Positions 1 through 64,000 of a stretch of DNA of 64,000 bases are shown piece by piece (position 1 is the stretch's first letter; each line of letters opens with the position of its first letter). The notes beneath the pieces were generated by a model. The model had not been told where the DNA came from. It saw only the letters and a list, made by a program, of their open reading frames with translations, and did no database searches. Made by a program: the position numbers and the translations under genes. This DNA is from Alternaria dauci (Eukaryota > Ascomycota > Dothideomycetes > Pleosporales > Pleosporaceae), in the NCBI RefSeq assembly GCF_042100115.1, contig NC_091279.1:930001-994000 (forward strand). Reading direction: 5' to 3'.

Positions 1-1190
1 GAGGTCAAGGCCAACTACAAGGGGCTGAAGAACAAGCCAGGCTCGACGCGTCCAGCAGACATCACCGCATTTGTGCGCACCAAGGTCGCCAACCAGCGTA
101 ACAGCATCCTCATCACCTACGCCCTGACTCAAAAGGCAAGTCAGTCGGAGGTTTCTTATCTCGTCAACGCCCCAAAACATGACGTCAAGCTGACTTCCAA
201 ATCCAGAAATACAACCTGTTTGTCTACTTGGTCAGAAAGTTTTCCGTCGAGGAGCTCACAAAGCGCATCAAGCAGCGCAATGTCATCACCAGGCAGTCGG
301 TGCTGAACGAGAGTATGTCCTCGCACTAGGTATTCGACGCGCGCAGCATGACTAACCCTACTGCAGTGATGAAAAAGGCCAATGATCCCGACATTGAAGT
401 TGGATCGAGCGTCATGTCGCTAAAAGACCCCATTTCTACCTTGCGTATCGTTACCCCATGCAGGTCAACAGTGTGCACGCATAACCAATGCTTCGACGCC
501 GACTCGTTCCTGCAGCTCCAGGAGCAAGCTCCTACATGGACATGCCCAATATGCAGCAAGACGATATCATATGAAGCCTTGGCCGTCGACCAGTACGTCG
601 AGGAAATTTTGAGCAAGGCCCGGAATACAGACCAAGTTACCATTCAGCCAAGTGGAGAGTGGTCCACCGAAAAGGACACGAAGCCCAAACAAAATGAGCA
701 CCACGACGATAGCGATGACGATCTCATCGAGATACTAGACTACCGTGTACAGGCCATCAAAACCGAAGCCGCGCCAACACCCACTTCGCTCAGTACCCCT
801 CCGCTGCCTTCCCGGGAGCCTTCTACTGCCCCAGGATCTGCACAAAAGAGAAAGTCTGAAGTGGTGGATCTGACTTTGAGCGATGATGACGAGCCAGTAA
901 GACCAACGAAAAAGGTAGCGTACACTACCCCCAATAGCCTCCCTGATCCGCACCGTCGGTATCATTTACCTCCCCTTGGTAGTCACTCTGCTGCCCATAG
1001 TCGTCCATTGCCACCAGCCTACCACAGTGGGTCTCTCGGTATGCGCTCTGAATACTCCCGGCCTCCATCTACACCTCCACCACGGCATGGGTATCAATCC
1101 TATCGACCAGCACAGTCCGCTTCGCGGCCCAGCTATCCTGGACAGGGTACTTCCTCCTACCCTACGTACCTCGGCTCTTCCTCCCCTTAG
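1..1190 (+). CDS. SIZ1: SIZ/PIAS-type SUMO E3 ligase, 3' part (5' end outside window)
   Basis: This is a SUMO E3 ligase that moves SUMO from Ubc9 to nuclear targets. Exons read 1-135, 207-312 and 367-1190. The first two encode the end of the PINIT domain (KYNLFVYLVRKFSVEEL). The third begins with the SP-RING, whose zinc ligands are visible in CTHNQCFD and, about 20 residues later, CPIC. Two SUMO-interaction motifs follow, DDDLIEILDY and VDLTLSDDDE, and then a Ser/Pro/Tyr-rich tail. This is the usual PINIT, SP-RING, SIM order of yeast Siz1 and fission yeast Pli1. The first intron (136-206) has a GC donor (AAG|GCAAGT), while the second (313-366) is GTATGT...GCAG. Splicing restores one frame across the domain, so the family call is secure. 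The symbol is by homology class only. Confidence 0.93.
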
Positions 1191-2189
1191 AGTACATGTT
1201 GCGTGTTCTTTTGTATCTTTCTTTTGTGTATGAGTATGGTTCACCAGCTAACACTACCTCGCCTTTGCAGGGCAGGACAGGGACCGGATGAGGTAGCATA
1301 TCACCAACCTAGGCAGCCCATTCCTTCGCGGACTGTTGCGCCGTGGAAATGCTGTGTAGGCTGACCAAGTGAAGTTTCCTACATGATCCTCTCATCTCTT
1401 TCCTAAGTTGTCAAGAGGGATTTAGCGCGAGGCGTTTGGGAGAGGCTACATTTCATGACCATCTATCTGCTTACGGCGTACAACAGAGGACATTGAGGAT
1501 ACCACGGCATGGGAGATTTGCATGCATTTTGAGAGCTGACACGAGCGACTTTCTGCAATGACGAAACAGAGCAGAAGCTGCGAGGCAAAGGAAGGGGTTG
1601 TAGAGGGAATGTGGGGGTGCTGGTTCATGTAAAATCGAGTAGTAGCAACGACGTCTTTTGGCCTCCACTATCCCAGTTAATTTCAAGTCGACTTGGCATG
1701 ATGTTCCACTGTGATAGAACTACCCAATCCCTAGCTGCTGGACAAGTTCCTTGCTCATGTCACTGTTCTACGTAGATATATTGTCTTTGCGGATCATGAT
1801 GTAACCTTTATGGCGTTCTGAACTCGTCTTTGTTGCAGCGCTTCATTTATGCAGTTATTAGGGATCTCTGTTGGTTAGATTTCCTTTAGCTGATTGTGAT
1901 GAAGATCTGGAACATGAAGGCAGAATGTAAGAGCATGGTACAGTCGTTTCAAATGCACTATCGCATCATGGATTTTGTCGACAGAACCGCTATAGTCATG
2001 TTCATCGCAAAGTTTGATCCTTGTGATCAGTATATGTCGTGGATCAGGAGCTAGTATCCTGTTACAAAGACAGGTACATCAAGAAAGTCGTTTGACCCAT
2101 AACGAATCCATGTCATCCAGTACCAGAAACAGGTTGAGATCTCTGGAACCACTGACACATTGAATGTGTTTTTGCATTTTTCTGAACTT
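1191..2189. other. Intergenic, 1.0 kb
   Basis: This stretch lies between two convergent genes and must hold both 3' UTRs. I see no coding potential beyond short random frames, and no repeat or RNA gene. Confidence 0.6.
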
Positions 2190-3326
2190 CTATGATCTGC
2201 TTGCAAGCTTACGAGGATGACCTTTTGGTTTCGACGCTGCTGCAGGTTCTGATGCCTCGCCATCAGATTTTGGTGCTTCCTCTTTGGATTTTAACATGTC
2301 GCCTCCAGATTTTGATCCTATTTCCTGTTCACGCTGAGCTAGGGCCTTTTCTCTTTCATCTAGCTCGGCCTGTCGTCGATCAAGCTCCTTTTCCCGTTGA
2401 TCAAGATTCTTTTCCCGCTCGTCCAGCTCCTCACTATTTTGCGTGTCAGGTTTCCCGTCAGCGTCCGATGGCTCTGTCTTTGCTGGCTGTGATTCGCTGT
2501 CGTCTTGCTTCGCATTCAGCTTCCGTGGCTTCTTGCGACCCTGGGTGTCACTCTTTTGCGTCGGATCGCCTCTTGATGACTCCTCAGGCTGGCTTTCGCC
2601 GGGCTTTGAGTCTGGATTGCCCCCGGTAGCTTGAGCGCCAGCCTTCGCTGCATCCGACACCTCTTTCTGATCCGGCATCATGCCCTTTGCACTCTCCATC
2701 CAACCTTGGTCAATTTCACCTCCACCTCCCTCATTCTTGAATTTTTCAAGCTCCTCAGTACCAGGCATCTCTTCCTCATTAGCCTGTCCCACCATCTTCT
2801 CTAGCGTCTTCTTCTGCTCCTCACTTGCTGCCCATTGTGGGATCCAACTCGTGAGCTTCTTCATCCCCTTTCCGGCTACTTTGCCCATATTCACCCATGG
2901 ACCATGAATTGCCCCTGTAACTCCACCCAATCCCGCACCTATCCCACCGAGAAGAGTCGAAGAGATGCCGCCCACTAAAGTGCCTGTTATAGCACCCAAC
3001 GTTGCCCCAGGTGCGACACCAAGGCCTGTGCCCGCCGCCATGCCCTGGAAGGCGCCTGAACGAAGATATTTTGCCGTTTTTCCGAAAGACTCGGCCTCGA
3101 TGTGTGCGTTTGTAGCCTCTTCTGTCAGTCTTTGCCGTTCATCTGGATTGCTGGCGGCGGCCGCGGCATCTTTCAATTCTTTTGCCTTCTTCTGTGCTGC
3201 AAGGGCAGCGTTTGCGGCTTTTCCGGATTCTTGCCGCACTTCCTCTTCGGAAACAGCAGGCTTGTTAGACTTTGAGTCATCTTGTGTTTTCTTGTCTCCG
3301 TCTTTGTTCAATTTTTTTGGAGGCAT
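2190..3326 (-). CDS. Unknown protein with glycine-zipper-like segment and C-terminal coiled coil
   Basis: This is a single-exon frame of 378 residues from the ATG at 3326. Residues 1-90 are charged and Ala/Lys-rich, and predicted to be helical. Residues 91-150 are a Gly/Ala/Thr-rich hydrophobic stretch with small residues every few positions (GMAAGTGLGVAPG, GGIGAGLGGVTGAI), like a glycine-zipper membrane segment. Residues 200-300 are disordered. Residues 300-337 form a coiled coil of repeated ELDEREK-type heptads. The tail is Lys/Ser/Pro-rich. An in-frame ATG 15 codons upstream (3371) would add MFARAATTARTTTT, which looks like a mitochondrial presequence: Arg, Ala and Thr with no acid. The start, and with it the compartment, is therefore open. 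I do not recognise the family. The long undisrupted frame and ordered layout make it a real gene. Confidence 0.75.
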   Translation of the reverse strand: MPPKKLNKDGDKKTQDDSKSNKPAVSEEEVRQESGKAANAALAAQKKAKELKDAAAAASNPDERQRLTEEATNAHIEAESFGKTAKYLRSGAFQGMAAGTGLGVAPGATLGAITGTLVGGISSTLLGGIGAGLGGVTGAIHGPWVNMGKVAGKGMKKLTSWIPQWAASEEQKKTLEKMVGQANEEEMPGTEELEKFKNEGGGGEIDQGWMESAKGMMPDQKEVSDAAKAGAQATGGNPDSKPGESQPEESSRGDPTQKSDTQGRKKPRKLNAKQDDSESQPAKTEPSDADGKPDTQNSEELDEREKNLDQREKELDRRQAELDEREKALAQREQEIGSKSGGDMLKSKEEAPKSDGEASEPAAASKPKGHPRKLASRS

Positions 3327-3674
3327 GATTGTGGTTGTCGTTCTCGCAGTTGTAGCTGCTCTAGCAAACAACCCCTACCGGTAATATACCTACGTCATCG
3401 TCGCTAGCCCCACTGAGAAGCCTGAATTGCACGCGTTCAAGACGCGTCACGACCGCCCAAAATTCATCCTTCGTGCATGCATGCTGTTCGCTTCACAAGA
3501 ACAATTAGTATCACTGCGGCTGTCGACAGGTTTCATTCGAGTGCGATGCACAGCGAATTGTGCTCGAAGAGGTTACTCGGCACGTCGGGATGGCCGCGAC
3601 AGGAAATCGCAAACACATGATGGCGGGCTTGAATAGTGTGCAAAGTTTGATACTGACGCTGAATAGGACCCTAT

Positions 3675-5473
3675 CTATCCGGCGCGGCACATCCGACCGT
3701 CGGTCTGAACAGTCCAAGCCTCGCTACCGACACCAACCGTAGCGTAGAACAGACCAGAGGGATCCCATTTCTTCTTGATCTTCAACAAATTGCCGTAGTT
3801 CTCTCCCCAGAATGTATCAGCAAAGTTTGGTTGACGAAAGTCAGCCTCGTTCACATATGACCCACTACCCGGTGTCGCAGCCTCGACAAGAGGAACGATT
3901 TCGTTTGTCATCTTGTCCTGGACTGCAAACGCTTCCGACCACGGAGCTGTAAAGTTCCACGGAAGTGTCAATGTCGCATGTACGATTGCCTTGCGCCAGG
4001 CTGGGTGGACTGAAGTCGTCTTCTGCGAGCCAAAAGACTTTACATCTGTCCCGACTCCGATCCAAGTCACTCCCTTTTCCACGACAGCCTTCCAGGTCTC
4101 GGTGATGTTGCCGACGACGCTCCGCGGAATCAATCGGGTACCGTACTGGGCGATACCTACTTGGATGTTGCCGAGAGGAAGAGGGCCAAAATATTTGTCG
4201 TAGTGCTCATAGTACGTGTCGAACTCACTGTACTCAACAGTATACTTGACGCCTTTGGAGTCCAGCCTAGCAACGAAAGGCGCGAGCATGGCCTTGACCT
4301 CGACCTCCGTCTTGTTGTAGGCGTTTAGTGGGGAGATCATGAAGAAGGAGGATGTGAAGTAATGGACGACCATTGCTCCGGCATCTACCATGGCTGGCAA
4401 CTCCTCGTGAAATGCTTGGATAGCGTCGTAAAACACATCCTGAGCATTGTCCGTTGTGAAAAACGATAGCGAAGCACCACCGAAAACAGCCTCCTTGTGG
4501 GCCTTGACAGTCATACCAACCACGACACCGTACGTGCTGCCACCCCCGCCGTTGAGAGCCCAGTACAGATCGGCATTTTCCTTAGGGCTCGCATTAACAA
4601 GCTTTCCGCTAGCAGTTACGACTTCCCAGTTTAGGACGTTGTCCGCAGCAAGACCAAACCTGGTACTAATGGCCGAGTGCCCGCCACCCTGTGTGTAACC
4701 GCCAGCGACTCCGACTGTAGGGCACTCGCCTCCAACCACAACCAGGCCCTGGTCACGGGAAGCAGCCATGAGCTCAAATCCTTGAACACCGGCACCAATC
4801 TTGAAAGCTGGGCCCTTGTACCCTGAGCCGTTGTATGCCGGGACATGGGTAATGTCCTTTAGATGATGTGTCCACACCGCTAGTGAGCCCGCGCCGGTGG
4901 AACGACCGAGATAGTCTAAACGTAAGCGTACGAAATCAGTATATGTCTCACACACAGTTTTTACAGAGACACTTACCATGGCCCGTGTTGCGAATTACAA
5001 GACGGATATTCTTCGATGCAGCGAATGCGATTGCTTTCTGAACGTCTGCAGGTCCAGAGGCATTGACGGCATAACGAACGTAGTTGCCAAGTTCACATGG
5101 GCGGTCTCGAGGCTGAAAGGGATCGCAGCTCTGGTTGGCGAAGAAAGGTGCCATCACAGATGAGGACGATTCATAACTAGCTGTCTGTAAGTATGCCATT
5201 TTGAATGCATACGATTGATACATACTGGATCTTCTCGTACTGCCACTGACTCTTCAGGCTTTCACACGTCGCGTTGTCAAAAGTCGAACCGTGACAGGGT
5301 GCGCCCAGAGGTACGGTAGCCACCAATCGCCCGCTTACTGTCATGTTCAAGCTGTTCCAGTCTGATTGAGAAGGCCATGACTTGTCTCCCGGGAACGACT
5401 TGCATTGATTTGAGGTTGGTTTGGTGGCAGAAACGACGCTAAGAAGCGCGAGAATGAAGACGAAAGAACGCAT
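3675..5473 (-). CDS. Secreted FAD-linked oxidase, berberine-bridge (BBE) family, bicovalent FAD
   Basis: This is a flavin oxidoreductase of the FAD_binding_4 plus BBE fold. Such enzymes oxidise sugars, alcohols or secondary-metabolite precursors with O2; the substrate cannot be read from sequence. Exons (minus) are 5473-5226, 5176-4977 and 4915-3675, giving 562 residues. The ATG at 5473 is chosen because it opens a signal peptide (MRSFVFILALLSVVSA); an upstream in-frame ATG would mask it. Both covalent flavin ligands are present: His149 in RNTGHD (the Asp codon is split by intron 2) and Cys214 in GGECPTVG. The C-terminal BBE segment ends with NYGNLLKIKKKWDPSGLFY. Several N-glycosylation sites fit secretion. 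Intron 1 (5225-5177) is ordinary, but intron 2 (4976-4916) belongs to the repeated intron family described separately. No pathway genes lie next to it. Confidence 0.93.
4916..4976 (-). repeat. Introner-like intron, copy A (FAD oxidase intron 2)
   Basis: This is a 61-nt spliceosomal intron, GTAAGT...TTTAG. Read in the gene sense it carries ACTG, then GTGAGACA, then CTGATTT, at the same offsets as copies B, C and D in unrelated genes. The CTGAT lies where the branch site is expected. Length and layout match copy B (also 61 nt). Confidence 0.75.
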
Positions 5474-6545
5474 GACAAGGGCCCTGGGAGAGGAAAATTC
5501 TGGCGACCTGAAGAACATTGACCTGTAAGACATACGAATTAATATAAAGAGAAATTCAGGCGCCTTGCATGCGGCACGCTTAATGGTGGCAACAAGGTTA
5601 GAGTAGCTGTGGGACTACAGATCTAGCCTCCGGTGAGATGGACCGTCCCGGTACCGTGCACTACCCTACGACCGCCACGACTAATTTCCTTCGATCCTTT
5701 TCGTCGACATGAAGTAATCACGAAGTCAGAAGCTTACATGATCTGTAGGTGGTCGATACGAACAGTCGCTTTGTCAATCTGGACACACTGCTAACAGATG
5801 AACATTAACTCTTCAGAATTACTCTGCTGGCGTGGTACGGCGTAACTGCCATGGATGCGAACAATCGGGAATTGGGGCCTGCATTAACCAACAGGGATCT
5901 TTTCAAGCTTTCCTCTATCGAGACACATCCGATGCAACCGACCACTCGGTGATGCGATAAAATCGAACACCTCACATTAAGCTATGTAAGGGGGCGGCAT
6001 TCGGTTTACCTCATCGCCGAGTGGACTATTTCACCGCAAGGGCTGGTCGGCGGCTCTCCAGACAATCTGCAATCGTCCCATCTTGTATTTCCGGACCCTT
6101 GAAATTACGGGTTATACCACCGAAGAGTGCCGAAAACTATTCCCGTCGCAGTTACCAATATGCTATGATATAATGGTCTAGCTCAGACGAGAAGGTGGTG
6201 TCTCGTATAGGCCGATGCTTGAGCTGCTCTGCAACCATGTGCATTAGCTGCTAGCCTGCTATAACTTCGGAGAATACTGGGGGCACTCGCACGTTTCATC
6301 TCGCGAGAGACTTTATTCTTATCTCGACCAAGGCATCCCTTCCTGGCCAGTACATGATGAACAGGGTAAAGTTGATGCTAACCCTACACCGGTTTCGACC
6401 TTGTTGGCGACCAATACGCCGGGTACGTTCGGAACAACGCAAGTATTAGCTTCTAAGGCCTAGTAAGAATGATGGTATTCTTGCGATGGCAATGCGAAAT
6501 TTCTACAACAACTCGAGCGAAAATCACCACGGATAGGTCGGAGCA
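5474..6545. other. Intergenic 1.07 kb between divergent genes, holding a foldback element
   Basis: This is the shared upstream region of the FAD oxidase (minus) and the rhodopsin-domain gene (plus). It holds one 81-83 bp inverted-repeat element, listed separately. I see no other feature. Confidence 0.6.
5942..6024. mobile_element. MITE-like foldback element, copy 1
   Basis: This is an 83-bp sequence with near-perfect terminal inverted repeats: CCACTCGGTGATG at the left end and CATCGCCGAGTGG at the right, with imperfect pairing continuing inward for about 30 bp per arm. It shares termini, length and an inner CGAACA/ATTCG pair with the element at 10997-11079. Taken as CACTCGG...CCGAGTG (5943-6023), it is flanked by GAC on each side, a possible 3-bp target duplication. 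It has no coding capacity. Confidence 0.55.
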
Positions 6546-7967
6546 ATGGGTTGGACCTACAATACTTCAGATGATGCTGCCAACGACGGACCATATATCA
6601 CTGCTATCGCAATTGTCTTCACAGCCTTGTCGCTTTCGGCCCTGTCCCTTCGTTTTTACGTGCGTGGCTTCATGATTAAGGCAGTTGGGGCTGGTACGTA
6701 CTGTGATAGAGGATACGCTTTCGATACATGATTGACGATCGTTGCTAGACGACTGGATATTGATCGTGACTTGGGTCAGCAGCTATACTCTTTGCTGTAG
6801 CTTTGGGACTGACAATCTTACAGATAGCGTCCTGCGGCTTCGCTGTTGTGACTATCATCCGTACGTCGATTGCACGGGCTGCCGCGACACTGCGACTGAC
6901 TTCATGGTATCAGAAACTAAATGGGGCCTTGGACTAAAACATCTGGAGGACATGCCTATCCAGAATCTGTACAACTTCGGACTCGTAAGTACCACAAATT
7001 CAAGTGGAGAAGGCTCGTTCCTGACCAAACTAGATACAGTACATGGGTGCACCATTGTGAGACGAGGCATACGATACGATATCGATCCACCTAGCTGACA
7101 CCCACAGCTACATAACTAGTATACTCGGCTTCAAACTCAGTTTACTGTTGACGTATCTAAGAATCATGCCAAAGGGCACTTCGCGGAGCGCGACCATCAC
7201 TGTGATAGTCACATGCATACTCTTTCATCTTTGCTTTCTGATCGTCCAGACAAACCTTTGCCAACCGGTAAGTCCTAGTTCTTTCTGATCCATAGCGCTT
7301 TGCTGACCCGGCCGAGGCCGCGAAACAATGGGATCCTTCTATCACCTGGGGTCAGTGTCTGCCAGCCGTCCCCTTCTACACCAGCATGGCATCTTTGACG
7401 ATTTCATTCGATATTATAGTGTAGGTACATCACTAGCAACTGTCGGTAGAAGCTTACTCCAACAGCATGTTCCTGCCGTTCCCCGTCCTCCTCAAAAGCC
7501 ACATCCAGAAGCGGAAGAAATTCGCCTTACTCGGCCTCCTCGCTCTGGGCACCTTCATCACGATTATTCAAGTCCTACGCATCCGAACCATTCGAAACCT
7601 AGCCAACTATCTCGATTCAGCCAGTCTAATCATGTGGTCGACTATAGAAAATAATCTGGGAATTATCGTCGCCTCAATACCGACATTGACACCTCTCTTC
7701 AAGTACTTTGTCGAGAAGACACAAAAGAGCTCAAACGGCAATTCTGCAACGCGATCGCGGTCTCTATACGCTTTGAAGTCGAGACGCACCACGAGGCAAG
7801 GTTCCGTCCCGCTAGGCAGTGGTGTTCATGAGGCCAGGCATGATTCTTGGCCTTTTGAGGGTGGGAGCGAGGAGTTTATGGTGGGAGATATTGCTGCTAT
7901 AACAAAGAAAACGGAATTCACTATTTCATCTTATGTCCGTGAAGAGTCGGACGGGTCGGACAAGTAG
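6546..7967 (+). CDS. Rhodopsin-domain (SAT4-like) seven-helix membrane protein
   Basis: This is an integral membrane protein of the fungal rhodopsin-like domain family, common in filamentous ascomycetes and found in PTH11-like receptors and SAT4-type proteins. The ligand or role is unknown. Eight exons fit one frame: 6546-6693, 6749-6774, 6824-6860, 6914-6984, 7040-7056, 7108-7267, 7317-7420 and 7466-7967, giving 354 residues. Family landmarks appear only after splicing: DDWILIVTW, the QTKWGLG loop, NLYNFGL, LNLCQP-like TNLCQP followed by AKQWDPSITWGQC, and IIVASIPTLTPLFKYF at the last helix. The tail is Ser/Arg-rich and cytosolic. Exon 5 is only 17 nt. Some donors are weak (GTCAGC at 6775), so exon edges there deserve transcript support. 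The neighbours give no functional hint. Confidence 0.88.
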
Positions 7968-8975
7968 TCATCTTCCATCGCGGATAAGATATGAAAGATG
8001 TTATGATTCAGGTATTCCTTTAGCACTTATCATATATTTAGTGTTTATCCGACGAGATTATTCATATCTAAGTTGACCTCGGTTTGCCTTATCAATTGTG
8101 AAGGTGTCTCAGCATACCGAAGAGATAACCTTAAACGATGAACCATACTACCCTGCGGAGCCATTCCATGGAAGGCTGCATTACACGACAAATCAACAAA
8201 AGTGAGCGTCATGTCCGATGCAACCAACACCAAGGGGAACTAGAGTATGTTTGATTTGACGATGACAAGATAGCGCATGTGTTGATGGTTTGTAAGGCAT
8301 CATATAGGGTAAGATGGTCAGATTCTCCGGAAGTTTATTTGCACCTCGTCAGCGCTTTCCGGCATGAAGACATCTATTTCTAGACAATGCATCTGACACT
8401 CTTATTATTCATTTTCCCGTGTACGATCACCCATCTGGCAAACGCATGCCTGACGTGCATGAGGATGTTCACTAATGTGACATATCCACTCGAGTTGGCA
8501 ACTCTCCTTCACATTAGGCGAGAAGAGAATCAAGGGTTTGAAGGTTGAAAGATTATGTCCGAGTACTGAGCGGCGATCGTTGTAGGTGGCGAGTTGATAG
8601 ATTTCTTCGTAAATGTGGAAGATCAGTTCCGAATACTCTCAAAGCGGCTAAAGGATCACATGGCACGGAAATTATGTAACAGATAGGCAAACAGTGATTG
8701 AACATGGTTAAATACTACAGCAGATTGGGTATGTAGACGCCAGAACTTATCCAAAAATGTAGCATTGGTGACTCCTGTAAAGCAAACTCCGAAACGTATA
8801 GGCGAAGTTAGATGGCGGTCTGAATTACCTGACAGACGGGACAGCAAAGGCGTTCATATGACGAATAACCCGGTCATGTCAATGGCATAATCGGAGGCTC
8901 TGGAGATATTGGTACTACGCCGTTACCAGCATTCACAGCTGAGTACCCCTCCTTGATCTGAAAGAGTCAGTACTG
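7968..8975. other. Intergenic, 1.0 kb
   Basis: This lies between convergent genes and holds their 3' UTRs. I see no coding, RNA or repeat signal. Confidence 0.55.
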
Positions 8976-10014
8976 TCATGTCGTTGTTTGAAGTTCTTCT
9001 CGTACCAAGTCGAAATGGGTTGTGGTCCGGAAAGCGCCACCTCCTGTTTCAGGTCCGTCGCTCCAGTATAGGCGCCTCAACCAAGCGTGGAGACGTGGAT
9101 AGTCTTTACGTATCATTTTCTTGTTACATCTGAAGAAAGGGTAGTATGCCACGTCGAAGCGAATGATTGTTGTGTATAGTCGAATGTCGGCCTCGGAAAT
9201 GTATTGCCCGAAAAAGTAAGGGTAGTGCTTAGGCTGCGAGAGATGGTCTTCGAGACGATCAAGCGACTCGAAAAGCTTGCTGACATGTTCGTCGTAGGAC
9301 GCCTGTGAAGTTGCAAAACCAACTTTATACACGCCGTTGTTAACAGCGTCGTGTACCCATGAAAGCAGCGACTCCATCTCTGTTTGGATGTGCGCAGGTC
9401 TGAAACCAGCCACTCCTTTGTTAATCTCACGACGTTCTGGGGGTAGAAGAGCATCGAAGGCATCGAACAACATGCGATGGATCTCGGCGGCATCGTTGTT
9501 GACAGCGGTACCTGAGCACTGTCAGTCTACAGGCTATCACGCTAATCCTCGGGTGAGCCTTTTTACCATTCATTGTATCCCAAAGCAAAGGAATCGTGAT
9601 TCTGCCGTTGTAGTTTGGGTCTGCCCTCAAATAGATCTCTTTTAACCACTTCGCACCATACACGGGGTCTCTCTCTGGCCCACTACGCCCAGAGAAGAAC
9701 CAGCCATGCGATGCATCTCGTGCATCGACCTCTACCAAGTCCAAGACATCTTGCAACCCCTTCAGTGCGAAAACAATGGCGGCTCGGTGTGCCCAGGGAC
9801 AGGTGTAGTTGATGTAAAGTACGTATCGGCCCTTTTCGGCAGGAAAGCGCCCAGAAGGTATCCTATGTCGGAACTGCGAAGGCATGTGTGGCTTCCCTCG
9901 GCTCTGAATATCGACAGGGCTGCGATGTGGTGGCTTTGCAAAAGAACGTCAGTAAGCGTGCGCGATAAGAGTGCACTGGAAGGAAAAACCTACTCGAACC
10001 GTTGTAACCGCCAT
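8976..10014 (-). CDS. Xi-class glutathione S-transferase / glutathionyl-hydroquinone reductase
   Basis: This is a GST of the omega-like/Xi type. Family members reduce glutathionyl-hydroquinones and related conjugates with GSH, in the cytosol. Exons (minus) are 10014-9994, 9933-9567 and 9511-8976, giving 307 residues, close to the usual 310-340. The catalytic Cys is in YTCPWAHR (about residue 52), which sets this class apart from Ser/Tyr GSTs. The thioredoxin-fold half ends at GRITIPLLWD. The all-helical half carries FDALLPPERRE, YFFGQYISEADIRLYTTIIRFD and the WLRRLYW segment of the family. The first exon is 21 nt (MAVTTVR); it is chosen because the next in-frame ATG would shorten the N-terminal lead of the fold. 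The first intron donor is GTAGGT. No substrate-specific neighbours are visible. Confidence 0.9.
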
Positions 10015-10658
10015 AGCCGGTGGCTTTATTATTCTTGACTGAAGCTAAGCAGACCAACTCTGAAACATAACCCTCCTGCAGACGGGCAGCCCATGACGTT
10101 TTCTTAAAAAGCTGGGCCTTTTTCCCCTAGCATGTTGTGATTACAAAACAACAGACTGTTGACAAGGGTGACATCTGATTAGTAGGGGCTACGCGTGGGT
10201 GTCAGCGCCCAAGGATTACAAAATGCGCCAAGTAAGCTGCCGACTGGGAGCAACCGCTTTCAACAGCGATATAGTGATTGTGCTATATGTGATCGATAGT
10301 TCCTGCTCAACAGCGAGACAGACTCATTGCAGATGCGGTAGACAGATGGCGTGAAGGGTGAGCACGTGCATTCCGCCCCCGCCGAAGAGCCGAGGCTCGC
10401 TAAGACCAGAGTTTTAGTTCCGCTCTGTCGCACGGCATTCGTTATCCTTTTTCAGTCCCGATCCGTTCTGTTGCTCCAACCCGCGTCGCAAAGCATACAG
10501 CCGCATGGCTTCCTGTAATGCCCTTGTTGTTGTCCTATCAAAGTGATTCTACTGGCGGATAGGGCCGTCGGTGACGTGGCCGAGATGATTGGCGCCCTCT
10601 CTTAGTCCCATTGAATACCACAGCCTTGGACGGATTACCTGGTTTGCGGTCCTATAAG

Positions 10659-10740
10659 AAATGGAACAACGGCAAACCCAATGTCAAGAGATGGAACAAC
10701 AACAATCCCGATTTTGAAGAGATGGAACAACGGCAATTCC
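10659..10740. repeat. Tandem repeat, three units of about 30 bp
   Basis: Three successive units each begin GATGGAACAAC or a close variant (starts near 10660, 10690 and 10721) and then diverge. Copy number is low and no coding role is evident. Confidence 0.7.
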
Positions 10741-10996
10741 GACTTTCTGTTACTACATTTTTGATAAAAATTTACCATAAGGCTTCAAGAGTCACATGGT
10801 TGGTATTCTGTCTGTACAACGATCAGTAGCCACGCTTCATGAAGTTGCCAAAGAGCCAAGTATGCGATTTGCCATCACAAGCTTGTTCGCAAGACGCACA
10901 CCGTCGGAAGAATTGATCGCACTCCCGCCCGCTTGTGTCATTCAGCACATATGTTTAACTTCCTGGCATCGCCTGTACTCCCGTCACAAGATAGGA

Positions 10997-11079
10997 TCAC
11001 TCGGTGATGGGAAAAACCCGAACATTTGTGGCCCATGCTTTGGCCAGTCGGTATTCGCTTTTTCCCCATCACCGAGTGG
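10997..11079. mobile_element. MITE-like foldback element, copy 2
   Basis: This 83-bp element has ends TCACTCGGTGATGGG and CCCCATCACCGAGTGG, which pair as near-perfect inverted repeats with arms of about 20-30 bp. Taken as CACTCGG...CCGAGTG (10998-11078), it is directly flanked by GGAT on both sides, a good candidate 4-bp target-site duplication. Termini and length match the element at 5942; the centres differ. Confidence 0.6.
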
Positions 11080-13275
11080 GATCAACAGACCACCGTGTAG
11101 GAAGCGGGGTATGCCGGTGCGATGCGAGGGAGCACATCTGACAGTACAGTCTATACGGCATCAGGCTGAAGGACGTGCCCATTGCTCATGGTCGCGCCCT
11201 CTAAACACTTGCCAAGAGAAATTCTACGAGTCACCGTGCAAGCCGGGCTTTTTTACTCGGTCTATGCAACGCCTGCCAAACCTTGGGAGTGAGACGGTTC
11301 AGTATGGTTGGTAAGTAAATGTCAGACGCTGCAACAACATGGGCCATTCGGTATGGATGCCCATGTCAAGCAGGACATGCAGACAATTACGCACGATGAC
11401 ATTGACACCAGATGAGACCAAAGTTCCACGCTGCTGCGTTCATGGAGCTGTAGGCTTTCTGAGCTCATACACAGGGTGCCATGCGAAAGGATATGTTATT
11501 GCGCATATTCCACACTTGCTCTCTTGCTTCTGGGTCTTGGTCGCAGTTCCACAGGAAACTTGGGCGTTTCGGGACCGACTTTTGCGAATGCAGATTATGT
11601 ATACAAAATACTGATTGCATTACCATTAGAGCAAAATTCTCTCGATGACGTCCACTTTCTCCGCAGGTATGAGTATACGGCGCCGATCCGATTACTCATA
11701 ACGCACACATCCAAGCTATGTGGCCCACTTTAATAGGAACGCCAATTACCATCTGGAAACGAATTCAGGCTGTCTCATTCGCTAACGCATACGCGCGTAA
11801 CGATAGTGGATGCCCAAGTACGAAATACGCTTGACTCTGCGCTTGATGCTATTGTCATCAATAACATAAGCAATCTCGTATGACATGAATTCAGTTCTTC
11901 AATCAATCTGCGTAAACATCGCGCGAATACGACACAAAGCGCGATTCATGCAAGATCGGTCGAGTACAAGGTTGTACACCGGCTACACGGTATACAGTAG
12001 AGGCTGCAGGCATCCAGAGGGAATTCCATGAGTTCAACCATGACACAAACACGCACACAAACATGTTCGTTTGCTTGCTCGTTGTGCGACATGTGTTGTT
12101 CTCGCCGCTAGTTCAAGCCAGTTTTAAGAGTCTACTAAGGCAACACGGCGTCTCCAGCATCCGGACTAATCAAATCAAATCGCATCTCAGCTTCCACCAA
12201 AGTACTCGAATCAAACGTTTCCGGAGATCTCTCCGATTCTTTGTTTAGTCATCGAAAAGAGTTTCAGCAGCTCGAGTGACGCCCCCTACATGGATGCTGG
12301 TGCGACGTTTCTGAATATCCTGCGGTGTCATTGGGGAGCAGTCTGCCCGCAGACCGTTGCAACCCATATACTTGAACATGGCTTGGAGGTGTCCGTATTA
12401 CGGAGAGCAATTCAAGTCTCGAGCCCCCCACGCCTGGATACTACACTAGTGTAATCATGTTTAGATCTGCACGGCAATATAGAACGAGTACCACCGACTG
12501 GTAAAATCGGCTTACGGACACAAGAGATAATATCAGTATCGTAAGCTCAAAGTCGTCTTAACATGTAAGCAGACATGCACTCTCCACTACGGGAGGGTCT
12601 TGTGTTGATTAGGTTGGCCTTTCATAATCAAACGATTTATGCCTGATCATTGTAAGTTGGTTTGAACACTCATGTTGACGCTTACCCTCTTCACACTCGA
12701 CAGAACATGACCACTGTCAAACTTTTGTGGAAGCTTGTGGTTCTGACGGCTATATTGGCAAACTAATGAGCAGTTTGCTGGGCTTGATTGTTTACTAAAC
12801 TATCACCCGAGGCTCTTACTCCCACCAGCATACATTTAACTTCCCCAGGTTTTCTCCTCGATGCGTGTATTCGTAATCCACTATTGGTCATTCTGGGACT
12901 TTTATCCTTGTTCGGTATGATCGATAGGACAGAACGAGAATGGTGCGATCGACTGAGACTTGTGTTGATCCATATATAAGACATGCTCACTGGCTCTGGT
13001 TTCCAATCTGGTCAACAGTCCAAGGTACAGGACATGCGGACTCACTGAAGTGGGCGTTTGCGGGCAGCGCGACAAAATACCAAAACGTCGATTTGAAGTT
13101 AATCTTTCTTGAGCCATATATTATCATATATGGTTCTTGGGCTATGGTGGCGATGATGATACGGTAGTATTGAGTCGCTCACTTTCGTCTATGGGTCATA
13201 GCCGTACCATGTATGGTATGAGTGTACCATGCAACTGCCTCGCGATGCCTTCGTGAGTCAGAGGTGAGGATAGCA

Positions 13276-13763
13276 TATATATGCTGAACGTCGATTTGAC
13301 CAAAGTCACGACTGCGGGTCACAGTTGTGGGGCCTGGAAGCCATGTCGACGGCGCACCGTGATGAGAGAGTGAAGAGAATCATGTTGTTTAACATTGCGA
13401 TATTCCAGGATGACAGGAGGTACCTACTCAAGGAGATCAAGGTGCCAATCGTGTATCTGGTTGGAGGGCTGAAGTGTATGTGTTTTAATACGGTAAGTCT
13501 GCCTTTCTTGCGTCTTGGTCCTGATGTGATCCGATATCCACGCTGAAAGTACGATAGTCGGCTAAAGACTTTGCGCTGCTGAACGCGGAGCTTCCTAAAC
13601 TCAGGGCCAACCCGGAACTTTCGCCGCTACGAATGGTAGCAAACATGCTAAAGCAGCTGTGGCATACTTGGTATGGCACTGGAGAGGTACTGCGAGTGCT
13701 CAGGCGTACATACTTGACGGCGGTCTAGAAAAGGACAGCTGGATTGAAGAGCATGCCAACTAG
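13276..13763 (+). pseudogene. Broken alpha/beta-hydrolase-like gene, C-terminal remnant
   Basis: Three consecutive segments in shifting frames read as one protein family. The first is NVDLTKVTTAGHSCG, with a GxSxG-like nucleophile elbow. The frame is then lost in the G run at 13326-13332 (one G short of a Gly-Gly reading). The second is GLEAMSTAHRDERVKR, IMLFNIAIFQDD and IKVPIVYLVGG. It is followed by an intron (13496-13558, GTAAGT...ATAG) and AKDFALLNAELPKL. A second break near 13620 shifts frame again to AATNGSKHAKAAVAYLVWHWRG and a clean stop at 13761-13763. I recognise this as a secreted alpha/beta-hydrolase-like fungal family; the N-terminal half is missing or unreadable upstream. At least two frame-breaking lesions plus a lost 5' half make it a pseudogene. 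A recent sequencing error could explain the first lesion but not all of this. Confidence 0.65.
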
Positions 13764-14686
13764 TGTCGTGTCGCTGTTTGTGTGCACCGAGATATGTGTG
13801 GCGATGAAGCATGCTGGCTCACCACAAATAATGGAAAGAGATTCATGCGCAGATGACGTGGGAGTGAGACCATTCTCCAAAATGATACCGGTGAGCAATT
13901 CTGTCGTGGTGTAATTTTCGAGCTGTAGTGCAAGGGCTGGGCGAAGGCTGTGTGCTATAGAGCTGAATGAGGAAACACCAAGCCACACCGTCCAGGCAAG
14001 GCAGAATCGGCAACTGAAGCCTCGCAAAGCCCAAAGGTATCGAGGTGAAATGCTGGAGGGTACTTGGTTATGAAAGCGATATCTTAACTTCGTTCGCATG
14101 TGGCAGTGCGCGCACAATGGCTGTTCAGGCGGCTCGGAGCCAACGTCATGGTCATGGCCATGACCCAGCAACCGTCGGCCAGGAACGCGCTCCCCTAGGC
14201 TCTGAACCGCCTAAGTTTGTTGCGACCCGTTCTCGACCCTCTATTAATAACCACCAACGACGCTGCAGTCTGGTTGCCGGGTTAGGCACAAACCCTGCTG
14301 AAGCGAAGAGCGGGCTGCGCGGCGGGGACGCGACTGGGTGGTTTACAGCGTCGGGATCCACCACGCAGTGAGGCTGAGACTCGAAAGGTGTCTGACATAA
14401 CACTCTCCATCCTTTCCCGTGTTGCTCGACGAATCTACGACATTCTTTGGCAGCTTTGACGTCTCCTTGCGCACACGACTCGACGACGACGACGCTGTTT
14501 CTGTTTGTTGTTGGTGGGCATTTTGCATACCGCAGAGAGCAGACTCGGAGGCACCCAAGCCCACCGTATTGACGTATTCGCAGGGCTGAGTGAGCTGTCT
14601 GTTTACGCTCACCTTTCCCGGCTTTCCGCGCCCTTCCACACATACCAGGCCTTTGAGGGACCTGGACATACACAAAGACAAACAAT
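13764..14686. other. Intergenic, 0.9 kb
   Basis: This is the upstream region of the MARVEL-like gene. Frames on the minus strand here (for example 13725-14171 and 14152-14961) overlap that gene or lack any domain. No feature is supported. Confidence 0.5.
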
Positions 14687-15850
14687 ATGCGGATACCACA
14701 GTCATATATCCAAAAGTGCAAGGTGGTGGCACATGTTTTCCAGGCCATCTTCGTCTTCATAGCGGCATGTCTGACTATCGCCGTCATGACCAAGGAAGGG
14801 GATATTGGAGGGCCTACTAGATATTTCTTTGCCATGGTGAGTAGCATCCTTTCCTCTACGCTTTGTGTGCGACGCTGTCTCAAAACCCGGCCTACCGCGA
14901 CAGCATGGACAAGGCTAACAGAAGATTGGCTACAGTGTTTCCTATCTATACCCGCCATCATCTACCTCACAATGGTACCCATGTGGTCGCGCGCCCAACG
15001 CTTTGCCTCGGCCTACGCTTTCCTCGCTGTCGACGCTCTATACACTATCCTTTGGTTCGCGGCCTTTATTGCGGTAGCTATGTGGAACGCTGAAGGCATC
15101 AAGGAGGGAGCCAAGAGAGCGAAGATTCCGGATGATGACCGGAACTGCACAACGTTCTTATACGGAGACGAGGCCAAGTGCAAAGTCAGCAAGGCCGCTG
15201 TAGGTGTCGGTGTCATGGTGTTGTGAGTACTCTTGGTTGTCTGTGCGTGGAATATGTTGCAACATTTACTAACCGCCCGTAGCCTCTTCTTCGCCATCAC
15301 AACAGGCGTATCCGGCTACTACCTCCACAAGTATCTCCGCGAAGGCGTCATGCCCTACCAATCCTCCAAGGAGAATGCACACTACGCCTCGGGCGACTCG
15401 GCCTACAACAACCCCAAAGACACAACTTGGTCCACCGAGATCGAAACCGCAAACGGCCGCGACTCAACCGATTCCATCGATCGCCGTACAGATCGTGGTG
15501 GCAATCAAGAAGAGGACGAATACGCGCTGCTGCACAGCACAGAAACAGATGAAGGCAGACACCCTGGCCGGCCGCTGAGTTGGGGTGAGGATAGAAATGG
15601 GGCTTATGGTGGTGGTGGTGGTGGCAGAGCGCCTGTGCCCCCATACGCCGAATACAGAGACAGCGGAAGCATAGCTGCTGGCGTGGATGCTCTAAGTCCA
15701 GGTGGTTATGAGGAGTATAGGAGAGAGGCCAACGTGGGGCCTCTGGGCGGCATGGGCGGCATGGGCATGGGTATGGAACGGCAACCCAGCCACGTCAGTC
15801 ACGCTGGGAGTGGGTATAGCTTTAGTGGCGGGCCGGAGCGCCTGAATTAA
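14687..15850 (+). CDS. MARVEL-like four-helix membrane protein with long cytosolic tail
   Basis: Exons 14687-14836, 14936-15222 and 15283-15850 encode 334 residues. Four hydrophobic segments lie in the first 200 residues (VFQAIFVFIAACLTIAVM; FLSIPAIIYLTMVP; LAVDALYTILWFAAFIAVAMW; VGVGVMVFLFFAITTGVSG). Between helices three and four is an extracytosolic loop with two Cys (NCTTFLYGDEAKC), as in MARVEL/synaptophysin-type fungal proteins, which organise membranes or sit in eisosome-like domains. The tail from about residue 215 is Gly-, Ser- and Tyr-rich, with a poly-Gly run and GGMGGMGMGM. The tail has no recognised motif, and the exact role is unknown. The 99-nt first intron is longer than most here. 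Confidence 0.8.
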
Positions 15851-16060
15851 AGAGGCACAGTCTGGAGGAGAGACGTTGACGTTGAGTCGATTTCGCTTAT
15901 GAGCGCTTCTCTTGCTACAGAGTGGCTAGATCACATTGCATTGGGCTTATGGTTGGGTCTGGCGTCTTGTTTGGAACTCATTCATTCCTCGTCCTGCGCT
16001 TTAGCGAACTGCTTTTATGTACGAATACTCAGCTCTTCGCACCGAGACTTGTGACAGCAG

Positions 16061-17005
16061 TCAGCGTTTGGCGAAACGTTGGACGAGTTCTAAATCGCGT
16101 TCGTGCTGCCCAGCGATTGTGTAGAACCAATATGCCTCTTGCTTCTTCCACCATCGGTTGGGGAGATAGGCTTCGAGCATATAGTACTCGTCTCGCTGAT
16201 ATGGAAACTCCAAACTCGGCGGCCCGTGTTTGGCCAGAAACGCATCCGTTTCTTGGGCAGCCTCATCTGCCGTCATGTCGACATGGACTCGTTTGTTCCC
16301 TCTGTTCTTCGAGTGCCGCCGGATGGCGCGGACGGTGGAATCGAGGTGCCGTTGCAGGATGACGGCGTGCCACAGCGAATTCTCGATGGCTTTGCGAGCG
16401 ATACGTGCGTGGCGGGCTACCAGCTCCGTATTCCACTCTGGTGTCTGCCCACGTGGTATAATGGGCAGTGGGGTTCCAGAATCAAGATAGTCTTGCCAGT
16501 GCGCAAAGTCGAGAACTAGTCCCAGATTATTCCACGTCAGGATGCAAGTCAGACAGGTGCACAGCTGGTGTGCATCTGGCGATTGAATGTGTTGGTACGG
16601 GCGATTATGTATATTGAGTTGCTTCTGACGCGCGGGGTCTACGAGGAGGGGTTGTATTGCAGGGTCGACGTCGGCGAGCAGTCTGGGCGTGGGGAGGCAT
16701 TTGACGAGGATGCTGTAGCGCCGTGCGATAATGGCATCGCCAATGACATTCGCGTTGGCTGCAACGAGGCCGTAGAAGCGGCGGTTGACCAGACTGAAGT
16801 CGATGACGTCGCGGGGGCGGAGATATTTGAGGCTCTCGAGGATGAGCTCGGTCGGCAGCTTGGTAATGTTCACAATGGCATCGCGTTTCTGCTGTCTCGA
16901 GGCATTCTTGCGCTTCATGCGCTCCGTCTTCTTGTTTTTGAGCGTGAGGGCTGCCGTCTTGTCCTCGAGCGGCTCTTCATCGTCGCTGACAGCATATCGT
17001 GGCAT
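16061..17005 (-). CDS. F-box domain protein
   Basis: This is a single-exon gene of 314 residues from the ATG at 17005. A Lys-rich N-terminus (KNKKTERMKRKNASRQQKRD) precedes an F-box at about residues 46-85 (ITKLPTELILESLKYLRPRDVIDFSLVNRRFYGLV), the Skp1-binding motif of SCF ubiquitin ligases. The rest is a conserved-looking region with CTCLTC, W-rich segments and WWKKQEAYWFYTIAG near the end. It shows no WD40 or leucine-rich repeats, so the substrate is unknown. It is convergent with the MARVEL-like gene (210 bp between stops) and divergent from the CmcJ-like gene. Confidence 0.88.
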   Translation of the reverse strand: MPRYAVSDDEEPLEDKTAALTLKNKKTERMKRKNASRQQKRDAIVNITKLPTELILESLKYLRPRDVIDFSLVNRRFYGLVAANANVIGDAIIARRYSILVKCLPTPRLLADVDPAIQPLLVDPARQKQLNIHNRPYQHIQSPDAHQLCTCLTCILTWNNLGLVLDFAHWQDYLDSGTPLPIIPRGQTPEWNTELVARHARIARKAIENSLWHAVILQRHLDSTVRAIRRHSKNRGNKRVHVDMTADEAAQETDAFLAKHGPPSLEFPYQRDEYYMLEAYLPNRWWKKQEAYWFYTIAGQHERDLELVQRFAKR

Positions 17006-17470
17006 AGTTTCGACGTGGGACAGAAGGCATCCGAGAGTGAGGGACGGTAGGCATGTTCCAGGCCAACCCCGCAGCACAGCCAATCGGGTATAAGCAAAGT
17101 GCGCATACCATGTTCGCCTCCCCAAAGCACGCCACTCCTCACCACTATTACACCGTCAATGACAAAGTGCGCGCTGATTAGTCATATTCAGAGCAAAGCG
17201 GCCAATCTTCAATAAGGCGTCATGTCTCATTTCTAAGCAAAAAAGACCATACATAAAGTCCCGCTAATTCAGTGGTTTTTACCTTTTCGTCTTCATCACA
17301 GCCGAAGCATCCCTATGAGCATAGCCAGGAGAGTTGCATCCTGTACTAGAACATCGTGAACCCCCTTCGTTCACCGCTCTACAAACCTACCTCAACCAGT
17401 CCCCCACGATCCATACCTAGGAAGCCACGCGCGCAACCACTTCTCCCAGTCTGAAGCCCAATCAATCAAG
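17006..17470. promoter_or_regulatory. Divergent promoter region, 465 bp
   Basis: This lies between the starts of the F-box gene (minus) and the CmcJ-like gene (plus). It is pyrimidine-rich near the plus-strand start, as is common for fungal 5' leaders. No specific site can be named. Confidence 0.4.
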
Positions 17471-18358
17471 ATGACCACGGCAAACGTCTCCCAAATCGAT
17501 ACCGACTCTTATATCGGAAAACCATGGGGCAAGGTTGACGGCCCAGGCACCAACTTCATGTACAAGTGGCACGAACGATCCATCCACAATCTACGAGGCC
17601 GCGAACACGAATTCAACACCGACAACTCAGGTTTCGCTGTATATCAGTATCCCGTAAAGGAAAAGCTCTTCGCCGAGGATGCAGCAGTACGAGGAGGCTA
17701 CTATGATGAAGTCGAGGCTTTACTACGTGACAAGCTTCCCGGCGTGAAGAAAGTCGTCATCTTTGACCACACGATACGAAAACGGGACAAGGATTCTCCC
17801 CGACAGCCTGTCCAGCAAGTGCATGTAGATCAGACGGAATCTGCGGCAGAAGCACGTGTTCGTCGCCATCTCCCGCCAGATGAAGCCGAACAACTGATGA
17901 AGGGTCGCTGGCAATTGATCAACGTATGGAGGCCCATCGAGAACCCCGCCTCAGACTTTCCCCTCGCAGTCATTGACTGGAGAACAACATCGCCCTCCGA
18001 CTTTGTTGCTACAAACCTTTTCTACCCCAAGCGCGCCGACTCCATGGACATCGACGACCGTGGGAAAGAGGTTCTCCCCGATCCCAACAACTACACATCC
18101 ACCGAAGGCTATGAAGTCAGGGGTGAGACAATGTGTGTGGCACCAAGCGACAAGCACCAGTTCTACTATCAAAAAGATATGACGCCTGACGAAGTTCTGT
18201 TGCTCAAGTGTTACGATAACTTTGGTGAAGGTATGGCCTTGGGCAAGAAGGGCATCGCTGTGAGAACACCGCACACTTCTTTTGCGGATCCGAACACGCC
18301 CGCAGATGCGCCAGGGCGTCAGAGTATTGAAGTTAGATGCTTGGTGTTTTATGAGTAG
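17471..18358 (+). CDS. CmcJ/AsaB-like Fe(II)-dependent hydroxylase/desaturase
   Basis: This is an intronless gene of 295 residues. It matches the fungal family related to the cephalosporin 7-alpha methoxylation protein CmcJ, which includes hydroxylases and desaturases of secondary metabolism. Conserved points are FMYKWHER and REHEFNTDNSGF near the N-terminus, then HVDQT (His118, Asp120; the metal-binding HxD pair), WRPIENPASDFPLAVIDW, and later KCYDN, RTPHTSF (His268, candidate third ligand) and EVRCLVFYE at the C-terminus. The length is typical. The substrate is unknown, and no biosynthetic cluster surrounds it. It is convergent with the purine transporter, with 186 bp between stops. Confidence 0.85.
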   Translation: MTTANVSQIDTDSYIGKPWGKVDGPGTNFMYKWHERSIHNLRGREHEFNTDNSGFAVYQYPVKEKLFAEDAAVRGGYYDEVEALLRDKLPGVKKVVIFDHTIRKRDKDSPRQPVQQVHVDQTESAAEARVRRHLPPDEAEQLMKGRWQLINVWRPIENPASDFPLAVIDWRTTSPSDFVATNLFYPKRADSMDIDDRGKEVLPDPNNYTSTEGYEVRGETMCVAPSDKHQFYYQKDMTPDEVLLLKCYDNFGEGMALGKKGIAVRTPHTSFADPNTPADAPGRQSIEVRCLVFYE

Positions 18359-18544
18359 ATTTGGTTGCTCAGGAATGAATGCAACAGTTTCCAATGTTAC
18401 TTGGTAATGTCTATTGATAACTCCATCTAAACGGTCTAGTGAGGCGGTGAACCTATAGCCACAACCTAAATTAAGCATTCGTATCGTAAGATTAAAAACA
18501 GGACAGTGGTAATCTATCAAGTGAACAACAATAACCATGCGCAT

Positions 18545-20528
18545 CTAAGCCTTGGTGTGGGCTTCAACGCGTGCCTCTGTAGATTCCAACTCAAACGAGT
18601 CGGCAGCCTGGGGCCTCCAAAACCTTTTCTCGCCCTTAATTGCACGGATGAACCAAGGTTGGGCGCGTGGCGAGTCTGAACGGACTAGAGAAAAGCCTAG
18701 TTAGCACGGGATGCGGAAGACATCAGCATATGGATAGACTCACAGCTCCAGTACTCCTTGTCGTCGTAGTCTGGTGGGAGCAGGCGCCCGCCCGAGATGG
18801 CACCGAGAGCCCACGTCGTCGTGTTTATGATGGCGAAGCACATGATGCCAGCGATAAGTCCATATGCGATTGAGTATGAAAAGGGCATGAACATGAGCGT
18901 GACAAAGGCTGGGATGGAATCACCGGGATAATTCCAGTTGATGGCCAAAACACCACGCATCATCATGCATCCGACTAAGATGAGGGCTCCTCCTGTCGCC
19001 CAAGGTGGGATGGACGCGAAGATGGGCGCGAAGAAGAGCGAGATGAAGAAGCAGATACCGGTGGTGATTGCAGTCAGACCTGTACGACCGCCTTCTTGGA
19101 TACCAGCCTGGGAATGTTAGCACGGTGGCATAGAACATGTCAAGATACAGCACTTACACCAGACTCAACGAAAGCAGTAACAGGCGATGATCCAAACAGG
19201 GAGCCAATGGAGATGGCGATAGCATCAGCAGAGTAAGCAATAGTACTCCTCGGAAAGTCACCCGTATCGGGGTCGACAACGCCTGAGAAACGAGCCATGG
19301 AGTACAACGTGCCTGTGGCATCCAGGATATCAACGTAAAGCATGGTGAAGACAGCTAGAGCAAATTGCCCACCCACGTTGGACAGATCCCAGTCTTGTGC
19401 CAATAGCGTATGCTTGATCGGATGGAAACCGACAACGTTCTTGAAAAACTCAAAACGGCTGTCGCCAATTGTCGTGCGTGGGAAGTAGGTGATTGAAGTG
19501 TCCCGGGGCCAACAGAAGATCGATACCAGCGCGATACCAAAGATCATTGAGCCACGGATTTTGTAAGTCATGAGCAGAGCTGTAAAGACACCGCCCACAA
19601 GGAAGCCGAGCCACATGGCTAGATTTGGGTGTACAAAGTCAGCATGTGTCTCACTTGCAGTCCGTACAGGAACACTTACTCGGGTTGGTTGCTTTGTGCG
19701 AGAGACAGGCGCCAGTGTCCGGGTCGAGGTACTCAGAAGGACAGCCTCCAAGTTCAAGGGGCGTTGCTCTGGCCCCTGTGATGGCACCAATACCAGCCGA
19801 GTATGAAAGTCCGATCAAAGTGAGAAAGAGGCCAATACCTGCACCGCACGCAACTTTGATACTGGCAGGAATGATTCGAGCCAGCCACTGACGGATACCA
19901 GCAAGGGAGAGTGCGACGAATATGAAGCCTTCAACAAACACAGCAGTCATTGCGACGCGGTAGTCGATTGGACCGGTGCCGTGAAATCCTACAATCTGAT
20001 ATGCCAGGTATGCATTCAAGCCCATTGCTGGTGCAAGTGCGACAGGAAGATTTGCAAGAATGCCCATGAGGAACGAGCCAAGCGCTGCAATAGCGGCAGT
20101 AGCAGTCACAAAATCGCGGTTGATTTCGAGGAGACAGAGAGCGTAGGCTTCGTCGTTGAGACATGTTGGATCGATAGGGTCGTTGCAGACGCAGGTGGCA
20201 CCAGAATCTGTGAGAACGGAGGCCTGGAAGGGGTAGTGTTGTTAGTACGGCTGTACCATGTGCTTGTAAATTGATATGTATATGATTTTACTCACGTTGA
20301 CAGCGATGATGTATGCCATAGTGAAGAAGGTTGTCAGGCCAGCACGTATCTCAGTGGTGAACCTTGCATTTTTTATCTCGTTTGGCTTTGGCAGTCAGTG
20401 TTGTGTGTTACATTAAACGTCCGAGGACGACGTACATGTCCTGACCCGTCAAGATGGAAGTATCTGCCCACAAAGGAAGCAGAAACCACATCGTTAAGAG
20501 CAGCCTTCTTCCGTTCGATGAAGCCCAT
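18545..20528 (-). CDS. azgA: AzgA-family purine (adenine/guanine/hypoxanthine) proton symporter
   Basis: This is a plasma-membrane purine importer of the NCS2/AzgA type. Six exons (minus) are 20528-20436, 20385-20296, 20223-19680, 19618-19158, 19107-18744 and 18696-18545, giving 567 residues. The N-terminus reads GRYFHLDGSGH then FTTEIRAGLTTFFTMAYIIAVN, the classic AzgA opening. Further marks are the Cys-rich loop CVCNDPIDPTC, NLPVALAPAMGLNAYLAYQIVGFHG (substrate-binding region), SSPVTAFVESGAGIQEGGRTGLTA (the second half of the binding core, joined only after removing intron 4), and multiple hydrophobic helices throughout. The last exon is a charged cytosolic tail. Intron 3 (19679-19619) is one of the repeated introner-like introns. 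An upstream frame at 20640 is out of phase with the family N-terminus, so the ATG at 20528 is preferred. Confidence 0.93.
19619..19679 (-). repeat. Introner-like intron, copy B (azgA intron 3)
   Basis: This is a 61-nt intron, GTAAGT...ATCTAG. Its core in gene sense is GGACTGCAAGTGAGACA, then CTGACTT (branch-site position). Outer arms TGTAC and GTACA can pair around the core. It matches copies A, C and D in order and spacing, although the host genes are unrelated. Confidence 0.8.
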
Positions 20529-21952
20529 GATGTGTCAAGAAACTGAAAGCAAGAAAACTGAGACGGTATAGCAATCCTGAACCACTTGCCCAGAGGCGAC
20601 GACGGAGATGGATCTCCAGATATATTTGCCATGCTCGTGGAGGAATTCGCGGAGGCTACACCTAGTGCAGGGGATGGAGCGTAGCAGGTGTGCTCGCGTC
20701 ATGCAGGTGCCCGCAAGGATCCCGCATGAAGTTCGTGGTAAGCCACACAAAACGCATCCTTCGCCATCGGAGATGGGGACACATTGAGCGGATGTGGAAG
20801 ACACTACGCGCGGAAAAATCTGCCGTTTCGCTCAGGCAAGCCGAGAGGCTAGATGTAGCTGTTTCGAACCTGTTGTCCCTCGGTGGAATGCGACCGCATA
20901 TGCGCCATTTGGGAACCGTCCGTCTTGGACATGTCACCAGCACTAACACGGTTGTCGGATGCGGGATGTGGGCTGCATTGGATGGTCCACTACCAATAGC
21001 TAAGTAACTTCAACTGAGCCACAAAGCGAAGGCGAGTCGCGCAACCTATAGGACGGTAACAACTTGTCATGCCATGCTGCCGTCCCATGCCATATGTTTT
21101 GTCTGCTTTGAAACAGCTTCGACTCTTGGATAACCCAGCGAGAACAACACCGTGGTTGCTGTAATTTGACGTGTGCCGGATCCCTTTCGCAAAGAAGTCT
21201 AGCCGTTACGAAACCCCAATGCAGTATTTCCTGGGGTCCAGGGTCGATGGTGCATCGGTGAAGGCTACAACAGGACTCAGGAACGAAAGGTACCCGATTG
21301 TCGGGACTTCCAAGAAGTTCTAATGAGTCGCATAATATCCCAACGATGTCTTGGAGCCGCGATCTTTGTTCGCGCCAATGGCTGCTTTGCCGCTTGCCGG
21401 GACTTTCATGAAGGGGGGAGGGTAAGCGGTTGTCTAGCAGACGCTAAGAGTGGCGGGTGGCACACATGTGATTAATGGACCGTCGTGAGTCGTGCGTATT
21501 GCGTTGCTGGTTGTCGGCAGTCGCATGCTTGCGCGGCGGGATTGCTATGATGTGCAGGACGGGCGGAGATCTCGGTGTTGTTTTCATCTGGCGCCCCTCT
21601 GGTTCGATCTCTCTTTTCCGACTGTGTGGGTTGGGAAAGGTCACTTTCGTCGATCATCATCTGCGCTGTTATCGATGGGGACATTCCGCTCGATTCGGCG
21701 CTACCTCGGCGAGACCCGAGAACCCCCGGTCTGTCAGGCCTCCAACCACAACTGACTTCCGGTGCCTAACACTGAGCTACGGTCATCGAACTAGACACAC
21801 TAGCCGGCTCATTTGGCGAGATTGAGAGTCGTTCCCGTGTACGAGCTGGCCTAAAGCGTGGTACGTGTGGACATGGCGGGAGAGATGAGGTATTATCGAG
21901 TGAAGATCCCCCCGCCAGGAGGTAACGGTAGCTCTGTATTGAAGTCGTCGAC
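20529..21952. other. Intergenic, 1.4 kb, divergent promoters
   Basis: This is the upstream region of azgA (minus) and the methyltransferase-like gene (plus). Several overlapping short frames occur on both strands (for example 20662-20949 and 21475-21825), but none shows a domain. A stretch near 21750 resembles a tRNA A-box on the minus strand but does not fold as a tRNA. Confidence 0.5.
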
Positions 21953-23932
21953 ATGTTTCCAACATTTGATGTCCCTCCTCAACACGCGGAGACAATTGGG
22001 GCGCGCAAGGCAAGAAAAGCGAAGGAAGATGACACTTCCAGAAGATCGTTCTCAGCAACTTCGCAGTCTTCCGGAAGCACACATAGCAGCAAACGTCAAG
22101 ATGCAACGAGTCTGTCAGACTCAAGATCTGGAGGGAAGACTGGCTTTGGCGGGTGGTTTGGCAAGAGCAGTAAAAAGGGAATCCAGGAGATCGCGCCATT
22201 GTCTACACATAAGGAGACACGGCGTCAAACGGAGCTGGTGATTGAGCCAGAGTTTGAACCAGAACTCGATCAAGGACCAGCACCACCAACTGCTCCCTTG
22301 GAGACACAGCAGCAAGCACCCGAAAGACCACCATCACAACGTTCCGTGCAAGCATCTCGGACCCTCCGTCCCCAGCATTTTCTGCCACCGCTGCCAACTC
22401 CTCCCCCTTCTATTGGTCTGCCGCCGACACCTGTCTCCATGAATATGTCCTCAGGAATGCTCAGCCCTGTCAGTATATCAGGTATGTCTCATCCTCAAAT
22501 ATGCAGACGGCACAATTGGAGCAGTCGTCAAAGCATTGAATGGCTTATTTGAGCACAAAGCGAGGATGATAGTGCATAAGTACCATGCTTACATGTGGTG
22601 TAGACAGGAAGTCACAGTACTCTACGATTTCCCGTGCCTCGTCCAACCATTCCAGCTTTACTCATTCCAACAATAGTGTCTTCTCTGGTGGTTCGGGCTA
22701 CGAGACTACGCTCTCAGAGGATGCTTACGACGAGCCGCGCTCTGCCAGAACTCCATTCAAATCTCAGCCGGTCTCTCACACGCCTTATTTCGAGCCAGTC
22801 GAGCGCGGTTCGCGAACTGGCAGCAGACAGAGTAACGAACGTGACCAAAGCGTCAAAGCCTCTCAAACGCCCTTTACCCGTGTGTTAGCCAAGATGGAGA
22901 GTGCTGGTACCCGCATCATGTCTGCACGCTTGAGTGAGGAATGGGATGGTTTGGATGACGACGAGAGTTACCAAGAGATCATGTTCGAGAAGCGGTTGTG
23001 GGCACTGACCGCCTACCAACGCCTAACGCAGAACAAACCCCTCCAATCACCTGCTCACGAGATACTCAATAGCAGTCGGCCAGCAGATCAGAGAAGAGTT
23101 CTCCAAATGCATGGTTCCCTAGGTGCGTTCAACTTCATGCTCCAGTTGATTGGAGAAGGCTATCATGCTAACTGCTACAGCGGACGGATGGATGCTTGCA
23201 AACCGGTATCCTTCGGTAACAGTATATACACTGTCCTCCACGAAAAGCCGTCCCGCCACGACGTATCCAGCTCCTTTAAACCACCATTCATTATATACCC
23301 CTTCCCTTGCCTCTCCAGCGCCCTTCCCCGATAACTATTTCGACGCCGTCATCTCGCGCACAGCCGCGACCGTTCTTCGAAACGACGATTGGGCACGATC
23401 TTTCTTTGACTGTATGCGTGTGCTCAAGCCAGGAGGACAGCTCGAGATGCTCTCCGTAGATGCGCACATGAGCTGCGAGGGACCCAAGCTGTCGTCATGG
23501 GTTGATGAGCACATTTCCTGCAGACTAGAGGCTCATAGTGTGAGCAAGCAAGCATCGGACACCGTTCTCGACACGATGGAGATAGTGGGGCTCGAGAACA
23601 TTCGTCGCGCTCGTATCGCATTGCCCGCACACCCGCCCAAAGCAGTGGCAAAGGTAGCACCGTCCGCGTCACATACCTTTGGTGCTACCATACCACCTCC
23701 TACGCCACAGGACACCTTGGACACTTCAAAAATGATGGCTTTTCTCGGCCGCCATTTCTATCAAGATCTCTATAGCAGGTTCATGAATATGGACCGGGGC
23801 GACGAGTGGTTCTGGTCACACAAGGATCTTCGGGATGAGATCGATCGATACAAGACAAAGATTGTACTTACCATCTCTATTGCGCAAAAGCCTGACAGCA
23901 TGTGCAACAGGGAAAGTTATTTGGACGATTAG
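21953..23932 (+). CDS. Divergent class I methyltransferase-like protein with disordered N-terminus
   Basis: Exons 21953-22481, 22604-23122 and 23181-23932 encode 599 residues. Residues 1-300 are Ser/Pro/Gln-rich and disordered, with a proline-rich patch at about 145-165. The C-terminal half resembles Methyltransf_11: FPDNYFDAVISR, then FFDCMRVLKPGGQLEML, which are the motif II/III features of class I SAM enzymes. The SAM-binding glycine loop is replaced by VLQMHGSLADGW, with no GxGxG. It may bind the cofactor differently or not be catalytic. A QDLYSRFM...WFWSHKDLRDEI segment follows. Similar disordered-plus-methyltransferase proteins occur in filamentous ascomycetes; the target is unknown. 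The frame is continuous through both introns, and the join at 23122/23181 falls within the would-be SAM motif. Confidence 0.78.
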
Positions 23933-24408
23933 ACAATTCACTGAACTATAGCAAGGTCATGTTGCATCCAACACACTATCCTCTTTCGGTCTGGTCATTG
24001 TCGTTAGTCGGGAGGACAGTTGCAGAAGCTGGAATTGTTGTGAGGGTTAAGACATCACTCAGCGACACTGTCCGTTGTGAGATTTCACTTGTAAGGTTCC
24101 GGAGCTCAGACGCACGGAGGACTACTAAGCGAACATGATGAATACTAATGGACGAATGGCGGAGAACAAGCGAGCTAGTGCCAGAACATCTTAGCTTGCA
24201 TCCACTATGGTTCTTACTCCTTCCTCCCCGCAATTCCGCTTGCAGGACCCACTTTTGCCTGACCACAAATACATCCACCTCTACAGCTTATACTGATCCT
24301 TGCTCTTCCCACTCACACCAGCGACGAACCTAAAAGCAAGTCAATCTACTAGCGACCCTGCTTGTCATACGCATCTCAATCGTCACAAGCACCAGCCGAT
24401 ACCTCACA
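23933..24408. other. Intergenic, 476 bp
   Basis: This is the 3' UTR of the methyltransferase-like gene and the promoter of the coiled-coil gene. No other feature is visible. Confidence 0.5.
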
Positions 24409-25030
24409 ATGTCCGCTTCCCAAATCGGTCACGGCCAGATCGGCAAGATCATAGAGGGTATGTGCGATGATCTAAGCTCGCAGGTGATATATATATCAAC
24501 ATTGTGTAGATATGGAAGAGCTTCTGCCTTCCGAATCCATCGATAGGGCAGACTATCGCGCGTGTCGCACGACCTATGGCCGTCTGTCAGCCACCTACAA
24601 GCGCGCCAGTGACTCTGATACTCCAGAGAAGGATTACAAGGAGTTGCAAGCGCTTGAAAAGACTCTTCGTCACCGTCTCTCAAATCTTGATGCTAGCAGA
24701 GGTCTTCCGCGCAAATTCAAGGGTCCACTCGATGATCTCAAATCAGGTATCGACGATGCACTCGAACGCGGTGTATCTATCGAATTTTTAATTCAAGGTC
24801 TAAAAGACGCCTTGGAAGAAAAGCCAGACGCTACTCCTGCACCGAAGCCCGTGCCGCCGAAGATGGTACCGGAGAAGCGGTACAAAGCGGTGTTGGAAGA
24901 ACTTCGCATCGAGAAGGAGAAGAACCGAAAGCTCAACGAAGAAAACAATCGCATGGCTCTGGAACTCAAACAGTACCAGATGCGCGAGCGAGCGGGTGAG
25001 CCGCCTCTAAAAAAACGATGCGTTGGTTAG
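24409..25030 (+). CDS. Small coiled-coil protein of unknown function
   Basis: Exons 24409-24457 and 24510-25030 encode 189 residues. The first exon (MSASQIGHGQIGKIIE) is joined by a GTATGT...TGTAG intron to DMEELLPSESIDRADYRACRTTYGRLSATYKRA. The middle is helical and charged. A proline-rich linker (ATPAPKPVPPK) leads to a coiled coil at about residues 140-175 (RYKAVLEELRIEKEKNRKLNEENNRMALEL), and the C-terminus ends in basic KKR. I do not recognise the family. The clean splice, continuous frame and ordered layout support a real gene. Confidence 0.7.
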
Positions 25031-26889
25031 ACTATTGACAAATCAGGCCCAAACTGATAGACGACATAGCGCAGGCTTCTAGTAAGACTACAAAGCTACC
25101 GACTGTTTTGCCTGTTTTACCAACAACTACATGACTTACGCCAGCTTTTCTGCCGTCTACCACAAGCGGACCAAAGTCAGAACAAGTTGTTGATGGGAAG
25201 AAAGATAACCCTCTTGGAAAGCACAAAAAAGAAGTCGAATTTTGGATTCCCACGGCGCCGATCCTCGTACCTCCGAAATAAAGAAAGTTAACATTGAGAA
25301 AGAGTGCCGTAACATCGAGGCAAGGCGAGTGGAAAGACTTTCGATTAGAAGCCTAGCAGTGCGCCGGCCGGAAATTGCACCCTGGAAGTTTGCAGTCTAT
25401 GATCAATGTTTTGTACGAGGTTAAGTATTCTAACAAGGAATTTGTGACTGTCTCACACCATTTGAGTAGCAACGACACAAGTCTTGGTTTATTCCAATGA
25501 ATCTCATCCTACGACGTACTTTGCTAGGAGAGCTTGTGAGGCTCTTCTCATCTTTATTGCTCGCACCCACATGCCAACTACCAGTCAAGGCTGACATCTG
25601 TCCGGTGCCATGTCGCAAGCTTGCCGATCAACAGAGGAATGCCAATTTTGATTGCGTCTGCGCCTGCACTGTATGAAGCTCGTACGCGTCTCTTGCCGAT
25701 CAGAATCTAGCCAAGCCTGATAGATATAAGGCGTAAAGACTGCGAGACTACACTACTGCTGCTATATGAAACGGGCTTTCCCCAAGTAGACGTCCTTTCG
25801 GTCACAGAAATGGAGGTGGCAAGAGTTGAAATCTTCAAAACCATCACCAGATTCACATCGTACTAAGAGACTATCAGTGCATCTTCAAAAGATCGCCACA
25901 TCGTCAGCAGCTTTTTGCGATCGACCTAGAATGTAGAAACTTTGCGAAGAATCTTATTCAGGTAACGTCGATTCTGCTTCCCACTCGACGCATTAGGTCT
26001 TATCTGATTCCTGGTGGAACGCCGGGCGAATGTACAACATGCCTGGATGATATGCATCCATCTCGCAAATTGCGCGTCCAGGCATTCGCATAACCAACAG
26101 AGCTGAAAAGCAAGGATCAGCACACCCACAAGGGTCGCAACACGCGCCAATTGAGCTAGGTTCGGGCCAAGAACTAGAAGCTAAAACGTACACGTAGCCA
26201 GCGGGACTTATCAATCCATGCGCCCAGTCTAAGCCTCCTTTGGGCAAAGAGCAACAACGAGTCGTTGGTCTCATTGTAGCTGGCCACCATTCCTGCTACA
26301 CAGGTTCTGTAGGCTGAGGGAAGTTAACCATTCTGCGGGCTTCTGTCAAAAAGCTGCGAGAACACAACAAAAGGGTTTGGTATCTGCGCGCTAATGACCT
26401 CGTTGCTTTCGACTTCAACGGAATTACATTTTGGTATGGCACGAGTTTCCATGTCTTCGTCCACGTGGTTGAGCTCTGTCCATGTTTTACGCTGGATAGA
26501 TAATACCAACGCAAGGCAGCATGTTGTTACTGCAATAAACAATGAAAGGAGCCCAAGATGTCGTAGTTGACTCCGTGTTCAGGTAAAGAGGATATTCAAA
26601 AATTTTCACTGCAGGCGCTGTATTTAATCACATCAGGTACACGAAAGAACTAAATCGATATGGAAGGACCAACTCGACCATCAAGGCATGTGAAAGAACT
26701 CAAACATCACCAGGAAGTCGAGGAAAAAGACACTTCTTGAAAGAAGGGGTATATAAACATTCAACATCACCTGTCTAGAAGGCGAACATTACTTATCAAT
26801 CTACGATGAATGATATCATCAATTGATGACCAGCTCAAAAACACTTGGAAAGTGTATGAACCACACACTAAACACATGAAACGACATGT
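25031..26889. other. Intergenic, 1.9 kb
   Basis: This lies between convergent genes. Short minus-strand frames (25926-26274, 26296-26542) show no domain, and no splice pattern links them convincingly. No repeat or RNA gene is seen. Confidence 0.5.
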
Positions 26890-28759
26890 CTAGAAGACGC
26901 GGTTGAAGAAACGCTTCCACGCAGGCCAGGTGGCGATCTCGGCGCGCTCCCTGTTGATGAGGTCCCAGTCGAGTTCACGACGGCCAGTGTCAACATCCAT
27001 CTGGGCGGTGCGGAGCCATCCCTCACGCTTCCAGAAGTATCCGGCAATCCAGAAAGCAGCAACGACGAAAACAGCGAGATAAGCCGAGAAGAAGTCGGTG
27101 GCGGTACCAAGCCTCTTGCCAATGGGCGATACGGCAGTGTAGAACTAATGCTGTTGTTAGTATCATTGCTAAAATGAACAATCCAGGGGAAACCTTACCT
27201 GAGCAACAAGAACAATCAAAATGATGGCGATACCGATCCAGGAGCCAATGACGCCACCAGCAGCCTTGAATGGGATCTCATCCAGGGTGTGTCCGTGGTA
27301 AGCCCAAGCCTTGCGGAAGCGGATGTGGGCAAGGCAGATGGAACCCCAGGTGAAGAGAGCAGCAAGACCGGACAGAGCAACGAACCAGTTGAAGACAGTC
27401 TCACCAGTAGAGGCCAAGTTCATGTAGGCAAGAGGACCCCACATGAGAATGAAAGCAACGGAGTACAGAGGGCGTCCAGCACGGTCGATGTAGGTGAAGC
27501 ACTTGGGAGCGTAACCCTGGTTGGCGAGGGCAGTAAGGGTACGGGAACCACCGTACACACCAGAGACACCGATGGAGATGACGGAAATGAGAATTACAAC
27601 GTTCATGAAGCTGTCAAATCCAACCAATCCAGCGTTCTTGCCAGCAATGACGAAGGGCGAAGTGTTGGCATCGGAGGAAGAACCCATCAGACGCTCGTCA
27701 TCGTGGGCAACGAGAAGTCCGACAAAGGTGAGACCGAGGATGTAGAACAGGGTGATTCGCCAGAAGACCTGACGGATAGCACCAGGGAGGGACTTCAGAG
27801 GGTTCTTGGTCTCAGCGGCAGCGAGACCAACAAGTTCGGTACCGGAGAAAGAGAAAGCGGCGGTGACGAAGACACTGCAGAAGCCCTTGAAGCCGTTGTT
27901 GAAAGCACCAGGGTCGTACCAGGTACGCGCCCCCCAGTATTCAGAGTACATGCCGTTGCTGGGACCTCCTCCGAGGACCAAGACCAAGGCGATGATCATG
28001 AAGACGACGGTGGCACCCAGCTTGATACAAGACGACCAGAACTCTTCTTCGGCGTATCCCAAGGTACCCCAGACGTTGATGAAAACGATGAAGACCCAGA
28101 ATACCGTAATGAAGACTGCAACGCTTACTTCTTGGGCGCCCTCCCAATAATGGATTGTTAGACCGGCGACGAGAAGCTCAAGTGGTAAGACGATAGCCCA
28201 TTGGAAGACGTAGTTCCAGCCCATGGCGAAACCCCAGGAAGGATCGATGAAGCGAGTGGAGTAGGTGTAGAAACCACCAGAGACGGGGTACATAACAGCG
28301 AGTTCACCAAGAGCGTAGACTAGGGGAGTCAGTCGTGTTAGGATACACATGGGCGTAAAGCATTTACTTACCGACGTTGAAGATCATGACTCCCATGATT
28401 GAGAAATCGATGAAGAGAGAGGCGGGACCCTGTAGAAGCTGTGAGTTTGATATTCAGAAGTATTGGAATCATGTACAACTTACACCTCTGGACAGAGCAC
28501 CACCGGAACCAACGAAGAAACCAGCACCAATAGAACCACCAATGGCGATCATGTGAAGATGGCGCGTCTTCATAGACTTGTCGAGCTCGATCAAAGGACC
28601 CTCCTGGGGACGACGCTGGAAGGACTTCATGTTCAGACCGTTGCGGGTCATGAAGTCCTCACCGTCACGCCACTCAGCGACATCCTCACTGTGACTCTCG
28701 ACAGTCGGTTGAGGTACACTGGTCTTCTCATCAGGCGGGAGAACCTTTTCGTTGTCCAT
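26890..28759 (-). CDS. Amino-acid permease, GAP1-like (APC superfamily, YAT family)
   Basis: This is a plasma-membrane H+/amino-acid symporter of the fungal YAT family. Exons (minus) are 28759-28484, 28429-28372, 28319-27199 and 27144-26890, giving 569 residues. Diagnostic pieces are the helix-1 motif [16 protein letters not shown], then [35 protein letters not shown] (helix 2-3), [17 protein letters not shown], and the conserved C-terminal FYTAVSPIG...FFSAYLAV followed by GYFWKREGW and a Trp-rich cytosolic tail. There are twelve hydrophobic segments. The N-terminal 70 residues are charged and cytosolic, as in GAP1-type carriers regulated by ubiquitin. Substrate range cannot be told from sequence; the broad GAP1/proline-type group is the closest. 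Confidence 0.93.
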
Positions 28760-31224
28760 GGTGGGCGGTTGGACAGGTCAGTGCTGGGGATTGGAAAGAC
28801 TGGTAAAGACAAAGAGAGACCCTGGGAGCGGCTGCTCTTATGGAAGATATGGATCAGCGGGAGGGGGAGGCAATTGACATTTATCCAGTCCAGGTTGGAG
28901 ATGGTCTCACGGAATAGGCGACAGGGACCCTCGTTGATTGATGCACGAAGCGCACGAGCCGGGAGCTTGGCATACCTCTTGGCATCCATCCATTACAGTG
29001 AAGGGCTAGGCGGACGACTGATAGGCTGGCGGCTTGTGTGGTTGGCTGGTCGCACACGAGCAGAACAAGCGTTGGCCACAAGCGGATGGTGCTAGCAGGG
29101 ACGGTGAAATGGCGCCCCGCGGCAGGTCTTGGGATTAGCTTGGGACCTCCCCGCTACAGCAAATCGGCCGGTGGCGTATAGGGCTTGGTGCGAGCGTCTG
29201 AGGGAGCCCTTGGTATTGTTTGGTCAGACCCGGTCGCTGGGCGGAGATTTGACTCAAAGAGGACTGATAACGAGTGTGCGAGTGAGGGCAAGGGACGACG
29301 AGTTTAGCAACGTTCTAGCACACTTTCTAGAACGCTGATTGCAGCGCTGGGCTCCCTTGGCTGCCGCGGTTTTCTTCGGATCCAACGCCGCATTCCTTGC
29401 CAGCTGCCTCTATTGGCGAATCGAGGTTGGTGCAGCGCGGCCGTCTTATCTGCAGTCGGATGGCCGCGCTTACTTGGTGCAGTCTGGAGAACCCCCTCAC
29501 GTGCCCCACCTCCATGTGCACCTGCCCGGCCAGGCCTAGCGCCTCCGCTTCCGTCATCTCCACTTCGGCTAGCCCCTCGACGCGATGCCTCTCCAACAAA
29601 ACTGTTTGTCAACCACTCCATCGGTGGCGCTGCGAGGCGCTGCCGTCCTGCCATCGCGGACACCGCGAATAGGCATGGCCAAGCGCTCGTGATTGCGGCG
29701 TGTGTTGTGTCATGGGGCGTAATGAGTACGGCAGCGCTGCGTTACATTGCCCATCTAAGTGCGCATCCTAACACGACAATCCCTCGCTCGTTTCAGTTGC
29801 CTCGATGATTAGGCCCTTTTGCATTCCTCCACCACCCCCCTTCGAGAACAACGTTATCAACGCGTGGGGGAGGAGCCCGCCGGAGCCTCTGCTTAAGAGG
29901 TTGCGACGTCGCATGTGTTTGACATTTGGTTACAAACGTACTATAACGGCAAACGGCAACCAGATCCACCGTGCTGATGCCCGAGAAAAACCACAGTTTT
30001 TGCCCCAGGAATCGCAGCCAATTACGAATCTCCCGTTGACTTGCTTCCCCAATCATCTTAGCTCATGTCCTGCCAATTGTGCTTGGAATTTCTTGAATGT
30101 CTTGGAACGTCCCATATCGGACCAACCGACAAGTCCTGTCACAACACCATAATCCGTCAGCCTGGCGACCGTCTCCAGGCGCGCAGGGCAAAGGGTCCAC
30201 CGGAATCCTTTATCGCAATATTGTCAAATTCGAATTGCAAACGCTCGCTTGTCTGCTATTAGTGCTGCTCCACTGATAACCACCTGTCTGAGCGTCGCAT
30301 GTTGGGGTGCTTCGATCCGCGTCTGGGACCACCCTAGGATCCACCGTCGTCCACCAACATCCACTTGGACCTGGATTCCAGACAACCTCGTTCCTCACCA
30401 CGGCCACATTTCTCCCCCATGGATTCGTCACCTGCGGCAAATGTCACGGCGGTATAACCCGTAGTCGCAGCAAAACCAGCTTGCTGCGTTCTGACCACAG
30501 TGTGCCTTGCGCTAGAATTTCTGACCGACTTTCTCGCCGCATAAGCGGCCGTGGCACCCAGCATGACATGCTGCTGGCACCGAGTTGGCGGTTTTTCCCA
30601 AACAATAACGCCGAGAGTCAGGCCTGTATGCGCATGTACACGCCATTATCACCATGGACCCTGGATCCAGCGCACAAGAATTTTTGTCGCAATAAAAGTG
30701 TCGAGCAATGCTCAACAATCGCACTACTTGGTCGAAGATGATGCTTCATACTAATGACTCGGGGCAAGCAGCTTATCGAATTCCTCTTACCGTCCCCAAT
30801 CACAAACTCGTCCAGCGGGATGACCAGTTTGTACGTCATTTACGCACTAGAATTATCGCGGTTCTGATTCTCACGAACTCTCCTTCGGACTGGGTTGCGC
30901 ATCCGAAAATGTGACGTCTTCTAAGATGCTTACGTCGATCAACTTCCGGGAGTGCCGTGGATCGATACAACAAACTCTCTTCGCTAGCGCAACGACATCC
31001 AATTGCCACTATCTACCACAGTTCTCTGCGTCTGCACCAATGAACACACCAAGTATACGTCACTGAGATCCTGAAACTCTTCAGCCTACTTTGGAATCCA
31101 TACTGAATTAGCGCTCAGTAACTACAGTCAGACCTTCGAAGACGAGACACTGTATTTTCTAGACACCCGTACATTCTACAACACGTTCGACATAACAAAA
31201 CTACTTTTTAGGCAAAACCCAGAC
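28760..31224. other. Gene-poor block, 2.5 kb
   Basis: The first few hundred bases are the permease promoter. The GC-rich part at 29300-29800 has overlapping frames on both strands (29304-29663 minus, 29413-29808 plus), as expected by chance in GC-rich DNA. The frame at 30334-30564 (minus) has no supporting context. No gene is called. Confidence 0.5.
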
Positions 31225-32025
31225 TCAAGGAACCATGCCTTGAAGCCTAGATGTCCGCATGCGGCCTCCAAGTAGTACTACTCTACTCTCCCTTTTGACC
31301 AATCGGGTGTCTCTCCCGCCAGTCAGCCGTCTCCAGATGCCTCTTATCGTCCATTGCTTTTCCTCTCGTTTCTTTTCATCACCTGCATAATCATCCATCT
31401 CCTTCTGTCTCTTGATGAACAGCGCTTGGTAGAACTCCAACCTCATCATCTCCCGGATTCTCACCATACTATCAACACTACCCTTCCTCTCGGCGATATC
31501 CCTTACAACATCGTAGACGGAAACATTCCTCTTTCGTTCCGGACAAGGAGGCGGTGTCCGGGGGAATAGAAAAGTCGGCGTTAGGAGCGATGAGGTTATT
31601 GGAAGAGGCGAGGCTGGCAACAGGAATGTAGTCTTGGTTGGTGAGGGCGTAGGCGTACGAAGATATGTCAGTGCCCTCGGAGATAGCGGATAATCAAACA
31701 TGGATAGCGGAGACGCAGGAAGAAGGGGTGTCGCTTTGGGGAATAGGTACTGGTGGTTAGTGGAGGACTCTGGTGGTGGAGCGAGATACGGATTCGTTGG
31801 TGAGCCTGGCGAGTCTCGTGAGCGGATAGACGCGAAGGGCGACGGCGTGTCAGAGTCCCAGTAGGATAAGGCCGGTACGGGGGGAGCTTTACGGCCGAAG
31901 TTGATCGACGCGTACAGGGGTGGACAGGTCGCGCGTCGCGGTGTAGGTGGGCGAATAGCGCGCCATAGAGTTGTCGATGCGGTAGGTATGGTAAGGGAAG
32001 CTGGTCGGGGGCGGGCTGACGGCAT
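31225..32025 (-). CDS. Proline-rich unknown protein with basic C-terminal helix
   Basis: This is a single exon of 266 residues from the ATG at 32025 (upstream in-frame sequence lacks another ATG). Residues 1-155 are Pro/Ser/Thr-rich and disordered, with repeated PLLPASPLS/FLLPASPLP and PTPTP patches. Residues 165-245 are charged and helical (YDVVRDIAERKGSVDSMVRIREMMRLEFYQALFIKRQKEMDDY). The end is Arg-rich. No family is recognised. Codon use looks coding, and the frame is long for this GC content, but a chance frame cannot be excluded without transcripts. Confidence 0.6.
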   Translation of the reverse strand: MPSARPRPASLTIPTASTTLWRAIRPPTPRRATCPPLYASINFGRKAPPVPALSYWDSDTPSPFASIRSRDSPGSPTNPYLAPPPESSTNHQYLFPKATPLLPASPLSMFDYPLSPRALTYLRTPTPSPTKTTFLLPASPLPITSSLLTPTFLFPRTPPPCPERKRNVSVYDVVRDIAERKGSVDSMVRIREMMRLEFYQALFIKRQKEMDDYAGDEKKREEKQWTIRGIWRRLTGGRDTRLVKRESRVVLLGGRMRTSRLQGMVP

Positions 32026-32702
32026 AAGCAATAGTTGATTTGTATGCAATTGATGGGTGGTTGATATAGAGCCACGGCAAGGGCTATACCGTTGTTGCTT
32101 TCTGCACGATTGGCTTCAACGACAATGCTATGCTCATGATATAGTTTTCAAGCATGTCACGTAGGGCGAGTGGTTTGGCCACTGGACAGAGACATGTTGA
32201 TGCTCCATGCACAAAGACTGAGACATGAGGTGCGCATCCATGGCGGAAGCTTGGGTGTCTTGTAGATGTATAGTGTCGTTGGGCTCAGGCTCTATGCCAA
32301 GTTGACAAGAAAGCTTCTGCGCTGTGGACAAGGCCCAAGCACAAGGCTGAGTCAAGATGTGCAAGACATGGGTTGTGTGTTCGTGATGTTTCCATGGAGA
32401 AGATGGCGGAAGGGATGAGTCAGCAACATCCGAGAAGAAGAGATGACGTCCCGCCAACGTTATGCGTAGACGCGAAATCCTACGAATTGAGAGCTTGACC
32501 AGTTGTCGTCGTCGTTGCAGTGCCCAACTAGCAGCGCCATCGCCATCGCCATCGCCATCGCCATCGGCAACTACAGTGCACGCCGCTTCTCCGCAATTGC
32601 CAAGGCGCGCAATCTGCAGCTACTGCCATCCAGAGGGAAGGTTGGCAAACACATCTGCGACCTCAGCGACGCAGCCCCGCCGTCGTCCGAGACACTCCCA
32701 CG
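32026..32702. promoter_or_regulatory. Divergent upstream region with CCATCG hexamer repeat
   Basis: This lies between the proline-rich gene (minus) and PAM17 (plus). A hexanucleotide run of GCCATC/CCATCG, about five units, lies near 32534-32567 in the PAM17 leader. No gene is present. Confidence 0.5.
32534..32567. repeat. CCATCG hexanucleotide microsatellite
   Basis: About five perfect tandem copies of a 6-bp unit lie 140 bp upstream of the PAM17 start codon, probably in its 5' UTR. Confidence 0.9.
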
Positions 32703-33509
32703 ATGCTCACACGAAGTGCACTGTGCCCAGCGAGGGCCTTTGCCAGCCGCTTCCCGCCTGCCATCCTCGCTCCTTCGTCAACCGCCGCCGCGACTTCCTT
32801 TTCCACATGCACACGACCAAGTAAACTTTCGCAACACCAACAACATCAACACCAACACGGCAGCAGCCCGACGCCCGCCTCACGCACCACACTGCCTACC
32901 AGGCTGATAGTACGATATGCATCCACTGCCCCCGCACAGCCCGCCGCCAACAACTCGCCCGGCGCACAACCCCAACTCACATGGAACGCCTTCTTCGCCC
33001 TACGCCGCACGCGCCGGAGAATCGGCCAGGCGTGCTCTGGAGTCGGTGCAGTCGGCGTGACTTACTTTGGCCTCACCACCATGATCAACAATGGCTACGA
33101 CGCAACCCTCTCCGCCCAACTTGGTGGTTTCGACCCATTCATGCTCATGGGCCTGAGTACCCTGGGCATGATGGCAGTCGGCTGGCTCATTGGGCCCATT
33201 TTCGGTAACCAAGTCTTCAATCTGGCCTACAGGGGTGTGCTGGGCGAATTCACGCGGGTAAGTCGAAATGCTGTGTCTCTGGCTAGAGTTGGAAATGCGA
33301 ATGCTCATCTTCCTGTCTAGAAAGATTCCGCCTTTTTCAACCGCATCAAGCGCCACCGCGTCGATCCCACCGCCTCCTCGCTGGCGAACCCACCCCCGGA
33401 CTACTACGGCGAGAAGATTGGCAGCGTTGCTGGATACAGGCGGTGGCTGAAGGACCAGCGGGCCTTCAACCTCAAGACGGGAAGGTACCGTGCCACCAAG
33501 GCTTTGTAG
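32703..33509 (+). CDS. PAM17: PAM17, subunit of the presequence-translocase motor
   Basis: This is a mitochondrial inner-membrane protein of the TIM23 import motor (PAM), which helps drive preproteins into the matrix. Exons 32703-33257 and 33321-33509 encode 247 residues. The N-terminal 70 residues are rich in Arg, Ser and Ala with no clear acidic run, fitting a mitochondrial presequence, and contain a His/Gln run (QHQQHQHQHG). The conserved body starts at LTWNAFFALRRTRRRIGQACSGVGAVG, with two hydrophobic segments (GVTYFGLTTM; FMLMGLSTLGMMAVGWLIGPIFG). It ends with the family C-terminus FNRIKRHRVDP, NPPPDYYGEKIGSVAGYRRWLKDQRAF. The intron lies before KDSAFFNRIKRHR. Convergent neighbour: the nitronate monooxygenase. 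Confidence 0.95.
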
Positions 33510-33884
33510 GAAAGGTCTGGGCGTCTTGTATGCCGGATACAAGACTTCAACTCTCGAGCCAGAAGCTCGTCGGATGTAAGGATGCACGAGTCGTAAGGAA
33601 AAAAAGCTTGGTGTGAATCAGAAATGAACTTTGACTTCAGAATTCCGTGAGCGGTAGGGTCCGGAGCTGCTTGAGGGAGTATTGCTTACATACTCCTCTG
33701 TTTTTTTTTTTACATGTGTCAAAATATCTGAGCGACAGATTCCATCTTCGCAACTTTGCATCTCAACTCACTTTGTGTTTTGAGTTGTCCTTGAAGAGAA
33801 ATGAACAGCAAAACATATATGTATCTATACTGTGTACATCTCGGGTATTTGGATGAATCACATCTCCATCTTGCGACTTTGACA
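33510..33884. other. Convergent 3' region, 375 bp
   Basis: These are the 3' UTRs of PAM17 and the nitronate monooxygenase. There is a T-tract near 33700. No gene is present. Confidence 0.5.
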
Positions 33885-35043
33885 CTACATCTTCGCCCTC
33901 CTCTCCGCCCTCTCCAACACACCCACAACTCCGCCCCTCACCTCTCTAACCACATCCCCAGCTGGTATAGCCTTCTTCACCAACCCTACCCCACTCCCGG
34001 CATACGCCGTCATCCTTCCCCCATTCTGTCTCCACCCTTCGTCTCCCTTCTCCATCTCCTCTTTATACAGCCTCGTGTTCTCCTCCTGACTCATCCCTTT
34101 CTCCACGGCATCCACATAACTCTGCGTGATAATCCCACGCGCATTGTGTGTCTCTGCCCAGTTCGTGCCACGCAGCGAGTCGTAGACTTTGGTGCGAACC
34201 GTACTCTGGCCGCCGTCGGTGGTGCGCAGGACCGCGGAGCGGTAGCCCTGGGATATTTTTGCTTCGGGCGTAGCGAGCAGACGCGTTCCTAGGATGCAAC
34301 CCGAGGCGCCGAGGGCGAGGGCCGCAGCGAAAGTGCGCGACTCTGAAATTCCTCCTGCGGCTACGAGGATGGGGGTTCGTTGGGTTGGATGTGTCTGCAG
34401 GTACTCGTCTAGTGTGTCCTTGACCTCTGGTAATAGCGTTACTATGCTTGCTCCTTTTACTAGGCCATGGCCTCCTGCGTCTGTTCCTTGTACAACGAGG
34501 ACATCGGGCTGTACGTGTTTGACTGCCTCGACGGCTTCGGTCACACTGCCTACTTGGACCCAGATTTTGGAATCTGGACAAGCGCTTCTACTTTTTTCAG
34601 CCCATTGCACGAGCGAGGTCGTCGAGGACGGAGCGAAGAACCATACTGCTGCTGGACGGTGTCGGGCGATGATGGGCATGGCCATTTCGAGATTCGCACC
34701 CCAGTTGATGAATCCGATTCCGATTGGTAAGGTGCCATTTTGCGTTTGCAACGTGGTATTTTTGAGTAATTCCTTTGCGTGGTGGACATGGGATTCTAGA
34801 TCTGAGACATCTGTTCCTGCGCCTATGAACCCAATTCCGCCTGTGTGAATTTGTTAGTGTGATGACGGATTATTAGCACGCATTGGAGGGCAAGAGGAAT
34901 GTAGCCCCTTTCTTCCATGACTTACCGGCTTTCGATACTTCAACAGCCATGTCTGCTAGAGCGATCAGTCGCATCGGTGCACCCACCACCAGCGGCGTCT
35001 GAATCCATGGGTAATCTTTCGATAGTCTTCGAATGTCATCCAT
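33885..35043 (-). CDS. Nitronate monooxygenase (2-nitropropane dioxygenase family)
   Basis: This is an FMN enzyme that oxidises alkyl nitronates with O2, or a paralogue of unknown substrate. Exons (minus) are 35043-34926 and 34840-33885, giving 357 residues, normal for the family. The TIM-barrel signature appears across the splice: PLVVGAPMRLIALADMAVEVSKAGGIGFIGAG. Later come GIGFINWG, DVLVVQGTDAGGHG (FMN phosphate region, with the His typical of class I), ILVAAGGISESRTFAAALALGASGCILGTRLLATPEA, and the C-terminal segment with QSYVDAVEKGMSQEEN. The ATG at 35043 starts MDDIRRLSKDYPWIQTP, the expected beginning. Confidence 0.93.
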
Positions 35044-35617
35044 ATTTTTCTTCTTTTTGTTCTTCCAATCGAACTCAGCTAAATATGTCTTTACGTATAC
35101 TTCTTGTTATTCTTCACTAAATCGCGACTTCCAGTGACCTCGGCGGAATCTCGAATCCACAGCTCTTTGCTTGTTTGTTCTCCTGCTCACGTAGACAGTA
35201 TGATAGATCTGTATGAATTAGCAATTACAGGAATCGGTGCGTTACAGCGAAACTGACAATATATGAGTCAAGATAATGGTCGGATGATCATGCGTGTGCC
35301 CTAGGTTCCGCTAGGCCTACCTTGAGGTTTCGACATCTCCTCGGCTATATATCAGCATGGAACCAAGTCGGCTCACTCGGCAATCAGCTCGTACAACATG
35401 TTACACATTTTCGCACATGTAAAATTATTATGTTGTCTTCATTACATCTTATCTCCACATGCCCCAAGGTATTAACGATAATACTAATCCCAAAGTCTAT
35501 GTCCGCATGAACAGAACCAAAACCTCATGCCTGAAAAGCCCCAATATCTACATCGGCCCATGGTCAAGACCGAAAGTGCGTCGTTAAAAGGCGAAAGAAG
35601 AGAGGTCATTGCAGCTT
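35044..35617. other. Intergenic, 574 bp
   Basis: This is the upstream region of the nitronate monooxygenase and the 3' side of CYP51. No feature is supported. Confidence 0.5.
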
Positions 35618-37290
<1,673 letters not shown>

Positions 37291-37841
37291 GGTGGGGGAC
37301 GAGAAGTAACGACAGAAGTGAAGGCGTGGTTGAAGGGCAATGTTGACGGGGAACGCGTCCTCAATAAATTTCCCACCGGTCGAGGGCGCGCATGGACCAG
37401 GCCATCCAATCATACAAGTGAGTCGCCTTTGCCGTACAGGGCGGTTTCCGACTGGACTGTCGGTGTCGACGTCTTGGCAGGGACCGGCATGCGGACACTA
37501 GCGCTTCCGCCGCGACAAGGAGAGAATGGCTGGTGGCACCACTGACAGGCCATGCGGAGCAGATCGCTGTCATCGTACACTGTGTCGTGCCATTGGCCCA
37601 AGAGTACATCACCTCATCTGGAGCCCAGAACAGACATTGTCATGGTGCCAAATTTACTCTTTACTACGCTATGCTCTGTAAAAAGACCCAGACAGCAGGA
37701 TGTGTGTGCTTGCCGTTAACCCACTATTTTACACATCCCACCTGTACTGCTGTACAACTCCTATTAATCATACCAACTTGACTCCATAAGACGCCAGACG
37801 CTCCGCTAGAATGAAACATTGCACTATGCCCCAATGCTACC
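37291..37841. promoter_or_regulatory. CYP51 upstream region, 551 bp
   Basis: This lies between the CYP51 start and the stop of the kinase gene, both on the minus strand, so it holds the CYP51 promoter and the kinase 3' end. I see no tandem duplication or inserted repeat of the kind linked with CYP51 overexpression, and no recognisable sterol-response element that I can support. Confidence 0.5.
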
Positions 37842-40066
37842 CTAGTTGACCTTTCCTTTGCTCTGCGCAGATGCAAGGCTCTGGTCTGTCGCATAGCGGG
37901 AGCCGTCCTCCTCTTCCGAGTACAGCGTCTGATCGCCTTTGCCGCCCATCTCGATAAACTCCTCGGGCTTTCGCTGATCGGCAGGTCTTACCTCTGCAAC
38001 GCCGTGAGTCCTGCCATTCATTTTTGTGCCGTTCTCCACTCCGTTCTTCTCGTACACCTTTACCGGGTCTTGGCCTTCGGCGCCTTTGATAACGCGAGTT
38101 ACCTTGATGTCGTTGATGCTGCTGAGCATGGTGCGTTCCCGCTGCACCTTGCGCTTGGAGAAATCAAGCTTGGAGATGGCGCCCGTAAGACCATCTGTGC
38201 TGTCGTTGACGTTGATCCTGCCTTGTGTAGTCCACGGGTGCTCCAGGCATTCATCAATCGTGATTCGCTGCTCAACATCGACGGTAAGCATGCGGTCGAT
38301 AAGATCTAGCGCAGGGTCGCCAACAGAGTCCCAGTACGGCGATGGGTAATCGAAACGGCCCATCTTGATCTGCTGTGAGAGAGTGTATGGGTTCTCGGGA
38401 CTGTACAGCTCATCTGAGAATGGAGGAAAGCCGCACAGGCAGATGTACAGCACAACTCCCAATGACCAAACATCGACAGCCTTGGTGTAGCGTCGATAGT
38501 TTGAGTTTTCCAGTATCTCAGGCGCAACATCTAAGAAACGTTAGCACACCATCGTATACCGTAGAAAAAGGCGACATACATGATGGAGTTCCACATAGCG
38601 TAGTCGTAAACGATTCCTCGCCAATGATTTTGGCAAGACCGAAATCAGCCAACTTGATAGACAGTTCCTTGTCTGTGAGCAGAATGTTCTCGGGCTTGAT
38701 GTCTCTATGAACAATGTTGCGTTCATGCTGGTATCTATTAGCAAGGAACCACACAAGAGTCTGAAGACTTACCAGGTACTTAACCGCTTGGAACAGCTGC
38801 ACAAAGACCTTTCGCGCCTCGTCCTCAGTCAACTTTTGTTTCATGACGATCCAGTTGAAGAGCTCGCCCTCGGTGGCCAATTCAAGAACCAGGTAGACGC
38901 CGTCATCTTCATCAAAGGTGTCTTTGAGACAGAGCAGCGCTGGGTGGCTGACGCTCATGAGCACAGCAATTTCCTGCTGCAGACCCTCGACCTTTGACTT
39001 CTCTCCAGGACCAGTGCGCTTCTCGAATTTCTTGACTGCATACCGTACGCCTGTCGACTTCTCCGCAGCGAGATATACCGAAGCGAAATGCCCTTTGCCT
39101 AATTGCTCCTGCATGGTGTATTGCTGTCGGAACCGGTGGGTGTTGCGTTTCAAAGGGTATCTGAAGACGTAGCGGGCCTGGTCCAAGATGGCAATTTCGT
39201 CGCCCTCGCGCAGCTCGCGTCGTTTGTTTCGTCCGACAAAAGTATCGTTGACAAATGTGCCGTTGCCAGACAAGTCTTCAACCACGGCAACGGTATCACC
39301 GCCCTTCTTCTCCATGAAAAACAGACAGTGACGGTTCGAGACGGTCGGTGAGTTGAGAACTCGATCTGTGGCATCGTCAGAGGAGGCGCTTCTTTGGGTG
39401 GTTATATTAGCGCAGCTTACCGCACTCTCTGTGACGACCGATGAGGTAACCACCCGAGGGAACACCTCGGTCTTGCTTCTCATTCTCGTACTTTTCCTCT
39501 TGGCCTTTGTACTCGTCCTTTTTTACATGCGCTTTGCCGTCAATCTTGCCAACGAGCGTGCTAGGCACAGGGCAGGCCTCTCGCCTGCGCAAGACAAGGA
39601 CATCTTCGGCCTGGCCTTCCATGGGCACCAGGTAGCCCCAGACCTGTTCGTCCTCCTCATCTTCTACCGCGTACGTTCGGCTCTCGGGCGGGTAGACGAA
39701 CTGGGAAAAGGGCTGGGTGTCGGATGGGGGCGAGCTAATTGCAGCTTTTGCCTGACTTGACTTGGCAGGTGGGGGACTCTGTGTGCCTTCTTTGTAGCCT
39801 TCCGAGGCGTCTCCAGTAGATTCTTTGTGGGTAACGGGCGAGGGCAACGGTCCCTGCTTAAGACGGCCATTGGGGGGCGGCGACAGGCGCGAGTGGCGGG
39901 TTCTCTTGGGCTCGGCTTCTTCGCCCTGGGAATACTACAACAATTGAAGCGTCAGCGCCGGTCCTCTTGCACATCCACGGCCTCGTGCGACTGGGCGACG
40001 GGCGACGGGCGACGGGCGACATACGCGATTTCGCTTGAGCTGACTTTTCTCAGTCTCCGCCGGCAT
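37842..40066 (-). CDS. RAD53: FHA-domain checkpoint kinase, Rad53/Cds1/Chk2 type
   Basis: This is a DNA-damage and replication-stress checkpoint Ser/Thr kinase of the nucleus. Five exons (minus) are 40066-40025, 39934-39421, 39365-38773, 38727-38580 and 38530-37842, giving 661 residues. The N-terminus carries SQ and TP sites (MPAETEKSQLK, EGTQSPPPAKSSQ), likely phosphorylated by Tel1/Mec1-type kinases. The FHA domain spans about 155-255: GRHRECD, SNRHC, GNGTFVN. The kinase domain spans about 268-530: GKGHFASVY, VKKF Lys, HRDIKPEN (Asp392), DFGLAK (Asp411), CGTPSYVAPEIL (read only after the last intron). There is a single FHA, as in Cds1/Chk2; budding-yeast Rad53 has two. Intron 1 holds a GGGCGAC tandem repeat. 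It is divergent from ATG10. Confidence 0.93.
39994..40021. repeat. GGGCGAC 7-bp tandem repeat in RAD53 intron 1
   Basis: Four near-perfect copies of a 7-bp GGGCGAC unit (plus-strand reading) sit inside the 90-nt first intron, directly after the donor on the minus strand. Confidence 0.85.
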
Positions 40067-40426
40067 CTTGAACACGAGCGGATAGCAGTGGAGTCGAGAC
40101 GGCGACGGGTCAATGCGGGCGCGTGTATCTCCAGTGTCTAGGCAGGCAGCATAGTGGTGCGAACGATAGAAACAAGTAGCAAGGGCGGAGAGTCTGGGCC
40201 GCTCAGCTGCCTCCAAGTTTAGACGACGTTCCAGGCAGCCAGGCCCTGGAGCCGGGGAAGTCGCGTTGGACCCCCTGCCGATTTGCGCGTGGCGAGCCCG
40301 CGGCCCTGCTTTGAGTGGCCCGGAGCAGCCCACCGGCTGGCTACACGCGCCCCTACGTGCTGTTTCTTCCTTCTGCTCAGCGGAGAGCCATCTCGACGAG
40401 GATTTGCCAAAAAAGAAAAAGAGAAT
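40067..40426. promoter_or_regulatory. Bidirectional promoter region RAD53/ATG10, 360 bp
   Basis: The two start codons face away from each other 360 bp apart, so both leaders and any shared regulation lie here. Sequence is GC-rich with no named site. Confidence 0.5.
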
Positions 40427-41151
40427 ATGCTCTCCAGTTTCCCCCATCTCGATGAAACCGACTTTGAACGCGCCTGTGATGGGTTGCAGCGACGCTTCCA
40501 GCTGAAGGGTAGCGTGCAGGAAGGGTGGCTATCCGTGGAGAAGATCCACCGAAATGGGACCGTATATCTCAACATTACTGCGCATCTGCCGCGCCCTGCA
40601 AGTATACCAGCGCAGCAGGATCGAGACTCTACTGAACTGGATGAGGTAGTAGAGCACGACGAGGTGGGTGGATGCCCCAGATCTGCCGACAAGAGCTCAA
40701 TTTCAGGTAGGAAGCGCTCGACACCACCGTAGTACCCCAGGCGGTTGTAGACTACGATCTTGTCTTGTCACAAGTCTATCGCGTGCCTGTGCTGTACATC
40801 AGCATCCGTGACCCCCAGCACCGGTATCCTCCAACCATGACTACCTTGTACGAGCATCTGGTCCCGCCGCAGTTCAAGGCACAGACTGAGAACATTGGTG
40901 TCATTGGAGGCATCACCATTACTGTGAGACAAGCGACTGCAGGCACGGTATCAAACTGATCTTCGTAGGATCACCCAGCCACCAACAGACCTGTCTTCTT
41001 CATCCATCCGTGTCAGACGGCCGGCGTCATGGAAGCCTCTCTTGACAGAAACATTACAGCCGACGAGTATCTGTTGATGTGGATAGGAGCAATGGGAAAG
41101 GCCGTTGGCTTGAACGTACCTTTGCAACTAGCAAGACCAAACGATGCTTGA
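40427..41151 (+). CDS. ATG10: ATG10, E2-like enzyme for the Atg12-Atg5 conjugation
   Basis: This is an autophagy E2-like enzyme that transfers Atg12 from Atg7 to Atg5. Exons 40427-40663, 40711-40923 and 40969-41151 encode 210 residues. The splice to EALDTTVVPQAVVDYDLVLSQVYRVPVLYIS uses the TAG at 40710, after a CAGGTAG tract; the nearer CAG would leave a stop in frame. The active-site segment is PVFFIHPCQTAG (Cys165, the family HPC motif), followed by YLLMWIGAMGKAVGLNVP. Length and layout fit Atg10 rather than Atg3 (no long flexible insert, HPCQT). Its stop is only 44 bp from the convergent mS29 stop, so 3' ends may overlap. Confidence 0.92.
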
Positions 41152-41195
41152 CATTGCTACATTTGCTTTACATATCGTCATACAGTATAGTACAC

Positions 41196-42678
41196 CTACA
41201 ACCGCATTCGGACACTGGCCTTCTCTAGCTCGCCAATGTTCCCCATGCCCGCCAAGCTCCACTTCTCCGTTACGAAGCCCTCGTTGACTTGGTGTCGCAA
41301 CATGCCGCTTTCAGCATAGTACTCCATGATCGACCGTGCCTCTTCCTTGGTCAGCCCGCCAACGTTGATGATGTCGAGTTCCCTCGAGTCACTGTGGAGA
41401 TCCTTGAGAGCCTCCATGACGCGTACATCTACACTCTTGTACGGATTCCATGGCGGCAGCTTGCCAGCTCCCTTTTGGCGGGCTTCCGCTGCTTCGATGC
41501 AGTACTCCATCGCTGGCGAGGCGGGTGCGTTGGATCGTGATGTTGCGCCGAGCACCACGCCGCCGTTGGGTAGTTTTCTTTGGCCTGAAAGATGATCGAC
41601 GAAATGGCGAACAAGAGTAAGGTCGTGGGCGTGGATGGGCTTCACTTCCGCAGACATGTACTCAGAGTGGCGCATGATGTGCGACAGACCGTCGACGGCA
41701 AGAAGAATGGGTGGACAACCGGGTAGAGACAGCTCATTCCATAGCGCGACAAAGACGGGCCATGATGCCTCGGGGTTGGCCATGCCAAGCGCGGCCAGCT
41801 CTTTGAGTGTAGCACCGGCAGGAAGTGGGAGAGGTAGCTCGGGCTGCGTGCTAAGTTTCGTCGCCGTGAGAAATGCTCCATTCGACTGGAGAATTTGCTG
41901 GAGAAGATTCGCCGTGTATGTGTCTTGGGTATACTGCATTGGTTCAGAGTTTGGGAGTGGCGCATATTCTGTGTGAGCATTGACAAGTTCTTGGGCTGGA
42001 AAATTGTCAGTGCAATCCCTCTTGCCTGGCGGGGCAATTCGTACCTTCTGGGAGGTTGATCACAAACCAGTCCCGCAGAAAACCCATAGTCAGACCCTGA
42101 AGTACCAATGTGCTCTTCCCGCTCATCCTTTGGCCAGACAAGATGCGTCGTATTGTCTTCTTGGAGTCCTCCGCCTCCTTGAACAGTCTCGCGAGTTCGA
42201 TCGCCTCCTTCCGCATCAACACTGCCGGCCGTCTAAACAGACTCCATCCCTGGGTCGTCTTGAACGCCTCGACGGCTCTCAGCGCATCCACTACGTTCTC
42301 TTGCGGCAGCCCCATGACCTTGCCCTCATTCTGCTCGCTGAGAACATTTTCCTTGCTGAGGTCCTGAAGCGAGGACACTTCTAGTGCGTTGTCGTTGCTT
42401 AGAACAATGCGTTTGCGCTGGGCTTTCCGCTCTCCCTGTGCTGGTCGTTTGCCGGTGTCGCCGGCTGCGGCTCCCCTGCCCTTCTTGGTGTTCAGAGACT
42501 TGACACCCTTCTTCGGGGCGGCGGTCATGCCCTTCTTCTTGGCTACTACAGCATAGCGGGCGGTCGACGTAGAAAAGCAGGCAGTCTGTGGGCGTAGCAC
42601 GCGCGGGGCGATGCAGCTGTGGGCGCCGGCATCAAGTGACAGTTGAGCGAGGCTGCGGAGACATGCTGCGGGCGGCAT
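41196..42678 (-). CDS. RSM23: Mitochondrial ribosomal small-subunit protein mS29 (DAP3/Rsm23)
   Basis: This is a GTP-binding protein of the mitochondrial small ribosomal subunit. Exons (minus) are 42678-42045 and 41995-41196, giving 477 residues. The N-terminus is Arg/Ala/Ser-rich with ACFSTSTARYA, a likely matrix-targeting and cleavage region, and a Lys-rich linker follows. GQRMSGKST (residues 182-190) is the P-loop. Other family blocks are ALRAVEAFKTTQGWSLFRRPAVLMRKEA, NAHTEYAPLPNSE, the Walker B-like PPILLAVDGLSHIM, and the C-terminal GGLTKEEARSIMEYYAESGML. The frame restored by removing 42044-41996 reads FVINLPEAQELVNAH. It is divergent from RRS1. Confidence 0.94.
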
Positions 42679-42856
42679 GACGGGTGATTGAGGCGCTGGC
42701 CCTCCGCAATGGGCGAATTGGAGATGCTAGAGACGAATTCTGTGATGGTCACAGCCTCGGAGGTCCGCCGCTCGTGCACGGACTCGAAATTTATTCTGAA
42801 CTTTTGGCAGGCGCGCAAAGTGAAATTCTACAAAAAACCTCCCCAACTACGCAAAT
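42679..42856. promoter_or_regulatory. Bidirectional promoter mS29/RRS1, 178 bp
   Basis: Head-to-head starts only 178 bp apart join a mitoribosomal gene with a cytosolic ribosome-assembly gene. It is AT-richer near the RRS1 side (GAAATTTATTC, AAAAAACC). No specific factor site is claimed. Confidence 0.6.
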
Positions 42857-43606
42857 ATGTCAGACACAGAAATGGACGGCGGCGTCGCGCTAGGCGGTGT
42901 TTCACCCACACATTCTCACCTCGTCGACGAAATCAACGGAGGTGCCATGGACGTCCATGCCAACGGCGCAGCTTCCGTCGCAGACTCGACCGTCTCGAGC
43001 CGACTGTACGTCGCATACTTGCTTTGTCCTCGACTTCACCTTTTGCTGACATAACAAAGCCCCGTCGTCGTGAACAAGCCTACGCCTTTTACCTTTGACC
43101 TGGGAAACCTGCTCGCAAACGACCCAAACCCAGTCCCTGCCAGCGCCGACGAAGCTACCCTCACTGCAACTGCCCGCGATGCCGCACAGGCCCTCATCAA
43201 CCAGCTTCTCTCTACCTGCGAAATCAAGTCAAACTCAGAGGGCGTACACCTCGTCCTCCCCGCGCCAACCACACCTCTGCCCCGCGAGAAGCCCATCCCT
43301 GCAGCTGCCGAGAAGACCAAATGGGAGAAGTTTGCGGCCAAGAAGGGTATCAAGGATAAGAAGCGCGACGGCAAGCTTGTATACGACGAGGCTTCTGGCG
43401 AGTGGGTACCCAAATGGGGTTACAAGGGCAAGAACAAGGAGGGTGAGAACGACTGGCTGGTTGAGGTGGACGAGAAGAAGGAAGCCAAGACAGGCACCGC
43501 CCACGACGCGAGGGCGGACAGTCGGAAAGAGCGAAAAGAGAGGATCAGGCGCAACGAGAGGAAAGAACGGGCGAACAGCATCAAGTCTCGAAAGACTGGT
43601 GCGTAA
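42857..43606 (+). CDS. RRS1: RRS1, ribosome biogenesis regulator
   Basis: This is a nucleolar factor that, with Rpf2, recruits 5S RNP to pre-60S particles. Exons 42857-43005 and 43060-43606 encode 231 residues. The core NKPTPFTFDLGNLLANDPNP is the family signature. It is followed by LPAPTTPLPREKPIPAAAEKTKWEKFAAKKGIKDKKR, LVYDEASGEWVPKWGYKGKNKE and a Lys/Arg-rich tail with coiled-coil character. The intron is a short GTACGT...CAAAG type with CTGAC as the branch site. Convergent neighbour: the MFS carrier, 234 bp away. Confidence 0.96.
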
Positions 43607-43839
43607 GCTCGAGTCCTTGACAGTCGCGTAAGCGGGGAAGACATTTAAAAACGACTTGCATTGGGCGGCGTTACTATTACGACATGTATTCGACTTTATG
43701 GGCGCACGCACTAAAAGCTTGCGAACTTGCACTTCTATCGACGGTTTCAGAGGCTGCAGCTCCGTCTCAGATACCACCAACAGCCGACCAGCCGAATATA
43801 CTATTTCTGCACTTGTACCCAAATTCCATCTTCAATATC

Positions 43840-45743
43840 TCAAAGAGTATACAGAAAATCTGGCCTCTTATCTCCCATCTCCTCAATCTCTTTCTCACTC
43901 TTGCCCTCAGTCCAAACGTCCCTCGCTCCTTGCCTCCTCTTCTTGTTTTCCCATGCGAGCAGGAACCGCGTCACAATACTGCCGCCCAGCAGCCACAACG
44001 TCAGATACGCCAACACTACGCCATGACCCAGGAAGTAGCGCGGTTTGTCCCTACTGCGATAGATGTTCGATGAAACGACGCCGTTGATGTTGCCCCAGCC
44101 GATAACAAACCCAAGCGTGACACCGCGCTTGTACACGCCTTCGACATTGTTGGCGGCCCAGGAAATCGTGTTCGCTATCGTTGCTAGAGAGGGGTATCAG
44201 AATGCAAGAAGCCAGTGTTGTTGCTAGATGGGGGAATACTTACGATAGATGCCAATAGCTCCCAAGAATGTACCGGCGTACTGCACGTTCGGGTTTCCAG
44301 AACCAAGAAGCATGCCGAAACCCGCAATCCCAAAGAGCGAAATTACCATGTTGCAGTAACCTCTTTGTTGCGTGCGATCGGCAATATAACCGACCAACAC
44401 CGTGACCACAGCTGCAACCGCATATGGTGGCACAGAAAGCAGATTCGCGGTTGTAGACGTATAGCCCATGCCGGCAAGAATGGTGGGTAGGAAGAGACTA
44501 AAGGCATAGAGAGACCCGTCCGCTCCCATGTAGATGATGCTGAACATGAGCGTTTTCCAGTCCTTGACTGATTGCCAGAAGTATTTCATTTGGAAATCTT
44601 CGTGCGCAGCCGAGGCCTGTTTATCGGCGCGCAGACGGCGGAGGACACGAGCTCGGTCATCGGGAGACAAGAATGTGGCTTCGGCAGGGAAGTCGTGAAC
44701 CATCCAGTAACTCGCTATTCCGACCAGAATGGTTGCAAGACCTTCGAGGATCTGGTCGGTACTGTTAGTAACATGTTGACACAATGAGGAGAGGAATATA
44801 TCCATTACTTACGAAGATCCATGCCCAACCTGGCTTGCCCCCTACGCCACCCATTTGCGCGATTCCGGCTGCTAGCAGTCCTCCAAAACTGCCGGCGAGT
44901 GCTGCAGCCGAGAAGAAAATAGCAGCCCGAATTCCAAATTCTGAGCGTTTGTACCTGTGAGGTGCGTCGAAGTCAGTCCATGTCTCACATGCAGTTCGGA
45001 CAAGGAAATTTCTCACCAGCAACTCAAATAGTAGTTCACGCCGGGAAAGAGTCCTGCAGAAGTGAAAATCCCAAGTCAGTGTATGTCTCAAATGTATTTT
45101 ACACAGTCTCGACCTACCTGCTTCCGCACAGCCAAGCCACCACCGCTACAAACATGTCGTCAGCCAACCCAATCCGAAAATCACACCACTGAGAGTAGAA
45201 TTACTCACTGCAGTCATCAAGCCGGCATAGTTGTGCACCAGGCCCATGCATGTCATGCAAATCCCCCACCAAATCATAATCAGAGGTAGGAAGATGCTAG
45301 GTCGTAACTTCTTCAAGAGCACGTTTGTAAGTGGCTCGAACACTGAGTAACTGATGAAGAAGATGGTCAGACTGGCGTTGTATTGGCCGTTGGTCATGTT
45401 GAGGTCTTCTTGCAGACCGTCGACTTTGGCATTGCCAATGTTTGTGCGGTCCAAGAAGGAGATTAGATAGAGGAAGGAGAGCCATGGGATTAGGCGAAAG
45501 TCGAGCTTGCGGAGGAGTGCTTTGTCCTGTGACGATTGTGTTAGCTGACTCATGAAGTTGACTTGAAGGTTAGACAAGTAAAGGACGTACGTGTGCAGCG
45601 CACTCTTCTTCACTGAGACCAGCGTCAGGATTAGGCAGGTTTTCGATTGTATGAACATGTTTTGCCGTTTCGACATGCTCTTCGCCTATTGTCTTTTCTT
45701 CCTCGCTCGACCTATCGATCGGACGTTCTGCTGCCGAGGCCAT
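43840..45743 (-). CDS. MFS transporter, Dal5/TNA1-type anion:cation symporter
   Basis: This is a plasma-membrane carrier of the ACS family (allantoate, nicotinate, vitamin or dipeptide-type substrates). Seven exons (minus) are 45743-45591, 45526-45209, 45145-45118, 45053-45017, 44954-44813, 44751-44244 and 44183-43840, giving 509 residues with twelve hydrophobic helices. Family marks are RLIPWLSFLYLISFLDRTNIGNAKVDGL, RWWLGCAEAGLFPGVNYYLSCWYKRSE (spread over three exons, the middle ones 28 and 37 nt), IANTISWAANNVEGVYKRGVTLG and the C-terminal RDKPRYFLGHG. Introns 3 and 4 are members of the repeated introner-like family, separated only by the 37-nt exon. The start is the ATG at 45743; an upstream in-frame Met six codons away is less favoured. 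The substrate is unknown. Confidence 0.9.
44955..45016 (-). repeat. Introner-like intron, copy C (MFS intron 4)
   Basis: This is a 62-nt intron, GTGAGA...TCACAG. The gene-sense core AACTGCATGTGAGACATG contains a perfect CATGT-GAG-ACATG hairpin, followed by ACTGACTT. Outer arms GTCCGAA and TTCGAC can also pair. It is the best-formed member of the four. Confidence 0.8.
45054..45117 (-). repeat. Introner-like intron, copy D (MFS intron 3)
   Basis: This is a 64-nt intron, GTAGGT...CTGCAG. It shows CATTTGAGACATAC and then CTGACTT, in the same order as copies A to C but with more divergence upstream. GTGTA and TACAC flank the TGAGACA block as short inverted repeats. Confidence 0.65.
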
Positions 45744-48294
45744 GTTGGCGAGTGTAAACACGTTACAAGCTTGCAGTCAGTGGATACTAAGCCTTGACAA
45801 GTCTTGTTGTCAACTCTAGCTAGTAGGTTCCCAGAGCGCAACGAAGGTTCGGACAGATATGCCAAATATCGCGGTCCAAAGAATCAAAAGTCAGTGTCTC
45901 AACCATGGAACTACGGACTTGCTCGTCTACAACTACCCCTCTACTAGCGGAGAGCTGTCCTTAAAAACGTCACCGCTCGTGAAACTGCTGGAGAAGCGGC
46001 TGGGATATCATCATCCCGAGGCTATTGAACCGCCTATCACAGAGTTCAGTGATGATAATCCTGTTCCGATGACGGCAGCGACTGGTATGCTTTTCTCCAG
46101 GATCCAATCCCCACCATCCACTGCCTAGCGTCTGCCGATCTCTTGCCTGACAACCATGAAAGCTTCTCCCGCAAAGTGTCAGGATTCAAACGTATCAGCG
46201 AAGCATTGTTCTGGAGAAAATCCCTTTACGCGGTATTATAAATATCTGCTACAGACGCTCAACATCTCCGCTGTAATCCTGAGTTCGTCCATGAATACCA
46301 GGACCAAACTCTTGTTGTAATGAAGAGGCTCGTGCCGCACAAGGCCCACTGTTCATACCCCACACTGCCCGTAGTGACTCTTCAGAAGACTTCGAGGTGC
46401 GATGCAACATTCACACAACTTCTTGAACCCACCTCATCCTCACTGTACAATGACATATATAGCTATTTCATATCTTGACAGCGCAGCATCATCAATGCCG
46501 AGAATTGAGGCGTTATGTGCCGAGCACTCAAGCGTGAAGGGCGTTGTAGCGTGTGCGGGGGTTGAGATGTGGGGAGGCGGCTAAGCTTCCACATAAGCCT
46601 GCTCTTGTGACGTTGCTTGCTTGAACACTAGCAAGTGCTTATCTGTTAACAATATCCATGTAGGCTTAAGCGATTTTGAACATGGACGTTTGAAAATGTG
46701 TCATTCCTTCGGGCGAGAGAAAGAACCACGTCTTTAGAGATTCGCGCAGCGATGTGCCGAAACTGGACTCGACGCTTGTCCACACTTGCCGACTCCACTA
46801 TTACCGTAATGCCGCAATCTCTGTATAATTGAGCCTGGTGCCACAAACATACCCATATAGATACCTCGTGACTGAAATTGTGGACATGCCATGGAAAATT
46901 CGTCATCGTGTTTCGAAGCGGCGCTCGCGTTGTCATCCAGCCTGTACATGATCGGCGACTTCGGGGGTCTGCTTTCCATCAGTCTCCCGAGCTGGCCCTC
47001 CGCTTGCTGCGGCCTCAATTTGGCCATCTTTAGCTTCCATAAATTCGTTGCTTTCTTCCCTTCTTGGGGTACGATCGAACAAACCTGATCTCTTCCTCAC
47101 CCTAGCCAAGATGATTGAAGCGACCACCTTGAGCTCAGTGGAGGCCGTCTTGGCCTGGAATTATATGTTGTCTAATACATTTGAGCTATTCAGCGTGTTA
47201 GATATACCTACACATGCATGAACCAGGCACTTACAGCTACCGCCAAAGATGAAACCAACACGATCTCTTTGAGCATCCGACAATCGCGTAATGATAACAC
47301 CACTACCCCAGTTATGCCACACGCCGGCCTTCTGAAAGGCAAAAATTACTGATAAGCAAAACAGAGCCACAGCCAACGATAACGACGTGCAATTGCTTCA
47401 AGCTGATGTTTGGCACAGTGTGTGCACAAGAGGTCGCCCAGACGTTTGCATGCCTGCTACTTTATTGTCAACCGTGATGTTGTCAAAACTGAAGACGGCT
47501 ATCCGTTCTCCGTCTCACCAGAAGCTTCAGCCACAGTTGCAGCGTGGTCATACGAAGGACAAAGCCCCTGTGGTAGATATGCGGCCCACACAGACTCAAG
47601 TAAGTTGTGAGAAGCAACGTCTATCCTCGTCATCAATCTTGAAGCAAACGGCACAAGACGTGTAATCAGGGGCTGTTGCATCCCAGCGAGCCATGCTTCA
47701 AAAACACTGGCATCCCTTTAGCAGGTAGGTTGTTTCGCTGCTACGGTCCCTGCGAGTCCATAGCGCGTTCGCTTGGAAAGGAAGCCGTTTTTCCGATTTG
47801 TACCATCGCTTCGCTGCGACACTCCCAATTGCCTCTCCATCGCTTTTTCATCTCCTAATTTTACAAGTAACCCGACAGCGATCGCGATTGGCGCAATGGG
47901 TGTTGTAGTGGTTGGCTTACAGGCGTCGATCCAGTACAGGGCTTCAGAAAGCCGTAGCGAGCAGCGACGAAAGGTCGGACAACTCTGGTTGGTTTTTTAT
48001 GCTCTCCTTGGTTGCCCCTGACGAGTTCCTTCAGTTGCAGCGCTTTATTTTGATGGAAAAGAGTAAATGATGATGGTTGGGTGGTGGTGTCGTGGTTTCA
48101 AATTATACCACACGAAACTCGCGCGCGCCTGCAGCTGTGACGTCAAACGCCGTTGGGACGCGACTTCCACCCCAGCCCTACCGCGTTCTCACCTGCTGTA
48201 GTATACTCTCTTGTCGTTTTCCACATCAACCACCTGCCCGGTTCTGTCATCAGACAGCAGAGGCCAGTTTCATCACCCTCCACTTCTCACTGTA
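45744..48294. other. Intergenic block, 2.6 kb
   Basis: The MFS promoter lies at the left and the promoter of the large axis-like gene at the right. A 90-residue frame at 45859-46128 (plus) has ordinary composition but no family match and no splice context, so it is not called. No repeat or RNA gene is seen. Confidence 0.5.
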
Positions 48295-51174
48295 ATGACC
48301 TCGATTTTATTTGAAGCGGCTATCCAGCAGCCGGACAACGACGCGTCCAATTCGCAACTGTACAAACTCGTCTCTGCACGCGATTTCAGCGGATCCAATC
48401 TCCATTTGGTCGCAGAGCGTTATCTTGAGACTTTCTGCAATACCAATTTGTCCATTGTACGGCGGCGATGGGTCGGCATCGCGCTCGCGGGCATGCTGGA
48501 GAAGCCGAAGGTGACTGCACACATCAAAGGGTCGACACAGCTTCTTCACAATTTGGGCGCCATCATTCTGAGCAGTACCGAACAAGAGCAGGCGAAGATC
48601 GTCACTGGAATTATCATACGGCAGGCACTGGAGCAAGGCATCGATTACTGCAACTTCTGGTCGTCGGAGAAGGTCAGACACAGCGCGCCAAATTTTCCGC
48701 TCGAAGCCGGTGCGAAATGGATGAACGAGTTCCAGACATTCCTCGACGCTCTGAGCGATCCGGCACTCACGAGGCCTACCAATGAGCCCTCGATCACGTA
48801 CTTCGTCTCACTGTTCACATCGGATAAATTCAGATGGCGGGAGTCAGCCAGTGTTTTCCCTATTGCCCTTATCGAAGCCGGGGTGTTGACCGTCATTGCT
48901 CCTGACGAACATCTCAAAGAGTGCCAGTTTGTGGAAGTACCGATCGAGCACATCGTGAGCACACGGTCAGAGCCGTCGGCACTGCACAATTCGCAGGAAC
49001 AACATATGGAGCATGAACCGTGGGACCTTGTCATGACACTCAAATCAAGCCCCTGGAGCTACCGACTGAACTCCGCTCAACGCATCGCGACGGAGATGTC
49101 GCTCATGTTCAAACATTGTGGAGACGCGTTAGAGTGGAAAAGTTGCATCGAATCTCACAAGAGAGTGCACATGCACTACTCGGAAACGTCTCGCAACATG
49201 CCTATTGATGTCAGCTCACCTTCTGTCCGAAGTTCAACCGCCAGGCGGTCGCTCCGAAGTAGCTCGCAGCCGCGTTGGACGGAGCGCATCGCTACTAAGA
49301 AACCTAGGATGAAAAGTAGCGATCTGGGTTCTCTCCAACCGCGTATACAAACTCCTCGAGCCGATCTCCAGCCGCAGCATCAATCAACAACATTGAGACG
49401 CACAACACACAGCAAAGGAAAGTTACCCCGTATTACTCAAGCCGCAAAACAGAAGATATTCGAGAAACTCAATGCGGAATCTGACGCTGAATCTGAGGAT
49501 CTCGACATAGCCATAGAAAATGCTCGCAATAATGTTTCCGATACTTCAAGTGTTACATCATCGCCGCGAAAAAGGTCACAGGGCCCAAATGCTGTCCCGA
49601 GCAAGAAAGCAGTCAAGAGCAAGTCGAAGGCACGCGTATCACATACCAAGCATATGGCAGACGACGATGAAGAATTCATGCCAACTCAAACAAGGACAAA
49701 GAAGAAGACGAGTACCAAACGCAAAGCAGCACTAGACACTACAGCTGAAAGCAAATCAAGGAAGAAACCTCGTAATGATGTAAAGTCGAGGACAACGAAC
49801 TCGGAACAGCAGGATCAAACACATCTGCTTGCAAAGCCACTGAGGTCACCACATTCTGTCACATCGCCACAGAACACCTTAGTTGAAGGACTTTTAGGTG
49901 CAAAAAGAGCCGCCGATCTCTCTGGTCTTGCATTTAAGAAACCAACACTACCTGCAAGGGTTGTCCAGACACCTTCGACCCCTACCAAGCCAAACAGAAC
50001 GCCCGCAAAAGCAGCATCGCGGCCCAAAACCCCTATGGAAGCACGAAGGCGTTCTGGTGGCCACATTTTACAATACATGGCATCTTCACCACTCGTAGCT
50101 GACGACGCCGAAGACAGTAACGAGTGGTTCGACGGTTTCGTTGAGACTGCAATACTCTCTAGCAATAGTAAACCTACGCCCGCGTCCCCAACCGCGGATT
50201 CGACAGCGATTTCTGGCCATGCAGATTGCAACGACGTAGCATCCGAGAAGAAGACCGGTGATTGGCAGACTGCCAAAAGTGACCCGTTCAGCCGGCGGTC
50301 TGTTGGCAAGATGGCTACATCGTTCATACGCCGTCTAACTGGAGAAGAATCGACGAATGCGGATGTTGGCCCGGATATTGGCATTTCGAAACATGCGCCT
50401 TTCACAGTCGCTGGCTCTAGCAAATCAGAAGCCTACACAACTGTGTCTAGAGATGATGAAACGACGCCAGCACTACTTCGTAACAAAGTCGCCGCCAAAA
50501 ACGAGGTGATTGAATCGAATTTGGACAGCTATCAGCAAGTTGTCGACTCTATTCAGCCAGCCAGTGCCCTGCAAATCTCGGCCAAAATGACCCAACAAGC
50601 CATGGAGTACGCGCAGCACACCATCGAAGAGACTAAGCAACTTGTCGATGATACGCCTGTCGAGGAGACACCCGATGAAGACAATGTGAATTTTGAAGAC
50701 ATTACCCTCGTCGGCGGTAATGGATACTATCAGCAGGTTGTCAACGAACTCAATGTTTCACCCATTAAATTCTGCTCCTCACCGCCACGTCCAGGCTCTT
50801 CTGGTAGCCATAGCTCGACATCCGCTACGCCCGAACCCTTGACTGACCCACCTGTACCGTCTTCAGAAGCTGACGAGTTGCAATGGGAAGCGAGCCTGCA
50901 GGCGCATCAGCGCGATCTTAACAAACTGCTGATGCGCACATTGAAACGAGTTATGCGGCACATTGTTGACAGCGAGACTAGTGTGACTGACATTGCGGAG
51001 ATGTATGCACAGGATGGCGACCATGTACTCAGCGCTCTGATTCAGCGACATGATACCGACCATACGCACATATTTCAAGACATGGAGAACATGAAGGCAG
51101 GCCTTCGAAAAGAGCTCGAATCTGCTGCAAAACAGATGGCGAAGGACAGAAGACGACTCAGCACAATTTCCTGA
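48295..51174 (+). CDS. Large nuclear-type protein, candidate meiotic axis core protein (Red1/SYCP2-like layout)
   Basis: This is an intronless gene of 959 residues from the ATG at 48295 (MTSILFEAAIQQ); an in-frame ATG at 48211 would add 28 residues of unlikely leader. The layout is: residues 1-150 helical, armadillo-like (LVAERYLETFCNTNLSIVRRRWVGIALAGML, LLHNLGAIILSS); 165-300 a beta-rich PH/Spt16-like stretch (GVLTVIAPDEHLKECQFVEVPIEHIV, WDLVMTLKSSPWSYRL); 300-850 disordered, basic, with many SP/TP sites and Lys/Arg clusters; 870-959 an amphipathic coiled coil (LNKLLMRTLKRVMRHIVDSE...LRKELESAAKQMAKDRRRLS). Armadillo plus PH-like domains, a disordered linker and a C-terminal coiled coil form the known plan of Red1, SYCP2 and related axis cores. 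The match is architectural only. The long basic middle region would also fit other chromatin proteins. Confidence 0.6.
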   Translation: MTSILFEAAIQQPDNDASNSQLYKLVSARDFSGSNLHLVAERYLETFCNTNLSIVRRRWVGIALAGMLEKPKVTAHIKGSTQLLHNLGAIILSSTEQEQAKIVTGIIIRQALEQGIDYCNFWSSEKVRHSAPNFPLEAGAKWMNEFQTFLDALSDPALTRPTNEPSITYFVSLFTSDKFRWRESASVFPIALIEAGVLTVIAPDEHLKECQFVEVPIEHIVSTRSEPSALHNSQEQHMEHEPWDLVMTLKSSPWSYRLNSAQRIATEMSLMFKHCGDALEWKSCIESHKRVHMHYSETSRNMPIDVSSPSVRSSTARRSLRSSSQPRWTERIATKKPRMKSSDLGSLQPRIQTPRADLQPQHQSTTLRRTTHSKGKLPRITQAAKQKIFEKLNAESDAESEDLDIAIENARNNVSDTSSVTSSPRKRSQGPNAVPSKKAVKSKSKARVSHTKHMADDDEEFMPTQTRTKKKTSTKRKAALDTTAESKSRKKPRNDVKSRTTNSEQQDQTHLLAKPLRSPHSVTSPQNTLVEGLLGAKRAADLSGLAFKKPTLPARVVQTPSTPTKPNRTPAKAASRPKTPMEARRRSGGHILQYMASSPLVADDAEDSNEWFDGFVETAILSSNSKPTPASPTADSTAISGHADCNDVASEKKTGDWQTAKSDPFSRRSVGKMATSFIRRLTGEESTNADVGPDIGISKHAPFTVAGSSKSEAYTTVSRDDETTPALLRNKVAAKNEVIESNLDSYQQVVDSIQPASALQISAKMTQQAMEYAQHTIEETKQLVDDTPVEETPDEDNVNFEDITLVGGNGYYQQVVNELNVSPIKFCSSPPRPGSSGSHSSTSATPEPLTDPPVPSSEADELQWEASLQAHQRDLNKLLMRTLKRVMRHIVDSETSVTDIAEMYAQDGDHVLSALIQRHDTDHTHIFQDMENMKAGLRKELESAAKQMAKDRRRLSTIS

Positions 51175-51379
51175 TGTCTATAAAGCTCACGATGAACAGT
51201 GGCGAAAGCGTTGTAACATCATGCGGGCGAAGTCTTATGCAGGACATACACGTATAGTATTAAGAAAATGTATGCAAGAGTAGTCCCAAAACACGATAGC
51301 ATAGCCCGACATGGAAACAAACATGTATTAGTAGTTACCCAAACCAAACATGCGTCCCATATCTTGCTTTACACGTGCG

Positions 51380-51847
51380 TCATGATTGACTTTCTCCAGT
51401 ATATGATGCGCCTTCATGTATAGAACTCTCGCGAGAATTTCGCTGAGAGCTTTGTTCTTTGTTCTTCCCTTTCTCAATAATGTGCTTCATCGACATGCCA
51501 CCCCACGGTAGTCCAGATAGTGATTGACTTGTATCAATGTTGTCCGGCTCCGGTGATGCGTACGAGCTTCCAGCTCTTCGTTGGTTCTCCGCATTCCGCT
51601 CAGTCGCCTCTTTCTGCTCTTTTATTTTGTCGCCTTATCCATGTTAGCAAAGTTCCGCTGAAACGTGTTATGCGTGCTCCTTACGAAATCTTCTTTGTGC
51701 GAGCTTATTCTGAATCTTCCGCCTTTCGCTGGGGTCCTTGACATCGGACCATTCGTCTGATCTTGCTTCCGGAGACTCGGCCGTCACGGATGAACCACCC
51801 TTGGATGAGGCGGGCTGGTTGGGACTAGATTGCTGACCTTGGGACAT
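51380..51847 (-). CDS. Small bZIP transcription factor
   Basis: Exons (minus) are 51847-51685 and 51633-51380, giving 138 residues. The basic region is DPSERRKIQNKLAQRRFR, interrupted after the Phe codon by a 51-nt intron (GTAAGG...ATAAG, branch GCTAAC), then DKIKEQKEATERNAENQRRAG. The N-x-x-AQ-x-x-R pattern is the DNA-contact signature of fungal bZIPs. The leucine zipper is very short, as in a group of small fungal bZIPs ending in GLPWGGMSMKHIIEKG. The start is the ATG giving MSQGQQSSPN; a Met 12 codons upstream is possible. Its targets are unknown. It has a large free upstream region (51848 on), as is common for regulators. Confidence 0.82.
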
Positions 51848-54800
51848 GTTTCCAGTCATCCAAGCAGAATCTATGCAGCACATAGAGGTCGTATTCTAGG
51901 AAAACAGCCCGTGGAGCTGTCTAGCTTGTATCGAAGATAGCCGTGCTTTAGATTGTAGTTGACGTGCAGCTTTCTCCAGTCCACAAAGCAGGTGCTTTGT
52001 TAAGAGCCAGGTGATGAAGAGCTGGTTTCTCCTATTTGAGCGATGCTGATGTGTAGTTGTAGAGGAAGGACAGATGATGTGTAGTGTCTATCTGGTTGGC
52101 GGGCGCATTGCGAGTATTTCTATTGCTATGTGATTTTGAGGGATCCATTGATCAGCCGCAAGACAGAGTATGTGTGATGAAGGAGAACGTCGAACGATCC
52201 AAGATGCTAGTATGATCTACCTAAGCGTATGGAAACTGGGGGCCTTGAAGCAGCGGGGCCTGTGAGTGCAATTATGACGGGGATGTAAGGGAAGGATGTG
52301 CGAAAAGGGCGCGGCTGAAGTCTTGAAATGATCCCGTAGAGGATCGCCCATGATACCTGGTAAGGAGTGAGACAAGGCTAACCATTCTTGACGCTTACTA
52401 TTTGGTATCAGCTTGGCCTATTCGTTGTAAGATGGCATTTCGATGTCTGGCGATTGTACACAAATACTAAGACCAGAACCCGCTGCGGGACGAAAGCTCG
52501 ATTGTTCTTAGTCTCGTTCGGCAGTATGATATAACAAATACCATGAGTGAACACTATTGGTGCATTCGTATCTAGTTTTAATTCAGTTTCCGTGTGAGGT
52601 TAGAGGTCCACTCGACGCAGTACCTGCATGCGCCGCAGTGGGGTCCGGGATGACCGCATCGTTGTAGCCTTGCCGTTGGGCTGAAGTGTCTCAAACATTC
52701 TGTCGGGTCGACTTGCACCAATAATGCTTGGTATTCCCAAAGGAAGTGGTAGCGTGTATGTACATCAGCCTTGTACTCTCGAAACGTCATGGCATCAGGC
52801 TTCCTTGCTGGCATCGCGCTTCAGCTCTGGGCCTATAAGCCTGTGCTGTATCTTATTCGCCGAGAAATTCTATATGACATAGCACATAGTGATTATGCTG
52901 CACGTTCTGTTGGTACAGGCCAGTCTGATGTACGACCAACGTGCATGTCAACCAAAAGTGAGCAAGTGATGCTACCTAGGTATATTTCGAGTCATGTTTA
53001 AGCGGGGCATCGCGAACAACGACGGGAACATAGGAGCGAAACCCATATGCTGTCTGCCAACAGAATCGTGCGCGTGGGGTCGGTATAGAGGTTGAGCTAG
53101 TGGTGGTGGTCCAGGGCCACCTAGGGCCTTGGGTGCTGTGAAATGGAATTGCGGTCGGCACGATGCCCGCTAAGCTTGATCGGACGAGCTAGAACCGCGT
53201 ACCTTGACCTCATTCGTCACTTCTTACCAGCCACGCGTGGCTGGAGTCTGCGCTGACCGCTCTGCAGTCTTGCACTGTCGACACCATGGCCCGTTGTCCT
53301 TCCTTGTCGAGAAAACAAAACGCAAATATAGATTCGGCTGCGCTTCGCTCGGTACAGCTTGCCCCCCTCCTGATGCCGTCCCCAAGGCCCGGCTTTGCCG
53401 CACCTGGATCCTGAACCGTTCCAGTGGTTGAACACCGCATCGGAGCTGGAAGTGTTTGCGAGATCAACAACGACACTTCTAGATATGTTTCGCATTGCTT
53501 ACTGTTATCGTATCGTCTAGCAAAACGTTGGATGTTCTCACAAAAATGTAGCATGGGCGGCTAAGAAAAAGGTCGATGCATGAGACCGCCTGCTTCTTCG
53601 CACTCGCACTACTAGCTCGCGATACTCTAGGCTTTGACAAATATTGCTGGAAGGATTGCGGACCGATTTCATCGCCCTGCAGTCGTCCCCGCAAGTTGAT
53701 AAGAGCGGAGCTTTGGCCGGCCTTATTGTAGGGGCCTTTGATGGCACCTTTGCGAATACGGGACGTTGCAAACGGCTCGCGTCCAGCGGCAGCGTGCCGC
53801 GGATGCTCGGGGCACGTCTGGCACCATGATCAACAATTTGAGGCTTCCAGCCGTGATGTGGGGCCCTACGTTTCCACCTTCACCGTACACTGGAAGGAGC
53901 GAACTTTCTTCGAACCCTCCGAGACATCGCAATCACACGGCTTCCAGCTCCATCCTTCGGTCCCTTGTGGTTGGTGCCAGGGATGGGCTGAACAACGTCT
54001 ACCTACAGCTCGAACAACTTCACGTAAGATGGTACGATCAGAGTTGTTCGCTTGGAATGGAGACGAATCCGTGCACTCTCGGCTGTGCACTCTTCCGAGA
54101 TTTGGGCTAACCTCAACACCCGATTCTATCAATTGATGGACGCGAAGGTGCGAGATACTGCAGATGGTGATGTTGTGGGTGGCTGCACAGCATGCACAAT
54201 CTTTATGAAAACGTAGGGTACGGCAAGCGTGCAAAGCCATGCAGTATACCCACTCTCGAGTAAGGCCACCTGAATGGTGGATACAATTGACATGCGCTTC
54301 AAAAACTAGCGCTAGTATCTACGCCCACGCATAAATCGTCAACTTTGGGAACGGACCCCAATCTGTTAGCTGTGACAAATTCTCGGAGGTCAGGGGTTAT
54401 ATATGTCCTATGGCACCTTTTGCGAGACATGGTCCAACAACAGAGACGGTCCGCCTGAGTCTTGCAGGATGTCTTCCTGGACACAACCTTGGAATCTGCA
54501 AGGTAAGGCTTCGACTGCATGCAGCGGGAACGTGAGGGCGGGTTTATGTGACAACCTGTGGCGAACGGCGGATGACTCAAGACTGCGACTATCTGAAAGA
54601 TATCCAGATGGGAAGAAGGCTTCGGTCTAACAGATGATGCTATAAGGGAGATGGTGGAGTTTTGGCATCTATCGCCAAGAATCCTGACAAGCGTACTAAA
54701 ATTCATCTCCACTGTCTATACTCAAAGAGTCACGTGCCATGTCGAGAAGCACAGAATAGCTATTGTGTCAGCAGCGATAAATCAAATAAAGTCTGACAGG

Positions 54801-57800
54801 ATTCCTAATACCCGTCTGTGCTCTAGACTAGCACCACACATCATGAGACGCCATACTCTGTCATTGTTAACGGTCTTCTTTTTCAGAGGCCAATTACCAT
54901 CACTTCTCGACCACGCTGAGGGTAGCAGGATCAAATGACGTTGCTGTCACCCCTATTGATGGCAAAAAATAGTCTACATGAATCCTGACTTACACCCTGA
55001 AGCTCAACCCAATGATTATCGCGATACAGTAGGCCTCCACCAGGAGACTGAACAGCGACTGTACACTCTCGTGGAATCCTTACTTACCAGAGCTACATCT
55101 GGGGGTTGAAGTCTGACCTCTCGTCTCTATGTGCTAGGCAGCAAACGACTACGCCATCTCAATAGTGGGAGCAGCTCAGCAATTTTTGCTTGAGGTAATG
55201 CCAACGTTGTAACAGGAGAGTCTCCTGTGCATTCTCACCTGTCCAATAGTTTGATCCAAGCACTTGCTATTCAAACAAAAAAAAAACTCAATGCACGCAA
55301 CCTACTTTCCTTCTCAGGCGTGGATGGATCCAGAAGAGGTGATAAGAGCCGTCCTTCCAGACTTGGGGATACGGTTCTATGCCACTGCGAACCTTGACCC
55401 CTGGGGCAACTTGCATTTTAGGTTTCAAATACTGAACGACACACAGCCTTCACGTGAAAGTTGGTAAGCATCCTACTTCTCACAAATTGCACAATGGCAT
55501 ACCCTGTATCCGCGCTTTCCACCTCCGCCAGAAGCCAGTACCAGCGCTGGAGGAGTACTTTCATTGGTCAGCCCTCGAACACTCGTTGCTCTCGTCCGCC
55601 CGCAAGACGAGAAGGAGCATGACAAGAAAAACCAGCGACGACGTGTTCTGAGAGACAGGGTATCGAACAGCATGGCAGGGTTGAAAACGAGGGGAAGACA
55701 AGATGTCCTCGCAAGCTCGACGAGGGTCAGCACGTCTACCATCGTGCCGCACTCGAGCTGGTAGAGACCTATGTCCCCGCCCTGATGGCTTAGGCGCTTC
55801 GACGCATATTCAACACTCACGGGGGCATTGAAAAGGTGCCCGCCAGCCTACACTGCGATAAATATACCCAAACTATACCGAGCTAAGGAGCGGGAGATAC
55901 GGCCCGCGAGCATTAGCACGCCCAGTACGCAGACCCAGATGGTCTCCTACAACACTTGGCGTGTCCACCTTGTGGCACTCCATTGCTTACGACTATTTTA
56001 ACACTTTAGTATTGGCATAAGTGCAAGGACTAGAGGAAACGCCTAATAGATTCGAACAGTATTAGTCGACTAACGGGCCTGGTGCTAGTTTGTAGACAAG
56101 TCGTTCCTGCTAACGCTCGACTCTCCGTGGCTTGGTTGCAGTAACGTCCCGCTGTCTCGCAACCGTTCGGATATACCTGATTGATTTCGTGCCTCAGCAA
56201 TCCTGAAAGCTTGTCGATCATATTCATTGTGCAACTAGTTCAGCAGGAAGCTTTGAGCGAGCTACCTCCATGTAGCATTGTTGAGGTCTAACTCCATTTC
56301 GTCATGTTGGAAGACGCACGTGATGTGAGCCTGGGCCCAGTCGAAGAGTTGGAAGAGTATTTGATTCCTGGTACAGGTCATGCATGCGCTACCATGGCCA
56401 TCTCTTTCCGGAGCGAGGTCAGGTTAGCTTCAAACGGAATAGGAAGTCAGACTTACCGCATCTCCGAATCCATCTGAACATGCTGTATTACGGGTTTGTC
56501 ATCAAGACACATGTTGCATGTGAAGAAGGGATTTGTTGTGGTCGTCATATCTGCATCGTTGTCTTCACGAGTGTATCAAGCGATACATGTCTATTGTCCA
56601 ACGAAGAACGAAGAAGCTTCGAGCTTGCCAACAGCCAAGGCTTGAGGTCACTTTTTTAGCTTGGTCATTGCGACTCTTTGAAGACGAGTAATGGCTATCA
56701 ATCTAGTCTGATCATACCCGAGTGGCGAATGTCTGATGGTGATGCTGCGAAAGGGGAAGGTGAGCAGCAGGGACGATCCGGCGAATCTCGTCGACATGTC
56801 TTGTTCATAATGGTAAAGTGTGGCGAGATGATGGTGTGGCGGCTGTGGCGTGGTGCCGATTGTTTGCTTCTCGATAGATGTGGGCCATGTCGTTTGTTCT
56901 GCTGGCGAGCGAGGCGTAAAAGATTTTGCAGTGCTTGGTTGCACAGTATTACTGAGCACAGTAGCATCCAAGGTGAAGGTCCGACAGAATAACCTGTTTT
57001 TTTTGGGGTGCGGGCGGGTAGCCAAGCCACACTGTACCTGACGATCGATACGCGGATTTCGATGCATGGATCCATGGTGGTCGTACCGAGTAAATAAGGC
57101 GCGGTGCACATGGCAAACAAGGTCTGGTGAGAAATGACGCAGGTGAGGGTGGCTGAAGAGAGGGGCACCGTTGGTCGGAGAGTGAGAAAGTTGGGGCGAT
57201 GGGTTTGGCAGTGGCTGACTGTTGGTCGCGCTGGCCGACGCAGCGCTGGACAGGTGGGCGTTTGGGCATGGATCGGCGGAGTCTGGCGGCCAGTCGTCTC
57301 CATGGAGCAACACTCGGCTGCTTTGGTGTGTCGGCAACAACGGGCAGGCTTGTGATTGTTGCGAGTAGTCGATGCAATGCAGGACGGGCTGCGCCACCAC
57401 GCCGGCTCAATGCTCGTCGTCTTGTCTAGCCTGTCACCGTTCTTGGTGGCATTGGCGGGCTCAGCTCAGGTGTGCGCATAGAATCGGGGGTTGTTGCCAT
57501 GGCAGAGTGCTGCTGGCGGGCGTTGAGACGAGGCGCAAGTCGTGGTGTCGTGTGGCGTCGCCGTGTCTCGTGCTGCGACGTGCGTGTGTGGAGGGCAGGC
57601 AGCTTCTTGGATGTTTAGCAGTGGGTCGTGGTGGCCAAGCGTGGTTGGCCGCCGCGATACACAGCCCCAAAAGGCTTGCGTTGTTCCGCCGCGGTGCGCT
57701 GAGGCTACCTCTTTCTCTGCTGTCGAATTTCAGCGCCAGACTGCCACTTTGTCTCTCCCCCCCTCCCTTCTAAAGTCGCCTGCACTTGTCGCGCGCGCGC

Positions 57801-58462
57801 CCATCGCACGGTAGCCGCTCGCCAGAAAAGGGCCGTTGCAGCCAGATCCCGTGACTGTCTGCTCAGTTGTTCCAAGATTTGCCGTAGCTAGGCGCACGCC
57901 CTCTCCTGCCTGCTTGCCTTTGCCTAGCCTGGACTGGGACCGTCAGCCACAAGACTGCTTCAACGGGTCCCTCGTCATCGGCACCTGGACTACCAGACGA
58001 CCTGCACTCTACGACGACCCTGCGACGGCCTACTAGTTGCACCACGTCCAGCATCGCCATTGTCTCGCTCGCTCGCTCGCTCGCACGTCTGTCTGCACTG
58101 TACTCGCACCCCGGCCATCCCAGGACCCCTCCCTCATCGACGTCTCTTTGTGTGCAGCCGCCGTGCTCGCGCGCTTCTTGCTAGTCGCCTGCTCGAGCCG
58201 CAACGCCTCGCGACCGAGGGCACATGCGAGCAGTTTAAGCGTGCTCAATTGCGAAGCTGGCGCTTTCTACAGCCCAAGTCTATCTGGAGTGCTGGTAGAG
58301 GACGTAGAGGACGGCCATTTGCGCGCTCCCCGGCGGCCGCATCCATACAAAGGTTAGACGAGTGACCCATGCATATACCACGACCCGCCGCATCGTCGGA
58401 ACGAAACCAATGCTAATGCGACGTCAAGATACCCGCACTGAACCGTGTCGCCACACCACACC
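51848..58462. other. Gene-poor block, 6.6 kb
   Basis: No gene is supported. Short frames occur (52578-52814 minus, 53738-54136 plus, 55291-55467 plus, 56648-57400 minus), but none shows a domain or a clean splice chain. An A-tract lies near 55277. The right 1.8 kb is GC-rich and probably the long leader and promoter of the C2H2 gene, with a CTCG/CGCT microsatellite near 58063-58083. Confidence 0.5.
58063..58083. repeat. CTCG tetranucleotide microsatellite
   Basis: About five tandem copies of a 4-bp unit (CTCG/GCTC register) lie about 380 bp upstream of the C2H2 start codon. Confidence 0.85.
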
Positions 58463-60355
58463 ATGGCGGCCTCGACGCGAGCAATCACGCCGACGCCTAC
58501 CGGCCCATTCACTACTCACAATGCGCCCAATACCCCAGGATCTGCCGCGCGCAACTCCCACGGCGGAGCAACTTTTGGAACCCATCTCACAAAGTCCCCC
58601 AGCGGCCTGTCACCGCGCCTTTCGCCTCAGCCGCTCACCGGCGCCGCTGCCATGGCTGACGAGCGCCGCTTCCGCGAACAGTCTGCGCGCCAGACAAGCC
58701 CCAATCCCGCTGTCGCCGCGCTGCAAAGCCTGAACGGCAGCGTCCAGCTCATGAGCCACCCTTCAGACGGTCCGCAGCAGTCCGCGTCGGCAAACAACAA
58801 GGCTGACAAGATGGCCAAGCCGCTCATCACCATCCCCGACCAGATCAACGTGACAGGCGACAACATGCAGACAAGCCCCGTCAGCCTCTCGAGTTTTGGC
58901 GATGGTGACGCGCCCAACGCGCCGGGTGCTCCTGCGACCGAAGGTGCTCCCACCAGTACTGCAGGACGGGAGGGCGCGTCCCAGCAGCAACCACAACAAC
59001 AACAGCAGCAGCAACAGCATCACCACCAGCATCACCACCAGCTCATCGCCCCGAATCCTGGAGACAACCCGGGCAACCGCGCATTCACGTTCCCCGGGCC
59101 ACTGCCCCCAGAGCCGGACCCACGCGCCCCAGCCCGCCAAATGAGTCTGCCTGGATACGGCCAAAACACGCCCAAATCACCGTCGACAAAGCGTCACAAG
59201 TGCCCATACTGCTCCACTGACTTTACTCGCCACCATAATCTCAAGAGCCATCTGCTAACCCACAGTCAAGAAAAACCATATGAGTGCCCCACCTGTCAGG
59301 CGCGTTTCCGTCGTTTGCATGACTTGAAACGCCACACGAAACTGCACACTGGCGAGCGTCCACACACGTGCTACAAGTGTGGCCGCAGATTTGCACGTGG
59401 CGATGCCCTTGCGCGACACAATAAGGGTCAGGGTGGCTGTGCGGGCCGTCGCTCTAGCTTCGGCATCGACGACGATCTCGGGGATAAAGGCGACGAAGGC
59501 ATGGATGGTGTCATCTACACGGGCGAGCCTGATGGAGAGGGCGACGAGGATGATGATGGCCGGCGCGTTAGTGAGCCGGCGCGCAAGAGACAAAACACTG
59601 GGAACTCTACCCAAGGTTCGTATTCTCACCATTCCAGCACTTATCCGCCTATTGCTGCGAACCGAAGCTCGAGTAGCCAGAACAATTTGCGCCCGTATTA
59701 TCCAGGGTCTTCTGCGCAGCCGACTAACGTCTCGCCCACAGCAGCTCCTACTAGCATCTCGTCGATTCAGAACGCAAACACTCAATCCAATGTCTTCGCC
59801 CAGGGTGGTATGACGGAAAGCCCGAGGCCATTGTCGCCAGGTCAGCAGGAGCAGCACCGCCTGGGTGCGCCTGAAAGCAGTCACCCTGGCTCACGGTCCC
59901 CTAGCCTGTCGCATCACATGCACCAGCAGCAGAACTATGCTCGTGGTGGGCGGGGAACCCCTCCGGTTGGCCTGGCTCCACCCAGCACAAGCAATGGTCC
60001 TCATCTACCCTCTCTGCCTGGCCTTAGCCCTATGCCTCCTAAACAGGGCTCTCAAGGTGCCAAAAGCAACGGCCCAAGCATGCTCCAACATCAGACCATG
60101 GCAGCCCCTGGAAACGGCTCGCAGCCGGGCAGCATGTCCAGCCATGGCGGAAGCGGCAGCAGCATGCGCGAAGTCATGGGTAATCAGGTCGATGTGTGGC
60201 AATATGTCCGCGAGATAGAAGCTCGTATGGCCAGAATGGAGAAGGAACACAATGACAAGATTGCCACGCTACAGCACGAGATCACAACGCTGCGGGCCCA
60301 ATTGGCCCAGCAGCATGTTAACAACAATACGCAAGCCCACCAGCAAGGTCAATAG
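58463..60355 (+). CDS. C2H2 zinc-finger transcription factor with poly-Gln/His tract
   Basis: This is an intronless gene of 630 residues. The ATG at 58463 is in CACCATGG context. A disordered Ser/Pro/Thr-rich N-terminus includes a Gln/His run at about 174-193. Three C2H2 fingers lie at about 247-330: CPYCSTDFTRHHNLKSHLLTH, then CPTCQARFRRLHDLKRHTKLH, then CYKCGRRFARGDALARHNK...C (His-Cys end), with TGERP-type linkers. An acidic patch (DEDDDG) and a basic ARKRQ follow. The Ser/Pro/Gln-rich C-terminal half ends in a coiled coil (YVREIEARMARMEKEHNDKIATLQHEITTLRAQLAQQ), likely for dimerisation. It is a sequence-specific DNA-binding protein; I do not assign it to a named regulator. Confidence 0.9.
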   Translation: MAASTRAITPTPTGPFTTHNAPNTPGSAARNSHGGATFGTHLTKSPSGLSPRLSPQPLTGAAAMADERRFREQSARQTSPNPAVAALQSLNGSVQLMSHPSDGPQQSASANNKADKMAKPLITIPDQINVTGDNMQTSPVSLSSFGDGDAPNAPGAPATEGAPTSTAGREGASQQQPQQQQQQQQHHHQHHHQLIAPNPGDNPGNRAFTFPGPLPPEPDPRAPARQMSLPGYGQNTPKSPSTKRHKCPYCSTDFTRHHNLKSHLLTHSQEKPYECPTCQARFRRLHDLKRHTKLHTGERPHTCYKCGRRFARGDALARHNKGQGGCAGRRSSFGIDDDLGDKGDEGMDGVIYTGEPDGEGDEDDDGRRVSEPARKRQNTGNSTQGSYSHHSSTYPPIAANRSSSSQNNLRPYYPGSSAQPTNVSPTAAPTSISSIQNANTQSNVFAQGGMTESPRPLSPGQQEQHRLGAPESSHPGSRSPSLSHHMHQQQNYARGGRGTPPVGLAPPSTSNGPHLPSLPGLSPMPPKQGSQGAKSNGPSMLQHQTMAAPGNGSQPGSMSSHGGSGSSMREVMGNQVDVWQYVREIEARMARMEKEHNDKIATLQHEITTLRAQLAQQHVNNNTQAHQQGQ

Positions 60356-61309
60356 TGTAGGATGGTTCCAATGGCAAGGGTCCCAGTGCTTTTTCTGCTT
60401 GGTGCGGTCTTTGCAACGAGATGCAGGCGTTGGACGGAAGGACAACGGAGGCGTTACACGGAGTACAAAACCCAAGATTGAGTAACAGACGAGATTTCAG
60501 GCTTCTACATGGATCAACATACGTCAGGGATCACGACGAGCATGTTACAATGATACCCCATGCTAAGATTACTCCCAATGTTTGGCATTTTTTCTTTCTT
60601 ACTTTGTTGTGTGGTTGCTACCATTCAAACCTGTATATTAGCTCAGTTAGTATTATCTCAGTTTTCCGTTGCTAGAAGCTTCTCTGCGACCATGATGACG
60701 GGCAGATGGTCGGTGAGTGACGTGAGCTGCCATGCCAGCAAAGCGTGTGAAGCCACGCGCCCAGCATGTTCCTGGCAGCCGCAGGTGGCACAAGGGACTA
60801 GAGGGGATGAATCAAAAACGGGGGAGAATGCCACTGCTGCTGACGCTGGCGGGAGAGAATTCCTCTTGCTAAAAGTTTGGAAAGCGACAGTCGTTGCCAT
60901 GGTGTTTGCAGCAGTAGTCATGGTGGGTGGGTGCGCAGGAGGGACGGACCCTTCGCGGCTAGGCATGAGCTAAGAATGGCCCGCCAACAACAGGGCCTAA
61001 GTGCTGCACCACTGCGCCCAGTCCCGAGCCTTTCTCCACTTGGGTGCTACACGTCAGAGTACTACTCAAAACTCCCCCTACAACTCACCCAAGACAGTGA
61101 ACCCCTCACCGCACCCTGCCCTGATTTGTGTAGATGGATGGCGAGCTGCTGTCCTGATAGGCGCAACCGCGCAAAGTGCCCGCCCTTGACGCCCAATCGA
61201 AGCTGCCTATAGCCGCGCTGGTGATCCCGCCCGCAGAAGCCTCGCAGAAGCCTGTCTGCTTCGCGGCCCACAGTAACACCAACGAGGAGCTCCACGCCGC
61301 CTCCTCACC
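60356..61309. other. Intergenic, 0.95 kb
   Basis: This is the 3' UTR of the C2H2 gene and the promoter of the next gene. Short frames (60560-60973) show no domain. Confidence 0.5.
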
Positions 61310-64000
61310 ATGTCCGACTCGCACCGCCGCCGTAGCAAGAAGGACCCGGACCGCGAGCGCAGTACCCCTCGCACCAAGGACAAGGATAGAGATCGCGACC
61401 GCGAGCGCCATAAGAGCAGCAGGTCCCGCAAGACCCGCTCGTCGGCGTCCAAGGAAGACGACGAAAACCCACCATCCAGGCGCCAGTCGACCGACCGAGT
61501 GCGTAATTCGACGTCCACGTCGACTCTGACATCGTCGCAGGCCTCCAAGTCGTCGCACAAAATGGCAGTCGTGCCCGAGATGGGACGCCGCGGCTCGTTG
61601 GGCTCCGAGAACACGTCGCGCATCAGTCTGCCCTACCCGTCGCATTCCAAGACATATGCGAAAGAGAGCATATATTCCCGCGACGGCCTGGAGAAGAGGA
61701 AATCGGCCCCGACTCCAGATGCCACAGATGGCGAGGCATCACCAGGAAGGGACGATGAGCGACCAGCCGCACCACACCCACCCAGCCGAGCACCACCTCC
61801 ACCGCCGCCGCGGGCGCCGCCGAGTCCTCCGCTCACTGCCACCACGGGCGCAGATCTTAGGAAGGCGGCCAGTGCAAACAGCATGCGAAGAAAGGACCCC
61901 GACATGATTGCGAGAGAGATGGAGGACGGCCGCCAAAGCGTAGACAGCGGGACGCGCATGACTTCCACGGCGGGCCCGCGGATCGCGTCACGCTCGAGCA
62001 TCAGAGACGAGGACACATTCGACGGCACTGACCTCACCTCTACCACCGGATCGCAGCCCAGCACCATTCGCGCCAAGTCGCCCCCACCAACAACGAGAAT
62101 GAGAACCGTGAGCCCATCCAACGTACGCCCCCCAGGTAGGACGTCAACCCCAGGCCGAACATCAACACCCGGCAGGACGTCGACGCCTGTCAAAGTGAAG
62201 ACGAGAGCACCCTCGGAATATACACTCGACTCGGAGGCAACCTCGGTACTGCAGGACCGCAACTCTCACCACCGTCGCAGTCAATCACCCCCGCGTTCTG
62301 ATATCTCGCAATCATCTGTCAACGATTCGTCACCACGGACACCCACCCAGCACTCAGTTCTTCCTTCTCATGTATCGTCTCTTAAGGATGGACCGCCTGT
62401 AATCGAGGTCATGACGGACCCCATGTCGCGTACACAGTCGGTAGATCCCAGCTACGCCCAATCGCCCATGACCCCGCCGCCTCCGCCGCCTCCTCCGGCC
62501 ATGATGGAGGCCCCTCGAGTCGATTACCTCCTGCAGAATGGCGGGCTGGCCAAAGCCATTCCACGGAGTCTACTGGCCGCTATTGATGGAGTTCCAGCCT
62601 CGACCTACTCCCAGTATACCACACCAAGGCTATCTGGAGCACAAGCCCACGATGTCCGATCATTCTTCAAGCCGCTACAGAATGTTCTCAACAGTTACAA
62701 CACTGTCATGGACACCAGCGGATCGTTGGCGGTAGCCACCGGTTATCGCTCGGTCGCGCGACGTCTCCTCGATCGCCTTGAAAATGTGTTTGCTCGTAAC
62801 ATATCCTCGGAGCACTGCGCATGCATGATGTGCTTCGAGCAATCGGTCGTGGAAGATTCTGCGGGTGTTAATTGGGGAGAAGTTCTAGAATTGGTCTCTG
62901 GACGTTGTGAATTGCCGACTTGGCCACCATATGAGGAAGGTCCTGGACCTGGACTGGGCATATCGTCTGATCTGGAAGCACCTTGCCAACGCATTGATGT
63001 TGATGTACCCGAGCAGTATCGCGAGCACTACGAGAAGCAGTCAAAGAAGACCAAGGTCGCGGTTCAGTCTTGGCTATCAGACCAACAAGACGGTGTCCCC
63101 GAAGATGCCGACGACGAAACTCTGACGTTCATCATGCTCACCCGCCTAGAACAGCCTCAGCGACCGCTCTTCTATGCACTGTTGTGGGGGCTGGAAAAAC
63201 TTCCGAATCCTCGCACACAAAAGCCGGACAGCGGTACACCACCATACTTGGCAAAGGCCGGTCTGGCACTGCAGCGTTTGTACCGACTCTACACTCCACC
63301 ACGCGACCAGTTGGTCGTCATGTATCTCATCCGCCATCCAGATATGCACAACATGCTCGCTACCCTGGCAGCTGTAACCAAACACGAATGGGAGATTCTG
63401 GTTTCTGGTCGCTTCGACGGCTTCCTTTGGTCAGGCGTCGAGGACATGCCTGATATGAACACGACCCCTCCTAGGTCAGGCTCGAGAGCAAGCCGGTCAG
63501 TTGACGGACCGCAACGATTTGCTTCGCCCGTACCGCCTAATCGATATGGAAACTTCAGCCCCAGTCCATACTCTCGACCTGGATCTGCCCGCCCTGGATC
63601 TGTCCGCCCGCCTGGTGGAGCCCCTGTGCAGATCGACGAAGAAACCGAGATTGCCGTACTTGCCGAGATCGAGCGAGAGATCTACCTTGGTATGGAAGCC
63701 ATGGAAGACGCATTCGAGCAGCTTCACAATCAAGCCGAGGCTGTGCGTCGTCGTCTGCGCGAGCGCGCGGCGGCCTTGTCCATGGTGGCGCAGCAACGTA
63801 GGGGCGCTGGCATTGGGGGTATTGAGGTCAGAACCGACACACCCGCCAACATGCGCGATCCTGATGAGGGCGTCGATGATCTGAGGAGCGAGATTGGGCC
63901 GGACGACTCAGCTAGCAACGTCAGCAACAACAGGAGAAGGAAAGCACATCGTGCACGTGAACGACGAACACCGGCACCGGTCGAAGAAGAGAGCGAGGAG
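61310..64000 (+). CDS. Unknown, mostly disordered protein, 5' part (3' end outside window)
   Basis: An open frame of 897 codons runs from the ATG at 61310 to the window edge with no intron or stop. The first 50 residues are Arg/Ser/Asp/Lys-rich (RERSTPRTKDKDRDRDRERHK). A Ser/Pro-rich region follows, with three GRTSTP repeats at about 275-295 and a polyproline stretch at about 389-397. A folded, conserved-looking domain starts near residue 400 (VDYLLQNGGLAKAIPRSLLAAIDG), contains a Cys cluster (EHCACMMCFE) and continues through HYEKQSKKTKVAVQSWLSDQ, LFYALLWGLEKLPNP and YLIRHPDMHNMLATLAAVTKHEWEILVSGRF (to about 710). A charged coiled coil (EIAVLAEIEREI...QAEAVRRRLRERAA) spans 775-830, and the visible part ends acid-rich. 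I do not recognise the family. Paired Cys might bind metal. The gene is certain; the function is unknown. Confidence 0.8.
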   Translation, partial: MSDSHRRRSKKDPDRERSTPRTKDKDRDRDRERHKSSRSRKTRSSASKEDDENPPSRRQSTDRVRNSTSTSTLTSSQASKSSHKMAVVPEMGRRGSLGSENTSRISLPYPSHSKTYAKESIYSRDGLEKRKSAPTPDATDGEASPGRDDERPAAPHPPSRAPPPPPPRAPPSPPLTATTGADLRKAASANSMRRKDPDMIAREMEDGRQSVDSGTRMTSTAGPRIASRSSIRDEDTFDGTDLTSTTGSQPSTIRAKSPPPTTRMRTVSPSNVRPPGRTSTPGRTSTPGRTSTPVKVKTRAPSEYTLDSEATSVLQDRNSHHRRSQSPPRSDISQSSVNDSSPRTPTQHSVLPSHVSSLKDGPPVIEVMTDPMSRTQSVDPSYAQSPMTPPPPPPPPAMMEAPRVDYLLQNGGLAKAIPRSLLAAIDGVPASTYSQYTTPRLSGAQAHDVRSFFKPLQNVLNSYNTVMDTSGSLAVATGYRSVARRLLDRLENVFARNISSEHCACMMCFEQSVVEDSAGVNWGEVLELVSGRCELPTWPPYEEGPGPGLGISSDLEAPCQRIDVDVPEQYREHYEKQSKKTKVAVQSWLSDQQDGVPEDADDETLTFIMLTRLEQPQRPLFYALLWGLEKLPNPRTQKPDSGTPPYLAKAGLALQRLYRLYTPPRDQLVVMYLIRHPDMHNMLATLAAVTKHEWEILVSGRFDGFLWSGVEDMPDMNTTPPRSGSRASRSVDGPQRFASPVPPNRYGNFSPSPYSRPGSARPGSVRPPGGAPVQIDEETEIAVLAEIEREIYLGMEAMEDAFEQLHNQAEAVRRRLRERAAALSMVAQQRRGAGIGGIEVRTDTPANMRDPDEGVDDLRSEIGPDDSASNVSNNRRRKAHRARERRTPAPVEEESEE

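Follow-up and report, generated by a model that had tools for sequence, protein, structure and literature searches.

A probable introner family: four related introns in three unrelated genes of an Alternaria genome

Why should four introns that interrupt three unrelated genes resemble one another in sequence? The question is raised by a stretch of 64,000 nucleotides of an Alternaria genome (hereafter, the window), in which the preliminary description distinguished four such introns, all on the minus strand and all of the GT...AG type, namely, copy A (4916..4976, 61 nt) in a gene for a FAD-binding oxidase, copy B (19619..19679, 61 nt) in an azgA-like purine permease gene, and copies C (44955..45016, 62 nt) and D (45054..45117, 64 nt) in the same MFS carrier gene, where an exon of 37 nt lies between them. 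These coordinates and lengths were found to be correct on recheck. Copy A is a phase 1 intron within the codon of D in NTGH/DYLGRS, copies B and D, also in phase 1, split TNP/TMWLG and EAG/LFPG, respectively, and copy C, in phase 2, splits LSCW/YKR; when all four are removed in silico, continuous proteins result in all three genes, the host proteins having been checked with Pfam. An Rfam scan produced nothing that reached the gathering score, and ARAGORN detected no tRNA in the window.

The blocks shared by the four introns exceed chance. A hidden Markov model (HMM) built from 65 copies located elsewhere in the genome, with none from the window, matched the window at the places of A-D (E 3.8e-15, 8.3e-14, 1e-12 and 1.1e-10) and thus found exactly the four introns for which the shared blocks had been claimed; the next-best match in the window had an E value of 0.81, and the best one in the reversed window, 2.9. 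Two further introns of the MFS carrier gene (minus strand, 45146..45208 and 44752..44812; boundaries set by eye and ends rechecked) are absent from these matches, in agreement with the claim that ordinary introns of the same genes do not resemble the family. Part of the similarity might nevertheless be expected of ordinary ancestral introns that are alike through common splicing signals, given that GTAAGT, CTGAY and YAG belong to the general splicing consensus; this explanation, however, does not cover the shared middle TGTACGAANTGCATGTGAGACAT, which lies outside the splicing signals, nor the E values of 1e-10 or lower that were obtained with no window sequence in training.

What effectively refutes the ancestral-intron explanation is the number of copies in the genome (34.9 Mb, 10 contigs), which belongs to Alternaria by protein similarity and which was searched with the core motif TGAGACANNNNCTGAYTT, with the reversed motif as the control. 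The motif was found at 87 places without mismatches, at 279 with up to one mismatch and at 791 with up to two, against 1, 6 and 273 places, respectively, for the reversed control, and the size of the family is estimated at about 500 copies. In each of the viral and prokaryote collections, the core motif occurred 0 times. The dozens to hundreds of copies expected of an introner family are thus present as far as the check was run (87 and 279 against 1 and 6). The observation of four related introns is confirmed, and its interpretation in terms of introners is supported. The four introns are almost certainly members of such a family, and we assign a probability of about 0.9 to the reading that this is a single family of short U2-type introns that spread through many unrelated genes by copying of the whole intron.

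The properties of the family were derived from 86 of the 87 exact places (C1:2162663 was left out), of which the 77 that scored above 2 at the donor and had lengths of 55-66 were kept; removal by hand of eight doubtful rows (L017, L031, L050, L053:1774, L055, L061, L069 and L070) left 69 copies. Some of the dropped rows, namely L044 and possibly L039, L059 and L061, resemble chance or decayed matches when inspected by eye. The subfamily alignments include 29 and 39 copies, with L011:4578 in neither, and L064 in alignment A2 carries one surplus exon base at its end, which affects model R1 and the results based on A2. The columns TGAGACA and CTGAYTT are invariant by construction because they are fixed by the seed motif.

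The copies are mostly 61-65 nt long, with 64 nt the commonest length. Mutual information, computed without a shuffle control, ties the donor-side columns 8, 9, 13, 14 and 24 to the acceptor-side columns 53-65, and this linkage between the two ends separates two subfamilies; copies A and B (both of the short form) and C belong to subfamily 2, and copy D to subfamily 1. When the subfamily 1 consensus was used in a DNA search, 40 of the 57 candidates were scored; 31 of these 40 matches spanned positions 1-64 of the query, and the top match showed 95% identity. Among the 77 copies, the closest pair is 96.9% identical, the subfamily means being 75% and 70%, and no near-identical recent pair was found. 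The Jukes-Cantor (JC) distances from the consensus are 0.05-0.34 in subfamily 1 and 0.14-0.45 in subfamily 2, by which most of the family appears to be old and few of its copies young. What the sequences show is common descent, copying in units of whole introns, a division into two subfamilies, ends at splice sites, no detectable target-site duplication (TSD) and several copies in some genes.

Under the reading that we prefer, the whole intron, from donor to acceptor, would be copied into exons of unrelated Alternaria genes, and each copy carries its own donor and acceptor, together with a putative branch site (CTGAYTT, judged from its similarity to known ones); a new copy could thus be spliced at once and would do little harm. 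The reading frames fit such splicing. In 38 of the 47 copies (out of the 69 aligned) for which one frame is clearly the longest on each flank, the flanking frames agree after splicing (chance 1/3, p 3e-11); they disagree in the other nine, and read-through is possible in 1 of the 47. The copies are probably spliced as introns and, where this can be tested, lie in the sense orientation. An aldolase gene contains five copies, upon removal of which its product aligns without gaps over 297 aa with the solved structure 7rgn. A cruder earlier frame test, which had no control and has been superseded, gave an open stretch of 60 nt or more on each side in 69 of 86 cases.

Were these introns gained, and if so, did they enter uninterrupted exons? 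In the MFS carrier family, 39 of 62 matches cross both sites C and D without a stop; for the FAD oxidase, 9 of 63 matches extend from residue 9 or before to residue 112 or beyond without a stop; and one azgA paralogue has no intron at the site of copy B. With many paralogues lacking an intron at these sites, gain of the copies as new introns is likely, as judged on paralogues. For each of the four sites, however, there is some paralogue with an unrelated ordinary intron nearby, at a distance of 8 nt for A (L080), 2 nt for B (L078), 6 nt for C (L085) and 1 nt for D (L086), so these may be long-established intron positions and not exon that was previously uninterrupted. Such proximity is also what ancestral introns would show, but a search of 14 paralogue loci (L078-L091), which took in their ordinary introns, gave no match to the family (best E 0.57 and 1.8), and in the tyrosinase gene an ordinary intron is shared with the paralogues at the same nucleotide whereas the introners are not. 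The same offsets could mean that introners replaced older introns in place, by intron conversion or slippage, and did not insert into uninterrupted exons. We consider such replacement improbable: none of the offsets is zero, many paralogues are intronless at the sites, and exons of 10 and 11 nt that separate two introners (L008, L050) are hard to account for in this way. Furthermore, the count of four sites out of four within 8 nt comes from paralogues picked mainly among those with matches broken at the site, whereas of five sites fixed in advance, two of them in a GH35-like gene and three in the tyrosinase gene, one had introns no more than 15 nt away (at 11 nt in L105 and at 15 nt in L098), as counted over the paralogues that were read or that the listings resolved. 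The idea of insertion hot spots is accordingly a lead and not a result.

With insertion of whole introns as the preferred reading, the route of copying comes into question. We lean slightly towards an RNA route, in which an excised intron would reverse-splice into a transcript or an R-loop and would then be reverse transcribed; an RNA intermediate is suggested by fit, and no observation bears on it directly. The other candidate route, which many algae and protists exhibit, would have the introners move as non-autonomous DNA transposons that either bring splice sites with them or co-opt them. Most introner families outside ascomycetes are described as having TSDs or TIRs (PMC9860276), the subfamily 1 consensus folds end to end (-16 kcal/mol), and two tests of 4-nt junctions were close to significant (3 observed for 1.0 expected, p 0.058; 2 observed for 0.5 expected, p 0.064). 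Yet words of 4, 5, 6 and 7 nt common to both flanks were observed 23, 5, 0 and 0 times against 17.8, 4.2, 0.7 and 0.2 (p 0.10 for the first), which is no significant excess and hence no sign of a TSD at these lengths; the first and last 14 nt pair little better (-3.69) than ends combined between copies (-3.49, sd 0.17), so that no TIR was detected and the symmetry of the ends is not significant; and the ends of the copies coincide with splice sites. Transposition of this kind thus seems unlikely here.

The preliminary description had also drawn attention to hairpins. The CATGT-GAG-ACATG hairpin in copy C and the TGTAC/GTACA arms in copy B do exist, but the GTCCGAA/TTCGAC pairing in copy C requires a bulge, and the proposal that the outer arms differ between copies and still pair did not hold up, there being no covariation above that in column shuffles. 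Standard pairs occupy 76.8% of the cells of the named structure, compared with 77.3% in column shuffles; sliding the structure by 1-3 columns lowers the value to 20-52%, as expected of a structure that was drawn from the consensus. If the family were a selfish or regulatory RNA structure under selection, with the hairpin as its working part, the pairing arms of single copies, the in-place pairing, the folding of copy A (z -1.46) and that of the second consensus in a typed version (z -1.9) would fit; against this, RNAalifold predicted no pair in the 69 copies, their mean folding z is 0.04, like that of shuffles, and the majority consensus sequences gave z -1.08 and -0.84, a stability that 15% and 20% of the shuffles, respectively, equalled or exceeded. 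Nor do young copies fold clearly better: for subfamily 1, the correlation of distance with z has rho 0.16 (p 0.41) and that of distance with raw energy has rho 0.34 (p 0.07), while for subfamily 2 distance and z give rho -0.29 (p 0.07). Structure was therefore rejected as the basis of the family, and selection on a hairpin is very improbable.

The origin of new spliceosomal introns is a long-standing question, for which an Alternaria genome of 10 contigs with an estimated 500 or so copies, spread over two subfamilies of graded age, is good material; named Alternaria relatives have been sequenced, so that the age of insertions could be estimated and sites without them identified. The kind of element is known, since introners lacking TSD and TIR were already reported for Alternaria alternata by Gozashti et al. 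2022, whose text describes the ascomycete families as lacking both and as inserting directly (PMC9860276). The family 1 example given there (GCA_001572055.1, LPVP01000001.1:1639687-1639750) measures 64 nt, which is also the length most often seen among the present copies, and comes from the same genus, the comparison being one of length and description only; the present host is seemingly another Alternaria species, the best other matches of a 990-aa protein of the window being 73% identical. The introner-like elements (ILEs) of Fulvia fulva, Dothistroma septosporum, Zymoseptoria tritici and relatives, reportedly studied by van der Burgt et al. in 2012 and portrayed by Collemare et al. 2015 (PMC4457414), are similarly hundreds of like introns in unrelated genes, sometimes two in one gene, that decay towards ordinary introns and that inserted 1, 8 and 3 nt from ordinary-intron positions (8, 2, 6 and 1 nt here); pairs in F. 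fulva and Z. tritici are put at 98-99%, whereas the present copies are more diverged, and those of D. septosporum are described as decayed. Stable predicted secondary structure or internal symmetry is reported for Capnodiales ILEs (PMC8469720), in contrast to the present copies, in which none was detected. The symmetrical sister stwintrons and introns of Hypoxylaceae (Fekete et al. 2021, PMC8469720) are also repeated, functional on the coding strand and, in that account, free of flanking duplications, but they are few and strongly symmetrical, with terminal inverted repeats. Micromonas introner elements are likewise introns that behave as mobile repeated units, although in an alga, and M. pusilla is described as having families both with and without TSD and TIR. 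Literature searches brought up no paper closer than those cited here.

The copies recur within genes. In 248.5 kb around the seeds, there are 22 distinct further copies where about 3.6 are expected, and 20 of the 22 share the strand of the seed. Conceivably, insertion is aimed and non-random, going through transcripts of particular genes and short exon stretches, such that the same gene is hit repeatedly and new introns land a few nucleotides from ordinary introns that paralogues hold independently; we regard this as doubtful, but, if true, it would mean that shared intron positions are often the product of parallel gain at hot spots rather than of inheritance. Repeated hits in one gene and the tiny exons left between adjacent copies bear on the targeting of insertion and on the way in which intron recognition copes with it. 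The pattern behind the idea consists of the five aldolase copies, the exons of 10-11 nt and a tyrosinase paralogue that carries a separate, decayed copy.

On re-reading of the window sequence, the four look-alike minus-strand introns of the preliminary description, namely, A (61 nt, in an FAD-binding oxidase gene), B (61 nt, in an azgA-like purine permease gene), C and D (62 and 64 nt, in one MFS carrier gene), were confirmed at their places. An HMM trained on 65 copies, all from outside the window, matched exactly these four introns within it (E 3.8e-15 to 1.1e-10); the next window match had an E of 0.81, and the best match in the reversed window, used as a control, 2.9. In silico removal of A-D yields unbroken proteins with Pfam matches to FAD_binding_4, Xan_ur_permease and MFS_1, the last scoring 31.7 bits on a 102-aa piece, slightly below the Pfam cut-off of 33.4. 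The dissimilarity of ordinary introns to the family was borne out for two introns of the MFS gene, neither of which matched.

In the Alternaria dauci genome (G000; 34.9 Mb in 10 contigs, with the window at C8:930001-994000), the core motif TGAGACANNNNCTGAYTT is found exactly at 87 places (42 on the plus strand, 45 on the minus strand) versus 1 for the reversed control, which, together with HMM E values of at most 1.1e-10, supports the assignment of A-D to an introner family. With up to one mismatch there are 279 places versus 6, in line with the predicted dozens to hundreds of copies, and with up to two mismatches 791 versus 273, an excess of ~520. DNA searches with the two subfamily consensus introns, in each of which 40 matches were scored (of 57 and 60 candidates), added, among the matches scored, 46 places to the 87 exact ones, giving 133 distinct places. 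Contig ends are poor in copies: the outer 10% at either end contains 3 of the 87 exact copies (17.4 expected) and 5 of the 133 distinct places (26.6 expected). Contig C1 carries 30 of the 87 exact copies, where 17.6 would be expected (p 0.037 in a chi-square test across all contigs).

Of the exact places, 86 were read, and 69 introns were aligned once doubtful rows had been removed. In this alignment, subfamily 1 consists of introns of ~64 nt (GTAAGTTGTGACTGTACGAAATGCATGTGAGACATACACTGACTTCGTATCTTCACATCTGCAG), and subfamily 2 of introns mostly of 61-65 nt that carry AACTGCATG centrally and often end in TTAG or CTAG; similarity to the typed consensus introns places D in subfamily 1 and the other three window introns, A, B and C, in subfamily 2. 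Donor-side columns are linked to acceptor-side columns, which indicates that the unit copied is the whole intron. The mean JC distance to the consensus is 0.19 (0.05-0.34) in subfamily 1 and 0.27 (0.14-0.45) in subfamily 2, and pairwise distances are slightly under the star expectation (0.33 vs 0.37 and 0.45 vs 0.54, respectively). At L038:1492-1552 (minus strand; L numbers denote stretches taken from this genome), the donor reads GC (CAG|GCAAGT), so that this may be a 61-nt GC-AG introner.

The same orientation relative to transcription was supported where testable: among the 47 of 69 copies with a clearly longest open frame on each side, the frames were concordant after in silico splicing in 38 (p 3e-11 vs 1/3; phases 0, 1 and 2 in 14, 12 and 12 copies), and unspliced read-through was possible in 1. 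Two of the nine discordant copies (the second intron of L008, L024) proved correct by protein inspection. The exon flanks have G at -1 in 47/69 and at +1 in 33/69 copies; no target duplication of 2-7 nt was significant at the flanks, two 4-nt junction tests coming near significance (p 0.058 and 0.064).

A hairpin conserved across the family was not supported: drawn from the arms of the preliminary description, it pairs no better than column shuffles (76.8% of cells vs 77.3%; 20-52% when the same hairpin is slid along the columns), and RNAalifold predicted no base pair. The mean folding z of the 69 copies was 0.04, and the majority consensus gave -1.08 and -0.84 for the two subfamilies, the typed form of the second consensus giving -1.9. 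The individual window copies A, B, C and D had z of -1.46, 0.05, -0.09 and -0.30.

Some genes carry several copies. Five pairs of exact copies among the 87 lie less than 1 kb apart, versus 0.19 expected by uniform placement, all with both members on the same strand. When the 248.5 kb surrounding the exact-copy seeds were scanned with an HMM, 25 further matches were obtained at E < 0.01, of which 22 are distinct since L002 and L003 overlap, versus ~3.6 expected if the genome held 500 copies; 20 of the 22 are on the strand of the seed, and the reversed control gave 0 matches. Two introners are separated by a 10-nt exon (L008:1538-1547) in a presumably GH35-like gene and by an 11-nt exon (L050:1152-1162) in what we take to be a C2H2 zinc-finger gene, both assigned by a sequence motif that is kept in the joined protein. 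The class II fructose-bisphosphate aldolase gene (L002:1348-2208 = G000:C1:809857-810717) harbors five introners of 57, 64, 55, 54 and 49 nt, two of them weak matches (E 0.003 and 0.0024), in less than 900 bp, and, with all five removed, its protein aligns to PDB 7rgn over 297 aa without gaps. Tandem duplication does not account for the neighboring copies C and D or, by eye, for the two copies in L092, because the neighbors belong to different subfamilies.

Gain was judged from paralogues within the same genome. Among the MFS paralogues, 39 of 62 matches are stop-free from residue 39 or earlier to residue 62 or later, spanning the C and D sites; 9 of 63 FAD matches are stop-free from residue 9 or earlier to 112 or later, and the intron is absent at site B in one of two azgA paralogues. 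The ordinary introns that lie 8, 2, 6 and 1 nt from the A, B, C and D sites in paralogues L080, L078, L085 and L086, respectively, none of which matches the introner family, speak against a simple gain reading. Similarly, Collemare et al. 2015 (PMC4457414) describe three ILEs 1, 8 and 3 nt from ordinary introns and argue that such positions reflect parallel gain. One of five further sites checked has paralogue introns within 15 nt (L105, 11 nt; L098, 15 nt). In the short EAGLFPG...CWYKR stretch of the MFS family (query residues 40-54), where the window gene has introners C and D, ordinary introns stand at several slightly differing positions in paralogues L085-L090.

The tyrosinase gene of L024 contains three introners and one ordinary intron of 67 nt, which coincides with a break in six paralogue matches. 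At the ordinary site, 4 of the 7 paralogues read share the intron position to the nucleotide (L101/L108, L102, L105, L107), L103 has one offset by 5 nt, and L104 and L106 are intronless. At introner sites 1, 2 and 3, an exact-site intron was found in 0 of 6 (L098, L104-L108), 0 of 5 (L104-L108) and 0 of 4 (L099, L104, L105, L107) paralogues read. This is the pattern that would be expected of introners added later beside an old intron. One paralogue has a decayed introner of its own (L107:721-775; E 1.8e-5, and 0.0053 with the subfamily 1 model), apart from all three L024 introner positions.

The copies may well have arisen by reverse splicing of introns, a route proposed for other fungal ILEs (PMC8469720). 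The splice-site ends, the sense orientation where testable and the lack of detectable target duplication, as well as whole-intron copying and repeated insertion into single genes, fit this route without proving it. According to Gozashti et al. (PMC9860276), ascomycete introner families stand out as outliers by lacking TSDs and TIRs, and A. alternata introners, exemplified by one of 64 nt, the commonest length in the present family, seem to replicate through direct insertion. Introners being already known in that species, the present family is a well-supported further case in Alternaria, in a 10-contig assembly, and is perhaps the same family as that of A. alternata. When a 990-aa window protein was compared, 47 proteins were returned, one being the window's own, which places the host in Alternaria but close to none of the species they name; the nearest named relatives were from Alternaria (A. 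alternata, 73% identity; A. panax, 72%).
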